A stretch of DNA of 64,000 bases, from positions 3,162,001 to 3,226,000 of the forward strand of contig NZ_JBEGIK010000001.1 in the NCBI RefSeq assembly GCF_040675855.1, given 5' to 3'. Under the pieces are notes generated by a model. That model was not told where the DNA came from. It searched no databases and saw nothing but the letters and a program-made list of their open reading frames with translations. Both the position numbers and the translations under genes were made by a program. Positions 1 to 64,000 of the stretch are shown here, one piece after another (positions within the stretch are counted from its first letter, which is position 1; each line of letters begins with the position of its first letter). Origin of the DNA: Microbacterium sp. LWH3-1.2 (GTDB taxonomy: Bacteria > Actinomycetota > Actinomycetes > Actinomycetales > Microbacteriaceae).

Positions 1-2650
<2,650 letters not shown>

Positions 2651-2821
2651 AAAATGAAAGCCACAACCCACCGGGAAAACGATGAAGAAGCAGCGAGTTC
2701 AACCATGACCAAAAACGAATATCAAACTGACATCCATGAATTGATCCAAAAAAGACCCCCACCAACCAGAAAAACTGGCCGACAGAGAAAAAAATTGGCA
2801 TTTGACAAGTGCACGCTGTTG

Positions 2822-2832
2822 AGTTCTCAAAG
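2822..2832 (-). promoter_or_regulatory. rrn leader boxA-like element
   Basis: CTTTGAGAACT on the minus strand of the 16S leader is repeated exactly in the 16S-23S spacer at 817-827. Paired copies of this kind flank 16S in related actinobacteria, where they serve antitermination or RNase III processing. The role here is inferred. Confidence 0.55.
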
Positions 2833-2886
2833 ATCGGACGCACCCGCTTTCCGGCTTCTCAGCCGTCTCCGCGGGGCAACTTCTCT

Positions 2887-2914
2887 ATCTTACACGTTCC
2901 GATCCCCTTGTCAA
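2887..2914 (-). promoter_or_regulatory. rrn operon promoter
   Basis: On the minus strand TTGACA (2909-2914) is followed after 16 bp by TAAGAT (2887-2892), placing transcription start near 2880, about 230 bp before the 16S 5' end. A perfect -35 and a reasonable -10 are expected for a housekeeping-sigma rRNA promoter. Further promoters between 2915 and 3120 cannot be excluded; I saw no second equally good match. Confidence 0.7.
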
Positions 2915-3216
2915 ACCGACTCGGCGAGGCGCAAGACCCCACCACAGCCGGAGAGCCAGCAGTCACAGAAGTGGAAGAAACCCATCCTAAACCGGAACCC
3001 GGCCCGCTCGCCAGGAGCAGATCGGATGGGGTGGTTCGCTGCTTGAGGGGAGCCAGACCTTCCGGCCTTCCGCTCTACCCTTTGGGGCGAACAACAAGAA
3101 CATTACGCGGATCCCACCTCACCGTCTAATCCACCCCACACCCCGGGCGTGTCGCGGGCCCGGAACCGCGGAAACACGCGGAACTTCCGCAGGGCCCGCG
3201 CGCTAGCGTGGGAGGC

Positions 3217-4173
3217 ATGACCGAAGAACGATGGGTGTGGGGCGTCGGCCTCGCCACGACCGCCGAAGACGGGACCGTGCTCGACACATGGTTCCCCTCC
3301 CCCGCTGCCGGACGCATCCCGCTGGGCTACGACCCGCAGATGCCGCCTGACGAGCTCGACCGCCTCGCGGTCGCCGATGCGCGCCGGGCCGTCACGGTCG
3401 ATGTCGTCGCGATCGAGGCTGACCTCGATGCCGCGCCGTCCTCGACTTCGGACGCCTACCTGCGCCTGCACGCGTTGTCGCATCTGCTCGTGCGTCCCAA
3501 CGAGGCCAACCTCGACGGGATCTTCGCGCACCTGCCGAACGTCGCCTGGACCAACGCGGGCCCCATCCACCCGGACGCTCTCGCGCGTCTGCGCCCGTTC
3601 CTCGCTCGTGAGGGCATCCAGGTGCAGGGTCTCGACAAGTTCCCGCGCCTGCTCGACTACGTCACCCCGGCCGGCGTCCGCATCGCCGACGCGTCGCGGG
3701 TGCGGCTCGGCGCGTACCTCTCGCCCGGTACGACCGTGATGCACGAGGGCTTCGTGAATTTCAACGCCGGCACCCTGGGCCAGAGCATGGTCGAAGGCCG
3801 CATCTCGCAGGGCGTGGTCGTGGGCGACGGCAGCGACATCGGTGGTGGCGCCTCGATCATGGGCACACTCTCCGGCGGCGGCACCCACAAGGTGTCGGTG
3901 GGCGCGCGCACCCTGCTCGGGGCGAACGCGGGCATCGGCATCTCGCTCGGCGACGACTGCATCGTCGAGGCCGGGCTCTACGTCACCGCCGGCACCAAGG
4001 TCGTCCTCGCGGACGAGCCGCGTCGCGCCGACGGGACTCTTCCGACCGCCAAGGGCGCGGACCTGTCCGGCAGCGCCGGCCTCCTCTTCCGCCGGAACTC
4101 GCTCACCGGCGCGGTCGAAGCCGTGCGCCGGGCGGGTGTGGGTGTCACCCTCAACGAGGCGCTCCACGCCTGA
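3217..4173 (+). CDS. dapD: 2,3,4,5-tetrahydropyridine-2,6-dicarboxylate N-succinyltransferase
   Basis: DapD transfers succinyl from succinyl-CoA to tetrahydrodipicolinate, the first step of the succinylase branch to diaminopimelate and lysine. The product (318 aa from this ATG) has the actinobacterial DapD layout: an N-terminal alpha/beta domain, then a left-handed beta helix of hexapeptide repeats (for example [16 protein letters not shown] and [13 protein letters not shown]), with conserved [15 protein letters not shown] before it. An in-frame GTG at 3208 would add three residues. Neither start has a well-spaced ribosome site (GGGAGG ends one base before the ATG), so start choice is uncertain and leaderless translation is possible. 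dapC of the same pathway lies 5 kb away. A strong hairpin follows. Confidence 0.95.
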
Positions 4174-4185
4174 CCCGTTGTCACC

Positions 4186-4219
4186 GAGACCGCTCCGTCA
4201 CCCATGACGGGGCGGTCTC
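4186..4219 (+). terminator. Terminator hairpin after dapD
   Basis: A 14-bp stem (one T-G pair) with loop ACCCAT lies 12 bp after the dapD stop; arms are 4186-4199 and 4206-4219. Only a weak T-rich stretch follows, as is common in high-GC actinobacteria. It could also serve the convergent tetR gene. Confidence 0.7.
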
Positions 4220-4261
4220 GTGGTTTCACCCCCGCGCGTCGCGTTCGGCGGCGCGCTCGGA

Positions 4262-4831
4262 TCAGCGGCGGATGGCGTTGATCGCGAGATCGAGCACACG
4301 CCGACGCTGCGCTTCGTCGTCGAAAGAGGCTACGGCCGCGACTCCCGACACCAGCTTCACCACGTCGCCGATCGAGATGTCGGGGTCGACGTCGCCTGCG
4401 GCCTGCGCCCGCTCGAGCAGCGGCTCTCCCGCGGAGAGCATGATCGTGCGGCACTCCGCCAGCACCGGTGACCTCCGGTTCAGCCCGTCAAGCAGCGCGT
4501 GCTTGGTGCCGACGTATGCGACGAACCGGTCGAGCCACGCGCTCAACGCCTCCCACGGCTCGAGATCGGCGACCTCGTCGGCGGCGCGCGCGAGGGCGTC
4601 GACCTCGCCCAGATAGAGCGTTTCGATCAGGTCGTCACGCGTCGGAAAATTCCGGTAGAGCGTCCCGATCCCCACACCCGCTCGGCGGGCGATGTCCTCG
4701 AGGGACGCGCTCGATCCTTCTTCGGCGAATGCTTCGCGGCCGGCGGCGACAAGGGCGTCGAAATTGCGCGCGGCATCGGCCCTTCGCGGACGACGTGCCT
4801 CCAGTGCGGATATCCGCTCGACGACCGCCAT
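4262..4831 (-). CDS. TetR/AcrR family transcriptional regulator
   Basis: This 189-aa protein has a TetR N-terminal helix-turn-helix (LEDIARRAGVGIGTLYRNF, about residues 44-62) and a helical C-terminal ligand/dimer domain. The start is the ATG at 4831, preceded on the minus strand by GGGAGGGG at good spacing; the open frame runs 46 codons further upstream but those cross the operators. It is divergent from an MFS efflux gene across a 171-bp gap holding two copies of a palindrome. By analogy with such pairs it probably represses the transporter and itself until a ligand binds. The ligand is unknown. Confidence 0.9.
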   Translation of the reverse strand: MAVVERISALEARRPRRADAARNFDALVAAGREAFAEEGSSASLEDIARRAGVGIGTLYRNFPTRDDLIETLYLGEVDALARAADEVADLEPWEALSAWLDRFVAYVGTKHALLDGLNRRSPVLAECRTIMLSAGEPLLERAQAAGDVDPDISIGDVVKLVSGVAAVASFDDEAQRRRVLDLAINAIRR

Positions 4832-4888
4832 GACCGCCCCTCCCGATGTGACCCGGCCGAGCCCCTCGGCGTCGGCGAAACCTGTGGT

Positions 4889-4940
4889 TTGCGAAACGGA
4901 GGGTTCCTCCGCTAATCTCAAAGCGGAGGCGTCCTCCGTT
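4889..4940. promoter_or_regulatory. Double TetR operator and MFS promoter
   Basis: Two 19-bp copies of AGCGGAGGnnnCCTCCGTT occur in opposite orientation: 4895-4913 (read on the minus strand) and 4922-4940 (plus strand). Each has a perfect CGGAGG/CCTCCG inverted core, and centres are 27 bp apart. The first fills the spacer of a plausible plus-strand promoter, TTGCGA (4889-4894), 18 bp, TAATCT (4913-4918). The second sits at the expected start site. This arrangement fits repression by the adjacent TetR protein; binding itself is inferred. Confidence 0.75.
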
Positions 4941-5002
4941 CGGAGACCTCCCTCCACTTTATCCCGCATTCACCGGATCCGCACCCATCGGAAGGCCCGT
5001 CG

Positions 5003-6442
5003 ATGCCCACTGTCCCCTTCACACCCCGGGCGGCGTTCGCGGCGATCGCGCTCAGCGTCGCCTCCCTCGCACTGCTCCAGAACCTGATCATCCCCGTCAT
5101 CCCCCTCATCGCCTCAGACTTCGGCGTGACGGCGGATGCAGCATCCTGGACCAACACGTCGTGGCTCATCGCCGCGGCCGTCGCCACTCCCCTCCTCGGC
5201 CGCACCGGCGACCTCCGCGGTCGCCGCAACACGTTCCTCGCCGTGCTCGCCGTCGTCGCGATCGGCGATGTGGTCGCATCGTTCGCGCCGAACCTCGAGG
5301 TGCTCATCATCGCCCGCGTGCTTCAGGGCGTCGGCGGCGCGCTCTTCCCGCTGGCCTTCGGCCTGCTGCGAGACGTCATGCCGCGCCACCAGCTCACCGG
5401 GGCGATCGGCGCCACGAGCGCCATCATCGGCATCGGCGGCGCAGCGGGCAGCGTGCTCGCAGGCCCCCTCGCCGAGCTCCTCGGCTGGCACGGGATCTTC
5501 GCCGTCCCGTTCGTCGCCGCCGTCGCGGGCATCGTGCTCACGATGATGCTCGTGCCGCCGGCAGGTCTGCGCGCCGTCGGCCGCGTGAACGCGCTCTCCG
5601 CCGTGCTCCTGTCAGGCTGGCTCATCGCGCTCCTCGTTCCGCTCAGCTCGGGTGGGCGCTGGGGCTGGACCTCGCCGCTCACCCTCGCGCTGTTCGCAGC
5701 GGCCGTGGTGCTCATGTTCGGGTGGGTGGTCTCGGAGCTCCGATCGTCGGAGCCGCTCGTCGACCTCCGCCTGATGGCATCCCGGGCCATCTGGCCCGTG
5801 AACGCCGCCGCTCTCCTGATCGGAGCCGCCGCCTTCGGGTTCTGGGGCTACCTCCCCCAGTTCCTCGAGACTCCGGCGAGTTCGGGCTGGGGCCTCGAAC
5901 TCGGCGTGCAGGCCGCCGGGCTGGCGCTGCTCCCCCTCCTCGTCGGCATGTCGAGCGTCGGCTTCGCGACCGGCGCCATCGCCCGTGTCATCCCGCTGCG
6001 GCTCATGATGGCAATCGGCGCGCTGCTCATGGCGGGCGGCGTCGTGTTCGCCGTCCTCGACCACGAGACGCTCGTCACCCTCGCTATCGCCGGCGGCGTG
6101 TTCGGACTCGGCATCGGCCTCGCGTACGCGTCGACGGCGAGCATCATCGTCGAGAGCGTGTCCGCGGACCGCACCGGCATCGCGACCGGCGTCAACGCCA
6201 ATCTGCGCACGATCGGATCAGCGGTCGGCTCCGCCTTCACGACGGCCGTCGTCTTCGGCACGGTCGAGCCCGGCGGCGCGCCCGCGCTCGACGGCTACGC
6301 GGTCGCCTGGCTGACGCTCGCCACCGGGGCGGTCGTCGCCGCGATCCTGGTGCTCACGGTCCGGCCGCGCGGACGGACGGATGCTGCGCCCCCGACCGTT
6401 CCCCAGAACACCGACGAAGCGACGCTGGCCGAGGTCGGCTGA
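5003..6442 (+). CDS. MFS drug-efflux transporter
   Basis: A 479-aa major facilitator protein with about 14 hydrophobic segments, the size and pattern of DHA2-type drug:H+ antiporters. The loop between the second and third segments carries motif A (GRTGDLRGRRN, residues 64-74). GGAAGG lies 6 bases before the ATG. Head-to-head arrangement with tetR and the two operators suggest induction by a transported compound. No substrate can be deduced. A hairpin follows 27 bp after the stop. Confidence 0.9.
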   Translation: MPTVPFTPRAAFAAIALSVASLALLQNLIIPVIPLIASDFGVTADAASWTNTSWLIAAAVATPLLGRTGDLRGRRNTFLAVLAVVAIGDVVASFAPNLEVLIIARVLQGVGGALFPLAFGLLRDVMPRHQLTGAIGATSAIIGIGGAAGSVLAGPLAELLGWHGIFAVPFVAAVAGIVLTMMLVPPAGLRAVGRVNALSAVLLSGWLIALLVPLSSGGRWGWTSPLTLALFAAAVVLMFGWVVSELRSSEPLVDLRLMASRAIWPVNAAALLIGAAAFGFWGYLPQFLETPASSGWGLELGVQAAGLALLPLLVGMSSVGFATGAIARVIPLRLMMAIGALLMAGGVVFAVLDHETLVTLAIAGGVFGLGIGLAYASTASIIVESVSADRTGIATGVNANLRTIGSAVGSAFTTAVVFGTVEPGGAPALDGYAVAWLTLATGAVVAAILVLTVRPRGRTDAAPPTVPQNTDEATLAEVG

Positions 6443-6469
6443 CGCGCGACGGTACGCCCGCTCGACGAC

Positions 6470-6501
6470 GATGCCGCGCCCCCACTCCGGGGCGCGGCAT
6501 C
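6470..6501. terminator. Bidirectional terminator between MFS and gltA
   Basis: A perfect 13-bp stem (6470-6482 with 6489-6501) and 6-base loop lie between convergent genes. On the plus strand it is followed by a short T-containing run. Each arm contains the window-wide word GATGCCGC / GCGGCATC. Confidence 0.75.
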
Positions 6502-6521
6502 CGTCTTTCCTGCGAGTCAGG

Positions 6522-7820
6522 TCAGGACAGACCGGGGTAGTTGCGCTCCTCGGCACCGACGTACAGTTGCTGCGGGCGGCCGATCTTGGTCTGGGGGTCG
6601 CTCGCCGCCTCACGCCACTGCGCGAGCCACCCGGGCAGGCGCCCGATGGCGAACAGCACCGTGAACATGCGGGTCGGGAAGCCCATCGCCTTGTAGATCA
6701 CGCCCGTGTAGAAGTCCACGTTCGGGTACAGGCGGCGGTCCTGGAAGTACGCGTCGTTGAGCGCGATCTCTTCGAGCTCCTTGGCCAGGTCGAGCAGCGG
6801 ATCGCTCACCCCGAGGGCGGAGAGCACCTCGTCAGCGGACTCCTTGACCAGCTTCGCACGCGGGTCGTAGTTCTTGTAGACGCGGTGCCCGAAGCCCATG
6901 AGCTTCACGCCGTCTTCCTTGTTCTTGACCCGTTCGACGAACCGCTGAACGCTCTCGCCGGAGTCGCGGATGCGGGCCAGCATATCGAGCACGGCCTCGT
7001 TCGCGCCGCCGTGCAGCGGGCCGTAGAGCGCATTGATTCCGGCCGAGATCGACGAGAACTGGTTCGCGCCGGTCGAGCCGACGAGGCGGACGGTGGAGGT
7101 GGACGCGTTCTGCTCGTGGTCCTCGTGGAGGATGAGCAGTCGCTCGAGAGCCCGCGACATGACGGGGTCGACGTGATAGACCTCCGACAGGACGCCGAAG
7201 TTGAGCTTCAGGAAGTTGTCCACGAAGCCCAGCGAGTTGTCGGGGTACAGGAATGCCTGGCCGATGCTCTTCTTGTGCGCGTAGGCCGCGATCACCGGGA
7301 GCTTCGCGAGCATCCGGATCGTGTTCAGCTCGACGTGCTCGGGGTTGTTGGGGTCGGACTGGTGCTCGTAATAGGTCGAGAGCGCCGATACGGCCGACGA
7401 CAGCACCGACATCGGGTGCGCGGTGTGCGGCAATGCGGAGAAGAAGCGCTTGAGGTCCTCGTGCAGCAGCGTGTGCCGGCGGATCTTCTCGTCGAATTCG
7501 GCCAGCTGGTCCGCGCTCGGCAGCTCGCCGTAGATGAGCAGCCACGCGACCTCGAGGTACGTGCTGTTCTTCGCGAGCTGCTCGATCGGGTAGCCGCGGT
7601 AGCGCAGCACGCCCTCGTCGCCGTCGATGTACGTGATCGCGGACTTGGTCGCCGCGGTGTTCACGAAGCCGTAGTCGAGAGCCGTGTAGCCGGTCTGGCG
7701 GGTGAGGGTGGAGAGGTCCACGCTCGGTGTGCCGTCGGTGCCCCGCAGGAGCGGGAACTCGGCGGTGCTGTCACCGATCGTGAGGGTGGCCTTCTCCTGC
7801 TGGGTGCCCGCGTCGCTCAC
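6522..7820 (-). CDS. gltA: Citrate synthase
   Basis: This enzyme condenses oxaloacetate and acetyl-CoA to citrate, entering the TCA cycle. The 432-aa length fits the type II (hexameric) bacterial form. The catalytic triad is visible: His270 in LHGGANEA, His312 in MGFGHRVYKNYDPRA and Asp369 in NVDFYTGV. Single-gene unit between the terminator at 6470-6501 and dapC. Upstream on the minus strand a TAGGCT -10-like hexamer (7942-7947) is present with only a weak -35, so the promoter assignment is tentative. Confidence 0.98.
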   Translation of the reverse strand: MSDAGTQQEKATLTIGDSTAEFPLLRGTDGTPSVDLSTLTRQTGYTALDYGFVNTAATKSAITYIDGDEGVLRYRGYPIEQLAKNSTYLEVAWLLIYGELPSADQLAEFDEKIRRHTLLHEDLKRFFSALPHTAHPMSVLSSAVSALSTYYEHQSDPNNPEHVELNTIRMLAKLPVIAAYAHKKSIGQAFLYPDNSLGFVDNFLKLNFGVLSEVYHVDPVMSRALERLLILHEDHEQNASTSTVRLVGSTGANQFSSISAGINALYGPLHGGANEAVLDMLARIRDSGESVQRFVERVKNKEDGVKLMGFGHRVYKNYDPRAKLVKESADEVLSALGVSDPLLDLAKELEEIALNDAYFQDRRLYPNVDFYTGVIYKAMGFPTRMFTVLFAIGRLPGWLAQWREAASDPQTKIGRPQQLYVGAEERNYPGLS

Positions 7821-8008
7821 GGCGCCTCCTCGCGATTTCTGGTCGTACCGGGGGTGTCGTCCAGTCCTGTGCGGCGCCAGCGAGAGGGCTGCAGCAGAAC
7901 GGAGGGGCGGGACGGGGGATGCCGCGTCGCCGCGTCCCTACAGCCTAGTGCGCCGTCGCGCCTACTGTTGACATGACCAAAGGGCCGCGACATCCGATAG
8001 AGGAATCC

Positions 8009-9130
8009 TCAGATCGAGATGTCTGATGCCGCGCGGAGGCGTTCGGCCGCCGCCGCGATGCGCTCGTCCGTCGCAGTGAGCGACAGTCGGACGTGCTGCG
8101 GGAAGTGCGTGCCGTAGAAGTGGCCGGGGCCTGCGAGGATGCCGAGGTCTGCGAGACGGCCGAGGCTCTCCCACGCGTCTCGCTCCTCGGTCGCCCACAG
8201 GTACAGGCCACCCTCGCTGGCGTCGATGCGGAAACCCGCGGCCTCGACCGCGGGACGCAGCACCTCGCGCCGGCGTCGGTAGAGCTCCTTCTGGGCGGCG
8301 ACGTGCGCGTCGTCCTCGAGCGCGGCGGTCATGGCCGCCTGGACCGGAAGCGGCAGCATGAGACCGAGGTGCTTCCGCGCCGTCAGGAGGCGCCCGATCA
8401 CGGCGGGATCGCCGGCCAGGAACGCGGCGCGATACCCGGCGAGATTCGACTGCTTGCTCAGCGAGTAGACCGAGAGGACGCCACGCAGGTCGCCTCCGGT
8501 CACGCGAGGGTCGAGCGCCGAGGGCACCGGCTGCGTGTCCCACGGGGCATCCCACCCCAGCTCCGCATAGCACTCGTCGGACGCCAGCACGGCACCGAGC
8601 TCACGGGCGCGTCCGACCGCAGCGCCCAGCGCGTCGACGTCGAGCACTCGGCCATCGGGGTTGCCGGGGGAGTTCACCCAGACGAGGCGCGTGCCCTCGG
8701 GCCACTCCGCGGGGTCGTCAGCAGCGACGGGCATGGCGCCCACCAGGCGCGCCCCGACCTCATAAGTGGGGTAGGCGGCACGCGGATGCACGACGAGATC
8801 GCCAGGCCCGAGGCCCAGCAGCAGCGGGAGGAGTGCGACGAGCTCCTTCGACCCGACGGTCGGGAGGACGTCGTCGGGTGTCAGCCCGGGAACGCCGCGG
8901 CGACGGTCGTACCAGCTCGCGATGGCCGCACGCAGCTTCGGCGTGCCGACGGTCTGCGGGTACGCGTGCGCGTCGGTCGCAACGGTGAGCGCCTCGGCGA
9001 CGATGGCGGGCGTGGCGTCGACGGGCGAGCCGATCGACAGGTCCACGAGCCCGTCGGGGTGGGAGCGTGCGCGCGCGGCGTAGGGCGCGACCGCATCCCA
9101 GGGGTAATCGGCGAGGTCGGCGACCCCCAC
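8009..9130 (-). CDS. dapC: Succinyldiaminopimelate transaminase
   Basis: DapC is a PLP-dependent class I/II aminotransferase converting N-succinyl-2-amino-6-ketopimelate to N-succinyl-LL-diaminopimelate. The 373-aa product shows the fold type I pattern, NSPGNPDGR near the middle and the PLP-lysine motif SLSKQSNLAGYR. The GTG at 9130 starts one base after the fdxA stop with AGGA upstream inside fdxA, so the two are translationally linked; the open frame extends further but would overlap fdxA. The fdxA-aminotransferase pair is conserved in actinobacteria, and nearby dapD supports the DapC role. Confidence 0.92.
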   Translation of the reverse strand: MGVADLADYPWDAVAPYAARARSHPDGLVDLSIGSPVDATPAIVAEALTVATDAHAYPQTVGTPKLRAAIASWYDRRRGVPGLTPDDVLPTVGSKELVALLPLLLGLGPGDLVVHPRAAYPTYEVGARLVGAMPVAADDPAEWPEGTRLVWVNSPGNPDGRVLDVDALGAAVGRARELGAVLASDECYAELGWDAPWDTQPVPSALDPRVTGGDLRGVLSVYSLSKQSNLAGYRAAFLAGDPAVIGRLLTARKHLGLMLPLPVQAAMTAALEDDAHVAAQKELYRRRREVLRPAVEAAGFRIDASEGGLYLWATEERDAWESLGRLADLGILAGPGHFYGTHFPQHVRLSLTATDERIAAAAERLRAASDISI

Positions 9131-9131
9131 G

Positions 9132-9452
9132 TCAGTGTTCCTGCGGCGGGAGCGCCTCGATGATCGGGTGATCCTTGTGGATGACGCCGACCTTGGCGGC
9201 ACCACCCGGGGATCCGATGTCGTCGAAGAACTCGACGTTGGCCTTGTAGTAGTCCTGCCACTCGTCAGGGAGGTCGTCTTCGTAATAGATCGCTTCGACC
9301 GGGCAGACCGGCTCGCAGGCGCCGCAGTCGACGCACTCGTCGGGGTGGATGTACAGCGACCGGTCGCCCTCGTAGATGCAGTCCACGGGACACTCGTCGA
9401 TGCAGGCGCGGTCCTTGACGTCCACGCAGGGAAGGGCGATCACGTACGTCAC
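9132..9452 (-). CDS. fdxA: 7Fe ferredoxin
   Basis: A 106-aa soluble electron carrier. Cysteines at 9, 17, 21, 25, 40, 43, 46 and 50 match the 7Fe family: by analogy with Azotobacter FdI, C9, C17 and C50 bind the 3Fe-4S cluster, C21, C40, C43 and C46 the 4Fe-4S cluster, and C25 is free. The acidic C-terminal tail is typical of the mycobacterial/streptomycete form. It precedes dapC by one base; the functional link between the pair is not obvious and may be transcriptional only. Confidence 0.96.
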   Translation of the reverse strand: MTYVIALPCVDVKDRACIDECPVDCIYEGDRSLYIHPDECVDCGACEPVCPVEAIYYEDDLPDEWQDYYKANVEFFDDIGSPGGAAKVGVIHKDHPIIEALPPQEH

Positions 9453-9503
9453 CCGGCCAGTCTAGCCGCGACCTCCGGCAGCGATCCTCCGTGCGACGCG
9501 CGC

Positions 9504-9869
9504 TCACTCCATCCGGGGGATGCGATCCGGCCAGGCCACGGCCAGCGCCACAAGGATCGGCACCGCGATGGTCCACACGACTCCGAGCTCCGACTCGGGC
9601 ACGACGACCGAGCCGCCGGGGCCGCTGCCCGAGAACACGAGGATCGACACCATCATTCCGACGCCCGTCGCGAGGGTCGCCCATCGGTCGGAGGTGAGCA
9701 GTCGCACGGCGAGCAGCAGCGCTCCCGAGCCGATCACGGCAAGGATCATGCCCAGCGGGAACCAGCCGATCGCGTACGCGTGGGCCACCGTACCGGCGAC
9801 CCCGTAGACCAGTCCCACCAGCATGGCGATGATCCAGCTGCCGATGCGGGCGGGAACGGAGGGACGCAT
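9504..9869 (-). CDS. Four-helix integral membrane protein (DUF6113-like)
   Basis: About 121 aa with four hydrophobic segments (for example WIIAMLVGLVYGVAGTV and GMILAVIGSGALLLAVRLL). It resembles a small uncharacterised membrane protein found beside fdxA in Microbacteriaceae. The ATG at 9869 is preferred because the hydrophobic core starts soon after it; a GTG at 9899 is possible and neither has a strong ribosome site. The C-terminus ends WPDRIPRME. It may be cotranscribed with fdxA, 51 bp downstream. No function can be assigned. Confidence 0.75.
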   Translation of the reverse strand: MRPSVPARIGSWIIAMLVGLVYGVAGTVAHAYAIGWFPLGMILAVIGSGALLLAVRLLTSDRWATLATGVGMMVSILVFSGSGPGGSVVVPESELGVVWTIAVPILVALAVAWPDRIPRME

Positions 9870-9932
9870 GCATCGATGGTACCGAGCGGATGTCGGCACT
9901 CCCGCTCGCCCCGTGCCGGCTTGGCCAGCGGG

Positions 9933-10247
9933 TCACGCCGCCCAGCCCCACAGCCGCAGCAGCGCTGCCACGAGCGCCGCAGCGATCACCACGACGAGGA
10001 ACGGCGCCCGCAGCATCAGCAGGCCCGCCGCGACGAGCACGGCGGGAACCCGCGCATCGACCACGACCGCCTGCCCCGCGCCGAGGGTCTGCACGGCGAC
10101 GAGGGCCGCGAGCAGCGCTACCGTGAGGAGGTCCGCGATGCGCATCGGCGTGGGCGCCTCGACCCAGTTCGAAGGGATGAGATACCCCACGGTCTTGAGC
10201 GCGACGCAGATGATCGAGGCCGCGAGGATGGCGGTCCACATCGTCAC
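9933..10247 (-). CDS. azlD: AzlD-family branched-chain amino acid exporter subunit
   Basis: A 104-aa protein with about four membrane segments, the size and pattern of AzlD, the small partner of the AzlC permease in branched-chain amino acid (and analogue) export. Its start overlaps the azlC stop by 4 bp (ATGA), as expected for subunits of one exporter. Substrate specificity in this organism is inferred from the family. Confidence 0.88.
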   Translation of the reverse strand: MTMWTAILAASIICVALKTVGYLIPSNWVEAPTPMRIADLLTVALLAALVAVQTLGAGQAVVVDARVPAVLVAAGLLMLRAPFLVVVIAAALVAALLRLWGWAA

Positions 10248-11005
10248 GGCAGCCCCTCCCGCTCGGCGACGTCGTCAGGTTCGGCGTCCACCCGGTCGTC
10301 TCTGCCGAGCCAGTTCGTCGCGCCGACCACGATCGCGACGAGTGCCGCGACGATGACCGGGAGACCAGGCATGAGGACCGGCGTGAGGACGGTCGCGACG
10401 ACGGCCGCGGCCACGCCGACCACGATGGGCTGCCGCGCGCGCAGGCGCGGCCACAGCAGCGCGAGGAACGCCGCGGCCGCCGCCGCGTCGAGCCCGTAGG
10501 CGCGGACGTCGCCGAGCACGTCGCCGAGCAGCGCGCCCGCGAGCGTCGACAGGTTCCAGCCGACGTAGATCCCGATGCCGGTCACCCAGAACCCCAGCGC
10601 CCGCGCGTGCGGTGAGCGCTGGGCGAGCGCCACCGCCGTCGACTCGTCGATCGTGAACTGCGCCGCAGCAGCGCGGCGCCAGAACCCGGCGCCCACCACC
10701 GGAGACATGCGGATGCCGTAGGCCACATTGCGTACCCCGAGCAGCGCCGCCGACGGGATCGCGGCCGGCACCGCGGCCAGTCCCCCGGCACCCACGATGC
10801 CGACGAACGCGAACTGCGACCCGCCGGTGAACATCACGAGACTCAGCACGCACGTCTGCCAGACGTCGAGCCCGGCGGCGACCGCGAGAGCGCCGAACGA
10901 GATGCCGTACGCACTGGTCGCCAGCGCGACCCCGAGCCCCTCGCGCACGGCCCTGCGGCCCTCGCCGGCGCTGGGCGCAGCGTCGAAATGCGGGTCGAGG
11001 GTCAC
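10244..11005 (-). CDS. azlC: AzlC-family branched-chain amino acid permease
   Basis: A 253-aa integral membrane protein of the AzlC/YgaZ family. It begins with a short cytoplasmic tail, then the conserved GLGVALATSAYGISFGAL segment, FTGGSQFAF, and GVRNVAYGIRMSP. It forms an exporter with AzlD encoded immediately downstream. The charged C-terminal tail DDRVDAEPDDVAEREG is cytoplasmic. No adjacent Lrp-type regulator is present, so regulation is unknown. Confidence 0.9.
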   Translation of the reverse strand: MTLDPHFDAAPSAGEGRRAVREGLGVALATSAYGISFGALAVAAGLDVWQTCVLSLVMFTGGSQFAFVGIVGAGGLAAVPAAIPSAALLGVRNVAYGIRMSPVVGAGFWRRAAAAQFTIDESTAVALAQRSPHARALGFWVTGIGIYVGWNLSTLAGALLGDVLGDVRAYGLDAAAAAAFLALLWPRLRARQPIVVGVAAAVVATVLTPVLMPGLPVIVAALVAIVVGATNWLGRDDRVDAEPDDVAEREGLP

Positions 11006-11077
11006 CTCGTCATGCTATCGACGGGGCCGACATCAGGCGCAGGGCCGCGCGCCCGCCGATCGCGTCCTTCCGACACG

Positions 11078-11128
11078 ACGGATGCCGCGGCCCTGCGCCT
11101 TCGCAGGGCGCGGGGTCGCGGCATCCGT
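11078..11128 (-). terminator. Terminator hairpin after typA
   Basis: Just after the typA stop an outer 12-bp stem (11078-11089 with 11117-11128) encloses a second hairpin (CGCAGGGC pairing with GCCCTGCG). The outer arms are ACGGATGCCGCG and its complement, an inverted pair of the window-wide word. Confidence 0.75.
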
Positions 11129-11135
11129 TCCAGGA

Positions 11136-13049
<1,914 letters not shown>

Positions 13050-13066
13050 GAGGGAATCCTTGAAAG

Positions 13067-13102
13067 AGAATGGGGATGCCGGAGTGCCGGCATCCCCATT
13101 CT
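13067..13102 (-). terminator. Perfect 16-bp hairpin between ABC ATPase gene and typA
   Basis: A 16-bp uninterrupted stem with loop AGTG (arms 13067-13082 and 13087-13102) follows the ABC ATPase gene by 37 bp on the minus strand and ends 17 bp before the typA start. It contains inverted copies of GGGGATGCC. It most simply terminates the peptide-transport transcript, but would also lie in any typA leader that begins upstream. Confidence 0.8.
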
Positions 13103-13138
13103 ATTGGGCACTGCTGTGTGTCGCCTTTCGGCGCCGGA

Positions 13139-14899
13139 TCAGCCCTCCAGGCCCGCCTCGAGCAGGGCGGCACGCGCTTCGCGGCGCACGCGCTGCTCCT
13201 CGGGGTCCGGCACCGGGATCGCCGCGATGAGGCGACGCGTGTAGTCCTCCTGGGGCGCGCGCAGGATCTGACCCGTCGCGCCCTGCTCCACGATCTTGCC
13301 GTGGTGCATCACGATGATGCGGTCGGCCAGCGAGTCGACGACTGCGAGGTCGTGACTGATGAAGAGGCACGCGAATCCCATGTCGGCCTGAAGCTGTCGC
13401 AGCAGCTGCAGGACCGTGGCCTGCACCGACACGTCCAACGCCGAGGTCGGCTCGTCCGCGATGAGCAGCTTGGGCTGCAGCGACAGGGCACGCGCGATGC
13501 CGACGCGCTGCTTCTGACCGCCCGACAGCTCGTGCGGGTACCGGTTGCGGTAAGAGCGGGGCAGCTCGACCGCATCCAGCAGCTCCTGCACCTTCACATC
13601 GAGCCCACGGCCCTTCGCGAGCCCCGCCAGGAGCATCGGCTCGCCGATGGACTGGCCGATCGGCAGACGCGGATTGAGCGACGACGACGGGTCCTGGAAG
13701 ACGATGCCGACGTCCTTGTGCACCTTGTGCAGGAGGCGCCGGTCGGCCTTCGAGATGTCATAGCCGACCACCTCGGCCTTGCCGTCGGCGATCGGAAGGA
13801 GTCCGATGGCGGCGCGGCCCACCGTGGTCTTGCCCGAACCGGACTCGCCCACGAGGCCCGTGACCTCACCGGGGTAGATGGAGAAGTTCGCGTGCTCCAC
13901 CGCGCGGAACGCGGGAACTCGGCCGCGCTTCGGGTAGTCGATCGCGACATCCTGGAAGTCGAGCACGGGAGCGCCGAGACCCCCGCGCCGCTTGTCGTCC
14001 TCACGTGCGGCGACCTCGGCCAGGCGGATCACCGACGTGTCACCTGCGAGCGCCGCGGTCGTGTCGATCGATTCGCCCTGCGCATCGCCGATCCGCGGCA
14101 CGGCGGCGAGCAATTGCTGCGTGTAAGGATGCTGCGGGCTGGCGAAGACCCCTTCGACCGTTCCACGCTCGACGATCTCCCCCTTGCGCATCACGACGAT
14201 GTCGTCGGCGAGGTCGGCGACCACCCCCATGTCGTGGGTGATGAGCAGGATCGCCGAATCCAGTCGATGCCGCAGGTCGCGCATGAGATCGAGGATCTCC
14301 GCCTGCACGGTCACATCCAGCGCCGTCGTCGGCTCGTCGGCGATAAGAAGCCATGGATCGCACGAGATCGACTGAGCGATCATCGCGCGCTGACGCTGAC
14401 CGCCCGACAGCTGGTGCGGATAGGAGCTGAACGCCTTGAGCGGATCGGGCAGTTCGACCATTTCCAGCAGCTCCAGGGCGCGCTCCTTCGCCGCACTCGG
14501 CGTGATGCCGAAGTGGATGCGCAGCGTCTCGACGATCTGAGAGCCGACCGTGTACACGGGATTCAGCGCGGTCATGGGTTCCTGGAAGATGACGGCGATC
14601 TCACTCCCGCGCACTCGTTGCAGGGCATCCTTCTTGAGACCTATGAGCTCGCGACCGGCGAGCTTGACGCTGCCGCCCACACGCGCGTTGGAGGGCAGCA
14701 GACCGAGCATCGCCATCGAACTCGCGCTCTTGCCCGAGCCGGATTCACCGACGATGGCCAGGGCGCTGCCGCCGTCGACCGAGTATTCGAGGCTCTTGGC
14801 AGCGGGTACCCAATAGTTGTCGACGGCGAAGTCGACGGACAGTCCACTGACCTCGAGCAGATGGCCGTCATACGACGAACGGTTTCGGGACTGGTTCAT
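13139..14899 (-). CDS. Peptide ABC importer, fused double ATP-binding protein (DppD-DppF type)
   Basis: This 586-aa cytoplasmic ATPase joins two ABC domains in one chain. Domain 1 has Walker A GESGSGKS near residue 50, signature [13 protein letters not shown] and Walker [13 protein letters not shown]. Domain 2 (from about residue 305) has [23 protein letters not shown] and [12 protein letters not shown]. Each ends with the oligopeptide-type extension ([27 protein letters not shown]). It energises the permeases encoded just upstream. A divergent PH-domain gene separates it from dppC, so it is either transcribed through an antisense gene or has its own promoter in the 35-bp gap. Confidence 0.95.
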
Positions 14900-14934
14900 C
14901 CAAAGTTCCTGACATGGGGGGTGAGAATAAGAGC

Positions 14935-15543
14935 GTGGCGCACGCGAACGACATCCTGCATTCCCGCTTCAACCGGATCATGGCGATCCTGGTCTGGGCG
15001 GCGGCGACACTGATCGCCGGCGTCGCGCTGTGGGGCTCGGAACCCGGCATGGCCTGGATCTACCCGGCGGCGGCGCTGGCGGTGTTCTTCGGCTGGGCCG
15101 CGTTGTGGCGCCCCGGAATAGCGGTGAGCGGGGCGGGGGTGCACGTGCGCAATGTGACGCACAGCGTCGACATCCCCTGGGAGGCGCTGATCCACGTCGA
15201 CACCAAGCATGCTCTGACGCTCGTCACTCCCGGTCGGCGCTTCGCGGTGTGGTCCGCACCCGCCCCCGGCATGCTGACCTCGCAGATCATCGGCCGCCGT
15301 CCGCTCCACCGCGAGGCGAGGTCCGTGGGGGGCGCGCCGCGGACGGGCGATCTCCTCGGGAGCGATTCCGGAGACGCCGCAACGCTCGTGCGGGACGAGT
15401 GGGAGCGAAGGCTGGACAGCGGCCTGGTCACTGTCGGCGTCGCGGACGAACTGACCGTGTCGCGCCACTGGGACGCCACCGTGATCATCGCCGGCGCGCT
15501 GCTGGCTGCAGCCACCGTAGTCGTGTTCGCGCTGACGGGCTGA
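14935..15543 (+). CDS. PH-domain-containing membrane protein
   Basis: About 202 aa. Two N-terminal hydrophobic helices (residues 15-33 and 43-60) are followed by a bacterial PH-like domain (GAGVHVRNVTHSVDIPWEALIHVD) and a C-terminal helix ending VVVFALTG. The GTG at 14935 is preferred over the ATG at 14914 because GGTGAG lies about 10 bases before it. It lies on the opposite strand between the double ATPase and permease genes of the peptide importer and ends 27 bp from dppC. Function is unknown; related proteins are described only by domain. Confidence 0.75.
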   Translation: MAHANDILHSRFNRIMAILVWAAATLIAGVALWGSEPGMAWIYPAAALAVFFGWAALWRPGIAVSGAGVHVRNVTHSVDIPWEALIHVDTKHALTLVTPGRRFAVWSAPAPGMLTSQIIGRRPLHREARSVGGAPRTGDLLGSDSGDAATLVRDEWERRLDSGLVTVGVADELTVSRHWDATVIIAGALLAAATVVVFALTG

Positions 15544-15569
15544 GAGCCGCAGCCCCCGCACGTCGCTGG

Positions 15570-16709
15570 TCATCTGCGGACCTCGCCCTCGCCGGAGGCA
15601 CCGGCGGACTCGTCGCTGGAGACGCCGTCATTGACCGCGACCCCGGCCGTCGTCATCACGACGCCCTCCGGGACGTCGGTGGCGGTTCCGCTCTCGACGA
15701 CCGCATCGGCGGGCAGGTCCTTCACCTTGCTGAAGCGGATGCGCTTCTGCCGCGGGTCGAAGGCATCCCGCAGTCCATCGCCCACGAAGTTCACGAGGAG
15801 CGAGAGGATCACGATGAACACCGCAGGCCACCAGAACAGCCACGGCCGCGTCTGGAACGCCGCCTCATTCTGGCTGATGAGCAATCCGAGCGAGACCTCC
15901 GGACTGCGCACACCGTAGCCGAGGAACGAGAGAGACGTCTCCAGGATGATGGCGGCCGCGATGAGCAGTGTCGTCGAGACGATCACGACCCCGATCGCGT
16001 TGGGGAGGATGTGCCGGAAGATGATCCGCAGATCCGAGGCTCCCGCCACGCGCGCCGCTTCGACGAACTCGCGCTCTCGCAGCGACAGGAACTCGGCCCG
16101 CACCAGTCGCGCGATTCCGGTCCACGCGAAGAATCCCAGGAAGATCGCGAGAACCAGCGGCCCGAGCCCACCCACTGCCGAGCCGACCACGGCGCCGATG
16201 ACGATGATCGGGATCACGATCACGATGTCCGTCAGACGCATGAGGACGGAGTCCACCCAGCCGCGGTAGTACCCGGCGATCGCGCCGACCACGACCCCGA
16301 TGAAGGCCGCGATGCCGCCGATGATGAACATGATGTAGGCGGAGTTGACGAGGCCGCGCATGACCATCGCGAAGTAGTCCTTGCCCACGTTGTTCTGACC
16401 GAAGGGGTGGTCTCCCAGCGAGAACGGCCACAGCGTGAGGGTCGGCTTCCCGCCATTCTGGATCGGCAGCAGCGAGGTGTAGTTCCACTTCCACCAGCCG
16501 GGGATACCGAAGATGCCGGTCGCGGAGATCGCGAACCCGACGATGAGCACGAACAGCACGATGCTGACGAGGGCGGGCTTGTGGGCCAGGAACCTTCGCA
16601 GGATCAACCGTCCCTGGCTCAACCCCTTTTCCTCTGCGGTCAGCACCTGGGTCGGGTCGGCGGCCGGCTCCGAGGGAGCTTCGAAGTTCTCTCCAATGGG
16701 GATCGTCAT
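15570..16709 (-). CDS. Peptide ABC importer permease, DppC type
   Basis: A 379-aa inner-membrane permease. It has an N-terminal cytoplasmic part (OppC_N region), a first helix near residues 45-68, an extracytoplasmic region with a Trp-rich stretch, then the core BPD transporter domain with coupling-helix motif EFVEAARVAGASD about residues 218-230. A long charged cytoplasmic C-tail ends SGEGEVRR. The ATG at 16709 shares its A with the dppB stop (TGATG), indicating translational coupling; a GTG one codon earlier is in frame. Confidence 0.93.
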   Translation of the reverse strand: MTIPIGENFEAPSEPAADPTQVLTAEEKGLSQGRLILRRFLAHKPALVSIVLFVLIVGFAISATGIFGIPGWWKWNYTSLLPIQNGGKPTLTLWPFSLGDHPFGQNNVGKDYFAMVMRGLVNSAYIMFIIGGIAAFIGVVVGAIAGYYRGWVDSVLMRLTDIVIVIPIIVIGAVVGSAVGGLGPLVLAIFLGFFAWTGIARLVRAEFLSLREREFVEAARVAGASDLRIIFRHILPNAIGVVIVSTTLLIAAAIILETSLSFLGYGVRSPEVSLGLLISQNEAAFQTRPWLFWWPAVFIVILSLLVNFVGDGLRDAFDPRQKRIRFSKVKDLPADAVVESGTATDVPEGVVMTTAGVAVNDGVSSDESAGASGEGEVRR

Positions 16710-18244
16710 CACTTGACCCTCACTCTCGGGTCTAGTGCCGAGTACGCGAGGTCGGCGAGGAAGTTGAAGGTGATCGCGACGACGGCGATCACGACGAAGT
16801 ACGCCATCACCGGATTGGGATCTGAGTTGTTGAGACCGCTGTTGAACAGGGCTCCCATCCCGCTGAACGCGAAGATGCGCTCGGTGATGATCGCGCCCCC
16901 GATGAGAGCGCCGACGTCGGCCGCGACGATCGTGGTGATCGGAATCAGGGAGTTGCGGAACGCGTGCCGCACGACGACGGTTCGCTCAGGCAGTCCCTTC
17001 GCGCGAGCCGTCCGGATGTAGTCCTGGTTGAGGGTCTCGAGCATGCCGCCGCGGGCGTACCGCGTGTAGCCGGCGAACGAGATCAGCATCAGGCTGATCG
17101 TCGGCAGCAACAGGTGCATGAACGTGTCAGTGCTCTGGATCCAGAAGTCGCCCTGAAGGTTCGGGGTCTCGGAGCCGACCGTCGGGATGGGTCGTCCGTT
17201 GATCCGCGGATTGTTGACGTAGGAGTTCCAGTTGCGCATGTATTGGTCGACGATGATCACCCCCATCCCGAGCACTCCGGTGAGCACGCCGATCCGGATC
17301 GCTGGGCCCTTGTCGAACTCGCCGAGGAAGAATCCGACCACCCCGCCCGCAGCGCCAGCGATGAAGAAGAGGGCGATGACGCCCCAGACGTTGAAGGACT
17401 GGAGGAACGGATTGAGTGCGAAGTAGGCCGCGACGAGCACGAGCACCGTCACCCCGGCCGTCCGCCACGCGTAGCGCGCCCTCGCGCCGGCGATCAGCAG
17501 GACCATCGACGCGCCGAACGCGGCGATGAGGAGCGGGGTGAGAACGGGTCCGATCGACGGGTCGAGGAACCACTCCGTGACCGACATCCCGTAGACCATC
17601 AGGCCGGTGACGAGCACCGAGGCTACGAAGACGACCAGGCGGCGCTGCCGGGCCCCCCCGATGACCGCCTGCCAGAAGATGCCGGATATCAGCGCAAGGC
17701 CGATGATCCAGGCCCAGGAGAAGACGGGGTCTTGCAGCCAGTTGTTGAACCCGAGGGCGACGAACACCTTGAGCAGCACACCCATCAGGAACGAGGGGAG
17801 CGAGTAGAGGAAGAAGCTCGAGAAGGTGAACGTGTAGTCGACGGCGCTGTACTGGCGGAGCGCGGAGATGATGCCGACGGTGATACCCAGCACGATCGCG
17901 AAGATCGTGGCGGCTGTCACGAGCTGAAGAGTGGAGGACATCGCGCGGCCGAGCAGCACGGAGACGTCCTGGTTCTGAATGGTGACACCCAGGTCGCATC
18001 CGCCGAAGGGGATGACGCAACGCGCCGCGCCGGCGAGCCAGCCCAACCACCTGACCGGGATCGGCTGGTCGAGATTCAGCCATTCGGTGCGCTGGGCGAT
18101 GAGCGCATCCTTGTTGGGGCTGTTGGAGGCGTAGAGATCCTGGAGGGGATCCTTCGCGAGCGACACCAAGGTGTACATGATGAAGGATGCGGCGATGAGG
18201 ATGAGGATCGAGACCCCGATGCGCCGCAGAACGAAACTAAGCAC
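16709..18244 (-). CDS. Peptide ABC importer permease, DppB type, with large membrane insertion
   Basis: At 511 aa it is far longer than usual DppB permeases (about 310-340). The N-terminal part (first helix 5-28, helices near 105-128 and 137-165) and C-terminal part (coupling motif DYIRTARAKGLPE at 408-420, final helix near 480-500) are standard. Between them, about residues 172-335, lies an extra segment with around five to six hydrophobic stretches, followed by a polar loop (VNNPRINGRPIPTVG). It begins the permease pair dppB-dppC and follows the binding-protein gene across a 171-bp gap containing a hairpin. Confidence 0.92.
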   Translation of the reverse strand: MLSFVLRRIGVSILILIAASFIMYTLVSLAKDPLQDLYASNSPNKDALIAQRTEWLNLDQPIPVRWLGWLAGAARCVIPFGGCDLGVTIQNQDVSVLLGRAMSSTLQLVTAATIFAIVLGITVGIISALRQYSAVDYTFTFSSFFLYSLPSFLMGVLLKVFVALGFNNWLQDPVFSWAWIIGLALISGIFWQAVIGGARQRRLVVFVASVLVTGLMVYGMSVTEWFLDPSIGPVLTPLLIAAFGASMVLLIAGARARYAWRTAGVTVLVLVAAYFALNPFLQSFNVWGVIALFFIAGAAGGVVGFFLGEFDKGPAIRIGVLTGVLGMGVIIVDQYMRNWNSYVNNPRINGRPIPTVGSETPNLQGDFWIQSTDTFMHLLLPTISLMLISFAGYTRYARGGMLETLNQDYIRTARAKGLPERTVVVRHAFRNSLIPITTIVAADVGALIGGAIITERIFAFSGMGALFNSGLNNSDPNPVMAYFVVIAVVAITFNFLADLAYSALDPRVRVK

Positions 18245-18352
18245 TGGGTTGCCCCTTCATGGACAAACGTTATCAGCCGCGCTCAGGCATCCCCAGGGTG
18301 TCGGGGATGACGACGTGTGCGGCCGTAGTGTGGACGGTGAGGGCAGCACGCG

Positions 18353-18386
18353 CTTGGGGCGCCGGGTGGATTCCCGACGCCCCAAG
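18353..18386 (-). terminator. Intercistronic hairpin between binding protein and permease genes
   Basis: A 9-bp perfect stem, CTTGGGGCG pairing with CGCCCCAAG, lies 30 bp after the binding-protein stop and before dppB. It may stop part of the transcription, giving more binding protein than permease, a common arrangement in ABC importers. The attenuating role is inferred. Confidence 0.55.
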
Positions 18387-18415
18387 TGTCGTGCGTGCGT
18401 CAGACGATCAGCTGA

Positions 18416-20221
18416 TTACTCAGCCGTCTCCTCAGCGGTCCACTCCCAGAAGTTCCAGATCGGACCGGTCTGGTTGGCCATGAAGGTCACGCCCGAGATC
18501 CGGTCGGTGTGGGCTTCCACGCCGGGGCTCTGGAAGATCGGCAGGCCGTAGAAGTCCTCGAAGAGCAGCTGGTCCACCTTGATGCGGGCCTCCTCGACAT
18601 CTGCCGGGTCGGTCATCTGCTGGATCTGAGCCGCGAGCTCATCGACCTCGGGGATGCTCACACCCGTGAAGTTCGACCCACCGTCCGACGCGAAGATCTG
18701 CGGAATGTCCTCGTTGCCGACACCGGGCGAGATCCACCCGAAGATCGAGACGTCGTAGATGTCGCTCGAGAGCTGTGCGCTCCAGTCCTCACGACCGATG
18801 TCCTCCACCTTGAAGCCGGCCTCGGTCGCCGTGGCCTGGATGGCCTCGAACGCTGCGACGCGGTTCGGGTTGTTGATGTTGTAGAGGATGCGCGCCGTGG
18901 GGGTGCGTCCGGCGAGGAGCTCCTTGGCGCCCTCGACGTCGACCTCGGCGTACGCGTCGGATCCGTTCGTCTCGACGGTCTTCTCGTAAGGCGCGCCCTG
19001 CGAGGTGACGAACGTCTGCGAGTTGAGGACCGAGGCGTCCGGGTTGATCGGCTTCACCACGGTGTCGACGATCTGCTGGCGCGGGATGATCTTCATGAAC
19101 GCCTCGCGGACGGCGGGATCGGCCCACTCGCCGCGGTGGGACAGATCCACGTGGTCGTACGAGAGTTGCGGACCCGTGAGGATCTCGATGCCGTCGATGC
19201 TCTCGAGGAGCTGCAGCGTGTCGCCACCCGCCTGCGGGTTGATGATGTCGACCTCGCCGTTCTGGAGCGCGGTCACCTGGGCCTGCGAGTCACCGACGAA
19301 CCGGAAGACCAGGTTCGAGTACGCGGGGTCACGGTCGCCCTTGTAGTTCTCGTTGATCTTGAGCGTCATCGACTGGGTGGGCTCCCACGAATCGACGATG
19401 AACGGACCGTTCGAGAGGTAGAGCGACTCGTCGTCGGGAAGCGACGTCACGTCGAAGCCGGTGTTCCAGACGTCGGCGACGGCCTTGATCGTGGCGTTCG
19501 GCTCGACGGGGGCGTCGGGATTGCCACGGGGCGTCGAGGTGAGCGCCTCCATGAACTCCTCCGACGTCACGCCGGCCTTCTCAGCCACGACGTGGAAGGG
19601 AAGCGGGTTGGCGTCTTGGTCGAAGAGCCACTGGAGGTTCCAGTCCACGTAAGGAACGTCGTAGACGAGCGTCAGCGACTTCTTGTCTTCGCTCACCTCG
19701 GGCACCTCAGTGTCGGAGAGTCCGGACGTCGAGCCTGCGATGGTGAAGTACTGGGTTCCGCCGGTGACGGTGCCCTCGTCATCGAGCGTCGCGTCGTCGT
19801 AGTACCCGGAACCGGAAGCCCAGCCGAGAAGCAGGTCGTCGGTAGTCACCGGCGTGCCGTCAGACCACTGTGCGTTCTCGTTCAGGGTGTACGTGACTGT
19901 CAGCGGGTCGTCGGAGACCTTCTCCATCGTGCCGAACGACTCGTTCGGCACGACTTCCATCTGGTCGTTGATGTAGGCGAAGGTCTCGTGCGTCGCGTAC
20001 CAGAGCTTGCCGTTGATGTCGAGGTTGCTCTGCGGGGTGGCAGGGTTAAAGCTCGTCGTCTCGTTCGTCTCGGCAAGGATGATCTGCGTGTCGACCACCT
20101 CGGGGGCGGACTCCTCGTTGTCGCCGCCTCCTGGCGCCGAGCACGCGGCAAGGACGAGGGTCAGCGCGCTGACCCCGACTCCCGCCGCAAGGGCGCGCTT
20201 GCGCCACGTCTTTTCAGACAC
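18416..20221 (-). CDS. Peptide ABC importer, substrate-binding lipoprotein (SBP_bac_5)
   Basis: A 601-aa extracellular solute-binding protein of the peptide/nickel family. The start is GTG at 20221 with AGGAGG five bases upstream. The signal peptide (basic WRKRALAAG then a hydrophobic stretch) ends in lipobox LAAC, with lipidated Cys27, followed by the spacer SAPGGGDNEES. The body shows family features such as NEDIPQIFASDGGSNF near the end. It heads a cluster with dppB, dppC and the double ATPase. A good promoter lies 70 bp upstream. The ligand is presumably oligopeptide, not provable from sequence. Confidence 0.94.
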   Translation of the reverse strand: MSEKTWRKRALAAGVGVSALTLVLAACSAPGGGDNEESAPEVVDTQIILAETNETTSFNPATPQSNLDINGKLWYATHETFAYINDQMEVVPNESFGTMEKVSDDPLTVTYTLNENAQWSDGTPVTTDDLLLGWASGSGYYDDATLDDEGTVTGGTQYFTIAGSTSGLSDTEVPEVSEDKKSLTLVYDVPYVDWNLQWLFDQDANPLPFHVVAEKAGVTSEEFMEALTSTPRGNPDAPVEPNATIKAVADVWNTGFDVTSLPDDESLYLSNGPFIVDSWEPTQSMTLKINENYKGDRDPAYSNLVFRFVGDSQAQVTALQNGEVDIINPQAGGDTLQLLESIDGIEILTGPQLSYDHVDLSHRGEWADPAVREAFMKIIPRQQIVDTVVKPINPDASVLNSQTFVTSQGAPYEKTVETNGSDAYAEVDVEGAKELLAGRTPTARILYNINNPNRVAAFEAIQATATEAGFKVEDIGREDWSAQLSSDIYDVSIFGWISPGVGNEDIPQIFASDGGSNFTGVSIPEVDELAAQIQQMTDPADVEEARIKVDQLLFEDFYGLPIFQSPGVEAHTDRISGVTFMANQTGPIWNFWEWTAEETAE

Positions 20222-20292
20222 TCTTTCCTCCTGTGAAAAGGGACACTTGCACGCCAATCCGACTCGAGCCGGACCTGCGCGCGGATGGGAAA

Positions 20293-20321
20293 ACGATAAG
20301 CACCCCTACTGAGATGGTCAA
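20293..20321 (-). promoter_or_regulatory. Promoter of the peptide importer cluster
   Basis: Minus-strand TTGACC (20316-20321), 17-bp spacer, TATCGT (20293-20298), about 70 bp before the binding-protein start. The surrounding sequence is distinctly A/T-rich for this genome. No clear operator palindrome was seen. Confidence 0.65.
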
Positions 20322-20385
20322 AACAAACGGCGAAAACGTTACAGAGCCTTAACTCAATCGATCTGGAGTGTGACAATCTGACAAG

Positions 20386-21255
20386 ATGACGCCGCTAACC
20401 CCTCCCGCAAACAGTGGGGTTTCCACTACGCTCTCGCCCCTCTCGAAGTACGACAGGCGCCGCCTGACCTGGGAGGTCTGGATCGTCCTGGCGATCACGG
20501 TCGGACAGTCCGCCGTGTACTCGGTGCTGTCGCTCGTGCGCAAGCTCCTCGCGCCGGTGCCGCTGGGCCAGCAGCAGACGCAGGTGAACCCTTCGCGTGA
20601 CGCGCAGGCCGTCTGGGACATCCTGTACCAGCTGCTCGCCGTCTTCTTCGCACTCGCGCTCGTGGCGCTCGTCGTCTACCTCCTCTGGGAGCCGGGGAGC
20701 AACGCGCTGCGCCGCATCGGACTCGACTTCTCGAGGTTCGGCGGAGACCTCGGCCGCGGCATCCTTCTCGCCGCCGTCATCGGCGTGCCAGGCCTCGCTC
20801 TCTACGCGGCCGGTCGCGCGCTCGGCGTCACCGTCGCGGTGGTCGCGTCCCCTCTCGACGCGGCGTGGTGGACGGTGCCGCTGCTGGTGCTGTCGGCGTT
20901 GCGAGCCGGATTGACCGAGGAGGTCATCTTCATCGGCTACCTGTTCGACCGGCTGCGCCGGTTCGGCTGGAACGACTGGGCCATCATCCTGACCTCCGCC
21001 GCCCTGCGCGGCGCATATCACGCGTACCAGGGCATCGGTGCGATCGTCGGAAACGTCGTGATGGGCGTCGTCTTCGGCTGGTGCTACCGGCGCTGGGGCC
21101 GCGTCATGCCGCTCGTCATCGCGCACACGCTCCTCGACGTCGTCGCCTTCGTCGGGTATCCGCTCGCGGCCGCGCTGTGGCCCGGCGTCTTCGCCCCCAT
21201 CCCCACGCCGACGCCCACACCCACCCCGACCCCGACGCCGGCCCCCGCAGCCTGA
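20386..21255 (+). CDS. CPBP-family intramembrane metalloprotease
   Basis: A 289-aa multi-helix protein with the CPBP (CAAX protease/bacteriocin-processing) motifs: EEVIFIGYLF (residues 184-193), RGAYHAYQG and a final IAHTLLDV, whose Glu and His residues form the active site in the family. About eight membrane segments. The C-terminal tail is a Pro-Thr repeat (PTPTPTPTPTPTP) encoded by a 6-base DNA repeat at about 21199-21247, likely outside or spanning the wall, and prone to length change. It is divergent from the peptide importer, with 164 bp between them. The target is unknown. Confidence 0.88.
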   Translation: MTPLTPPANSGVSTTLSPLSKYDRRRLTWEVWIVLAITVGQSAVYSVLSLVRKLLAPVPLGQQQTQVNPSRDAQAVWDILYQLLAVFFALALVALVVYLLWEPGSNALRRIGLDFSRFGGDLGRGILLAAVIGVPGLALYAAGRALGVTVAVVASPLDAAWWTVPLLVLSALRAGLTEEVIFIGYLFDRLRRFGWNDWAIILTSAALRGAYHAYQGIGAIVGNVVMGVVFGWCYRRWGRVMPLVIAHTLLDVVAFVGYPLAAALWPGVFAPIPTPTPTPTPTPTPAPAA

Positions 21256-21545
21256 CGGCTCGCGGATGCCCGTGGCCGCAGCATCCGTCCCCGCTCCTGC
21301 CCGCCCTCACCCACAGCTGTTCCCGCCGCCCCGCCGGCCGCCTCCCCGCGAGACTTCGACGGCGCGCCGAGACTGCTGTCCCCCATCGACGTCTCGGTGC
21401 GCAGATGACGTCTCGCGGCGATCTGTGGACGGCGTGGCGAAGGCATCGCGGCGCGCGTCCTCCACAGCGACGCTGATGCGTGGGTTGTGCAGCGATGGGA
21501 CGGATGCCGCGTCACGACGTGGTGCGAAGGGAGCACGCTGGGTCG
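21256..21545. other. Gap after CPBP gene: weak hairpin and palindromic element
   Basis: This 290-bp gap holds a 7-bp inverted pair CGGATGC/GCATCCG (21263-21287), which may act as a weak terminator, then the 67-bp element listed separately at 21349-21415. The remainder is GC-rich sequence with no gene or obvious promoter that I can support. Confidence 0.6.
21349..21415. repeat. 67-bp imperfect palindrome, copy A
   Basis: The element begins CGAGACTTCGACGG and ends GATGACGTCTCG, and can fold on itself with mismatches. A same-length relative (copy B) lies at 22578-22644; the two share ends, internal CGGTGCGC and length, and together flank one gene. The layout resembles REP or MITE-like palindromes. 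No transposase is nearby. Confidence 0.65.
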
Positions 21546-22529
21546 ATGCGCGTCCATGTATCCGCCCCCGACGTCGTCCCCAGCCCGCTCGAGCTGTTCC
21601 GACGCAGCGCTGAGCCCCACGCCGATCGCGCGATCCGTCAAGGTCGCTGGGTCGTGGTGACCCGCGGAGTCTACGCCGATGCCGGCGCTTGGCATGCACT
21701 GGCGCCGTGGGATCGCTATCTTGCTCGAGTCCATGCCGCCGCTGCCCGCCATCCGGATGCCATCTTCGTGCGCGAGTCGGCCGCGGCGCTGCGCGGCCTG
21801 CCCGTCTTCGGTGAACCTCGCGACGTTCACGTGGTGGCGGGTCCGGCGGCGACCGCCCGTGTCGTCTCCGGCACCAGGGTTCATATCGCCGAACGGCTGC
21901 CGCAGCATGAGGAGCTCGGCGGGCTGCTGGTCGCGGCTCCGCTCGAGATCGCAGTAGACCTGGCTCGTCACCATCACCATGCCGTCGGGCTGGCCGGTGC
22001 GTGCAGCGTACTTCGGCACCATCACGATGTGGACGTCGCCGCCATGCGATCGCTGAACCTCGCGCGGCGGAGCAGCCGCGGCCGGCGCCACGCCGCCTGG
22101 GTGTTCGACCGTGCGACGGGCGTTCCCGAGTCCACTCTCGAGGTCGTCAGCCTCGCCGTGATCGAGTGGCTCGGGTTCCCAGTCCCCGAGTTGCAGCAGC
22201 GGTTCAACGGGGAGACGGTCGAGGATGACCTCCGGCTGGACTACTGGTGGCAGGCCGCCAGAATCGGCGGTGAGGCGGACGGTGACGCGAAGTATGCAGG
22301 TATGGACGCGGCAACCATGCTGCGCGCCCGCCGCGTGCGGGACGCCCGACTACTCGAGCGGGGAGTAGCGGCGACTGTCCACTGGGGCTGGTACGAGGCG
22401 ACTCACGTCGCGCCACTGCGCGCCGCCCTGATCGCGGCGGGGCTGAGACCGGAGCGTCCTGAAGACACCGCCGAGCTGCGTTCGCTGACGCGATTGCTCG
22501 CCCCCGGTTCTCGCGCGCCCCGAAGCTGA
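21546..22529 (+). CDS. AbiEi-like/PD-(D/E)XK nuclease-like protein
   Basis: About 327 aa. The N-terminal half resembles the winged-helix and linker of AbiEi-type proteins often annotated as type IV antitoxin domain proteins in actinobacteria (GRWVVVTRGVYAD, then ESAAALRGLPVFG). The C-terminal part has a DUF559/Vsr-like arrangement with D232, E243, D245 and K249 (LRLDYWW, GGEADGDAKY) and a helical RARRVRDARLL, compatible with a PD-(D/E)XK nuclease fold. The ATG at 21546 is the likely start; the frame is open 22 codons upstream. No partner toxin is adjacent and the gene stands alone between two palindromic elements. Function is uncertain. Confidence 0.75.
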   Translation: MRVHVSAPDVVPSPLELFRRSAEPHADRAIRQGRWVVVTRGVYADAGAWHALAPWDRYLARVHAAAARHPDAIFVRESAAALRGLPVFGEPRDVHVVAGPAATARVVSGTRVHIAERLPQHEELGGLLVAAPLEIAVDLARHHHHAVGLAGACSVLRHHHDVDVAAMRSLNLARRSSRGRRHAAWVFDRATGVPESTLEVVSLAVIEWLGFPVPELQQRFNGETVEDDLRLDYWWQAARIGGEADGDAKYAGMDAATMLRARRVRDARLLERGVAATVHWGWYEATHVAPLRAALIAAGLRPERPEDTAELRSLTRLLAPGSRAPRS

Positions 22530-22532
22530 CCC

Positions 22533-22577
22533 TGCCCGCTCGTCGTGCCCGCTCGTCGTCGCCCGCGCGTCGTCGCT
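22533..22577. repeat. Short direct repeats before palindrome copy B
   Basis: TGCCCGCTCGTCG occurs twice in tandem (22533-22545, 22546-22558), followed by a degenerate third unit ending GCGTCGTCG. It directly abuts the palindromic element starting at 22578. It may be replication slippage. Confidence 0.7.
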
Positions 22578-22644
22578 CGAGACTTCATCGGTGCACCGAG
22601 ACCACGTGTCGCCGCTCAACACTCGGTGCGCCGATGAAGCCTCG
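22578..22644. repeat. 67-bp palindrome, copy B
   Basis: The 23-base ends, beginning CGAGACTTCATCGG and ending CGATGAAGCCTCG, are inverted repeats of each other with 21 of 23 positions matching, around a 21-base centre. It has the same length and end sequences as copy A at 21349-21415. Confidence 0.7.
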
Positions 22645-22712
22645 CAAGAATGGGTGGGGGGACGCGCACCACCGGGGCGACCGGCACAACGGGAGCGACG
22701 GGCAGGCGAGAG

Positions 22713-22745
22713 CGACGGGATGCCGCGGAGCTCGGCATCCCGTCG
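22713..22745. terminator. Terminator hairpin between convergent genes
   Basis: A 13-bp stem (22713-22725 with 22733-22745) lies 14 bp after the gcvP stop on the minus strand and serves as a likely terminator for the gcv operon and for the plus-strand gene ending at 22529. The arms contain GGGATGCCG and its complement. Confidence 0.75.
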
Positions 22746-22758
22746 GCTCAAAGGCGCG

Positions 22759-25650
22759 TCAGGCGAAGGCCTCGATCGGCGGGCAGGCGCACACGAGGTT
22801 GCGGTCGCCGTAGGCCTGGTCGATGCGGCGGACCGGGGGCCAGTACTTCGTGCGGACCAGCGTGTGCACCGGGTACACGGCGGTCTCCCGCGAGTAGGGG
22901 TGCTCCCACGAGCCCGAGACCGCGGACTCGGCGGTGTGCGGTGCGTTCACGAGCGGGTTGTCGTCCTGCGGCCACTCCCCCGCGCCGACGCGGTCGGCCT
23001 CGGCCTTGATGGCGATCATCGCCTCGATGAAGCGCTCGATCTCGGGGAGGTCCTCGGACTCCGTCGGCTCGACCATGAGCGTGCCCGCGACGGGGAACGA
23101 CATCGTCGGGGCGTGGAAGCCGTAGTCGATGAGACGCTTGGCGACGTCGTCGACCGAGACCCCGGTCGCCTCCTTGAGCGGACGCAGGTCGAGGATGCAC
23201 TCGTGGGCGACGAGTCCGTCCTCGCCGGTGTAGAGAACCGGGTAGTGGTCGCGCAGGCGCACGGCGATGTAGTTCGCGGCGAGCACCGCGGCCGCCGTCG
23301 CACTGCGCAGTCCTTCGGCGCCCATCATCCGGACGTACGCCCAAGAGATCGGAAGGATGCCGGCCGATCCATGCGGTGCGGCCGAGATGGGGCCGCCGTC
23401 GAAGACGCCGCCCGCGTGGTCCTTTCGCTGCGACAGCGGGTGCGAGGGCAGGTAGGGCGCGAGGTGCGCCTTCGCCGCCACCGGGCCGACGCCGGGGCCG
23501 CCCCCGCCGTGCGGGATGGCGAACGTCTTGTGCAGATTCAGGTGCGAGACGTCGCCGCCCAGGTCGCCGAAGCGCGCGTAGCCGAGGAGTGCGTTGAGGT
23601 TCGCGCCATCGACGTACACCTGACCGCCGGCGTCGTGCACGGCCTGCGTGATGTCGAGCACGTCGTGCTCGTAGACCCCGTGCGTCGACGGGTACGTGAT
23701 CATGAGCGCCGCGAGCTCGTCGGCGTGCGCCGCGATCTTCGCGCGCAGATCGCCGAGGTCGACGTTGCCGGCCTCGTCGCACGCGACCACGACGACGCGC
23801 ATGCCCGCGAGCACGGCGGACGCCGCGTTCGTGCCGTGCGCGGACGACGGGATGAGGCACACCGTGCGAGCGTGATCGCCGTTCGCGCGGTGGTAGCCCC
23901 GGATCGCCATGAGTCCCGCGAGCTCGCCCTGCGAACCGGCGTTGGGCTGCAGCGACACCGCGTCGTACCCGGTGACCTCGGCGAGCCACACCTCGAGCTG
24001 CTCGATCATCGCGAGGTAGCCGCGCACGTCGTCCTCGGGCGCGAACGGGTGCACGCGCGAGAACTCGGGCCACGACACGGCGGCCATCTCGGTCGCCGCG
24101 TTGAGCTTCATGGTGCACGAGCCCAGCGGGATCATGCCGCGATCCAGCGCGTAGTCGCGGTCGGAGAGCTGCTTGAGGTAGCGCATCATCGCCGTCTCGG
24201 AGCGGTGCGAGTTGAACACCGGGTGTGTGAGGAATTCCTCGACGCGGTGCAGCCCCGACGGCACACCCGCCAGGGGTGCAGCATCCGCGAAGGCAAGCAC
24301 GCGTTCGCCCTGCTCCCCCGCACCGAGGAATTCGTGCTCGGGCAGTCCGAAGGCCCACGCGACGGCGGCGAGGTCGGCGGCGGTCGTCGTCTCGTCGACC
24401 GAGACGCCGACCGTCGCGTCGTCCACCCAGAACAGCTGGTAGCCGCGCTCGCGGGCGCGCTCGATCACGCGGCGCGACGCACCGGGCGTCGCGACGCGGA
24501 TGGTGTCGAAGAACGAGTCGGAGCGCAGCGGGAGTCCGTACGAGCGCAGCCGATCGGCGAGCGCCTCCGCCTTCTTCGCGACGTCGGTCGCGATCGCACG
24601 CAGCCCGTCGGGTCCGTGGTACACCGCGTACATCGAGGCCATGACGGCCAGCAGCACCTGCGACGTGCAGATGTTCGACGTGGCCTTCTCACGGCGGATG
24701 TGCTGCTCGCGCGTCTGCAGGGCGAGGCGGTACGCGGGGTGGCCGGCGGCGTCCTGCGAGACGCCGACGAGGCGCCCGGGCAGCTGACGCTCCAGTCCCT
24801 GGCGCACCGCCATGTAGCCGGCGTGCGGGCCGCCGAAGCCGAGCGGCACGCCGAAGCGCTGCGTCGTGCCCACGGCGACGTCTGCGCCGAGCGAGCCGGG
24901 CGAGCGCAGCAGCGTGAGCGCGAGGAGGTCGGCCGCGACCACGACGAGGCCCCCGGCCACGTGGGCAGCGTCGACCACTCCGGCCGGGTCCCACACGTTG
25001 CCCGACGCGCCCGGATACTGCACGAGCACGCCGAACAGCTCGTCGGGAAGGATCGCGCCCCGGGCGAGGTCGAGTTCGACGAGCTCGATGCCGACGGCGG
25101 CCGCGCGGTGCGCGAGGAGCGCCTTCGTCTGCGGCAGCGCGTCGGCGTCGACCACGAACACGTTCGACGCCGCCTTCGACGCACGCCGGGCCACCAGCAT
25201 GCCCTCGACGACGGCGGTCGACTCATCGAGCATCGAGGCGTTCGCCGTCGCGAGCCCGGTGAGGTCGGTCACCATCGTCTGGAAGTTGATGAGCGCCTCG
25301 AGGCGTCCCTGCGAGATCTCGGGCTGGTACGGCGTGTAAGCGGTGTACCAGGAGGGGTTCTCCAGCACGTTGCGCGCGATCACCGATGGCGTGAGCGTGT
25401 CGTAGTATCCCAGCCCGATCATCGCGCGCGCCGTGCGGTTCTGCGACGCCAGCACGCGGAGCTCGGCGAGCGCCTCGGCCTCGGTCGCCGCGGGTGGGAT
25501 GTCGCTCGTCGCGCGAGGCTTGGCATGGATGGATGCCGGGACCGCCGCCTCGACGAGCGCGTCGACGCTGTCGTATCCCAGCGCGTCGAGCATCGTGCGC
25601 TGGGCCGCAGCATCCGTCCCGATGTGACGGTCGGCGAACAGACCCGTCAT
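22759..25650 (-). CDS. gcvP: Glycine dehydrogenase (decarboxylating), P protein
   Basis: The PLP enzyme of the glycine cleavage system, decarboxylating glycine and passing the aminomethyl group to lipoyl-GcvH. The 963-aa single-chain form is full length. It begins with the family N-terminus [21 protein letters not shown], and the PLP lysine lies in [16 protein letters not shown] at about residue 708. It is the last gene of gcvT-gcvH-gcvP and overlaps gcvH by 4 bp. Expression should follow the glycine riboswitch upstream of gcvT. Confidence 0.98.
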
Positions 25651-26026
25651 TCGGCGCCGCCCGTGAGCGAGACGTACGCGTCGCGGTCGAGGAGATCCGC
25701 GACGGCGGCGGGGTCGACCGTGATCTTGACGAGCCAGCCGGCGCCGAACGGATCGGCGTTCACGAGCGAAGGGTCGTCGACCACGGCGTCGTTGACCTCG
25801 ACGACCTCGCCGGTGAGCGGCGCGTAGAGCTCGCCGACGGACTTCGTGGACTCGATCTCGCCTACGACGGTCGCCGCGGTCACGGAGCTCCCCACGGCGG
25901 GGAGCTCGACGAACACGACGTCACCGAGCTTGTCAGCGGCGTACGAGGTGATGCCGACCGTCGCGACGTCGCCCTCCAGGGCGACCCACTCGTGCTCGGC
26001 GGTGTACTTGAGGGCGGTGAGATCGG

Positions 26027-26030
<4 letters not shown>
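25647..26030 (-). CDS. gcvH: Glycine cleavage system H protein
   Basis: A 127-aa lipoyl carrier shuttling the aminomethyl group between GcvP and GcvT. The lipoylation site is Lys63 in [14 protein letters not shown]. Length and N-terminus (TAEHEWV) match the family. It overlaps gcvT and gcvP by 4 bp at each end, so translation of the three genes is tightly coupled. Confidence 0.98.
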
Positions 26031-27145
<1,115 letters not shown>

Positions 27146-27192
27146 GAGTTCTCCCGGTCGCGGACGGGCAGACGCCGGAAGGCGCCTGTGAA

Positions 27193-27476
27193 CTCCCCCT
27201 CTGTCATGGGCCTGAGAGTTTCGCCCGTCCTGTCGAGGAACGGGTTTTCACCGTCGGCGGATTCGCGGGCGATCACGCGGAGACGCGGAGCGTTGTCTCA
27301 CGTGGGGTTTCGATGCGGCGCCGGGGCGCCTTACTCAACCCGATTTCTTGCTTCACTCGGAATCGCTTTTCAGAGTCGGCCTGCCCGAACGGTACGCGTA
27401 CCTGAGAGATTGGCGGGGAGGCTTGCTCCTTCGGTGCTCGGCGATCGCACTGCCGAGGCTCTCCCGCCCGGGTGAT
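27193..27476 (-). ncRNA. Tandem glycine riboswitch upstream of gcvT
   Basis: On the minus strand two glycine-aptamer signatures are readable. The first runs from CGGGAGAGCC (about 27470) through CCGAAGGAGCAAGCC to AATCTCTCAGG (about 27402). The second ends with CGAAACTCTCAGGCCCATGACAGAGGGG at 27197-27225 (key blocks GAAACTCTCAGG and GACAGAGGGG). Such tandem aptamers activate gcv expression when glycine is high. The linker between aptamers and exact helix limits were not folded; boundaries are approximate. Confidence 0.88.
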
Positions 27477-27518
27477 GGGCCGTATTGACTTGCGCAGCAA
27501 GCATACCGTTCGGTGCCG

Positions 27519-28694
27519 TCAGCCGACGCAGTCGCCGGACGACACACGATCGGTCGCGGCGCCCGCGAGCTCGGCGACGGGCTCGAGCTCCTTCATCGTC
27601 ATCGCGTAGCCGAGGTTCTCGTCGTTCTCGGCGCGCGCGAACACGACACCGGCGACCTCCCCGTCGGCTGTGAGGACGGGGCCTCCGGAGTTGCCGGGGC
27701 GCACCACGGAGTGGAGTGAGTAGATCTCGCGCGGATTCGTCGTCCGGTCGTAGATGTCGGGGATCATGGCCGTGCCGGTGTCGCGCACCGATGCGCTCGT
27801 CATCGTGAACGGGCCGCCGAAAGGATAGCCCTGCACAGCAGCCGAGCTGCCCGCCGCAAGGGTCTCGGCGCGCCGGAGCGGCGTGGCGCCCAGATCCTCG
27901 ACCGCGATCACTGCGAGGTCGACGACCTCGTCGAAGTAGACGATCCGCCCCTCGCGCGCCGGCCGCCCCGGCAGTTCGACCAGAGGCAGATCGACGCCCG
28001 CCACGACATGCGCGTTGGTCACGATCCGGTCGGGCGCGATGACGAAGCCCGACCCGGTCGCTCCCCGCCCGCACGCATAGGCGGTGCCTGAGACGCGCGC
28101 GACGGATGCCGCGGCCGTTGCCAGCTCGGGATCATCCAGGGCGACCGGCGGCGCGGTCGGCCTCACCCTCGCGGGTCCGAGAAGCTCACCCAGGCGCGGG
28201 ATGCCGTCTGCGAGGAACGACGATCTCAGCTCGGCCAGTGCCGCCTCGACGGGTGGCGGGACGACCGTCTTGATCGCGTTGACCACGTACGACGAGCCCA
28301 CCGCGGCGGACACGCCCGGAATGCCCGCCATCACCAGCGGCGGCGCAACCAGCGCGAGCGCCAGTGCGGCCGCGATCACCGACGCGATGCCCCCGAGGAA
28401 TCGCTCGGCCCATCGGAGCTTCAGGCGGTCGGCCCCGGAACGCAGCAGGGAACCGAGCCAGGCCCCGAGCGCACCTCCGCCGAAGAGCAGCCCGAGCACC
28501 GTGGCGATCACCGCCACCGTCCGCCACGCCGGGGACGGCACCAGGTTGCTCACCAGCGGCGCCAGCCACGATGCCGCGAATGCGCCGGCCGCGAGGCCGG
28601 CCAGCGTTCCGATACTCGCGAAGAAACCGCGACGGATTCCCGTGATGAGCGCCAGAACGAGGACGAGGACGATGATGACGTCGAAGACGATCAT
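27519..28694 (-). CDS. marP: MarP-family membrane serine protease (acid resistance)
   Basis: A 391-aa protein with four N-terminal membrane helices of CvpA type (from residue 1 to about 155) and a periplasmic trypsin-like domain. The catalytic triad is His229 (TNAHVV), Asp259 (VVDLAV) and Ser336 (RPGNSGGPV). Cys208 and Cys389 correspond to the disulfide pair that activates Mycobacterium tuberculosis MarP (Rv3671c). MarP protects against acid and cell-wall stress by processing a peptidoglycan hydrolase in mycobacteria; the same role here is inferred. It stands alone upstream of the glycine riboswitch. Confidence 0.92.
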   Translation of the reverse strand: MIVFDVIIVLVLVLALITGIRRGFFASIGTLAGLAAGAFAASWLAPLVSNLVPSPAWRTVAVIATVLGLLFGGGALGAWLGSLLRSGADRLKLRWAERFLGGIASVIAAALALALVAPPLVMAGIPGVSAAVGSSYVVNAIKTVVPPPVEAALAELRSSFLADGIPRLGELLGPARVRPTAPPVALDDPELATAAASVARVSGTAYACGRGATGSGFVIAPDRIVTNAHVVAGVDLPLVELPGRPAREGRIVYFDEVVDLAVIAVEDLGATPLRRAETLAAGSSAAVQGYPFGGPFTMTSASVRDTGTAMIPDIYDRTTNPREIYSLHSVVRPGNSGGPVLTADGEVAGVVFARAENDENLGYAMTMKELEPVAELAGAATDRVSSGDCVG

Positions 28695-29044
28695 TCCCGT
28701 GCCCTCCGGTCGGAGCCATTCGTCCGGCCAGATTACGCACTGCGGCTGTGAGCACGCCCCGACGACGCGCGGCCGCGGCGCGCGATTGCGGGTCAGCGGC
28801 GTACGGCGGCGAGCTCCCTGCGGACCTCGTCCCTCAGCATCCCCTGGTTCTCGGGATCCGGCGCGGCGCCCAGCAGGGTGCGAGTGCGCTCGTGCTCGCG
28901 AGGCGGTCCGAGATCTCGATCAGCATCGGCAGGTCGTGGTACGTGATGAAGATGACGGCGAATCCGAGCTTCTCGCGCAGGCGCATGATCTCGCCGATGA
29001 TGCCGCGCTGCACCGCGCTGACGGCAGGTTGTTACGGCGGAGGT
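28695..29044. other. Gap between marP and nrtR, mostly a gene remnant
   Basis: This 350-bp gap contains 100 bp of unassigned GC-rich sequence (which should hold the marP promoter) and then the ABC ATPase remnant listed at 28793-29031. The nrtR promoter starts at 29045. Confidence 0.7.
28793..29031 (-). pseudogene. Remnant of an ABC transporter ATPase, C-terminal part
   Basis: Minus-strand translation gives two coherent pieces in different frames. From about 29029 to 28915: VQRGIIGEIMRLREKLGF followed by VIFITYHDLPMLIEISDR, the post-Walker B and H-loop region of a peptide-type ABC ATPase, with an odd Tyr before the H-loop His. From about 28903 to 28793: PREHERTRTLLGAAPDPENQ ending DEVRRELAAVRR and a TGA, the usual C-terminal extension. 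A stop lies immediately upstream (29032-29034), and about 20 codons between the pieces are missing. Walker A and signature regions are absent. Confidence 0.75.
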
Positions 29045-29073
29045 TTGGCTTCTGGTCAGACTGACACTATTAT
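29045..29073 (+). promoter_or_regulatory. nrtR-nad operon promoter with palindromic operator
   Basis: TTGGCT (29045-29050), 17-bp spacer, TATTAT (29068-29073), followed by a short leader to the ATG at 29097. The spacer contains the perfect palindrome GTCAGACTGAC (29055-29065). NrtR repressors generally bind palindromes in their own operon promoters, so autoregulation of the nad genes through this site is likely. Confidence 0.7.
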
Positions 29074-29096
29074 CGGATGGGACAGTTAGAGTCACT

Positions 29097-29837
29097 ATGA
29101 CCAGAACAACACTCGACCCCCGCTCCCCCGGCACTCCCGCCGCCGACACCGACGCGATCCGCGTGGCGGTGTCGACGGTGATCTTCACGCTCCGGCGGCT
29201 TTCCGGCAGCGACGCCGTCCAGGTCGTGCTCCCGCTCGTGCGCCGCACGCGCGACCCGCACGAGGGTCAGTGGGCGCTCCCCGGCGGATGGCTCGACGTG
29301 ACAGAGGGGCTGGATGCCGCGGCATCCCGCACCCTCGCCGAGACGACCGGGCTGGCACCGACCTATCTCGAGCAGCTCTACGCGTTCGGAGCAGTCGACC
29401 GGTCCCCGACGCGTGTCGTCTCGATCGTGTACTGGGCGCTTCTGCGCGCCGACGAGATCGGCGCCGTCGAGGCCGAGACGGACCACGCCATCGAGAACGT
29501 CCGGTGGTTCGATGCGACTGCCCTTCCCGAGCTCGCGTTCGACCACAACGAGATCGTCGACTACGCGTTGTGGCGCCTGCGGAACAAGGTCGGCTACAGC
29601 CGCATCGCCCACGGGCTGCTCGCCGACGAGTTCACCCTCGCCGACCTCCGCGAGGTGTACGAAGCGATCCTCGGCCGGCGCCTCGACCCGGCGAACTTCC
29701 GTCGCCAGGTCGAGAACTCCGACACCCTCATCCCCACCGACCGCTTCCGCACCGGAAGCCACCGCCCCGCGCGGCTCTACCGCTACAACCAGGACGTCGA
29801 GCTCGCCGACCGCGGTCCGCTCGACGCCCGCCACTGA
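29097..29837 (+). CDS. nrtR: NrtR-type Nudix transcriptional regulator of NAD synthesis
   Basis: A 246-aa protein with an N-terminal Nudix-like domain (VRRTRDPHEGQWALPGGWL, then a degenerate Nudix helix AASRTLAETTGL lacking the full catalytic REx2EE) and a C-terminal winged helix (NKVGYSRIAHGLLADEFTLADLREVYEAI, then NFRRQVENS). This is the NrtR architecture, in which ADP-ribose binding releases operator DNA. It is the first gene of the nad operon and lies 39 bp behind a promoter with a palindrome, consistent with autoregulation. Confidence 0.92.
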   Translation: MTRTTLDPRSPGTPAADTDAIRVAVSTVIFTLRRLSGSDAVQVVLPLVRRTRDPHEGQWALPGGWLDVTEGLDAAASRTLAETTGLAPTYLEQLYAFGAVDRSPTRVVSIVYWALLRADEIGAVEAETDHAIENVRWFDATALPELAFDHNEIVDYALWRLRNKVGYSRIAHGLLADEFTLADLREVYEAILGRRLDPANFRRQVENSDTLIPTDRFRTGSHRPARLYRYNQDVELADRGPLDARH

Positions 29838-29859
29838 CCACACGAACGGAGCACCCGAC

Positions 29860-31212
29860 ATGTCTGCCGTGAACATCACTCTCCAGCCCCGCCGCGAACT
29901 GGATGCCTCGGTCGATCACGCCATCCAGGCGATCGTCGCCGGCGCGGCGGTCGGCGAGACGTGCAACACAGACCTCGCCGCCGGTCCGTGGGACTTCGAC
30001 ACGCGGCCCGGGTACGGCCCGGGCTCGTCGATGGGCGACGTCATCCCTACCGGGTCGCCCCGCCAGGGTGAGCTGCCGCGCGAGTACCGCGAGGCGTCCG
30101 AGGCCGAACTCGACGAGCGCATCCGCGCCGCGAAGGCGACCCTGGGCGACCGGGTCGTCGTCCTGGGGCACTTCTACCAGCGGGAAGAGGTCGTGGTCCA
30201 TGCCGACTACGTGGGCGACTCGTTCCAACTCGCGAACGCGGCGCTCGAGCACCCCGACGCCGAAGCCATCGTGTTCTGCGGCGTGCACTTCATGGCCGAG
30301 ACCGCCGACCTGCTGTCGGGTCCCGAGCAGGCCGTGATCCTCCCGAACCTCGCGGCCGGCTGCTCGATGGCAGACATGGCCGACATCGATCAGGTCGAGG
30401 AGTGCTGGGAGCAGCTCGCCGACGTCTACGGCGACATGGACCAGGCGGATGCTGACGGCCTCGTGCCCGTCATTCCCGTCACGTACATGAACTCCTCGGC
30501 CGCGATCAAGGGCTTCGTCGGACGCCACGGCGGCATCGTGTGCACGTCGTCGAACGCGCGGACGGTCCTCGAGTGGGCGTTCCAGCGCGGACGGCGCGTG
30601 CTGTTCTTCCCCGACCAGCACCTCGGCCGCAACACGGCGAAGGCGATGGGCGTGCCGCTCGAGCAGATGCCGATGTGGAATCCGCGCAAGCCGCTGGGCG
30701 GAGCATCCGTCCACCAGCTCGCCGATGCCCGGGTGATCCTCTGGCACGGCTTCTGCTCGGTGCACCGCCGCTTCTCGGTCGACCAGATCGACAAGGCCCG
30801 TGCGGAGCACCCGGGCGTGCGGGTGATCGTGCACCCCGAATGCCCGATGGAGGTCGTCGACGCCGCCGACGAAGCAGGCTCGACCGATTACATCCGCAAG
30901 GCGATCGAGGCCGCCTCCGGGCCCACGACGTTCGCGATCGGCACCGAGGTGAACCTCGTGCAGCGACTCGCTGCCGACCATCCGCAGCACACGATCTTCT
31001 GCCTCGACCCGGTGGTGTGCCCCTGCTCGACGATGTACCGCATCCACCCGGGTTACCTCGCGTGGGTGCTCGAGGGTCTCGTCGCGGGCGAGGTGCGCAA
31101 CCGCATCACCGTGCCGGCCGCCGTGGCGGACCCGGCACGGGTGGCTCTGGAGCGGATGTTGGCGGCCAAGCCTCCGGCAGCGCCTGCTGCCGCATGGGAG
31201 AACGCCTCATGA
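29860..31212 (+). CDS. nadA: Quinolinate synthase
   Basis: NadA condenses iminoaspartate with dihydroxyacetone phosphate to quinolinate using an oxygen-sensitive 4Fe-4S cluster. The ATG at 29860 is chosen because GGAG lies nine bases before it and it follows nrtR by 22 bp; the open frame extends far upstream through nrtR. The 450-aa product has cluster cysteines in VFCGVHFMAE (about 140), HPECPMEV (about 328) and the CLDPVVCPCSTM segment (about 380-390). The stop overlaps nadB by 4 bp. Confidence 0.97.
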   Translation: MSAVNITLQPRRELDASVDHAIQAIVAGAAVGETCNTDLAAGPWDFDTRPGYGPGSSMGDVIPTGSPRQGELPREYREASEAELDERIRAAKATLGDRVVVLGHFYQREEVVVHADYVGDSFQLANAALEHPDAEAIVFCGVHFMAETADLLSGPEQAVILPNLAAGCSMADMADIDQVEECWEQLADVYGDMDQADADGLVPVIPVTYMNSSAAIKGFVGRHGGIVCTSSNARTVLEWAFQRGRRVLFFPDQHLGRNTAKAMGVPLEQMPMWNPRKPLGGASVHQLADARVILWHGFCSVHRRFSVDQIDKARAEHPGVRVIVHPECPMEVVDAADEAGSTDYIRKAIEAASGPTTFAIGTEVNLVQRLAADHPQHTIFCLDPVVCPCSTMYRIHPGYLAWVLEGLVAGEVRNRITVPAAVADPARVALERMLAAKPPAAPAAAWENAS

Positions 31213-32906
31213 CCACTGCCATCGTCGTCGGCTCGGGCATCGCGGGGCTCCTCACCGCACTGCACGCCGTCGAGCACGGCTGCCCTGTCACGCTCGTGAC
31301 GAAGGACGTGCTCGAGCACGCCAACACTCGTTTCGCGCAGGGCGGCATCGCCGGCGTGATGTTCGACGACGACCGCGCCGAGGACCACGTGAGCGACACG
31401 CTGGTCGCGGGCGCCGGCCTCGGCGACGCGGACGCGGTGCGGGTCCTGGTCGACGAGGGACCCGCGCGCATCCGCGAGCTCATCGCCCTCGGCGTCGCGT
31501 TCGACCGCGACGACGCCGGCGGCTTCGTGAAGGGCCTCGAGGCGGCGCACTCGTACCCGCGCATCCTCCACGCGGGCGGCGACGCGACCGGCACCGCGAT
31601 CGAGAAGGCGCTCGTCGCCCGTCTTCGCGCCAGCGACGTCGCGGTGGTCGAGCACGCTTTCCTCGTCGACCTCGTCACCACAGACGGCCGGGTCACGGGG
31701 GTCGAGCTGATCGTGGGAGAGACGGATGCTGCCGCCGGCCGCCGCGAGATCCTCGAGGCCGACGCGGTCGTGCTCGCGACCGGAGGCGCAGGTGAGCTCT
31801 ACGCGCACTCGACCAACCCCGAGGTGGCCACCGGCGACGGGATCGCCGCGGCGATCCGCGCGGGCGCCGCGGTCGCTGACCTCGAGTTCTTCCAGTTCCA
31901 CCCGACCGTGCTGGCGGTGGGCGACTCGTTCCTCGTCTCCGAGGCCGTGCGCGGCGAGGGCGCCGCCTTGATTGACGAGCACGGCCGCCGGTTCGCGTTC
32001 GACGCGCACCCCGACGGTGAGCTCGCCCCCCGCGATGTGGTCGCCCGTGCGATCGCACGGCAGATGGAGGCGCAGGGTGGCCGGCCGGTCCACCTGGATG
32101 CGACGCGGATCCACTCCGAGGACGCCGAGGAACGTGCGGCGTTCCTCGCTCGCCGCTTCCCCACGATCGACCGCGCCGTGCGCGCGCGGGGCCTCGACTG
32201 GGCGCGCGAGCCGATCCCGGTGACGCCGGCGGCGCACTACCTGATGGGCGGCGTCTGCACCGACCTCTTCGGTCGCACGACTCTGCCCGGGCTGTACGCG
32301 GTGGGCGAGGTCGCGCGCACCGGGGTGCACGGCGCCAACCGCCTCGCCTCGAATTCGCTGCTCGAGGGCGCCGTGTTCGGTGCCCGCGCGGGTGACGTCA
32401 TCGCCGAGGACGCGGCCTCCGGAATCTGGCCCGCGTTCACGACTCCGGTCTCCCCCGCCGACAGAGACCACCGATCACCTGTCGCGAAGCGCCCATCCGC
32501 GCGGCAGGTCGTGACAGGTGAGCAGCAGGGCGTGGGGATGCCGGGGCCTGCGGCCGGCGTCGAGGCGCCGGCGTTCTCGCGGCCGGCGCTGCAGGAGCTG
32601 CTCTGGGACGATGCCGGACTCGTGCGGGATGACGCAGGCCTCGGGCACGCAGCATCCGTCATCTCGGCCTGGCGCGCGCAGCAGCGCACCCCGGTCACCG
32701 AGCACGACTTCGAGGACGAGAACCTTCTGCTCGTCGCCGAGCACCTCGTCGCGGCCGCCCGCGCGCGCCGGGAGTCGGTCGGCGCGCACTTCCGCTCCGA
32801 CGGGACGCCGGCCGAGGCTCCTGCCCTTCTCGCGGCCGTTCGCGGCGCGAACGGCCTCGAGAACCCTCCCACCTCGCACCTTTCGAAGGAGCCCGTCGCA
32901 TGCTGA
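31209..32906 (+). CDS. nadB: L-aspartate oxidase
   Basis: An FAD enzyme oxidising L-aspartate to iminoaspartate for NadA. The 565-aa product has the N-terminal dinucleotide fold (VVGSGIAGLLTA), TRFAQGGIAG, ATGGAGELY, GELAPRDVVARAI and HYLMGGV motifs of the fumarate reductase/aspartate oxidase family. The ATG overlaps the nadA stop; the frame is open further upstream but that is antiphase to nadA. A variable Pro/Ala-rich linker (around PADRDHRSPVAKRPSARQ) separates the flavin part from the C-terminal helical domain. Confidence 0.96.
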   Translation: MTTAIVVGSGIAGLLTALHAVEHGCPVTLVTKDVLEHANTRFAQGGIAGVMFDDDRAEDHVSDTLVAGAGLGDADAVRVLVDEGPARIRELIALGVAFDRDDAGGFVKGLEAAHSYPRILHAGGDATGTAIEKALVARLRASDVAVVEHAFLVDLVTTDGRVTGVELIVGETDAAAGRREILEADAVVLATGGAGELYAHSTNPEVATGDGIAAAIRAGAAVADLEFFQFHPTVLAVGDSFLVSEAVRGEGAALIDEHGRRFAFDAHPDGELAPRDVVARAIARQMEAQGGRPVHLDATRIHSEDAEERAAFLARRFPTIDRAVRARGLDWAREPIPVTPAAHYLMGGVCTDLFGRTTLPGLYAVGEVARTGVHGANRLASNSLLEGAVFGARAGDVIAEDAASGIWPAFTTPVSPADRDHRSPVAKRPSARQVVTGEQQGVGMPGPAAGVEAPAFSRPALQELLWDDAGLVRDDAGLGHAASVISAWRAQQRTPVTEHDFEDENLLLVAEHLVAAARARRESVGAHFRSDGTPAEAPALLAAVRGANGLENPPTSHLSKEPVAC

Positions 32907-33757
32907 CCCGTGCCGTCATCGACCGCGCCGTCGCCGCCGCCCTGGAGGAGGACGCGCCGTGGGGCGATCTCACGAGCGAGGCGCTGATCCCCGAGAACGC
33001 CATCGCCCGCGCGGACCTCGTCGCGCGCGAGCGGGGCGTGTTCTCCGGCGGCGAGGTGTTCGAGGCGGCGTTCCGGCTCACCGACCCGACGATCGACGTC
33101 GAGCTCGTCATCGAAGACGGCGAGTGGTTCGAGCCGGGCACTGTGCTCGCCGTCGTGACCGGCCCCGCGCGCGGCGTGCTCACGGCCGAGCGGATCGGCC
33201 TCAACTTCGTGCAGCGGATGTCGGGGATCGCGACGCTCACCGGAACCTACGTGGCCGCGGTCGCACACACCGGGGCTCGCATCGCCGACACCCGCAAGAC
33301 GACGCCCGGACTCCGGGCCTTCGAGCGCAAGGCCGTGCGCGACGGCGGCGGGCGCAACCACCGCCACTCGCTGTCGGACGCCGTGATGGCCAAGGACAAC
33401 CACCTCGCGGTGCTCTCGCAGAAGAGCGTCTCGCCGACGGCAGCGCTCCTGGCCGCCAAGGACCTCCTGCCCCACACCACGCACATCGAGGTGGAGGTCG
33501 ACCGGATCGACCAGATCGAACCGGTGCTCGCGGCCGGCATCGGCACCATCATGCTCGACAACTTCTCGCTCGACGACCTCCGCGCGGGCGTCGCCCAGGT
33601 AGGCGGCCGCGCGACGGTCGAGGCCTCGGGCGGCGTATCGCTCGAGACGGTGCGCGCGATCGCCGAGACCGGCGTCGACGTGATCTCGGTGGGCGCACTC
33701 ACGCACTCGGCACGTGCGCTCGATCTCGGGCTGGACGTGCGGATCGACGCCGCCTGA
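32900..33757 (+). CDS. nadC: Nicotinate-nucleotide diphosphorylase (carboxylating)
   Basis: NadC converts quinolinate and PRPP to nicotinate mononucleotide. The 285-aa product has EEDAPWGDLTSEAL near the N-terminus, ADTRKTTPGLR, KDNHL and the C-terminal barrel segment EASGGVSLETVRAIAETGVDVISVG. It overlaps nadB by 7 bp, showing tight operon packing. Confidence 0.97.
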   Translation: MLTRAVIDRAVAAALEEDAPWGDLTSEALIPENAIARADLVARERGVFSGGEVFEAAFRLTDPTIDVELVIEDGEWFEPGTVLAVVTGPARGVLTAERIGLNFVQRMSGIATLTGTYVAAVAHTGARIADTRKTTPGLRAFERKAVRDGGGRNHRHSLSDAVMAKDNHLAVLSQKSVSPTAALLAAKDLLPHTTHIEVEVDRIDQIEPVLAAGIGTIMLDNFSLDDLRAGVAQVGGRATVEASGGVSLETVRAIAETGVDVISVGALTHSARALDLGLDVRIDAA

Positions 33758-33775
33758 CCCGCCAGGAAGCACCCG

Positions 33776-34936
33776 ATGAGCATGCTCTACCTCGACAACG
33801 CCGCGACCACACCGGTGCGGCCCGAGGTGCTCGAGGCGATGATGCCGTACCTCACCCGGTGGTACGGCAACGCGTCGAGCCACCACACCGTGGGCGAGGC
33901 GGCCGCCGACGCCCTCGCCGACGCCCGCGCGCGCGTGGCTCGCGTGCTCGGCTTGCGCGCCGGCGACGTCGTCTTCACGTCGGGCGGCACCGAGGCGAAC
34001 AACCTCGCGATCAAGGGCATCGCGATCGCCGCGGCCCAGCGCCGCGACGATCGGCGTGCGCACGTCGTCAGCACCCCGATCGAGCATGAGTCGGTGCTGG
34101 AGTCGGTCGACTACCTCGAGCGCGTGCACGGGTACTCGGCGACACTCGTGCCCGTCGACGGGAACGCCCGCGTGTCGACGGACGCCGTCGCCCAGAGCCT
34201 TCGCGACGAGACCGTGATCGTGAGCGTCGGGTACGCGAACAACGAGGTCGGGACGGTGCAGGATGCTGCGGCCCTCGCCGCCGTCGTACGAGAGCGGCGT
34301 ATACCGCTCCACCTCGATGGCGTGCAGGCCGCGGGCTGGCTGTCGCTGTCGGCGGCCGAGCTCGGCTACGACGCGATCTCGCTCGCCGGGCACAAGCTGG
34401 GCGCACCCAAGGGCACAGGTGTGCTCGGCGTGCGCGGCCGGGTTCCCCTCGAGCCCTTGCTGCATGGCGGCGGTCAGGAGCGCGGTCGCCGCAGCGGCAC
34501 CGAGGACGTCGCCGGCGCCGTCGGGTTCGCCACCGCCCTGGAGTCTGCCGAGGCCGAGCGGGTCGAGGCATCCGCTCGCGTGTCGGTCCTTCGCGACCGT
34601 TTCATCGCCCGCGTGCTCGAGCGGGTGCCGTCAGCGCGTCTGACGGGCGACCCGGTGCATCGCCTCGCGGGCACGGCCAGCTTCACGTTCGCCGGTACGA
34701 GCGGCGAGGCCGTGCTCCTCGAACTCGAGCGCTGCGGTGTCGTGTCCTCGAGCGGTTCGGCGTGCGCCGCGGGCAGCGACGAGCCTTCACACGTGCTGGT
34801 CGCGATGGGGATCGCGCCGGAGGTCGCGCAGACCGCCGTGCGCTTCACCCTCCCGCGCTGGCTGAAGACACCGCTGGATGCCGTCGCTGACGCGGTCGAG
34901 GCGTCCGTCGCCGCGGTGTCCGACCCGGGTCGCTGA
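33776..34936 (+). CDS. NifS/IscS-type cysteine desulfurase
   Basis: A 386-aa PLP enzyme that removes sulfur from cysteine as a persulfide. It begins MLYLDNAATTPVRPEV, has the PLP lysine at about 207 (LAGHKLGAPKG) and the active Cys at about 330 in SSGSACAAGSDEPSHVL. AGGAAG precedes the ATG and it follows nadC by 18 bp. In nad operons a desulfurase of this type commonly supplies sulfur for the NadA Fe-S cluster; I infer this role from position, but it could also serve general Fe-S assembly or tRNA thiolation. Confidence 0.92.
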   Translation: MSMLYLDNAATTPVRPEVLEAMMPYLTRWYGNASSHHTVGEAAADALADARARVARVLGLRAGDVVFTSGGTEANNLAIKGIAIAAAQRRDDRRAHVVSTPIEHESVLESVDYLERVHGYSATLVPVDGNARVSTDAVAQSLRDETVIVSVGYANNEVGTVQDAAALAAVVRERRIPLHLDGVQAAGWLSLSAAELGYDAISLAGHKLGAPKGTGVLGVRGRVPLEPLLHGGGQERGRRSGTEDVAGAVGFATALESAEAERVEASARVSVLRDRFIARVLERVPSARLTGDPVHRLAGTASFTFAGTSGEAVLLELERCGVVSSSGSACAAGSDEPSHVLVAMGIAPEVAQTAVRFTLPRWLKTPLDAVADAVEASVAAVSDPGR

Positions 34937-35011
34937 CCCTCGCCGCGAGAACGGGCGTCATACCCGCGCTCGCCGGAGCCGCGTCCTCGGGGGCGACCGT
35001 AGGATCGGGAC

Positions 35012-35965
35012 GTGCCCCCCGCCGTGACCGTCATCGTCCCCGGCTACGACGTAGCCCTGTACGCCACGGAGGCGATCGAATCCCTGCGTGCCCAGACGCG
35101 CGACGACTGGATCGCGATCCTCGTGGACGACGCGTCGACCGACGAGACCGGTGCGCTGTTCGATGCCGCGGCCGCGGCCGACGAACGGTTCCAGGTCGTG
35201 CATCACCGCGCGCAGAGCGGGCTCGGCGCGGCACGCAACACAGCGCTCGACCTCGTCCGCACGCCGTTCGTCGGGTTCCTCGACGCCGACGACCGCCTCA
35301 CCCCGGCCGCGCTCGAGCGGCTCGTCGGCACGGTGGCCGACAGCGGCAGCGACTTCGCGCTCGGCGCGTACGTCCGGCTGCGCCCTGATAGCGCGGGCGG
35401 CTACGAGGCCGGCAGTGTGCAGCCCTGGGTCGCGGCCGCCACCGACCCGGCGCGCATCGGTACCACCCTCGAGGAGCACCCCGAGGCATCGGGCAACATC
35501 GTCGCGTGGTCGAAGGTGAGCCGCACCGACATGTGGCGGCGCACCGGCCTGCGGTTCCCCGTCGGCAAGGCGTACGAGGACCAGATCGTCGCACAGCAGA
35601 TGTTCACGCGCGCCCGCGCGTTCGACGTCATCCCCGACGTCGTCGTGGAGTGGCGCGAGCGCGCGGACGGCTCCTCGATCACTCAGCACAAGGCGGAGCT
35701 TCCTGTGCTCCGCGACTACCTCGAGGCGCTCAGCGGCGGGATCGCGGTGCTGGATGCCGCGGGCCAGCCGCGGGCGGCGGCATCCCGTGTCCGTCTCATC
35801 CTCGCGATGGACCTGCCGCCGCTCGTCGACCTCGCCCGCGACCACGTCGACGATGCCTACCGGCGCGAGCTCGGGGAGTTCGCACGAGTGCTGTGGTCGC
35901 GCGGTGACGGGGTCGTTCTGTCGGACCCTGCGGCCACGGCCCTGGCCGCCGCACGCCTCTGGTGA
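35012..35965 (+). CDS. Family 2 glycosyltransferase
   Basis: A 317-aa GT-A fold enzyme with VTVIVPGYDVALYATEAIESL at the N-terminus, nucleotide-binding VDDASTDET and the metal-binding DxD-type motif FLDADDRLT, then GLGAARNTALD in between. No membrane segments, so probably a soluble or peripheral transferase for cell-surface polysaccharide or teichoic-acid-like polymer. The start is GTG at 35012 with AGGAT upstream. It follows the nad operon on the same strand by 75 bp but has no metabolic link. Donor and acceptor are unknown. Confidence 0.9.
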   Translation: MPPAVTVIVPGYDVALYATEAIESLRAQTRDDWIAILVDDASTDETGALFDAAAAADERFQVVHHRAQSGLGAARNTALDLVRTPFVGFLDADDRLTPAALERLVGTVADSGSDFALGAYVRLRPDSAGGYEAGSVQPWVAAATDPARIGTTLEEHPEASGNIVAWSKVSRTDMWRRTGLRFPVGKAYEDQIVAQQMFTRARAFDVIPDVVVEWRERADGSSITQHKAELPVLRDYLEALSGGIAVLDAAGQPRAAASRVRLILAMDLPPLVDLARDHVDDAYRRELGEFARVLWSRGDGVVLSDPAATALAAARLW

Positions 35966-35994
35966 CGACGCTGCGGTGTGCGCCGTGCCACCGC

Positions 35995-38013
35995 TCAGTG
36001 GTCGCGCCACTCCGGATCGCCCGCACTGCCGCGGCCCGCGGCGAGCACCTCTTCCGAGGTGAGGACGGGCGCATCGGGCGCGGTATCGGCCCGGCGATCA
36101 GGGTGGTCGGCAGGCGGCTCGGCGTCCTCGGCCTCGAGGATCCTGGTGGTGGCGAGCTGCTGCGCCGCGAGCTCGGCGTAGAGCCCGCCCTCCGCCAGCA
36201 GCGACGCGTGCGTCCCTGATTCCACGATGTGCCCGGCCTCGACGACGTGGATGACATCGGCCGCGATCACCGTCGACAGGCGGTGCGCGATCGACAGGGT
36301 CGTACGGCCGCGGGCCGCGGCATCCAGCGCCTCCTGCACGACGCGCTCCGACACCGTGTCGAGGGCCGACGTCGCCTCGTCCAGGAGCAGCACAGGAGGA
36401 TCCTTGAGGAGCACCCGCGCGATCGCGATGCGCTGTTTCTCTCCACCCGACAGCCGGTACCCGCGCTCGCCGACGACCGTGTCGTAGCCCTTCTCGAACC
36501 GCTCGATCACGTGGTGGATGTTGGCGGCACGGCACGCCGCCTCGACCTCGGCGTCGGTCGCCTCCGGCTTCGCGTAGCGCAGGTTCTCGCGGATCGTGGC
36601 ATGGAAGAGGTACGTCTCCTGCGAGACGATCCCGACGTTGTCGATGATCGATTCCTGAGTCAGCCGGCGCACGTCCTCGCCGGCGAACAGCACGGAGCCG
36701 CCGGATGCTTCGTACAGGCGCGGCGTCAGGTACAGCACCGTCGTCTTGCCGGCGCCGGAGGGTCCGACGAACGCGACATGCCGGCCCGGCTCGGCGACGA
36801 ACGAGACGCCCTGGAGCGTCGCGCGGGCGTCGGGCGCGGCGTCCGGGTAGCGGAACTCCACGTCGCGGAACTCGATGCGGCCGAGTGGGCCGGGGGCGTC
36901 GGCCACGTCGATGGCGTCGGGTGAATCGCGGATGGCCGGCACGAGGTCGAGGTACTCGAAGATGCGGGCGAACAGCGCCGACGACGTCTGCAGGTCGAGC
37001 GAGACGCGCATGAGCCCCATGAGCGGCATGAGCAGGCGCGCCTGCACCGTCGTGAACGCGACGATCGTGCCCGCCGTGATGGCGTCGGTGCCGCCGCCGA
37101 TCAGGTAGCCCGAGACGAGGTAGATGATCGCCGGCACGCTCGCCATGATGACCTGCACGACGGCGAAGAAGCCCTGCCCGCTCATCGCGCGCCGCACCTG
37201 CAGCCGCACCTGGTTCACGTTCTCGTCGGCGTAGCGCGCCGACTCGGTGCGCTGCCGGTTGAACGACTTCGAGAGCAGGATGCCCGAGACGCTCAGTGTC
37301 TCCTGCGTGATGGCGGTGAGCTCCGACAGCGATTCCTGCGTCTCGCCCGCGATGCGCGCGCGCACCTGGCCGACTCGGCGCTGCACAAGGATGAGGAACG
37401 GCATGAGCACGACCGCGATGATCGTGAGCCGCCAGTCGATGAGGATCATCGCGACGAGCGAGGCGACGACGGTGACCGTGTTGCCGAGGATGCTCGTCAC
37501 CGCGTTCGTGAGAACGCCCGAGACGCCGCCCACGTCGTTCTGCAGACGCGATTGGATGACGCCGGTCTTGGTGCGCGTGAAGAAGCCGAGCTCCATCGAC
37601 TGGAGGTGGTCGAACAGCTTCACCCGCAGGTCGCCCGTGACCCGATTGCCGACGGTCGACGTGAGCCACGTCTGCACGACGCCGACGGCCGCGGACAGCA
37701 GGAAGAGCGCGATCATCGCCAGCACGAGCTTCCACAGCAGCGAGAGGTCGGGCGGGGATCCGTCGACGGGGAACAGGGCGTCGTCGAACACGCGCTGCAC
37801 GAGCAGCGGCGGGATGACGGCGATGCCCGCACCGGCGACGACCAGCACGCCCGTGATGAGGATCGACCACTTGTAGGGCCGGAAGAGTGCCACCACGCGT
37901 CGCCCGAGATTCGGGATCTCGGGCGCCTCGGCGTTGGCGCGCCGCTGCGCCTCGGTGTCGACCGGGCGGAAACCGGGGTGCCCTCCCCCGCCACCACCGC
38001 CGCGCATGCTCAC
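35995..38013 (-). CDS. ABC exporter, fused permease/ATPase
   Basis: A 672-aa half-transporter with a six-helix ABC membrane domain (about residues 50-360) and a C-terminal ATPase: Walker A GPSGAGKTT, signature LSGGEKQRIAIARV, Walker B VLLLDEATSALD, H-loop IAHRLST. It would act as a homodimer, exporting lipid or drug-like substrates (MsbA/BmrA type). The N-terminus is unusual, a run of seven glycines after MSMR, and the C-terminus has a roughly 60-residue acidic/Pro tail after the ATPase core. Convergent with the glycosyltransferase gene, 30 bp apart. Confidence 0.93.
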   Translation of the reverse strand: MSMRGGGGGGGHPGFRPVDTEAQRRANAEAPEIPNLGRRVVALFRPYKWSILITGVLVVAGAGIAVIPPLLVQRVFDDALFPVDGSPPDLSLLWKLVLAMIALFLLSAAVGVVQTWLTSTVGNRVTGDLRVKLFDHLQSMELGFFTRTKTGVIQSRLQNDVGGVSGVLTNAVTSILGNTVTVVASLVAMILIDWRLTIIAVVLMPFLILVQRRVGQVRARIAGETQESLSELTAITQETLSVSGILLSKSFNRQRTESARYADENVNQVRLQVRRAMSGQGFFAVVQVIMASVPAIIYLVSGYLIGGGTDAITAGTIVAFTTVQARLLMPLMGLMRVSLDLQTSSALFARIFEYLDLVPAIRDSPDAIDVADAPGPLGRIEFRDVEFRYPDAAPDARATLQGVSFVAEPGRHVAFVGPSGAGKTTVLYLTPRLYEASGGSVLFAGEDVRRLTQESIIDNVGIVSQETYLFHATIRENLRYAKPEATDAEVEAACRAANIHHVIERFEKGYDTVVGERGYRLSGGEKQRIAIARVLLKDPPVLLLDEATSALDTVSERVVQEALDAAARGRTTLSIAHRLSTVIAADVIHVVEAGHIVESGTHASLLAEGGLYAELAAQQLATTRILEAEDAEPPADHPDRRADTAPDAPVLTSEEVLAAGRGSAGDPEWRDH

Positions 38014-38054
38014 GTGGCCAGCCTAATGAGCCCCGCCGACGCTAGGCTCGTGCC

Positions 38055-38264
38055 ATGACCTCGACGCCCGACCTCCCCGAACACGACGGCAGCGATCTCG
38101 CGGAGCTTCGCGAGGAGATCGACGCCCTCAAGGCCATCCCGCACGAGGAGATCGTCAACCCGCTCCCGAAGAACCTCGAGGAGCGCGAGCCCGAGGCCGA
38201 GCCGACCGACGCGATCGGCTCCGAGAAGTGGGACGACGGGGAGCCCGAGCGCTCCGGCAGCTGA
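38055..38264 (+). CDS. Small acidic conserved-looking protein
   Basis: A 69-aa hydrophilic protein rich in Glu, Asp and Pro, with a short helical start (DLAELREEIDALKAIP) and the C-terminus SEKWDDGEPERSGS. It is divergent from the ABC exporter with 41 bp between starts. Codon use (strong third-position G/C) supports a real gene. I recognise no domain and assign no function. Confidence 0.65.
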   Translation: MTSTPDLPEHDGSDLAELREEIDALKAIPHEEIVNPLPKNLEEREPEAEPTDAIGSEKWDDGEPERSGS

Positions 38265-38398
38265 CCGATCCGGGTCGCCTCGTCGCGCACATCCGTTTCC
38301 GGAATCGGGAATGGGATGTCTGAACCTGTGGTTATCCTGAGGGCTTGCCGCCCTCCGGTGGCTTTTCGCTGTCCTTCCGAGCCTCGAGGAGACGACCT

Positions 38399-39916
38399 AT
38401 GGCCGCCATCGAAACGACACCCGGAACCGGCAGCATCCCCGCTGCTGCGGGTACGACGCCCAGGCTCCGCCCTGAAGAGAGCCGCGTCATCTGGCTGCTG
38501 CTCGCCGCCGCGTTCGTCGCCATCCTCAACGAGACGACGATGGGCGTCGCGATCCCGCACCTCATCACCGACCTCGGCATCACCGCGCTCGCCGCGCAGT
38601 GGCTGACGACCGCGTTCATGCTGACGATGGCCGTGATCATCCCGATCACGGGCTTCCTGCTGCGCCGCTTCACGACACGCGCGATGTTCGTCGCCGCGAT
38701 GAGCCTCTTCTCGACAGGAACCCTCATCGCGTTCCTGTCGCCGGGATTCCCGATGCTGCTCGTCGCACGCGTCGTGCAGGCGTCCGGCACCGCGATCATG
38801 ATGCCGCTGCTCATGACGACGCTCATGACCGTCGTGCCCGCCGCGATCCGGGGCCGCATGATGGGCCGCGTCAGCATCGTGATCTCGCTCGCCCCCGCGA
38901 TCGGCCCGACCCTCGCAGGCGCCATCCTCAACAACTTCGAGTGGCGCTGGATCTTCGGCATCGTCCTGCCGATCGCGATCGTGGCGCTCGTGGTCGGCGC
39001 GCGCTGGATCCACAATCTCGGCGAGACGACCCGCGCACCGATCGACGTGCTCTCGGTCATCCTGTCGGCCCTCGGCTTCGGTGGCCTGGTCTTCGGTCTG
39101 AGCCAGCTCGGCGCTGGCGGGCACGGCGGCGGGGCGGAGGCGGCCGCCGCGGCCGCCGCGTCGACCACGACGCTCATCGTGTCGCTGGCCGTCGGCGTCG
39201 TGGCGCTGGGACTGTTCGGATGGCGCCAGGTCGTGCTGCAGCGCAAGGACGACGCGCTGCTCGACCTCCGCGTGTTCCGCAGCGCCAACTTCTCGCTGTC
39301 GATCGCGCAGATGGCGATCATGTCGATGGCGTTCTTCGGCGCGATCACCGTGGTCCCGCTCTACCTGCAGGACGTGGTCGGTGTCGACCCGCTCACGACC
39401 GGTCTGGTCGTGCTGCCGGGGGCCCTCGCGATGGGGCTCGCCGGACCGTTCATCGGGCGCATCTACGACCGCTGGGGCACGAAGGTGCTGCTCGTTCCAG
39501 GCGCCGTCGTCACGAGCGGGATGCTGTGGTTCTACACGACGTTCGGCACCGAGACGCCGGTGTGGCTCATCGCGGTGGCGCAGACCGTCCTCTCGATCGG
39601 CCTCGCCCTGTCGTTCACGCCGCTCTTCACGGCGTCGCTCGGCTCTCTCGAGCCGCGGTTCTACTCCTATGGATCGGCGGTCGTGGGCACCGCGCAGCAG
39701 GTCGCCGGCGCCGCGGGCATCGCCCTCATGTTCGGCGTCATGGCGGCCGCCTCCTCCAGTGCGGCATCGTCCGGCGCCGACGCGGTCGCGGCCGGCGCGG
39801 CGGGCACCCACGCCGCGTTCCTCACAGCCGCGTTCCTGTCGCTTCCTCTGCTGGTCGGCGCCTTCCTCATCCGCAAGCCGGCCGATGCCCCGATGGGTGC
39901 ACCCGCCGGTCACTGA
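38399..39916 (+). CDS. MFS multidrug exporter, DHA2 (14-helix) type
   Basis: A 505-aa transporter from the ATG at 38399, which has GAGGAG eight bases upstream; the frame is open 18 codons earlier. It shows 14 hydrophobic segments, and early sequence LNETTMGVAIPHLITDLGI and TTAFMLTMAVIIPITGFL typical of LmrB/EmrB-like drug:H+ antiporters. A Gly/Ala-rich stretch (GGHGGGAEAAAAAAAS) forms the central linker and the C-terminus carries [19 protein letters not shown] perfect 18-bp hairpin follows. No regulator is adjacent. Confidence 0.9.
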   Translation: MAAIETTPGTGSIPAAAGTTPRLRPEESRVIWLLLAAAFVAILNETTMGVAIPHLITDLGITALAAQWLTTAFMLTMAVIIPITGFLLRRFTTRAMFVAAMSLFSTGTLIAFLSPGFPMLLVARVVQASGTAIMMPLLMTTLMTVVPAAIRGRMMGRVSIVISLAPAIGPTLAGAILNNFEWRWIFGIVLPIAIVALVVGARWIHNLGETTRAPIDVLSVILSALGFGGLVFGLSQLGAGGHGGGAEAAAAAAASTTTLIVSLAVGVVALGLFGWRQVVLQRKDDALLDLRVFRSANFSLSIAQMAIMSMAFFGAITVVPLYLQDVVGVDPLTTGLVVLPGALAMGLAGPFIGRIYDRWGTKVLLVPGAVVTSGMLWFYTTFGTETPVWLIAVAQTVLSIGLALSFTPLFTASLGSLEPRFYSYGSAVVGTAQQVAGAAGIALMFGVMAAASSSAASSGADAVAAGAAGTHAAFLTAAFLSLPLLVGAFLIRKPADAPMGAPAGH

Positions 39917-39927
39917 CCGAGGTATCA

Positions 39928-39968
39928 CGCGGATGCCCCACCCCTCGACAAGGGGTGGGGCATCCGCG
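39928..39968. terminator. Perfect 18-bp terminator hairpin after MFS gene
   Basis: Arms 39928-39945 and 39951-39968 pair without mismatch around loop CGACA. It lies 12 bp after the MFS stop. The outer part of each arm is CGCGGATGCCCC or its complement, again an inverted pair of the window-wide word. Confidence 0.85.
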
Positions 39969-40007
39969 ATTCTGGTTGCGCCCGAGACCAGACGGGAAGG
40001 CAACATC

Positions 40008-40610
40008 ATGATCGTGAGCACTCCGGACCCCGACGGGGCGACCGGCCACGTCGCCGAGATGTACGAAGGTGACATTCGCGGAGACGGCTTCGTCTTCGGA
40101 CACACGCGCGCGATGGCGATCAACCCCGAGGCTCACGCGGCCTTCGAGACGTTGGTCCGGGCGATCGTGCCGTCGATCGGGCTCCGTAACTACGAGCTGG
40201 CGACGCTCGGTGCCGCGCGCGCGATCGGGTCGGATCACTGCCTCCTCGCGCACGGCCGCAAGACTCTTCGGGCGGGCCTGCTCGATGAGGACGAGCTCGC
40301 CCGGCTCGCGCGGGAGGGCGCAGACGCCGGCCTCGATGAGACGGACATGGCCGTGGTCGCGTACGCCGAGAAGCTCTCGACGGATGCTGCCGCCATGACC
40401 GATGCCGACACGCATCGTCTGCGCGATCTCGGCTTCACCGATCGGCAGATCGTCGACATCACGCTCGCCGCCGCGGTGCGAAACTACTTCAGCCGCGCGC
40501 TGCTCGCCCTGGCGGTGCCGGTCGACGACGTGCCCGGCCTCAGTCCCGATCTGGTCGCAGCTCTGCTCGCGCCGGCTCAGGCCGCGCGCGGCGACGTCAG
40601 TGATGGATGA
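40008..40610 (+). CDS. Carboxymuconolactone decarboxylase/AhpD-like protein
   Basis: A 200-aa helical protein with the AhpD-fold signature SDHCLLAHG (one Cys followed by His), as in peroxidase-related CMD proteins, rather than the CxxC of true AhpD. GGGAAGG lies seven bases before the ATG at 40008; the long open frame upstream is antiphase to the MFS gene. A terminator separates it from the MFS gene. A role in peroxide or organic-radical handling is plausible but unproven. Its last 14 bp overlap the convergent membrane-protein gene. Confidence 0.85.
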   Translation: MIVSTPDPDGATGHVAEMYEGDIRGDGFVFGHTRAMAINPEAHAAFETLVRAIVPSIGLRNYELATLGAARAIGSDHCLLAHGRKTLRAGLLDEDELARLAREGADAGLDETDMAVVAYAEKLSTDAAAMTDADTHRLRDLGFTDRQIVDITLAAAVRNYFSRALLALAVPVDDVPGLSPDLVAALLAPAQAARGDVSDG

Positions 40611-41100
40611 CTGCCTTCAGAAGGATGAGCACCCCGCCGAACGCCGCGGTGATGAGCGCACTCAGAAGGCGCGGGAACCAGTGCGTACTCCAGCGCGCGA
40701 CCGCGATCCAACCCAGTGCGCCGAGCATCACGGTGTTGGCGATGAGCGCCACCCACAGCGCCGTAGTGTCTTCGATGACGCGGGTGGCACCGACGAGGAG
40801 GATCAATAGCGGCGGCACCGACGCCAAGAGCATGCCGCTGGACTGGCGGGCAGACGCTGCGAGGCTCGCGCGGAGCCCGGCGCGACCGTCGGTGGCTGCC
40901 AGACGACCCAGGGTGCCGGCGAACACGTGAGCGGCGTAGAACACGGCCACCGTGACGGCGACGGTGACCAGGGCCTCCCAAGACGTGCCCCTCGCGGAGA
41001 CGACGATCATGCCCGATACGAGGATCAGACCGTAGATCGCCTCCTCCGACATGAGGATGCGGCCGACCCGCGGGGTGATGTGCAGCTGTTCGTCGGTCAT
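40597..41100 (-). CDS. Four-helix integral membrane protein of unknown function
   Basis: A 167-aa protein with hydrophobic segments at about 23-35, 42-62, 88-105 and 112-160. Conserved-looking features are the N-terminal RVGRILMSEEAIYGLILVSG and a final helix ending LKAVIHH. It is the third gene of an apparent minus-strand set after the DNA glycosylase and the Cys-rich micropeptide, 33 bp from the latter, and overlaps the convergent gene by 14 bp. No function can be assigned. Confidence 0.75.
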   Translation of the reverse strand: MTDEQLHITPRVGRILMSEEAIYGLILVSGMIVVSARGTSWEALVTVAVTVAVFYAAHVFAGTLGRLAATDGRAGLRASLAASARQSSGMLLASVPPLLILLVGATRVIEDTTALWVALIANTVMLGALGWIAVARWSTHWFPRLLSALITAAFGGVLILLKAVIHH

Positions 41101-41133
41101 CGCCGGCGCGTCGTGGTGCGAGCGGAGAGGCGG

Positions 41134-41256
41134 TCAGCCGATGCTGCAGCTGCCGCCGCCGCAGCACGAACCGGCGGACTCGACCACTGTGAGGAGGTTC
41201 TTCTCGTCGGGCACCGCGGCGAGGGTCATCGGGGCGGGCTGCTGCGAAGTCGTCAT
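41134..41256 (-). CDS. Cys-rich micropeptide ending CCGGGSCSIG
   Basis: A 40-aa peptide (ATG at 41256; the frame is open 21 codons upstream). The first 30 residues are ordinary (MTTSQQPAPM, then VPDEKNLLTVVESAGS) and the end is CCGGGSCSIG. It lies between the glycosylase gene (60 bp upstream) and a membrane-protein gene (33 bp downstream). A Cys-Cys-Gly3-Ser-Cys end suggests metal binding, redox activity or a modified-peptide core, but I recognise no family and see no maturation enzyme nearby. No strong ribosome site. Confidence 0.5.
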   Translation of the reverse strand: MTTSQQPAPMTLAAVPDEKNLLTVVESAGSCCGGGSCSIG

Positions 41257-41315
41257 GTGGACCATGCTACCCACGGCAACGAGGACCTCGGCCGCCGAAG
41301 CCGCGACGGCGCGGC

Positions 41316-42143
41316 TCAAAGGGGCACTCCCCCGTTCTGACAGGTCGGGCAGTACTGCGCGGACGTTCCCGAGAACGTCAGGTCGCGGATCGTGTCACCG
41401 CACACCGGACACGCCTCGCCCGTGCGTCCGTGCACGCGCATCGCCGCGACCTTCTGCGCCTTGAGCTGGTGGATCGGCACGCCGAGCCGGGCATCGATCG
41501 CCCCGCGTACCGTCGACAGCGTCGCATCGAACAGCCGGTCGGCGGCGTCCTCGTCGAGCACGGCCGCACGGGTCACCGGCGACACCTTAGCGATGTGCAG
41601 GATCTCGTCGGAATAGGCGTTGCCGATCCCGGCGAGGGATTCCTGCTCCTGCAGGATCGCCTTGATCTGCTTGTGTCGTCCGCCCAGTGCGGCATCGAAC
41701 CGGTCGCGCGTGAAGGCAGGATCCGCCGGATCCGGCCCGAGCTTCGCGATCGCGGGCACCTCGTCCGCGTCGCTGACCACGAACAGCCCGAGCGACACCC
41801 AGCTGCCGGCATCCGTCACGTCCAGGCCACTCTCGCCAGACAGCTCGAACGTCGCAAGCGCCGGTGGCGCGTCGGCGGCAGGCGTGAGGGGCTCGGTATC
41901 CCGCCATCGCATCCATCCGTGACGGCCGAGCGACACGACGAGGCTCGCCCCGTCGAGCATGAGCTCCACGTGTTTGCCATGGCGACGCGCGTCGGTGACG
42001 GTGCGCCCGATGATGCTCGTCGGAGGTGCCGCACGCGTCTTGACGGTGCGGAACTCGAGCACGTCGACTCCACGGATCTCGCGACCGGATGCCTCCTCAG
42101 CGAGGAACCGCGCGAGAGCCTCGACCTCCGGCGACTCAGGCAT
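41316..42143 (-). CDS. Fpg/Nei-family DNA glycosylase/AP lyase
   Basis: A 275-aa base-excision repair enzyme. It starts PESPEVEAL after the initiator Met: Pro2 is the catalytic nucleophile and Glu3 is conserved, with Ser4 where Fpg usually has Leu. HGKHVELML supplies the conserved Lys region, QEQESLAGIGNAYSDEIL the H2TH motif, and CPVC...YCPTCQ a C-terminal zinc finger. The zinc-finger tip departs from the Fpg consensus (no CQR), so a Nei-like or mycobacterial Nei2-type specificity is possible. It heads a likely operon with the micropeptide and membrane protein. Confidence 0.9.
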   Translation of the reverse strand: MPESPEVEALARFLAEEASGREIRGVDVLEFRTVKTRAAPPTSIIGRTVTDARRHGKHVELMLDGASLVVSLGRHGWMRWRDTEPLTPAADAPPALATFELSGESGLDVTDAGSWVSLGLFVVSDADEVPAIAKLGPDPADPAFTRDRFDAALGGRHKQIKAILQEQESLAGIGNAYSDEILHIAKVSPVTRAAVLDEDAADRLFDATLSTVRGAIDARLGVPIHQLKAQKVAAMRVHGRTGEACPVCGDTIRDLTFSGTSAQYCPTCQNGGVPL

Positions 42144-42182
42144 GGCCCCATCCTGCCACCGGGCCCCGACACGCGGTCGAAC

Positions 42183-42473
42183 TCAGGCGCGCGCGGGAGG
42201 GCGGTGCGGGATCGGCGCCGGCTTGAGAGCGCCCTGACTGCGCGACTGCTCGAGCATCTCGACAGCGGCACGGAAGAGAGCCTCCAGCGATGAGAACCGT
42301 GCGGACCCGAGCCCGACCGAGACCCACACCGCCTGGTAGACGCCCGAGTCGAGCAGTTCGACGTACGCGACGACGCTCGCCACCTCGCTGCGCGCGACGG
42401 CCCGGTCGCATAGACGCCACGCCCGGTCGGCAAGCGGCGTCAGCACCAGCTGGTGGATGTCATCGTGTTCCAT
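42183..42473 (-). CDS. Small uncharacterised soluble protein
   Basis: About 96 aa from the ATG at 42473 (an ATG at 42521 would add 16). A mixed helix/strand protein with SEVASVVAYVELLDSGVYQAVWVSVG in the centre and a basic Pro-rich end (PIPHRPPARA). Third-position G/C bias supports coding. It lies 39 bp upstream of the glycosylase gene on the same strand and might share its transcript. I recognise no family. Confidence 0.6.
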   Translation of the reverse strand: MEHDDIHQLVLTPLADRAWRLCDRAVARSEVASVVAYVELLDSGVYQAVWVSVGLGSARFSSLEALFRAAVEMLEQSRSQGALKPAPIPHRPPARA

Positions 42474-42611
42474 GGCAGCGAGCCTGCTCGTCGCCGCCGC
42501 ACCCGCGAAGGGGGTTGACATCGCGAGCCGGCAACGGACTGCGTTCGGGCTCGCTCGATGGGCGTCGACACACGCCGCGGTCTTCGTTTCACCGTCACCC
42601 GTCCGGGCGTG

Positions 42612-43577
42612 TCACGCGCGCCGCCTCACCGCGTCGAGCAGCCCTCCGCGCGCGCGGGCGAGGAAGTCGGCCTGGTCCTTCCCGATCCCGTGCAGGTACA
42701 GCTCGTCGGCACCGGCCGCCACGACGGCTGCGAGACGCTCGGCCGCCTCCTCCTCGTCGGCGGAGATGAGCACGCCGTGCTCGAGGGCGTCGACGTGTGC
42801 GGGATCGGCGAGCCGGTCGAAGTCCTCGGGCTGCATGAGATCCCACATGAGTTCTGCGGGCACGGTCACCTGACGCCACTGGTCGGCCGCGGCTCGCCGA
42901 GCCTCACCGTGCGACTCGGCAAGGCTCACGTGCACCTGCACCGCGCACGGGCCGTCGCCGCCGGCATCCCGGTACGCGGTGATGATCGCGCGGATCTCGT
43001 CGGCGTCATGCCCCACCGTGATCAGGCCGTCGGCCCACGAGGCGGCCCAGGCGGCCGTAGGCACGGACGCCGCGGCGGCCCGCAGCCGCGGCGGGTCGTC
43101 GGGACGCGACCAGAGCCGGGCGTCGTGCACTCTCACAAGCCCGTCGTGGTCGACGCGCTCTCCCGCGTGCAGCCGACGGATGATGTCGACGACCTCCAAG
43201 AGGCGCTCCTCGCGCAGCGGCTTCGGCGGCCAGGCGTCGCCCGTCACGTGCTCGTTGAGCGCCTCGCCGCTTCCGAGCGCGCACCAGAACCGTCCAGGGA
43301 ACATCTCCCCGAGAGTAGCCATGGCCTGCGTCGAGATCGCCGGGTGGTACCGCTGGCCGGGAGCCGTGACCACTCCCATCGGGAAGTCGGTGGTGGCCAT
43401 CGCCGCGCCGAGCCAGCTCCAGGCGTGCGCCGATTCACCTTGCGCCAGTCCCCATGGTGCGAAATGGTCAGAACACATCGCGCCGTCGAAGCCGGAACGC
43501 TCGGCTTCCTGGACGGCCGCCAGCAGGCGGGAGGGCGGGAGCTGTTCGTGTGAGGCGTGGTAACCGAGGAACACCAT
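42612..43577 (-). CDS. LLM-class flavin-dependent oxidoreductase
   Basis: A 321-aa bacterial luciferase-like TIM-barrel enzyme. The N-terminus (LGYHASHEQLPPSRLLAAVQEAE, SGFDGAMCSDHFAPWG) and the segment PGRFWCALGSGEALNEHV match the LLM group related to F420-dependent glucose-6-phosphate dehydrogenases. Whether it uses FMN or F420 cannot be told here. It stands alone; 250 bp upstream separate it from a divergent membrane-protein gene. Confidence 0.88.
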   Translation of the reverse strand: MVFLGYHASHEQLPPSRLLAAVQEAERSGFDGAMCSDHFAPWGLAQGESAHAWSWLGAAMATTDFPMGVVTAPGQRYHPAISTQAMATLGEMFPGRFWCALGSGEALNEHVTGDAWPPKPLREERLLEVVDIIRRLHAGERVDHDGLVRVHDARLWSRPDDPPRLRAAAASVPTAAWAASWADGLITVGHDADEIRAIITAYRDAGGDGPCAVQVHVSLAESHGEARRAAADQWRQVTVPAELMWDLMQPEDFDRLADPAHVDALEHGVLISADEEEAAERLAAVVAAGADELYLHGIGKDQADFLARARGGLLDAVRRRA

Positions 43578-43827
43578 GTACTCCAGCCTGCGCGACTGTC
43601 CGCCAACCGCCCACGACGTTGCGGGCGCCGGACGGACGTGCTAACGGATGCTGCGCGCGGCGCCGTCGGGTGAGCCGCCGCGCTCGCCCTGCGGGTCGAG
43701 CCCTAGGCAAGGGCCCTGCGGCTCGCTGAAGCGAAGCCGGCGCGCGGGCTCGAGCAGGAGACGAGCCTCAACGAGACAGATCGTGCGGCGATGCGCTATC
43801 TGCTCGAGCGGTCTTAGGCTGACTCGG

Positions 43828-44580
43828 ATGCGGGAGTTCATCGGAGGGATCGGTCTGCTCGGCCGCGGCTTCGCGCACTGGCGACGCCGGCCGGGTCTCA
43901 TGGCGCTCGGCCTCGTCCCCGCCGCGATCGTCGGCCTGCTGTTCCTCGGCGGGCTCGTCGCGCTGAGCGCCTCGCTCCCCGCCCTCACCGAGGCGATGAC
44001 GCCGTTCGCCGACGGCTGGCCGGGCGTCTGGGCCACGGTCCTCCGCGTCGCGGTGGGCACGGCACTGCTCGGTGCCGCCCTCGTCCTGGTCGCCGTCTCG
44101 TTCACGGCCCTCACGCTGCTGGTGGGCGACCCGTTCTACGAGCGGATCTGGAGGGCAGTCGAGACGGATGCCGGGTCCCCGCAGTTCGCCGGCGACTACG
44201 GGTTCTGGCGCTCCGTCGCGGATGGCCTCTCGCTCATCGCACGGGGCCTCGGCGTCGCCCTGGTCGCCGCGCTGCTCGGGTTGATCCCGGTCGTCGGCGG
44301 CGTGGTGAGCACCCTCTTCGCGGTGGTCTTCACCGGCTGGCTGATCGCCGACGAGCTGAGCTCCCGCGCGCTGACAGCCCGCGGACTCGACCGCAGCGCG
44401 CGCAAACGACTGCTGCGCCGCAGGCGCGCCCGCGTCCTCGGGTTCGGCGTCGCGACGCAGCTCTGCTTCCTGGTGCCGCTCGGCGCGGTCGCGACCATGC
44501 CGGCGGCCGTGGCCGGGGCCGCGCTGCTCGCGCGGTCGCTGCTCGATCCCGCCCCCACGGCGGCGCAGGCTCGAGCGTGA
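43828..44580 (+). CDS. EI24/CysZ-like membrane protein
   Basis: A 250-aa protein with an amphipathic start (MREFIGGIGLLGRGFAHW) and about four membrane helices. The pattern, with GDPFYERIWRAVE between hydrophobic halves and the following GLGVALVAALLGLIPVVGGVV, matches the EI24 domain (DUF540/CysZ superfamily). The frame is open 60 codons upstream but codon use there is poor. In enterobacteria CysZ takes up sulfate; transport is not shown for the actinobacterial group. Confidence 0.82.
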   Translation: MREFIGGIGLLGRGFAHWRRRPGLMALGLVPAAIVGLLFLGGLVALSASLPALTEAMTPFADGWPGVWATVLRVAVGTALLGAALVLVAVSFTALTLLVGDPFYERIWRAVETDAGSPQFAGDYGFWRSVADGLSLIARGLGVALVAALLGLIPVVGGVVSTLFAVVFTGWLIADELSSRALTARGLDRSARKRLLRRRRARVLGFGVATQLCFLVPLGAVATMPAAVAGAALLARSLLDPAPTAAQARA

Positions 44581-44608
44581 CCTGGCGGCCGGCGACGCCG
44601 CATCCGTG

Positions 44609-45793
44609 TCAGTCGGCGCTGGTGCGCTCCGCGACGACCTCGATGAGATGCGGGATGGCCCGGTCGATCATCGTCATGGTCGCGGTCAGCGAGATCCGGA
44701 ACTGGTGCGGCTGGTCGAACAGCGACCCGGGCATGACGTATACGCCGCGCTCCTCGAGGGCGTCGCAGAACACCCGCGCATCCCCGCCCGGCGCCTTGCC
44801 CCACAGGTAGAACGTGCCCTCCGGCCGGGTGAGCTCGTACCCGGCGTCGGAGAGGGCGCCGTACATGCGGTCGCGCTTGCGCGTCAGCTCGGCCATGTCG
44901 ATCGAGAGGGTCTCGAGCTCGGGCACCGAGTACTGCATGACCGCATCGGGGAACCCCCAGCCGATAGCGAGTCCCAGCGGGAACAGCGCGGCGCGCAGCT
45001 CCTCCCGCTCCGCCGTCGGGATGAGCGGCGAGAGCGCGAGGTATCCCAGTCGCGCGCCGGGAGCGAGCAGCACCTTCCCGTAGCTGTAGTCGATGACGGT
45101 CCACGGATAGAACCCGGCGGGGCTCGTGAACGCGGTGCCGTCGAAGCGGATGCGGCGGTACGGCTCGTCCGACAGCAGCCAGATCCGGCGTCCCTGGGCG
45201 CGCGACGCCTCGTCGAGCACTGCGGCGAGCGCCTCCCATGTCGACGGCGGATAGACGCGACCCGTCGGATTCGCCGGTGAGTTCACGACGACGATCCTGG
45301 TGCGCGGCGTGATCGCGCGCGCAATCGCGTCCACATCGAGGTCGAACGTCACGGGAGCGAGCTCCACGCCGATGGGGACGAGGTCCGCGGCGCGCAGCAT
45401 CGGCGCGTAGCAGAACCAGCCGGGGACGGGGATGGCGACCTCGTCGCCCGCGTCGGCCAGCAGCGCGAACGCGAGCGAAATCGCACCGAAGGCGCCCTGC
45501 GTCATCGCGATGTCGTCGGGCGCGAAGTCCAGTCCCAGCTCGCCGGACAGCGCCGCGGCCACGACCTCCTGCGCGGATCGCTCGCTGCTCTTGTACGCGA
45601 ACCAGTCGACGGATCGCGGCTCCGCGTGCGCACGGATGGCGGCCGGCAACCCGGGCAGCGCCATCTCGTGCGGGTTGCCGAACGCGAAGACCAGTGCCTC
45701 TGGGTCTGAGGCCACGACCTGCATGCGCGAGAAGTAGGAGGCGACGACATCCACCGCCGCCTTCGCCGCTGTCGCCCGTGTCGACATCGCCAT
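44609..45793 (-). CDS. Class I/II pyridoxal phosphate aminotransferase
   Basis: A 394-aa fold type I enzyme. Features are NSPANPTGRVYPP, LLSDEPYRRIRFDG, the PLP lysine in SYGKVLLAPGARLGY, and a late RISLTATMTMI containing the carboxylate-binding Arg. The ATG at 45793 has GAGAGGTGA at good spacing; the frame is open 153 codons upstream but overlaps the divergent patatin gene. It resembles aspartate/aromatic aminotransferases but the substrate cannot be deduced. No biosynthetic partner is adjacent. Confidence 0.88.
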   Translation of the reverse strand: MAMSTRATAAKAAVDVVASYFSRMQVVASDPEALVFAFGNPHEMALPGLPAAIRAHAEPRSVDWFAYKSSERSAQEVVAAALSGELGLDFAPDDIAMTQGAFGAISLAFALLADAGDEVAIPVPGWFCYAPMLRAADLVPIGVELAPVTFDLDVDAIARAITPRTRIVVVNSPANPTGRVYPPSTWEALAAVLDEASRAQGRRIWLLSDEPYRRIRFDGTAFTSPAGFYPWTVIDYSYGKVLLAPGARLGYLALSPLIPTAEREELRAALFPLGLAIGWGFPDAVMQYSVPELETLSIDMAELTRKRDRMYGALSDAGYELTRPEGTFYLWGKAPGGDARVFCDALEERGVYVMPGSLFDQPHQFRISLTATMTMIDRAIPHLIEVVAERTSAD

Positions 45794-45947
45794 CGCAGTC
45801 ACCTCTCGCCCCAGTGCCGATCCGTGATCCCGCCCAGGATCCCAACTGGGAGGCGGTGCGTCAATCGACCCCCTCGTCGCGCCGTCCACAGATGTTCCCC
45901 AACGCGTGATGCTACGGTCGGCCGGGCGGGACGGGCGGAGGACGATG

Positions 45948-46712
45948 ATGGACGACCCGGAGCTGGGGCTCGTACTCGGAGGCGGGGGCGCGTTCGGCGC
46001 CGCCCACGTCGGTGTGCTGCAGGTGCTGGCCGAGCGAGGCATCCGTCCCGGCATCGCGACCGGGACGAGCTCGGGGGCCCTCGTCGCGGCCGCGTACGCC
46101 GCAGGTCTGGAGCTGCACACCATCGAGCGCGCCGCCCGCGCCTTCCACTGGAGCGCCATCGCGCGCTGGTCGCTGACCCCCCGGTGGGGCCTGCTCGACA
46201 CCTCTGCCATCGTCGATGCCGTCCCGCGCGCCCTCGGCGAGGACCCGCCCATCGAGCGGCTCCCGCGCCGCTTCGCCGCCTACGCCACCGATCTGCGCAC
46301 CCGCCGCGGGATCATCCTCGACGAGGGACCGCTCAGCGCCGCCCTCCGCGCGACGGTCGCAGTACCGGGACTCCTCCCCCCGATCCGCCGCGGCGATGCG
46401 CTGCTCGCGGACGGCGGCATGACCGACAACGTCCCGGTCGCCGCCGCGCGCGCCCTCGGCGCCACGCGCGTGATCGTGGTGCGGCTGCACGCGAAGTGGG
46501 AGAACGTCCGCATGATGCGCACCGTCACCCGGACCGCGGATCTCGTGGCCGACCCGTCGGTCGTGCTGATCCAGCCCGAGATGGAGGGCATGGCCCAGTG
46601 GCGAATGACCGATGTGCCGCGTCTGATCGAAGAGGGGCGCCGCGCGGCGATGGCGGCATTGGATGCTGCGTCCCTCCGCAGGCGGGCAACCGGCAGCGTC
46701 GCGTCGAACTGA
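45948..46712 (+). CDS. Patatin-like phospholipase (RssA family)
   Basis: A 254-aa protein with the patatin elements: oxyanion loop LGGGGAFGAAHVGVL (residues 10-24), nucleophile elbow GTSSG with the catalytic Ser, and the Asp of the Ser-Asp dyad in LLADGGMTDNVP. GGAGG lies six bases before the second of two adjacent ATGs. It probably deacylates phospholipids or lipid-like esters. Divergent from the aminotransferase gene, with 154 bp between starts. Confidence 0.92.
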   Translation: MDDPELGLVLGGGGAFGAAHVGVLQVLAERGIRPGIATGTSSGALVAAAYAAGLELHTIERAARAFHWSAIARWSLTPRWGLLDTSAIVDAVPRALGEDPPIERLPRRFAAYATDLRTRRGIILDEGPLSAALRATVAVPGLLPPIRRGDALLADGGMTDNVPVAAARALGATRVIVVRLHAKWENVRMMRTVTRTADLVADPSVVLIQPEMEGMAQWRMTDVPRLIEEGRRAAMAALDAASLRRRATGSVASN

Positions 46713-46743
46713 CGCCGCGGCGGCGGTTCCGCGTCCGCGAGCC

Positions 46744-47544
46744 TCACAAGCGCGCGTAGCGGGCGCGCGCGAAGCAGAAGGCCCCGTAGATGATCAGTCC
46801 GGCGGCGACCACCCACAGGACGACGGATCCGAGGGGCACGTCGGCCAAGGTGTGCAGGGCGGCATCCAATCCGCCCGCCGTCTCAGGATCGTGCGTGAAG
46901 GCGGCGACCACGAACAGCGCGCCCGCCACCGCCACGGCGATGCCCTTTGCGACGTAGCCGACGACGCCGAAGGTCACGACGCCCTTGCGTGCGACGCCGG
47001 CGGGGAGGTCGAGGTGCTTCTCGAAGGCGCGCGTGAACCCCCGGACGACGAAGGCCGCACCGATGGCGAAGATGATCAGACCGACCAGCACCAGGAGGAA
47101 GACGCCGCCGGGGGTGCTCATGAGCTGCGCGCTGAAGGTCTGCGACGACTGCGAGGAGTCCGAGCTTCCACCGAGCGCGTAGACGAGCGCGGTGGACGCG
47201 ATCGCGAGATACGCGACGGCGGTGCCGATGTCCTTGACCCGATAGCCCCACTTCTTCTTGGTGTCGGGGTTGCGCTCCAGGAACGCCGCGGCCACCTGCC
47301 ACACGGCGAGCGCCGCGAGCCCGATGGCGATCGCCCAGAGCAGGAACACCCCGAGAGGAGTGCTGCGGATCGCCTCCATGGCGCCGCCCTGGTCGGCTTC
47401 TCCTTCGCCGCCGGTGGCGACCGAGATGGCGATGAAGCCGATGACGATGTGCACGATCCCCAGCACGACGTAGCCGATGCGGGCGATGGTGCGGAATGCG
47501 GGCGACTCCGTCGCTGCCCGCGCCGCGTTCTTCGCAGTGGTCAT
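46744..47544 (-). CDS. DUF1206 membrane protein
   Basis: A 266-aa protein with six membrane helices arranged as three related two-helix units, each with an IAR/VKD/VAR-G-Y motif (ARIGYVVLGIVHIVIGF; KDIGTAVAYLAIAS; GVVGYVAKGIAVAVAG). This is the DUF1206 pattern common in actinobacteria. No function is known for the family. It ends 32 bp from the convergent patatin gene. Confidence 0.9.
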   Translation of the reverse strand: MTTAKNAARAATESPAFRTIARIGYVVLGIVHIVIGFIAISVATGGEGEADQGGAMEAIRSTPLGVFLLWAIAIGLAALAVWQVAAAFLERNPDTKKKWGYRVKDIGTAVAYLAIASTALVYALGGSSDSSQSSQTFSAQLMSTPGGVFLLVLVGLIIFAIGAAFVVRGFTRAFEKHLDLPAGVARKGVVTFGVVGYVAKGIAVAVAGALFVVAAFTHDPETAGGLDAALHTLADVPLGSVVLWVVAAGLIIYGAFCFARARYARL

Positions 47545-47607
47545 TCGCGAAGCGTATCTCCGGGAATGATCGCAGGATTGGGGCTTGAATCCGCACGAGA
47601 ACCGTGC

Positions 47608-48327
47608 TCAAACGTCCGGCTCCGCGGAGGAGGACGTTCGCGACGACATCGCCCTTCGGATGCGGTACGCCTGCATGGCACTCCACACCAGGCAGGCCAC
47701 CGCGATGCCCTCCAGCAGCCCCGCGAGCACATCGCTCGCCCAGTGAGCGTGGAGGTAAGTGCGACTCCACATCATCCAGGCGACCCAGACGGCTCCGAGT
47801 ATCCACACGTACCAGCGGCGCAGCAGCAGTCCCAGCGTGACGCCGATGGTCGTGGCGACGGCGGTGTGACCGGACGGGAATGAGGTGGCCGCGCTCTCGG
47901 CGAGCGACTCGGACGGCCGCACTCTCGCGATGACCGCGGCCATCGGAGCGCCGATCGCCGTCACGGTGACGATGGCGACCGCGAGGGTCGCGGCATCCCA
48001 TCGTCGTCGCCGCCAGAGGAAGATCGCGATGACGAGGATCCCCACGAAGGGTGCCCCGACGACGCCGCCGACGATGGAGGGCACCCAGGCGATCATCAGC
48101 CCCACGTCGTTCAGGCCGGCGAGCATCGCATCGTCCCACCAGACGTCCACGGGAAGGGGATCGTGTCCGCCCAGCGCCACGGCGAAGCGCAGCACCACGA
48201 ACAGCACCGTGGCCGCCACGCCGACCACCAGGACGGTCGCGCGGTGCGGATCGGGGTGCGGAAGCGGCTCATCGGGCGTCGCAGCGCGCGACGCCCGACT
48301 GCCCCGGGGTTCTTCGTTCTCGCCCAC
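47608..48327 (-). CDS. PAP2-family membrane phosphatase
   Basis: A 239-aa integral membrane protein with the three acid-phosphatase motifs: C1 as RVRPSE, C2 as SFPSGHT (catalytic His), and C3 as SRTYLHAHWASD. Six hydrophobic segments. Such enzymes dephosphorylate lipid pyrophosphates, such as undecaprenyl diphosphate, or phosphatidate outside the membrane. C1 has Arg where Lys is often found. Upstream of the DUF1206 gene by 63 bp on the same strand. Confidence 0.9.
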   Translation of the reverse strand: MGENEEPRGSRASRAATPDEPLPHPDPHRATVLVVGVAATVLFVVLRFAVALGGHDPLPVDVWWDDAMLAGLNDVGLMIAWVPSIVGGVVGAPFVGILVIAIFLWRRRRWDAATLAVAIVTVTAIGAPMAAVIARVRPSESLAESAATSFPSGHTAVATTIGVTLGLLLRRWYVWILGAVWVAWMMWSRTYLHAHWASDVLAGLLEGIAVACLVWSAMQAYRIRRAMSSRTSSSAEPDV

Positions 48328-48434
48328 GCGCCCATTGTGGACGGGAGGCGCACGGCGCGCGCCCTCTTGCCGTCAAGGGTCTCGGTGTCGTAGGCGCCAT
48401 TGACGGGCGGCACGCGCACTGCTCTGATGAGCGC

Positions 48435-49835
48435 ATGGAGGCGATCGTCGACGTCGACTACGTGGTCGTCGGGGCAGGGGCGATGGGGATGGCGTTCGTG
48501 GACGCACTCACCGCCGCGGCCGACGACGTGTCGGTCGCGATCGTCGAACGCCGCCACGGCGCCGGGGGGCACTGGCTCGACGCGTACGGATTCGTGCGGC
48601 TGCACCAGGCGTCCGCCTTCTACGGCGTCGCCTCGACGCTGCTCGGCGCGGGCCGTCTGCAGGCCGACGGCCCGGAGCGCGGCCTCCACGAGCGCGCCAG
48701 CGCCGCGGAGGTGTCGGAGTACTACGCGCGCGTTCTCGCCCGGTTCGTCCGCTCGGGCCGCGTCGCGTTTCACGGCCGCAGCGAGTACGTGGGCGACCGT
48801 CGGTTCGTGTCGCTCCTGAGCGGCGCCCGGTTCCACGCGCCGGGTGCCCGTGTGGTCGACGCGCGCTACCTGTCGCCCGACATCCCGCTGCTCACTCCCC
48901 CGCCGTTCGCGATCGAGGACGGCGCCCACGTCGTAGCGGTGAACGAACTCGTCCGCATCGCCGAGGCCCCCGGTCATTACGTCATCGTGGGCGCGGGCAA
49001 GACTGCGACCGACACGTGCGTGTGGCTGCTGCAGAACGGCGTCGCACCGGACGCCATCACCTGGGTGCGACCTCGTGACCCGTGGCTGCTCAACCGTGCC
49101 GTCGTGCAGCCCGACCCGGCGATCTTCCTCGGAATGGCCGCCGACACGATGGCCGCGGCTGCGGCTGCATCCGACGCCGATGACGTCTTCTTCCGCATGG
49201 AGGAAGCCGGGATCATGCTGCGCTTCGATCCCGCTGTCACCCCGACGATGGCCAAGACACCGACGCTCGCCACGTGGGAACTCGACCTCGTCCGCTCGAT
49301 CGACGACGTGATCCGGCGCGGCCGCCTCCACTCCGTCGGGAAGGGACGCCTGACCTTCGCCGACGGCGACGTGCACGTGCCCGCCGATTCGCTCGTCGTC
49401 CACTGCGCGGCCGAAGGGCTGAAGTACCCGGGTCTCAAGCCGATCTGGACCCCGGGGGCCATCACGCCTCAGCCGGTGCGGGTCGGCTTCCCCTGCTACG
49501 GCGCGGCGCTCACGGGCTACGTCGAGGCGACGCGCGACGACGACGCCGAGAAGAACCGCGTGTGCCGCCCATCGCCGTATTCCGACACTCCGGCGGACTG
49601 GGCGACGATGCAGACGATCGGCGGTGACGCTTCGCTGGCGATGTCGAGGGAGACCGACCTGCGAGCATGGTCGAACACGACCTCGCTGAACCCGGCGCGT
49701 GTCCCGGCGGACCGGACGGACGACCCCGCAGTGCTCGCCGCGGCGGCCCGTTTCAAGGAGAATATCGGCGCGGGGCGCGCGCGCCTGGCGGAGTTCGCCG
49801 GGATCGTGCAGCCGGTGCGCCGAATGTCGCCATGA
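48435..49835 (+). CDS. FAD/NAD(P)-binding oxidoreductase, monooxygenase-like
   Basis: A 466-aa flavoprotein with an N-terminal FAD fold (DYVVVGAGAMGMAFVDAL, residues 6-23) and a second dinucleotide fold mid-protein (YVIVGAGKTATDTCVWLL), the layout of flavin-containing monooxygenase-like proteins. It also has the motif GGHWLDAYGFVRLHQASAFYG near residues 48-68. The frame is open far upstream through the divergent PAP2 gene; the ATG at 48435 gives a proper fold start but lacks a strong ribosome site. The substrate is unknown. Confidence 0.88.
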   Translation: MEAIVDVDYVVVGAGAMGMAFVDALTAAADDVSVAIVERRHGAGGHWLDAYGFVRLHQASAFYGVASTLLGAGRLQADGPERGLHERASAAEVSEYYARVLARFVRSGRVAFHGRSEYVGDRRFVSLLSGARFHAPGARVVDARYLSPDIPLLTPPPFAIEDGAHVVAVNELVRIAEAPGHYVIVGAGKTATDTCVWLLQNGVAPDAITWVRPRDPWLLNRAVVQPDPAIFLGMAADTMAAAAAASDADDVFFRMEEAGIMLRFDPAVTPTMAKTPTLATWELDLVRSIDDVIRRGRLHSVGKGRLTFADGDVHVPADSLVVHCAAEGLKYPGLKPIWTPGAITPQPVRVGFPCYGAALTGYVEATRDDDAEKNRVCRPSPYSDTPADWATMQTIGGDASLAMSRETDLRAWSNTTSLNPARVPADRTDDPAVLAAAARFKENIGAGRARLAEFAGIVQPVRRMSP

Positions 49836-50105
49836 ACCAGACCGCGCTCCACCAGCCGGGTGTGTGCGACATCGGGCCTGCGGAGATCCGCCGAAGGCGG
49901 CGGTCGGACTACTGGGGACTCGGCGTCGCCGTCGTCTTCCTTCTCGTCGCGTTCGCGCTCGGCCGGGCAGCGCCGTGGCGGCTGCTCGTGGCGCAGCCGG
50001 TTCGTCGCCGCCCACCACTTCCTACAGGCGGCATTCCGCTTCTGCGTCGGCTTCGCGTCGCGCGGACTGCACAGCTTCGGCGACCTCGGCCGGGCGGAGC
50101 GGATC
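49832..50105 (+). pseudogene. Frameshifted and truncated actinobacterial membrane-protein gene
   Basis: The ATG overlaps the upstream stop by 4 bp (ATGA). The first 53 codons give CDIGPAEIRRRRRSDYWGLG and a hydrophobic segment ending RAAPWRLLV, like a common small actinobacterial membrane protein. Near 49993-50010 the sense switches frame: continuing in the next frame gives FVAAHHFLQAAFRFCVGFAS followed by RGLHSFGDLGRAERI, the expected second half. The end runs into the convergent hydrolase gene at 50106, so the C-terminus is also missing. A sequencing error could explain the shift but not the truncation. Confidence 0.72.
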
Positions 50106-50672
50106 TCAGTCCCAGTCGAGGTACTCCTCGACGATGACCGCCGTCTCGACCGGGTGCGTGAGCGGGAAGAGGTGACCTGCTGCGTCGAGGGTCTTCACGC
50201 TCACCCGTTCGGGCGCAGTGGCCTGCAGCCGCTCGCCGTTCACGGCCGGGGTCACGTCGTCGTCGGCGCCCTGCACGATCAGCACCGGGATCACCGGCGC
50301 CAGCGCGATGTCTTCGTCCTCGACGCCCAGCAGCAGTAGTCCGTTGACGCGCTCCGGGTGCGCGGCGACCAGCGCACGCGCGACGGTGCCGCCGCGTCCG
50401 TGACCCCCGACCCAGGTACGCTCGAGGCCCAGCGCGTCCATGATCGACACGACGTCGTCGGCCTGATCACCCGTCGCGGCGGGCTCGGCGTTCGCGCGGT
50501 AGCCGACGCGGATGATGTGGAACCCCGCCTCTTCGGCGAGGTAGTGCCCGACGACGCCCAAGGCATCCTGCCCGGGTTCGGCGATCAGCACGAGGCCGAT
50601 GGGCCCGTCGCCCTCGACGATGTAGGGGATCGCGCGGCCGTCGGGATCGAAGATCTGCGTGGTGTCGGTCAT
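50106..50672 (-). CDS. Alpha/beta-hydrolase-fold protein lacking the catalytic serine
   Basis: A 188-aa protein with an alpha/beta hydrolase pattern: strand-rich GPIGLVLIAEPGQDALG, the elbow position reading WVGGHGRGGTVARAL, an acid loop in VQGADDDVTP and a late His in AAGHLFPLTHP. At the nucleophile position of GxSxG the sequence is G-H-G-R-G, so the usual Ser (or Cys/Asp) is Gly. Either it is not a hydrolase or another residue serves. ATG at 50672; it follows ychF's strand neighbour by 24 bp (ychF lies upstream in the same direction only in coordinates, not necessarily in one transcript). Confidence 0.8.
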   Translation of the reverse strand: MTDTTQIFDPDGRAIPYIVEGDGPIGLVLIAEPGQDALGVVGHYLAEEAGFHIIRVGYRANAEPAATGDQADDVVSIMDALGLERTWVGGHGRGGTVARALVAAHPERVNGLLLLGVEDEDIALAPVIPVLIVQGADDDVTPAVNGERLQATAPERVSVKTLDAAGHLFPLTHPVETAVIVEEYLDWD

Positions 50673-50696
50673 GGGGGCCTTTCCGGGAAGCGGTCG

Positions 50697-51770
50697 TCAG
50701 ACGTTGAAGCGGAACTCGACGACGTCGCCGTCCTGCATGACGTAGTCCTTGCCTTCGAGGCGGGCCTTGCCCTTCGAGCGTGCCTCCACCACCGAGCCTG
50801 TCGCCACGAGGTCGTCGAACGAGATGACCTCGGCCTTGATGAAGCCCTTCTCGAAGTCGGTGTGGATCACGCCGGCCGCCTGCGGGGCCTTCCAGCCCTT
50901 GCCGATGGTCCAGGCGCGCGCCTCCTTCGGGCCGGCCGTCAGGTACGTCTGGAGGCCCAGCGTGTCGAAGCCGATCCGTGCCAGCTGGTCGAGACCCGAT
51001 TCGTCCTGACCCGTCGACGCCAGCAGCTCCGCCGCGTCCTCGGGGTCGAGGTCGATGAGCTCGGACTCGATCTTCGCGTCGAGGAACACTGCCTTGGCCG
51101 GAGCGACCAGCGCCTCGAGCGACGCCTTCTTCGCAGCATCCGTCAGAACCGCCTCGTCGACGTTGAAGACGAAGATGAACGGCTTCGCGGTGAGAAGGCC
51201 GAGTTCCTTGATCGGCGCCAGGTCGATGCCCGAGGCCGACAGCAGCACGCCGCGCTCGAGGGCGTCCTTCGCCTCGACGGCGGCCGCGAGCACCGAGGGA
51301 TCGAGCTTCTTGCCCTTGACCTCCTTCTCGTACCGCGTGATCGCCTTCTCCAGCGTCTCGAGGTCGGCGAGCTGAAGCTCGGCGTTGATGGTCTCCATGT
51401 CGCTCTGCGGGTCGACCGCGCCGTCGACGTGCACGACGTCGTCGTCATCGAAGCCACGCACGACCTGGGCGATGGCGTCGGCCTCGCGGATGTTCGCGAG
51501 GAACTTGTTGCCCAGGCCCTCGCCCTCGCTCGCGCCGCGGACGATGCCGGCGATGTCGACGAACGACACCGCGGCCGGCAGGATCCGCTCGGAGTGGAAG
51601 ATCTCGGCGAGCTTCCCGAGTCGCGGGTCGGGAAGGTTGACCACGCCGATGTTGGGCTCGATCGTCGCGAACGGGTAGTTCGCCGCGAGCACCTGGTTCT
51701 TGGTCAGGGCGTTGAAGAGGGTCGACTTGCCGACATTCGGGAGACCGACGATTCCGATGGTGAGAGCCAC
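50697..51770 (-). CDS. ychF: Redox-regulated ATPase/GTPase YchF (OLA1 family)
   Basis: A 357-aa P-loop protein of the Obg-related YchF/OLA1 group, binding ATP and ribosomes. G1 is GLPNVGKST near the N-terminus, then [20 protein letters not shown] (G3 region), NVDE in the G4 position in place of NKxD, and a C-terminal TGS domain ending [11 protein letters not shown]. Starting at GTG 51770 gives the usual (M)ALTIGIVG; an ATG two codons earlier is possible. It lies 24 bp before the hydrolase-fold gene on the same strand, so the two may be cotranscribed. Confidence 0.95.
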
Positions 51771-51792
51771 GGGCATCCAGTCTAGGTGCGGA

Positions 51793-51817
51793 CGGATGCT
51801 GCTCACTGCGGCATCCG
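51793..51817 (-). terminator. Weak hairpin upstream of ychF
   Basis: A 7-bp inverted pair CGGATGC/GCATCCG with an 11-base loop lies between the dihydrofolate-reductase-like gene and ychF, both on the minus strand. It may end the upstream transcript. Confidence 0.4.
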
Positions 51818-51828
51818 CCCGCTCGATC

Positions 51829-52440
51829 TCAGTCGGGGTCGACGCGCCACCGCATCAGCACGTTGCCCGATTGGTCCCAAGACCGGGACTCGAGCAGCTT
51901 GAGAGCGACCGCCGGCCGCTCGTCGAACAGCGGCACTCCGGACCCGGCGATGAGCGGGAACGTGACGAGGTGGAGCTCGTCCACCAGCCCGGCGCGCATG
52001 AGGTCGTTCCACAGCACCCGGCCGAGCAGCACCAGGATGCCCGCGCCCTCGCCCTGCTTCAACCGCGCGACCTCGGCCCGCGCCTCGGCCACCCGCACGA
52101 TTCGGATGTTCTCGTACGGCGCGATGTCGTCCTCGGTGATCGTGTCGGAGACCACGACCTTCTCGACATCGAGGATCAGCTCGGCGAACTCGTGACGGAT
52201 GTCGGTTGCCTCGGGGTTCGCGCGCACTCCGGTCCAGTACCCGAGGTTGCCCAGCGCGGAGCGGCGCCCCGCGAGCAGCAGCGTGCCCGACTCGCGAAGC
52301 AGCGCGGTCGTGTAGTGGTCGAACGTGTCGGACCCCTGATAGTCGGGATGCCAGTGCTCGAAGAAGGAACCGATGTCGTGGTCATCGTCTTCGTAGCGGC
52401 CGTCGACGGTGACGAAGTTGCAGACGGTGAGAGTGCGCAC
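51829..52440 (-). CDS. Dihydrofolate reductase/RibD C-terminal-like protein
   Basis: About 203 aa. The N-terminus [20 protein letters not shown], the middle [16 protein letters not shown] and the end [21 protein letters not shown] are typical of the RibD_C/DHFR-like family of stand-alone reductases. The GTG at 52440 is preferred as it starts directly at the first strand; the frame is open further upstream and no ribosome site is convincing. Substrate unknown. Divergent from a methyltransferase gene. Confidence 0.85.
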
Positions 52441-52547
52441 CCGCGACACGGTACGCGCCGCTGCAGACACGCGACAGCCTCGGCCCCCCGAAGGCTCGTG
52501 CCGGCGCCGCCGTTGCCGGGTTCGTCGCCCGGCGCGATACTGAGGGC

Positions 52548-53204
52548 GTGGACGAGTGCTGTGCACCGCACGCGCCGGACGGATACGACCGGGAGTTCAA
52601 CGCCCGCTTCGCCCGGCGGCTGGCGAAGCAGTATCGACGCGACGGCCTCACGCCGAGCGCGGCGCTGGTGCTCGATTTCGCGAGCTCCATCGGCCTGGCG
52701 GGTGCCTCCCTCCTCGAGATCGGCGGCGGGATCGGCGACATCCAGCTCGAGGCCCTCAAACGCGGCGCCTCCCACACCACCAACGTGGAGTTGTCCGCGG
52801 CGTACGAGCCCGAGGCCGCGCGGCTGCTCGACGAGGCGGGCCTGCGCCATCGGGTGACGCGGATGCTGGGGGTCGATCTCGCTGGCACACCCGAGGCGGT
52901 CGAACGGGCCGACATCGTCGTGCTGCATCGCGTCGTCTGCTGCTACCCGGACTACGAGCGGCTGCTCGGCGCCGCAGCCGGCCGCGCCGAGCACGCCGTC
53001 GTCTTCAGCCATCCCCCGCACACATTGTTCGCCCGTTTCTCGGCGCGCGCGATCAACGCGGTGTACGCCGTGACGGGAAACCCGTATCGCGCGTACGCGC
53101 ACCCGCCGGATGCCATGATCGCGGTGCTCGGAGGGCGCGGATTCGAGCCGAGCTACCGTGAGGCCACCGGCCCCTGGCGCGTGGTCGGCACCGTCCGTGC
53201 GTGA
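52548..53204 (+). CDS. Class I SAM-dependent methyltransferase
   Basis: A 218-aa Rossmann-fold methyltransferase with motif [17 protein letters not shown] and a later [18 protein letters not shown] at the motif II region. The N-terminus has a Cys-Cys-x2-His arrangement ([21 protein letters not shown]) that could bind metal. Start GTG at 52548. The substrate cannot be predicted. It converges with a second methyltransferase gene 16 bp away. Confidence 0.85.
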
Positions 53205-53219
53205 CGACCGGCGGGAGGC

Positions 53220-53978
53220 TCAGGGACGGATGCCGCGATACGCGTGCGTCAGATACGGCAGGTCCACGACCTCGTCCCCGGTGACCTCGGTGATGCGTCG
53301 CTCGTCGAACAGCGCGCTCACAGCGGCCAGGATCGCCGCGCGGTGAGCATCGGACGCGGTGATGACATAGCTGCGCGAGGCGACCATGTCGAGCAGCGCC
53401 GCCCGCGTGAGGGAGCGGGTCCAGGTCCACGACCGGCGCTCGAGCGCATCGAACGGATCCGCCACGCGCGGCCCGTCGCCTCCGAGTATCTCCTCGGCGT
53501 GGCTGCCGTGCATCGCCGCGGAGAGGCGCGCGACCCACGGATCGGATCCGTCGCGGGTGTTCCACACGAGCCCGAGCACGCCGCCCTGGCGGAGCGCTCG
53601 CCCGACCTCGGCGGAGGCGGTGACCGGGTCGACCCAGTGCCACGCCTGCCCGAGGAGCACCGCGTCGACGCAGGCGTCGGGAAGCGGCATCCGTTCCGCC
53701 GTCCCCACGAAGGTGGGAACGCCGTGGACGTGCTCGCGGAGTGCGGCCAGCATGTCGGCATCGGGGTCGATCGCGACGACCTCGGCCCCTGCCTCGACGA
53801 TGGTGCGGGTGAGCTTGCCCGTGCCCGCGCCGACATCGGCCGCGCGTAGGGCGCGTCCGGGCTCGCGCACCGGAGCGAGCATCCAATCCACGGCCTCGCG
53901 CGGATAGCCGGGCCTGCCCGACTCGTACGCGCCTGCGGCCGCCCCGAACGACAGCGACATCTCCTCGCGACTGGCCAT
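53220..53978 (-). CDS. Class I SAM-dependent methyltransferase
   Basis: A 252-aa protein unrelated in detail to its convergent neighbour. It starts with SLSFGAAAGAYESGRPGYP, then motif I AADVGAGTGKLTRTIV, EVVAIDPDADML and GTAERMPLPDACVDAVLLGQAWHWVD, the pattern of UbiE/COQ5-like or generic Methyltransf_11 enzymes acting on small molecules. ATG at 53978; Met7 is an alternative. Substrate unknown. Confidence 0.88.
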   Translation of the reverse strand: MASREEMSLSFGAAAGAYESGRPGYPREAVDWMLAPVREPGRALRAADVGAGTGKLTRTIVEAGAEVVAIDPDADMLAALREHVHGVPTFVGTAERMPLPDACVDAVLLGQAWHWVDPVTASAEVGRALRQGGVLGLVWNTRDGSDPWVARLSAAMHGSHAEEILGGDGPRVADPFDALERRSWTWTRSLTRAALLDMVASRSYVITASDAHRAAILAAVSALFDERRITEVTGDEVVDLPYLTHAYRGIRP

Positions 53979-54054
53979 GCTCCGACCCTATGACGACCGG
54001 GCGCGCTCGGCGCGCCTACCGGCTGCGCAGGGGTGCCAGGGTGAGTCTGGGGGT

Positions 54055-54657
54055 GTGCCTCTGGACTTCACCGCGATCGACTTCGAAACGGCGAACTCCA
54101 GCAACGCCTCGGCCTGTGCGGTCGGACTCGTTCGGGTGCGCGACGGTGAGATCGTCGACAGGACGGGCTGGCTGATCCGCCCGCCGGCCGGTCACGACGT
54201 GTTCTTCGAGCTCAATGTGCGCATCCACGGCATTCGGCCCGAGGACGTCGCCGACGCGGCGCCGTGGACTCGCCAGCTCGCCGACATCGTCGCGTTCGCG
54301 GGCTCCGACGTCCTCGTCGCACACAACGCCGGCTTCGACATGGCGGTGCTCAAGCGCGCGTGCGACGCGACCGGCGACGAGTGTCCGCCGTACCGCTACG
54401 CCTGCAGCCTTCAGGTCGCGCGCAGGGTCTACAAGCTCGAGTCGTACCGGCTGCCGTACGTCGCCGCGGAGGCCGGGTTCGCCGACTTCCCGCACCACAA
54501 CGCCACGGCCGACGCGATGGCGTGCGCCCACGTCATGATCGACGCGGCGCGACGCGTCGGCGCCGACGACATCGAGGCTCTCACCGCGGCGGTCGGCGTG
54601 CGGGTGTCTCAGATCGCGGTCGCCGAGACCCCCGCCGTCAGCTTCGCCGTCGCGTAG
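54055..54657 (+). CDS. DnaQ-like 3'-5' exonuclease
   Basis: A 200-aa DEDDh exonuclease-fold protein. ExoI is FTAIDFETANSS (Asp and Glu metal ligands), ExoII is VLVAHNAGFDMAVL, and ExoIII is HHNATADAMACAHVM with the His and Asp. It resembles the epsilon-like proofreading domain found as a free-standing protein in actinobacteria. The start is GTG at 54055, giving PLDFTAIDFET; the frame is open upstream. It may act on single-stranded DNA or RNA ends. Confidence 0.9.
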   Translation: MPLDFTAIDFETANSSNASACAVGLVRVRDGEIVDRTGWLIRPPAGHDVFFELNVRIHGIRPEDVADAAPWTRQLADIVAFAGSDVLVAHNAGFDMAVLKRACDATGDECPPYRYACSLQVARRVYKLESYRLPYVAAEAGFADFPHHNATADAMACAHVMIDAARRVGADDIEALTAAVGVRVSQIAVAETPAVSFAVA

Positions 54658-54721
54658 CCCGGAAACGGATGCTGCGGCCCGCCGCCGCGGCGATGTCCGA
54701 GGCATCCGGCACCCTGGAGCC

Positions 54722-56065
54722 ATGGACGCAGTCGTGATCAGTGTGGTGGTAGTCGTCTGTCTCCTCGTCGGTGCCCTGGCGGGGTGGGTTGCGGGGCTCG
54801 CGCGGAGCGCGGCGCGCGCGGCGCGCGACCACGCCGACATCACCGCACGGCTCGCCGGTTCGGAGGCCGCGCGGCAGGGCGTGCAGGCACAGCTCGAACA
54901 CCAGCAGCTGCTCTATCGCGACCTCGCGAGCCAAGCGCGCCACGACCAGGCGGCGCGCGAGGAGCGTGAGCGTCGCGAGCAGTCGGTGCTGAGGGCGCTG
55001 GCCCCCGTGCAGGAGACGCTGGCGGCGATGCACACGAAGGTCGACGACCTCGAGCGGGATCGGCACCTCCAGTTCGGCACGCTCGCCGAGCAGCTCCGGC
55101 GCGCCCACGAATCCGACGAGGCACTGCGCGCGACCACGGAGTCTCTGGCGAGCGCTCTGCGCTCGGGCAGCACGCGGGGCGTGTGGGGCGAGACGCAGCT
55201 GAGGCGGGTGGTCGAGGCCGCCGGGCTCACGCGTCACGTGGACTTCGACCTGCAGGCGTCGATCACGTCCGACGCCGGCGCCGGCCGCCCTGACATGGTC
55301 ATCCGACTTCCCGGTGACAAGGCGATCGCGGTCGACGCCAAGGTACCGCTCGACGCGTTCCTCGAGGCGAGCGCGATCCCGCTGACCGCGCAGGGCGCCG
55401 AGGCGGCGCGGAGGCGGGGACTGCTCGACAAGCACGTCAAGGCCGTGCGGGCGCACGTCGACGCGCTCGCGCGCAAGACCTACTGGGCCGGGCTGTCGTC
55501 GAGCCCGGAGTTCGTGGTCTGCTTCGTGCCGAGCGAATCGCTGCTCGCTGCCGCGCTCGAGGAGGACCCCTCGCTGCTCGACTACGCCTTCGGCAAGCGC
55601 GTCGCACTGGCGTCGCCGGTGAACCTCTGGGCGGTGCTCAAGACCGTGGCGTACACGTGGACCCAGCAGGACGTCTCGCAAGAGGCCCGCGCACTGTTCG
55701 ACCTCGGCAACCAGCTCTACGAGCGACTCGGGTCGCTGGCGTCGCACGCCGACGACCTGCGCCGGGCGATCGAGCGCACGGTCGACAGCTACAACCGGTT
55801 CGCCGGCTCGCTCGAGACGCGCGTTCTGGTGAGCGCACGCAAGTTCCCCGGCATCGACGCGACCAAGCTCGACGCGGTGAACGAGCCGGCCGCCATCGAG
55901 AAGAGCCCGCGCCGCCTCACAGCGCCGGAGCTGCTCGATCAGACGCTCCCCGGGCTGGAAGAAGCCACCGATCCCCGTGCCGAAGGCGACGCCGACGCGA
56001 CGCCGTTCACCGCCACTGCGGAGCTCGGCGACGTGCGCTCCCGTATCGCGTCGCCGAACGAGTGA
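54722..56065 (+). CDS. rmuC: DNA recombination protein RmuC homologue
   Basis: A 447-aa protein with an N-terminal membrane anchor (residues 4-27), a coiled-coil (about 30-135) and the RmuC nuclease-like domain with GETQLRRVVEAAGL, DMVIRLPGDKAIAVDAKVPL and WAVLKTVAYTWTQQD. RmuC limits inversions at short repeats in E. coli. The motif DMVIRLP...VDAKVPL contains the acidic and Lys residues of the nuclease-like fold. Lies 64 bp behind the exonuclease gene on the same strand, a plausible DNA-processing pair. Confidence 0.92.
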   Translation: MDAVVISVVVVVCLLVGALAGWVAGLARSAARAARDHADITARLAGSEAARQGVQAQLEHQQLLYRDLASQARHDQAAREERERREQSVLRALAPVQETLAAMHTKVDDLERDRHLQFGTLAEQLRRAHESDEALRATTESLASALRSGSTRGVWGETQLRRVVEAAGLTRHVDFDLQASITSDAGAGRPDMVIRLPGDKAIAVDAKVPLDAFLEASAIPLTAQGAEAARRRGLLDKHVKAVRAHVDALARKTYWAGLSSSPEFVVCFVPSESLLAAALEEDPSLLDYAFGKRVALASPVNLWAVLKTVAYTWTQQDVSQEARALFDLGNQLYERLGSLASHADDLRRAIERTVDSYNRFAGSLETRVLVSARKFPGIDATKLDAVNEPAAIEKSPRRLTAPELLDQTLPGLEEATDPRAEGDADATPFTATAELGDVRSRIASPNE

Positions 56066-56068
56066 GGC

Positions 56069-56281
56069 TCAGGCGCCGCCGGGGACGAAGCTCAAGAGCA
56101 CGATGACCGCTGCGGAGACGCCGACGAACGCGCCGATCATCCACCACGCGCTGATCTCGTGACCTTCATCACGGCGCACGCGCAGCAGCACGTCGGGCCG
56201 GCGGGCCGGATCGATCGCGTTGGCGACCACGGCCTGCGCGCCCGTCTGGGGCGACGACGGATCGGCTGAGTGCGCAGACAT
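56069..56281 (-). CDS. Small single-helix membrane protein
   Basis: A 70-aa protein starting at the ATG at 56281 with GAGGAG six bases upstream; 16 further codons are open before it. A polar N-terminal half (MSAHSADPSSPQTG, then DPARRPDVLLRVRRDEGHE) and one membrane helix at about 47-66 ending FVPGGA. It converges with rmuC, 3 bp apart. No family recognised. Confidence 0.65.
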   Translation of the reverse strand: MSAHSADPSSPQTGAQAVVANAIDPARRPDVLLRVRRDEGHEISAWWMIGAFVGVSAAVIVLLSFVPGGA

Positions 56282-56388
56282 CGTCAACTCCTCGAGTAGG
56301 AAACACGAATGTGTCTCCATCGACACCACACAAGATTCTGCCAGAGTTCCTCCGGCAGCCGGTCACGAAACGATCACGGCAGGGTCAC

Positions 56389-56414
56389 GTGTCGCACCGC
56401 GACAGGTGCGACAC
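56389..56414 (-). terminator. Terminator hairpin after glpX
   Basis: A perfect 10-bp stem GTGTCGCACC/GGTGCGACAC with loop GCGACA (arms 56389-56398, 56405-56414) lies nine bases beyond the glpX stop on the minus strand. Confidence 0.7.
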
Positions 56415-56423
56415 ACCTGCCGA

Positions 56424-57413
56424 TCAGAGCCATTTCGAGACGAGGTGCTCCGAGGAGATCCGTCGCAGCGTCCCCGACGCGCCGCGCAGCACGACGCTCT
56501 CGGTGTACACGTACCCGCCCTCGCGGCGGACGCCGGCGACGAGCGCGCCATCCGTGACGCCGGTCGCGACGAAGATCGTGTTGCTGCCCTTCACGAGATC
56601 ATCGGCCTCGTAGACGAAGCCGTCGAGCTTCAGGCCCGCGTCGATGCCGCGCTGCTTCTCGTCGTCGTCGCGGGGCCACAGGCGCCCCTGGATATGGCCG
56701 CCGAGCGCCTTGATCGCACACGCGGTGACGATGCCCTCGGGGCTGCCGCCGACGCCGACGCACATGTCGGTGCGGGCGTTGTGGCGCGCGGCGTTGATGC
56801 CGCCCGCGACGTCGCCGTCGCTCATCAGACGCGTGCCGGCGCCGGCGTCGCGGATCTCCTCGATGAGACGCTCGTGGCGAGGACGATGCAGCACCGAGAC
56901 GACCAGCTCGTCGACGGGCTTGTCGAGCGCCTTTGCGAGCCTGCGGATGTTCTCGCCGATCGGAAGGCGGATGTCGACGACGCCCACGCCGGCGGGGCCG
57001 GTGACGAGCTTGTCCATGTAGAAGACGCTGGATGCGTCGAGCATCGTGCCGTGGTCGGAGACGGCGATCACCGAGAGGGCGTTGTTGCGCCCGGCTGCAG
57101 TCAGCGAGGTGCCGTCGATCGGGTCGACCGCGACGTCGGCCTGCGGGCCGCGGCCGTTGCCGACGCGCTCGCCGTTGTAGAGCATCGGCGCTTCGTCCTT
57201 CTCGCCCTCGCCGATGACGATGGTCCCATCGAAGTTGACGGTGGTGAAGAACGCGCGCATCGCGTCGACGGCGGCCCCGTCGGCCGCTTCCTTGGCGCCG
57301 CGGCCGATGAACGGCACCGCGCGGATCGCCGCCGCTTCGGTCGCCCGCACGAGTTCGAGTGCGAGGTTGCGGTCGGGGTGGAGGGGACTCATATCCGCGG
57401 TCAGGCTCACCAT
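56424..57413 (-). CDS. glpX: Class II fructose-1,6-bisphosphatase
   Basis: A 329-aa gluconeogenic phosphatase. Metal- and substrate-binding motifs are visible: TIVIGEGEKDEAPML, DVAVDPIDGTSL, and GVGGSPEGIVTACAIKALGG. GlpX is usually the only FBPase in actinobacteria. It is divergent from fbaA, whose enzyme makes its substrate, with 191 bp between starts that presumably hold both promoters. Confidence 0.96.
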   Translation of the reverse strand: MVSLTADMSPLHPDRNLALELVRATEAAAIRAVPFIGRGAKEAADGAAVDAMRAFFTTVNFDGTIVIGEGEKDEAPMLYNGERVGNGRGPQADVAVDPIDGTSLTAAGRNNALSVIAVSDHGTMLDASSVFYMDKLVTGPAGVGVVDIRLPIGENIRRLAKALDKPVDELVVSVLHRPRHERLIEEIRDAGAGTRLMSDGDVAGGINAARHNARTDMCVGVGGSPEGIVTACAIKALGGHIQGRLWPRDDDEKQRGIDAGLKLDGFVYEADDLVKGSNTIFVATGVTDGALVAGVRREGGYVYTESVVLRGASGTLRRISSEHLVSKWL

Positions 57414-57604
57414 GCGGTCAGCCTATGCCAGCATTGCGCCCGAATCACGGGAATTTCATGCACTGGAACGCAAAGGAATGTCCTTTCTTTCCAATGGTGC
57501 AGGGACGCGGGTTTCCCGCGAGAGGCCGGACGGCAGCATCCGTTCCCTCATCCGGCGCTTGGGTAGAGTTTGCGGTGACGCCCACTCGATCAAAGGGAGC
57601 ACTC

Positions 57605-58636
<1,032 letters not shown>

Positions 58637-58654
58637 GCGGCGGATTCGACGGAT

Positions 58655-58688
58655 GCCTCGGCACCGGCCTCGCGGCCGGCGCCGGGGC
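58655..58688 (+). terminator. Terminator hairpin after fbaA
   Basis: Arms 58655-58669 and 58674-58688 pair with one mismatch around loop TCGC, 18 bp after the fbaA stop. It ends seven bases before the convergent MOSC gene. Confidence 0.7.
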
Positions 58689-58694
58689 CTTCGT

Positions 58695-59246
58695 CTACCC
58701 GGGATCGGTATAGCGGTCGAGGAGACCGCGTGCGCCCTCAGGGCGATGGACGACGACGATCTCGTCGCCGGCCTGCACGCGGCCACCCTGCACGACCCGC
58801 AGGTACGGGCCGAGGCGGCGCTCGCTCGAGAAACGCTTGACCCAGCCGCGCGCGTCGTCGCCGCCGACCCAGCGCGCGAACGTCTGGCAGGGGGTGCGCG
58901 GCATCGTTACCTCGACCACGACACGGTCGCCGATCCGCCACCGCTCGCCGATGAGCGCGGCGTTGACGTCGATCCCCTCGACCCGCAGGTTCTCGCCGAA
59001 CCAGCCGGGCGGAAGCTCGCGACCGAGCTCGGACTCCCAGAACGCGGCGTCTTCCGCGGCGTACGCGTAGAGCGCCTTGTCGAAGCCGCCGTGATGCTTA
59101 CGATCGGCCTGCACGTCGGCGTATACGCCGTACGGTCCGACCCGGACCGGTCCGTCGACCGGGCCCTTGTCGATCGCGGTCACGCCGACGGGGCCGGCAT
59201 CGGAGCGCAGTTGTCGGACGGCGCAGACGGCGACCAGACGAGGCAT
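58695..59246 (-). CDS. MOSC-domain protein
   Basis: A 183-aa MOSC (molybdenum cofactor sulfurase C-terminal) protein of the YiiM type. It has PVGVTAIDKGPV, GVYADVQADRKHHGGFDKALYAY, the conserved PPGWFGENLRVEG and the conserved Cys in PRTPCQTFARW, the proposed sulfur/cofactor-binding residue. It may handle Mo-cofactor or N-hydroxylated substrates; no Mo-enzyme gene is nearby. Confidence 0.9.
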   Translation of the reverse strand: MPRLVAVCAVRQLRSDAGPVGVTAIDKGPVDGPVRVGPYGVYADVQADRKHHGGFDKALYAYAAEDAAFWESELGRELPPGWFGENLRVEGIDVNAALIGERWRIGDRVVVEVTMPRTPCQTFARWVGGDDARGWVKRFSSERRLGPYLRVVQGGRVQAGDEIVVVHRPEGARGLLDRYTDPG

Positions 59247-59280
59247 CCGCTCATCCTAGCCACGGCCCCGCGCCCAGCGC

Positions 59281-59994
59281 TCACTCCCCCGGCGACGCCG
59301 CCGGCTCGCCGCGCAGCAGTACACGCCCGTCCGAGACGGCGCGTACCTCGATCGATGCGATGTCGTCCCGGTCGAGCGCGGTGCCGGCGTCAAGGTGCGC
59401 CGTGGTCCCCGGGCCGGCGCGCCACGACGACAGCTCGCTGGTCGTGCCGTCGGCCGATGTGACGACCAGGACGTACGGCCACTCCTGGTCCGCTGCGTAG
59501 GGATCGCGGCTGGGCGGGTAGTGGCAGGTCATCGCGATGCGGGTGCCCCACGCCACGTCGGTCAACTCGACCTGCGCGGTCAGCGGCACATCCGTCACGG
59601 CCTGCAGCGCCACGACCTCTTCGGGATCCCTCGCCGGCGCGACCGCCGTCGTCACCGCGAATGCGACCACGACGGCGACGACCGCCGCGGCGACGAGGCC
59701 GCTGCCCCACGCGATGATGCGACGCCGCCGCGAATCCCGCGTGCCGCGGACAACCAGGCGCTCCCGGGCAGCGGGATCGGGGCCCTCCTGGAGCGACGGC
59801 CCGAGCAGCGCCTCTGCGCGCTCGGGCGCGACCCGCGCGAGCAGGCCCAGCGACGGCACCAGGTCGGCGATCGCGTCACGGCACACGGGACAGCCGTCGA
59901 GATGGGCCTCGTACCGGCGGCGGTCGTCGCCGCTCAGCGCGCGCACGACGTATGCGGCGTCCCAGTCGGCGAAGCGGGCGTGATCCGTGGTCAT
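59281..59994 (-). CDS. Anti-sigma factor with zinc-binding N-terminus (RskA-like)
   Basis: A 237-aa single-pass membrane protein. The cytoplasmic N-terminus holds the ZAS motif His31-x3-Cys35-x2-Cys38 (HLDGCPVC), the membrane helix is at about 95-117, and the rest is an extracytoplasmic domain (RskA-like) for sensing. The ATG at 59994 overlaps the sigma stop by 4 bp (ATGA), the standard coupling of an ECF sigma and its anti-sigma. It should hold the sigma factor at the membrane until regulated proteolysis. Confidence 0.92.
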   Translation of the reverse strand: MTTDHARFADWDAAYVVRALSGDDRRRYEAHLDGCPVCRDAIADLVPSLGLLARVAPERAEALLGPSLQEGPDPAARERLVVRGTRDSRRRRIIAWGSGLVAAAVVAVVVAFAVTTAVAPARDPEEVVALQAVTDVPLTAQVELTDVAWGTRIAMTCHYPPSRDPYAADQEWPYVLVVTSADGTTSELSSWRAGPGTTAHLDAGTALDRDDIASIEVRAVSDGRVLLRGEPAASPGE

Positions 59995-60530
59995 CGTGTC
60001 ACCCCCTTCTCCTGCAGGGTGAGCCGGAGGGCGCGCAGCCCGTAGTGGAGGCGCGACTTGACGGTGCCCTCCGGGATGTCCAACTCGTCGGCCATCTCGG
60101 CAACGGAGAGGCCGCGGTAGTAGGCGCGTACGACGACGGCGCGGTGGTCGGTCGTGAGCGTCGCCAGCGCCTCTTCGACGAGGATCGCCTCGAACAGCGC
60201 GTCGGTGGCATCCGGGGCGGTGCGCTCCGGGACCTCGGCGACGTCGATCTCGCGGCGCCGCCGAGCGCTGCGCGCCTCGTCGATCACGAGGTGCCGCGCC
60301 ACGGTGAACATCCACGAGCGCGTGGTCGACGGATCCTGCTCGAGGATCTTGGGCGTTCGCCACGCCCGCAGCAGCGTCTCCTGCACGATATCGTCGGCAC
60401 CGGCGCGATCGCCGGTGAGATGCACGACGTAGCGCCACACCGGCGCCGCATGCGCGTCGTACATGGCGGCCAGGCGCGCTGCCTCGCGTCCGGCGGCGCT
60501 GTGTCGACGCGCCACGCTGTCGTGCGGCAT
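59991..60530 (-). CDS. ECF RNA polymerase sigma factor (SigK/SigL-like)
   Basis: A 179-aa group 4 sigma factor with region 2 (DDIVQETLLRAWR, SWMFTVARHLVIDEAR) and region 4 (GLSVAEMADELDIPEGTVKSRLHYGLRALR). The cognate anti-sigma is encoded next. GGGAGGTGATGG precedes the ATG. A promoter-like TGAACC-N16-CGTGTC upstream resembles the target of mycobacterial SigL, suggesting autoregulation. The stimulus is unknown. Confidence 0.93.
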   Translation of the reverse strand: MPHDSVARRHSAAGREAARLAAMYDAHAAPVWRYVVHLTGDRAGADDIVQETLLRAWRTPKILEQDPSTTRSWMFTVARHLVIDEARSARRRREIDVAEVPERTAPDATDALFEAILVEEALATLTTDHRAVVVRAYYRGLSVAEMADELDIPEGTVKSRLHYGLRALRLTLQEKGVTR

Positions 60531-60548
60531 CCATCACCTCCCGCAGGA

Positions 60549-60576
60549 GACACGAGACGCACCGTCAGCGGGTTCA
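60549..60576 (-). promoter_or_regulatory. Putative autoregulated ECF promoter
   Basis: Minus-strand TGAACC (60571-60576), 16-bp spacer, CGTGTC (60549-60554), ending about 19 bp before the sigma start codon. The -35 overlaps a perfect 10-bp palindrome TTCACGTGAA. The hexamers resemble the SigL-type consensus reported in mycobacteria (TGAACC ... CGTgtA). Confidence 0.6.
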
Positions 60577-60667
60577 CGTGAATCCGCTGTGCGTCCGCGC
60601 GGTCACCTGAGAGTATGGCCCGGTCCCGCCGTCGCCGCACCCGACGGACGCCGCGTGCCGCGGAGGC

Positions 60668-61234
60668 TCAGAGTCGCGTGCTGTCGAGGAGCGCCTGCCA
60701 GACGGCGGGGTCGTTCGTCAGGGGCGCGACCATGAGCGCGCCGGCCGTCAGTGAGAAGACGATGCCTCCCGCCAGCGGGATCCACCACGAGATCCGCGAG
60801 CGGCGCATGTTCCAGACCGACAGTGCCGTCGTCAGGCACCAGCCGATCGTCAGGACGACGGCGGCCGCGATCGCCCACGGTCTTCCGGCGGCGGGGTCCG
60901 AGAGCTGCGTGTCGACGCCCATCAGACCGAGCATCGTCTCGGCGTACGTGCCGTAGTCGAGGAAGGCCGGCACCGACGTGATCACGTTCACCAGGCCGTA
61001 CGCCAGCAGCGCGAACGTGATGATGCGGTCGACCGGGTGCTGACGCTTCTCCGCGACGACGGGAGCGGAGGGGATGCCGCCGGCCGGCGCATCCGTCACG
61101 ATCGGCGCGACCGGCTCCTGCCGGGGCGCCGGCTCCCGGATGCGCGCGCGCTGCTCCTCGGGCGTCGCGTACTCGCCGTACTGGGGACGCGGACGGGAGC
61201 GCGGGTCGGGCTCGGCGTTCGCGGCGTCGCTCAT
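60668..61234 (-). CDS. DUF6264-like membrane protein
   Basis: A 188-aa protein with a long Pro/Arg-rich cytoplasmic N-terminus ([21 protein letters not shown] is the key patch) and four membrane helices between about 72 and 180. It resembles small uncharacterised Microbacteriaceae membrane proteins. Its ATG overlaps the ispH stop by 4 bp, so it is translated with ispH. The reason for that coupling is unknown. Confidence 0.75.
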
Positions 61235-62322
61235 GAACGGCTCCGGCCGCCCAAGGCGCGGTCGTCGCGCTTACCGCCGGCATCCTGTCGCAGCTCTTTC
61301 GGGAGCGAGAACATCAGGTCCTCCTCCGCCGTGCGCACCTCTTCCACATCGTGGTAGCCGGCGGCGGCGAGGTCGTCGAGCACCTGCTGGACGAGCACCT
61401 CCGGCACCGAGGCGCCGCTGGTGACACCGACGGTCTCGACGCCCTCGAGCCACGCCTGCTCGACCTCGTCCGCATAGTCGACGCGGTAGGCGGCCTTGGC
61501 GCCGTGCTCGAGCGCGACCTCGACGAGCCGCACGCTGTTCGATGAGTTCGCCGAGCCGACCACGATCACGAGGTCGGCGTCCTTCGCTACCTTCTTGATG
61601 GCGACCTGGCGGTTCTGGGTGGCGTAGCAGATGTCATCCGACGGCGGATCCTGCAACTGCGGGAAGCGCACCCGCAGCCGCCGCACCGTCTCCATGGTTT
61701 CGTCGACCGACAGCGTCGTCTGCGACAGCCACACGACCTTGGACGGGTCGCGCACCTGGATCGTGTCGGCCTCTTCGGGCGAGTTGACGATCGTGACGTG
61801 GTCGGGCGCCTCGCCCGCCGTGCCCTCGACCTCTTCGTGCCCCTCGTGGCCGATCAGCAGGATCTCGAAGTCGTCCCGCGCGAAGCGCACCGCCTCGCGG
61901 TGCACCTTCGTCACGAGGGGGCACGTCGCGTCGATGGCGCGGAGACCCCGATCGGATGCCGCGTCCACGACCGCGGGCGACACGCCGTGCGCGCTGAACA
62001 CGACATGAGCACCGGCGGGGACCTCATCGACCTCCTCGACGAAGATGGCCCCCTGCTTCTCGAGCTCCGTCACGACGTGGATGTTGTGCACGATCTGCTT
62101 GCGCACGTACACGGGCGCGCCGAAGCGCTCGAGCGCCTTCTCGACGGCGATGACGGCACGGTCCACGCCCGCGCAGTAGCCACGCGGCGATGCCAGGAGC
62201 ACCCGCTTCTGTCCGACCCCGGCGATATCCTTGAGCGGTTCGCGCCGCCGCGGGATCCGCGGGACGGGCATGCTCACAGGGGCCTGACTCGGTCGGGTCT
62301 GTCCCGGGGTGCTGATGCTCAC
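61231..62322 (-). CDS. ispH: 4-hydroxy-3-methylbut-2-enyl diphosphate reductase
   Basis: The last enzyme of the MEP isoprenoid pathway, a 4Fe-4S protein making IPP and DMAPP. The 363-aa product has cluster cysteines in [14 protein letters not shown] (Cys50), [12 protein letters not shown] and [11 protein letters not shown], and substrate motifs HNIHVV and FSAHGVSP. The N-terminus is extended by about 35 residues before the fold; Met18 is an alternative start. It leads the DUF6264-like gene. Confidence 0.97.
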
Positions 62323-62728
62323 CCCTCGATTCTACGGGCGGGCTCCAGAGCGGGGCCTCCGACGGGGAGCCCGCGCGAGGGCACGAAGGGAATCTCGATT
62401 GACTTGTCAAGCGGTGATCGGCGTGGCGGGCGGTGATTCCTGATGGAAGGTCGTGCCGTCTCGCAGGAGCGCCCGGGTCACGTCGATGCGTCGGCGGGCG
62501 AGGGCGAGGACGGCCTGCGTGCGGCTTCTCCTCTCGCGGCGGTTCCGGTCGTCGGAGGCGCGGGAAGCGGGATGGGAGCGGGCGGCGACTTCGGCGGCGG
62601 GACACCGGGCGGCCCACCCTTTCCAGCCGTCAGAACGGCAACCACATGTCCAGCCATGCGCGGCATCGCCGGAGCGGTCAGAAACCGACGACGCTCCCGA
62701 AACCACACATCAGCAGAGTAAGGACCGC
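62323..62728. other. Gap between ispH and xseA with transposase relic
   Basis: A 406-bp divergent gap. It must hold the promoters of ispH (minus) and xseA (plus), neither of which I can place with confidence. The centre is occupied by the IS110-type relic listed at 62407-62574. Plus-strand open frames here are short and unconvincing. Confidence 0.6.
62407..62574 (-). pseudogene. Decayed C-terminus of an IS110-family transposase
   Basis: Minus-strand translation gives HPASRASDDRNRRERRSRTQ then AVLALARRRIDVTRALLRDG and TTFHQESPPA before a TGA. This matches the typical IS110/IS116/IS902 tail (DPASRAYYDRKR...KRHTQALLALARRR..VL.ALLRDG). Upstream residues look only faintly related, and no catalytic DEDD domain, complete element or flanking repeat is present. 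Confidence 0.7.
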
Positions 62729-64000
62729 ATGACGAGTTTCCAGCCTGCCGCCGTCCCCGGCGAGCCACCGCCTCCCGACTCGGTGCCGCCGCGCGACTCG
62801 ACGGCACAGGCGCCCACGTCCGTGGCTCGTCTGAACGACACGATCCGCGGGTTCGTCCAGACATGGGGATCGGTGTGGGTCGAGGGCGAGATCACCGGGT
62901 GGAACCAGCGGGGCGGAAACGTGTTCGGTCGTTTGAGAGACCTGGTGACCGATGCCACGATCTCCTTCCGCATCTGGTCGTCGACGCGCGATCGGCTGCC
63001 CGACGACCTCAAGGTGGGCGATCACGTCATCGCGTGCGTCAAGGCCGACTACTTCGTGAAGAACGGCGACTTCAGCTTCGGAGTCTCGGCGATGCGTCAC
63101 GTGGGACTCGGAGACCAGCTGGAGAAGCTCGAGCGCCTGCGCGTGCAGCTGCGGTCCGAGGGGCTCTTCGATCCGTCCCGCAAGAAGCCGCTCCCCTTCC
63201 TGCCCCACCTCATCGGTCTCATCACCGGTGAGAACTCGGATGCCGAGAAGGACGTCCACCGCAACGCCGAGCTGCGCTGGCCGCAGGTGCGCTTCCAGAC
63301 GAAGTACGCCGCGGTGCAGGGCGACAGGTGCGTCCCCGAGACGATCGCGGCGTTGAAGGCGCTGGATGCCGCACCCGATGTCGACGTCATCATCATCGCT
63401 CGAGGTGGCGGCGACCCTCAGACTCTGCTGGGCTTCAGCGATGAGCGCCTGATCCGCGCGGTCGCCGCGACATCCACTCCCGTCGTGAGCGCCATCGGCC
63501 ACGAGAACGACCATCCGCTCCTCGACGACGTCGCCGACCTGCGGGCATCGACCCCGACCGACGCGGCGAAGCGCGTCGTGCCGGATGTCGCAGAGCAGCG
63601 CGCGCTGGTCGGGCAGTTGCGCGCGCGCATGACCCTGCGGCTCACGCAGCGCCTCTCGCACGACATCGCCCAGCTCGAGCAGCTGCGCTCGCGCCCGGTG
63701 CTGCGCGCCCCCGAGACGCTGCTCACCACGCGCTCGCACGAGGTCGAGCTGCTCGTCGCCCGCGGGCGCGACCGGATCGACCGGTCGCTTCGCGTGCAGG
63801 ACCAGCGCACCGCAGAACTCCGCGCAACGCTCCGCGCGCTCTCGCCGGCATCGACGCTCGCTCGCGGCTACGCCATCGCGCATCTCGCCGACGGCGTGAT
63901 CGTGCGCGACGCGGCCCAGGCTCCGGCATCCACTTCCGTCGTCGTCACCGTGGGGCGCGGATCGTTCGCCGCTCGCTCCGATGGGGAGATCACCGAGGGT
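62729..64000 (+). CDS. xseA: Exodeoxyribonuclease VII large subunit (3' end outside window)
   Basis: The first 424 residues of XseA. It has an OB-fold N-terminal domain (VWVEGEITGWNQRGGNVFGRLRD in parts), then the catalytic domain with LIGLITGENSDAEKDV, VDVIIIARGGGDPQTLLGFSDE and VVSAIGHENDHPLLDDVAD, and a coiled-coil region. With XseB (expected downstream) it degrades single-stranded DNA. AAGGA precedes the ATG. The N-terminus has about 30 Pro-rich residues before the OB fold. Confidence 0.95.
   Translation, partial: MTSFQPAAVPGEPPPPDSVPPRDSTAQAPTSVARLNDTIRGFVQTWGSVWVEGEITGWNQRGGNVFGRLRDLVTDATISFRIWSSTRDRLPDDLKVGDHVIACVKADYFVKNGDFSFGVSAMRHVGLGDQLEKLERLRVQLRSEGLFDPSRKKPLPFLPHLIGLITGENSDAEKDVHRNAELRWPQVRFQTKYAAVQGDRCVPETIAALKALDAAPDVDVIIIARGGGDPQTLLGFSDERLIRAVAATSTPVVSAIGHENDHPLLDDVADLRASTPTDAAKRVVPDVAEQRALVGQLRARMTLRLTQRLSHDIAQLEQLRSRPVLRAPETLLTTRSHEVELLVARGRDRIDRSLRVQDQRTAELRATLRALSPASTLARGYAIAHLADGVIVRDAAQAPASTSVVVTVGRGSFAARSDGEITEG

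Follow-up and report, generated by a model that had tools for sequence, protein, structure and literature searches.

A highly iterated, dialect-forming word in Microbacterium as a candidate DNA uptake sequence

The over-representation of the word ACGGATGC in the genome of Microbacterium sp. LWH3-1.2 is confirmed here as real, and we consider this word, with the fuller form gACGGATGCyGCgnCC, to be on balance probably a DNA uptake sequence. An uptake role was among the options raised by a preliminary description of the window (the whole 64,000-nt stretch of DNA that was analyzed), and this putative role is supported by lineage dialects of the word, facing pairs of copies past stop codons, conservation of individual sites, the presence of ComEC, and a second Tad locus. 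In the mechanism that we propose, a receptor on the competence machinery would prefer DNA bearing ACGGATGC; this receptor would probably be a minor pilin of a two-locus Tad/Flp pilus, passing DNA to ComEA/ComEC. Uptake and recombination would then favor DNA from the same lineage, molecular drive would build the copies up to ∼1,750 sites, with rare codons and some altered residues as the cost, and drift of the receptor between lineages would give rise to dialects around GGATGC and GGATCC.

The window holds 12 copies of ACGGATGC and 13 of GCATCCGT, 25 on both strands, and this recount agrees exactly with the one made by eye in the preliminary description. Among the 14 example coordinates given there, 5 were exact and 9 were shifted by 1–4 bases (e.g. 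6373 for 6377, 31718 for 31722, and 21498 for 21500). The copies lie as follows.

6377–6384, plus strand: ACGGATGC copy inside gene 5003–6442 (plus strand, MFS transporter)
6497–6504, minus strand: ACGGATGC copy, intergenic, 17 bp beyond the stop of citrate synthase (6522–7820, minus strand)
11078–11128: facing pair of copies (11078–11085, plus strand; 11121–11128, minus strand), 7 bp beyond the stop of TypA/BipA (11136–13049, minus strand); predicted hairpin fold of -53 kcal/mol
21281–21288, minus strand: ACGGATGC copy, intergenic by our own gene calls
21500–21507, plus strand: ACGGATGC copy, intergenic by our own gene calls
25610–25617, minus strand: ACGGATGC copy in gcvP (22759–25650, minus strand), frame Thr-Asp-Ala; exact in 18 of 23 aligned relatives
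28102–28109, plus strand: ACGGATGC copy in gene 27519–28694 (minus strand), frame Ala-Ser-Val; exact in 21 of 25 aligned relatives
30703–30710, minus strand: ACGGATGC copy in nadA (29869–31212, plus strand); exact in 10 of 33 aligned relatives
31722–31729, plus strand: ACGGATGC copy in nadB (31194–32906, plus strand); exact in 7 of 27 aligned relatives
32652–32659, minus strand: ACGGATGC copy in nadB; exact in 17 of 32 aligned relatives
40380–40387, plus strand: ACGGATGC copy in gene 40008–40610 (plus strand); exact in 10 of 17 aligned relatives
41809–41816, minus strand: ACGGATGC copy in gene 41316–42143 (minus strand); exact in 11 of 20 aligned relatives
43644–43651, plus strand: ACGGATGC copy, intergenic
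44164–44171, plus strand: ACGGATGC copy in gene 43828–44580 (plus strand)
44600–44607, minus strand: ACGGATGC copy, intergenic with convergent genes on either side, 19 bp beyond one stop and 1 bp from the other
46039–46046, minus strand: ACGGATGC copy in gene 45945–46712 (plus strand)
51136–51143, minus strand: ACGGATGC copy in gene 50697–51776 (minus strand)
51792–51799, plus strand: ACGGATGC copy, intergenic
53226–53233, plus strand: ACGGATGC copy in gene 53220–53978 (minus strand)
53687–53694, minus strand: ACGGATGC copy in gene 53220–53978 (minus strand)
54665–54672, plus strand: ACGGATGC copy, intergenic, 7 bp beyond a stop
57536–57543, minus strand: ACGGATGC copy, intergenic
58649–58656, plus strand: ACGGATGC copy, intergenic, 12 bp beyond a stop
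61089–61096, minus strand: ACGGATGC copy in gene 60668–61234 (minus strand)

Dinucleotide shuffling of the window gave an expectation of 4.1 copies (100 shuffles, none of which reached 25), and Markov models of order 1–4 gave 4.4–5.4, so that the excess is ∼sixfold and not ∼tenfold as initially estimated. The initial counts of the core, 60 and 48 against 43 expected, were also too low; we observed 65 and 60, with 58–60 expected at Markov order 1–2. The extended form ACGGATGCyGC was borne out in 18 of the 25 copies, and the consensus given above was derived from the 228 copies found in a 444-kb sample. Among octamers with at least 20 copies in this sample, ACGGATGC shows the highest excess (228 versus 31 expected), a rank that holds at Markov orders 2, 3, and 4. 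The enrichment extends to the whole 3.94-Mb genome, which carries 1749 copies compared with 45 of a reversed-letter control. Models of order 5–6, proposed beforehand as a possible refutation, came near the observed count at order 6 (18.8 versus 25 in the window and 178 versus 228 in the sample) and stayed lower at order 5 (11.9 and 96, respectively). Because such models draw their parameters from 6- and 7-letter fragments of this very word, we do not take the near-match as a refutation.

Using a simple codon-usage gene caller written for this analysis, we assigned the 228 copies to genes (153), intergenic DNA (70), and gene edges (5), with a density of 0.396/kb in genes versus 1.205/kb between genes, a threefold difference. 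The near-equal orientation noted earlier in coding and noncoding DNA was reproduced (879/870 genome-wide). A single tandem array in L010 accounts for seven of the 70 intergenic copies. As a point against an uptake role, the intergenic density is no higher in some relatives: G053 has 3 of 45 copies in intergenic DNA, which makes up 7% of the sequence, and G106 has 14 of 141 (11%). Within-gene codon shuffling (n = 200) yielded 21.1 genic copies (S.D. 4.1, maximum 33) versus the 153 observed; the enrichment thus survives this check, and codon usage does not explain ACGGATGC. Likewise, dicodon expectations were 21.8 versus 70 observed for copies in the Thr-Asp-Ala frame and 16.6 versus 48 for those in the Ala-Ser-Val frame. 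The earlier remark that the word imposes otherwise disfavored codons was correct: GAT and GAC encode Asp 1398 and 6599 times overall, but 78 and 41 times inside Thr-Asp-Ala. At orthologous sites where the amino acid was kept (alignments below 55% identity excluded), GAT was retained in 52 of 65 cases inside the word versus 440 of 1371 outside, and GCA in 58 of 73 versus 247 of 1277.

Copies of ACGGATGC facing each other at most 60 bp apart occur 11 times in the 444 kb, whereas 1.7 such pairs were expected (Poisson p = 2e-6). Seven of them follow a stop codon by no more than 30 bp, two are in genes, and two in the one L010 tandem array; all three pairs that were folded give strong predicted hairpins. 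In addition, 43 of 69 intergenic copies are closer to a stop than to a start, compared with 3216 of 7332 control positions (p = 0.003). These data suggest that paired copies after genes were probably co-opted as transcription terminators. That the word is only a terminator arm, or another gene-end signal, would fit the facing pairs and the nearness to stop codons and is nevertheless very improbable, since genes hold 153 of the 228 copies, which refutes a terminator arm as the sole function, and no more than 22 of 228 form close facing pairs, of which 4 copies are genic.

Two further options in the preliminary description, a segregation motif and, in its RecBCD form, a Chi site, did not hold up. 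The ratio of leading- to lagging-strand copies of ACGGATGC was 127:101 (p = 0.10), or 117:111 (p = 0.74) with alternative switch points picked from the polar word GGGGGAG itself; this word, in the same stretches, was distributed 103:21 by dnaA position and 114:10 by its own switch points. Because ACGGATGC is balanced across strands, with no switch of polarity, while GGGGGAG is polar, we rejected a segregation word of the KOPS or AIMS type. GGGGGAG is itself the candidate pointed to for a segregation-word role. A Chi site of RecBCD was rejected on the absence of a leading-strand excess (127:101) and of RecC (PF04257), which was found in none of 48 genomes (24 word-rich and 24 word-poor); of 14 control genomes, E. 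coli was detected by the same search. A Chi-type recombination hotspot read by AdnAB or AddAB instead of RecBCD, which would accumulate by protecting or recombining DNA, could also produce a genome-wide excess, conservation at orthologous sites, and lineage dialects. We regard it as improbable, given the lack of replication-strand bias (p = 0.10), the absence of RecC from 48 of 48 genomes, and the intergenic excess and facing pairs, which are unexpected for Chi; a literature search joining Chi sequence, Actinobacteria, and AdnAB returned no paper.

Comparison with other Microbacterium genomes, suggested at the outset, revealed related words in many relatives. Among 35 sampled genomes of the family, the six top octamers included GGATGC words in 20 and GGATCC words in 3 (23 together), and neither core in 12. 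The core switches from GGATGC to GGATCC within the window's own genus (G164). The extended word ACGGATGCNGC is at background level in 292 genomes of other families. Word count correlates with GC content (Spearman 0.67), which weighs against the uptake reading, as do the 12 genomes with neither core. Neisseriaceae DUS come in dialects built on a common core and stand as inverted pairs at terminators (Frye 2013, PMC3630211), and the likeness covers a short word in thousands of copies, genic and intergenic, with same-core dialects within one family and inverted pairs at terminators, the last being a presumed role here. Unlike those DUS, the present word has another sequence, its hosts are high-GC Gram-positives, Tad pili correlate with it better than T4P, a ComP-type receptor is not among the findings, and uptake itself is putative. 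The word also resembles the Pasteurellaceae USS, a genome-wide word that gives its bearer a preference for kindred DNA (PMC12616744, PMC7811141), as ACGGATGC may also do; sequence and organisms are unrelated, and the uptake effect, measured for USS, is presumptive for ACGGATGC. Uptake words have been reported for Pasteurellaceae and Neisseriaceae (PMC1939737). No such word has been described in Actinobacteria as far as we searched the literature, and the papers listed for the letters of the octamer itself bore unrelated titles. To our knowledge there are no established uptake words outside those two families.

Com and pilus genes were looked for as advised: ComEC is present in 388 of 398 genomes, so near-universal that it fails as a discriminator of word-rich genomes, and a second Tad locus is associated with word abundance. 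At least two TadE matches were found in 22 of 24 word-rich versus 8 of 24 word-poor genomes (Fisher p = 6e-5; genomes hand-picked from the extremes of word count, cut-off chosen after the table was seen). In a genus-level comparison with one genome per genus (85, out of 349 to 398 searched), median word density among genomes of at least 2 Mb was 148 per Mb with TadA-2 versus 58 without it (p = 0.0004); the association rests on related genomes, and the statistics ignore phylogeny. TadA-2 was absent in 4 of 29 word-rich genus representatives and present in 15 of 27 word-poor ones. Both TadA-2 and T4P PilB are lacking in g12, a word-rich genus (G205 has 1575 copies), and many small-genome members carry ComEC and TadA-2 with few copies of the word. 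In an initial sample of 30 genomes, each T4P-positive one seemed to carry a word. PilB was related to word density with p = 0.011 across the 85 genus representatives and p = 0.28 across the 72 of at least 2 Mb, and occurred in 21 of 29 word-rich versus 11 of 27 word-poor representatives (p = 0.03). Because PilB separates the groups weakly and some word-rich genera lack it, T4P was dropped as the required uptake machine. Tad-2 or T4P combined gave 23 of 28 versus 2 of 7; this grouping, like a threshold of 1.7 for core enrichment, was formed after the data had been seen. There is no strict requirement for any pilus tested, which also speaks against the uptake reading.

Transformation of Micrococcus luteus needs both of its tad loci (Angelov 2015, PMC4322843). 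According to the same source, M. luteus has two tad loci with comEA/comEC. Both tad architectures, and ComEC, also occur in the window's genome, with orthology of the tad loci judged by architecture only. No uptake word is mentioned for M. luteus: neither PMC4322843 nor PMC8467076 has a match for "uptake sequence" in its main text. For transformation of any Microbacteriaceae, we found no report in the literature searched.

The exception that g12 makes to the pilus association leaves room for another reading, in which ACGGATGC would be bound by a chromosomal protein (a nucleoid-associated protein, an SMC loader, or a repair/replication factor) and would serve genome organization instead of uptake. 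A non-polar site of this kind would be in keeping with the balanced orientation and the wide spread of the word. We nonetheless judge this reading unlikely: it must account for the core switch within one genus and for the pairing past stop codons, and the counts per 10 kb are uneven (mean 5.2, variance 8.9).

Returning to the uptake reading, a broader form of it seems to us a serious possibility, if slightly short of an even chance. The family of Microbacterium may have a further, independently evolved uptake-sequence system, the first in Gram-positives as far as we searched the literature, in which a two-locus Tad/Flp competence pilus would read lineage dialects of a GGATGC/GGATCC core; the switch from GGATGC to GGATCC inside the window's genus may hinder gene exchange, and relatives of another dialect would be the source of the low-GC stretches in which GGATGCCG, and not ACGGATGC, is abundant. 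If so, the system would open to testing the long-standing question of whether uptake words reflect selection for mate recognition or are a side effect of receptor bias, would offer one more uptake system, with another kind of pilus, where the receptor could be sought, and would predict which members of the family are transformable and by which DNA, an aid to the genetics of a little-developed group. The core switch within one genus would then be a natural experiment in receptor evolution.

HIP1 of cyanobacteria, a highly iterated octamer found across a whole clade (PMC4390886), provides the precedent for another origin of ACGGATGC, in which biased mutation or repair, or a methylation system, would produce the word with no uptake function, along the lines proposed for HIP1. 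Unlike ACGGATGC, HIP1 is palindromic and, as that paper describes, linked to orphan methyltransferases. We hold such an origin to be quite improbable here: ACGGATGC is not palindromic, and the D12-type adenine methyltransferase (PF02086, the one family searched) was found in 0 of 3 word-rich genomes, so that both a HIP1-type palindrome with an orphan methyltransferase and a D12 enzyme as the cause were rejected. Directed mutation toward the word was also set aside, as none of the 24 one-letter neighbors of ACGGATGC was both expected to be frequent and nearly emptied in the 444 kb. Moreover, low-GC stretches and phages should be reached by any bias that affects DNA in general, and ACGGATGC is unenriched in both, though GGATGCCG is raised. 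In the stretches covering the six longest gaps among the first 100 forward copies (157 kb, low in GC), there were 4 reverse copies, versus 34.7 at the genome rate and ∼5 by the composition of these stretches, which puts ACGGATGC there at chance. GGATGCCG is raised 3.1-fold in them (51 versus 16.4 expected), and the unrelated frequent word CGAGCAGC also drops, from 523 to 172 per Mb. Five Microbacterium phages together carry 5 copies of ACGGATGC versus 9.4 expected, and GGATGCCG is raised in four of the five. For the uptake reading, which would predict scarcity of the word in newly acquired DNA, these results are mixed: the low counts of ACGGATGC favor it, and the rise of GGATGCCG and the fall of CGAGCAGC weigh against it. 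Ten proteins from two of nine low-word stretches belong to accessory metabolism, with no phage or conjugation genes among them, and a prophage or conjugative element was rejected; the low-GC, low-word stretches may be recent acquisitions.

An exact recount of both strands bore out the 12 copies of ACGGATGC and 13 of its reverse-strand spelling GCATCCGT that the preliminary description had given for the window, where dinucleotide shuffling led to an expectation of 4.1 and 25 copies were attained in none of 100 shuffles. The whole assembly (3,936,381 bases) contains 879 + 870 copies, compared with 27 + 18 for a control word made by reading the letters backwards, confirming genome-wide enrichment. 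In a 444-kb sample, comprising the window and 19 stretches of 20 kb, the word had the top excess among all octamers with at least 20 copies. The Markov comparison proposed earlier stood at orders 3 and 4 (31 and 40 copies expected, 228 observed) but weakened at orders 5 and 6, which gave 96 and 178, both being fitted on the word's own pieces. Aligned copies yielded the consensus gACGGATGCyGCgnCC.

C1:3162001-3226000: the window within the assembly

Codon usage was ruled out as the cause of the word: synonymous shuffling of each gene, keeping protein and codon usage, gave 21.1 +/- 4.1 genic copies and at most 33 in 200 runs, compared with 153 observed. Between genes, 70 copies were found where 3.4-5.7 were expected. 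As had been claimed, GAT is forced against codon preference, since 70 of 119 Thr-Asp-Ala tripeptides carry the word, even though GAT serves for a minority of Asp residues (1398 of 7997); the word is also present in 48 of 122 Ala-Ser-Val tripeptides. The tripeptide Thr-Asp-Ala is also more frequent than predicted: it occurs 119 times, where dipeptides predict 77 and the five other orders of these residues give 45-69 each, so the word appears to extend into protein sequence.

The window belongs to Microbacterium, its NadB sharing 89% identity with the M. ureisolvens HU12 protein. We compared orthologous sites in 33 related loci, of which 31 bear the label Microbacterium and 2 the label Microbacteriaceae. 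For seven genic words (window 19-44 kb), the exact word was retained at 94 of 177 aligned sites. Where the amino acid was unchanged, GCA was retained at 58 of 73 sites within words against 247 of 1277 elsewhere, and GAT at 52 of 65 against 440 of 1371. This higher retention inside words indicates that the word is maintained, through selection or biased replacement. At the nadA site (window 30703-30710, GCATCCGT), 3 of the 33 relatives carry TCGGATGC, with the core in opposite orientation, as though the word had been rebuilt inverted.

Among 398 genomes from 85 genera of the family, copies per genome ranged up to 2406, and the lowest count, 4, came from an assembly that is 59% complete. The comparison with other Microbacterium genomes suggested earlier was widened in this way to the family. 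Of 85 genus representatives, 48 had more than five copies above five times the control count, and 13 fell below twice the control count. In a phylum survey of 296 genomes, made with ACGGATGCNGC only, counts rose above background solely in the four family members, none of the 292 others having more than 46 copies over the two strands. We conclude that the word is genuine, extends over the whole genome, is maintained and has the depth of the family.

Samples of 40-80 kb from each of 35 genomes showed that relatives often favor a variant, such as CGGATGCCG, GGATGCCG, GGATGCGC or CGGATGCG. GGATGC words ranked within the top six octamers in 20 of the 35 genomes, and neither core was among the top octamers in 12. 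In G164, which belongs to the window's genus, G034 and G047, GGATCC occurred at 2.6-3.9 times expectation and GGATGC at 0.6-0.8 times; the core letter is switched between relatives. GGAGGC words took the place of GGATGC in G035 and G379, as did ACACCGAT in G010.

G164, L116-L118: GGATCC-rich samples
G034, L068-L070: GGATCC-rich samples
G047, L071-L073: GGATCC-rich samples
G035, L031-L034: samples with other enriched words
G379, L107-L109: samples with other enriched words
G010, L043-L046: samples with other enriched words

In G035, G379 and G010, strong enrichment was seen for GGAGGCGCGG (33 vs 1.4), CTGGAGGC (19 vs 2.6, 14 of the 19 intergenic) and ACACCGAT (27 vs 3.2), possibly unrelated dialects or repeats. 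Another relative (G180, L110-L112) has repeats between its genes that are based on CTACTCAACCAGC and GTTTCGA, whose heptamers number 11-17 copies in 60 kb.

The word is denser between genes (1.205 per kb) than in genes (0.396 per kb). A stop was the nearest gene end for 43 of 69 intergenic copies, 33 of these lying within 50 bp of it, compared with 3216 of 7332 control positions. Neighboring copies at most 60 bp apart formed 11 facing pairs where 1.7 were expected, 1 back-to-back pair and 2 same-strand pairs. Seven facing pairs lie at most 30 bp past a stop, two within genes and two in one tandem array.

11078-11128, window: facing pair just past TypA/BipA, fold -53 kcal/mol

The fold of this pair is 8.4 sd below shuffles, and those of two further pairs are 6.7 and 7.6 sd below. 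The tandem array (L010:18300-19200, G000:C1:1738300-1739200) is intergenic, has ~163-bp units and contains GTTCGGGGCGCACGG repeats alongside its facing pairs.

According to PMC3630211, DNA uptake sequences of Neisseriaceae have dialects, a common core and pairs at terminators. By its abundance, orientation, placement and pairing the word fits the anatomy of an uptake sequence, consistent with a putative uptake role. The open literature, with subscription papers mostly outside it, yielded no paper joining "DNA uptake sequence" with Microbacterium; "uptake sequence" was absent from the main texts of two M. luteus papers, and titles and abstract starts of the matches listed named no such word in Actinobacteria.

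In the test of strand bias relative to the origin that was proposed earlier, leading and lagging copies numbered 127:101 with the origin at dnaA and 117:111 by alternative switch points. In the same stretches, GGGGGAG gave 103:21 with dnaA (0.836 Mb) as origin and 114:10 if strand roles are exchanged at about 0.43 and 2.63 Mb. This genome therefore does have a polar word, which is not ACGGATGC, and a segregation role for ACGGATGC was rejected. A Chi site of RecBCD type was likewise not supported, given the lack of strand bias and the absence of RecC from all 48 genomes examined. The strongly polar GGGGGAG(T), at window sites 838, 8666, 22974, 27192, 41326, 48894 and 59283 and across the genome in L001-L019, is a candidate segregation (FtsK/AIMS-type) word, and the point near the origin where its polarity changes seems to be 0.3-0.5 Mb away from dnaA.

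The preliminary description had also suggested looking for competence and pilus genes, and the outcome was mixed. Of the 398 family genomes, 388 have ComEC. In the genome of the window there are a type IV pilus (T4P) locus with pilins and, by resemblance, likely PilD, PilM, PilN, PilO, PilT, PilC and PilB, the last missing in 7 of 9 sampled genus members, and two tad loci.

2.33-2.34 Mb (L013:11400-20000 and L210:1-1976; G000:C1:2331400-2341976): T4P locus
3.08-3.09 Mb: tad locus, TadB and TadC separate, pilins with EF sites
3.60 Mb: tad locus, fused TadB/C, Flp pilin with EY processing site

Both tad architectures are shared with M. luteus, in which both loci are required for transformation, according to PMC4322843. 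Among 24 word-rich genomes, 22 gave at least two TadE matches, compared with 8 of the 24 word-poor ones; these eight include G164 and G034, which switched to GGATCC, and G166, a congener of G034 outside the 35 sampled genomes. TadA of the second tad locus (TadA-2), present in 246 of 349 genomes, goes with higher word density (among genus representatives of 2 Mb or more, median 148 per Mb with it, 58 without; P 0.0004). In genus g46, G331 has TadA-2 and 890 copies, and G045, G116, G171, G221, G263 and G301, absent from the 246, have 68-165. Against this, genus g12 is word-rich without TadA-2, and TadA-2 is found in 15 of 27 genus representatives that are poor in the word. T4P accounts for the word less well than TadA-2 does. 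From the TadA-2 association, with its exceptions, we propose that a receptor would most likely be carried by the Tad pilus.

Low-word stretches were taken from the six longest gaps that separate neighboring copies among the first 100 on the forward strand; they comprise nine stretches totalling 157 kb, at GC 0.65-0.69.

L234-L242, G000, between C1:67001 and C1:423000: nine low-word, low-GC stretches

Reverse copies in them number 4, where the genome-wide rate predicts 34.7; their own composition predicts ~5 per strand, so ACGGATGC is at chance level there. GGATGCCG is raised (51 vs 16.4 expected, 3.1 times), as is CGGATGCC (31 vs 16.4), and the unrelated CGAGCAGC drops from 523 to 172 per Mb, so several words set these stretches apart. 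Their source may be relatives that use the GGATGCCG dialect, or the difference may be one of composition only. The ten proteins inspected from them all belong to accessory metabolism. Five Microbacterium phages (189 kb) carry 5 word copies against 9.4 expected, and GGATGCCG is elevated in four of them.

The window also contains part of an rRNA operon and a riboswitch.

1-2651 (-): rRNA operon part, 16S at 1130-2651 and start of 23S at 1-686
27380-27476 (-): glycine riboswitch
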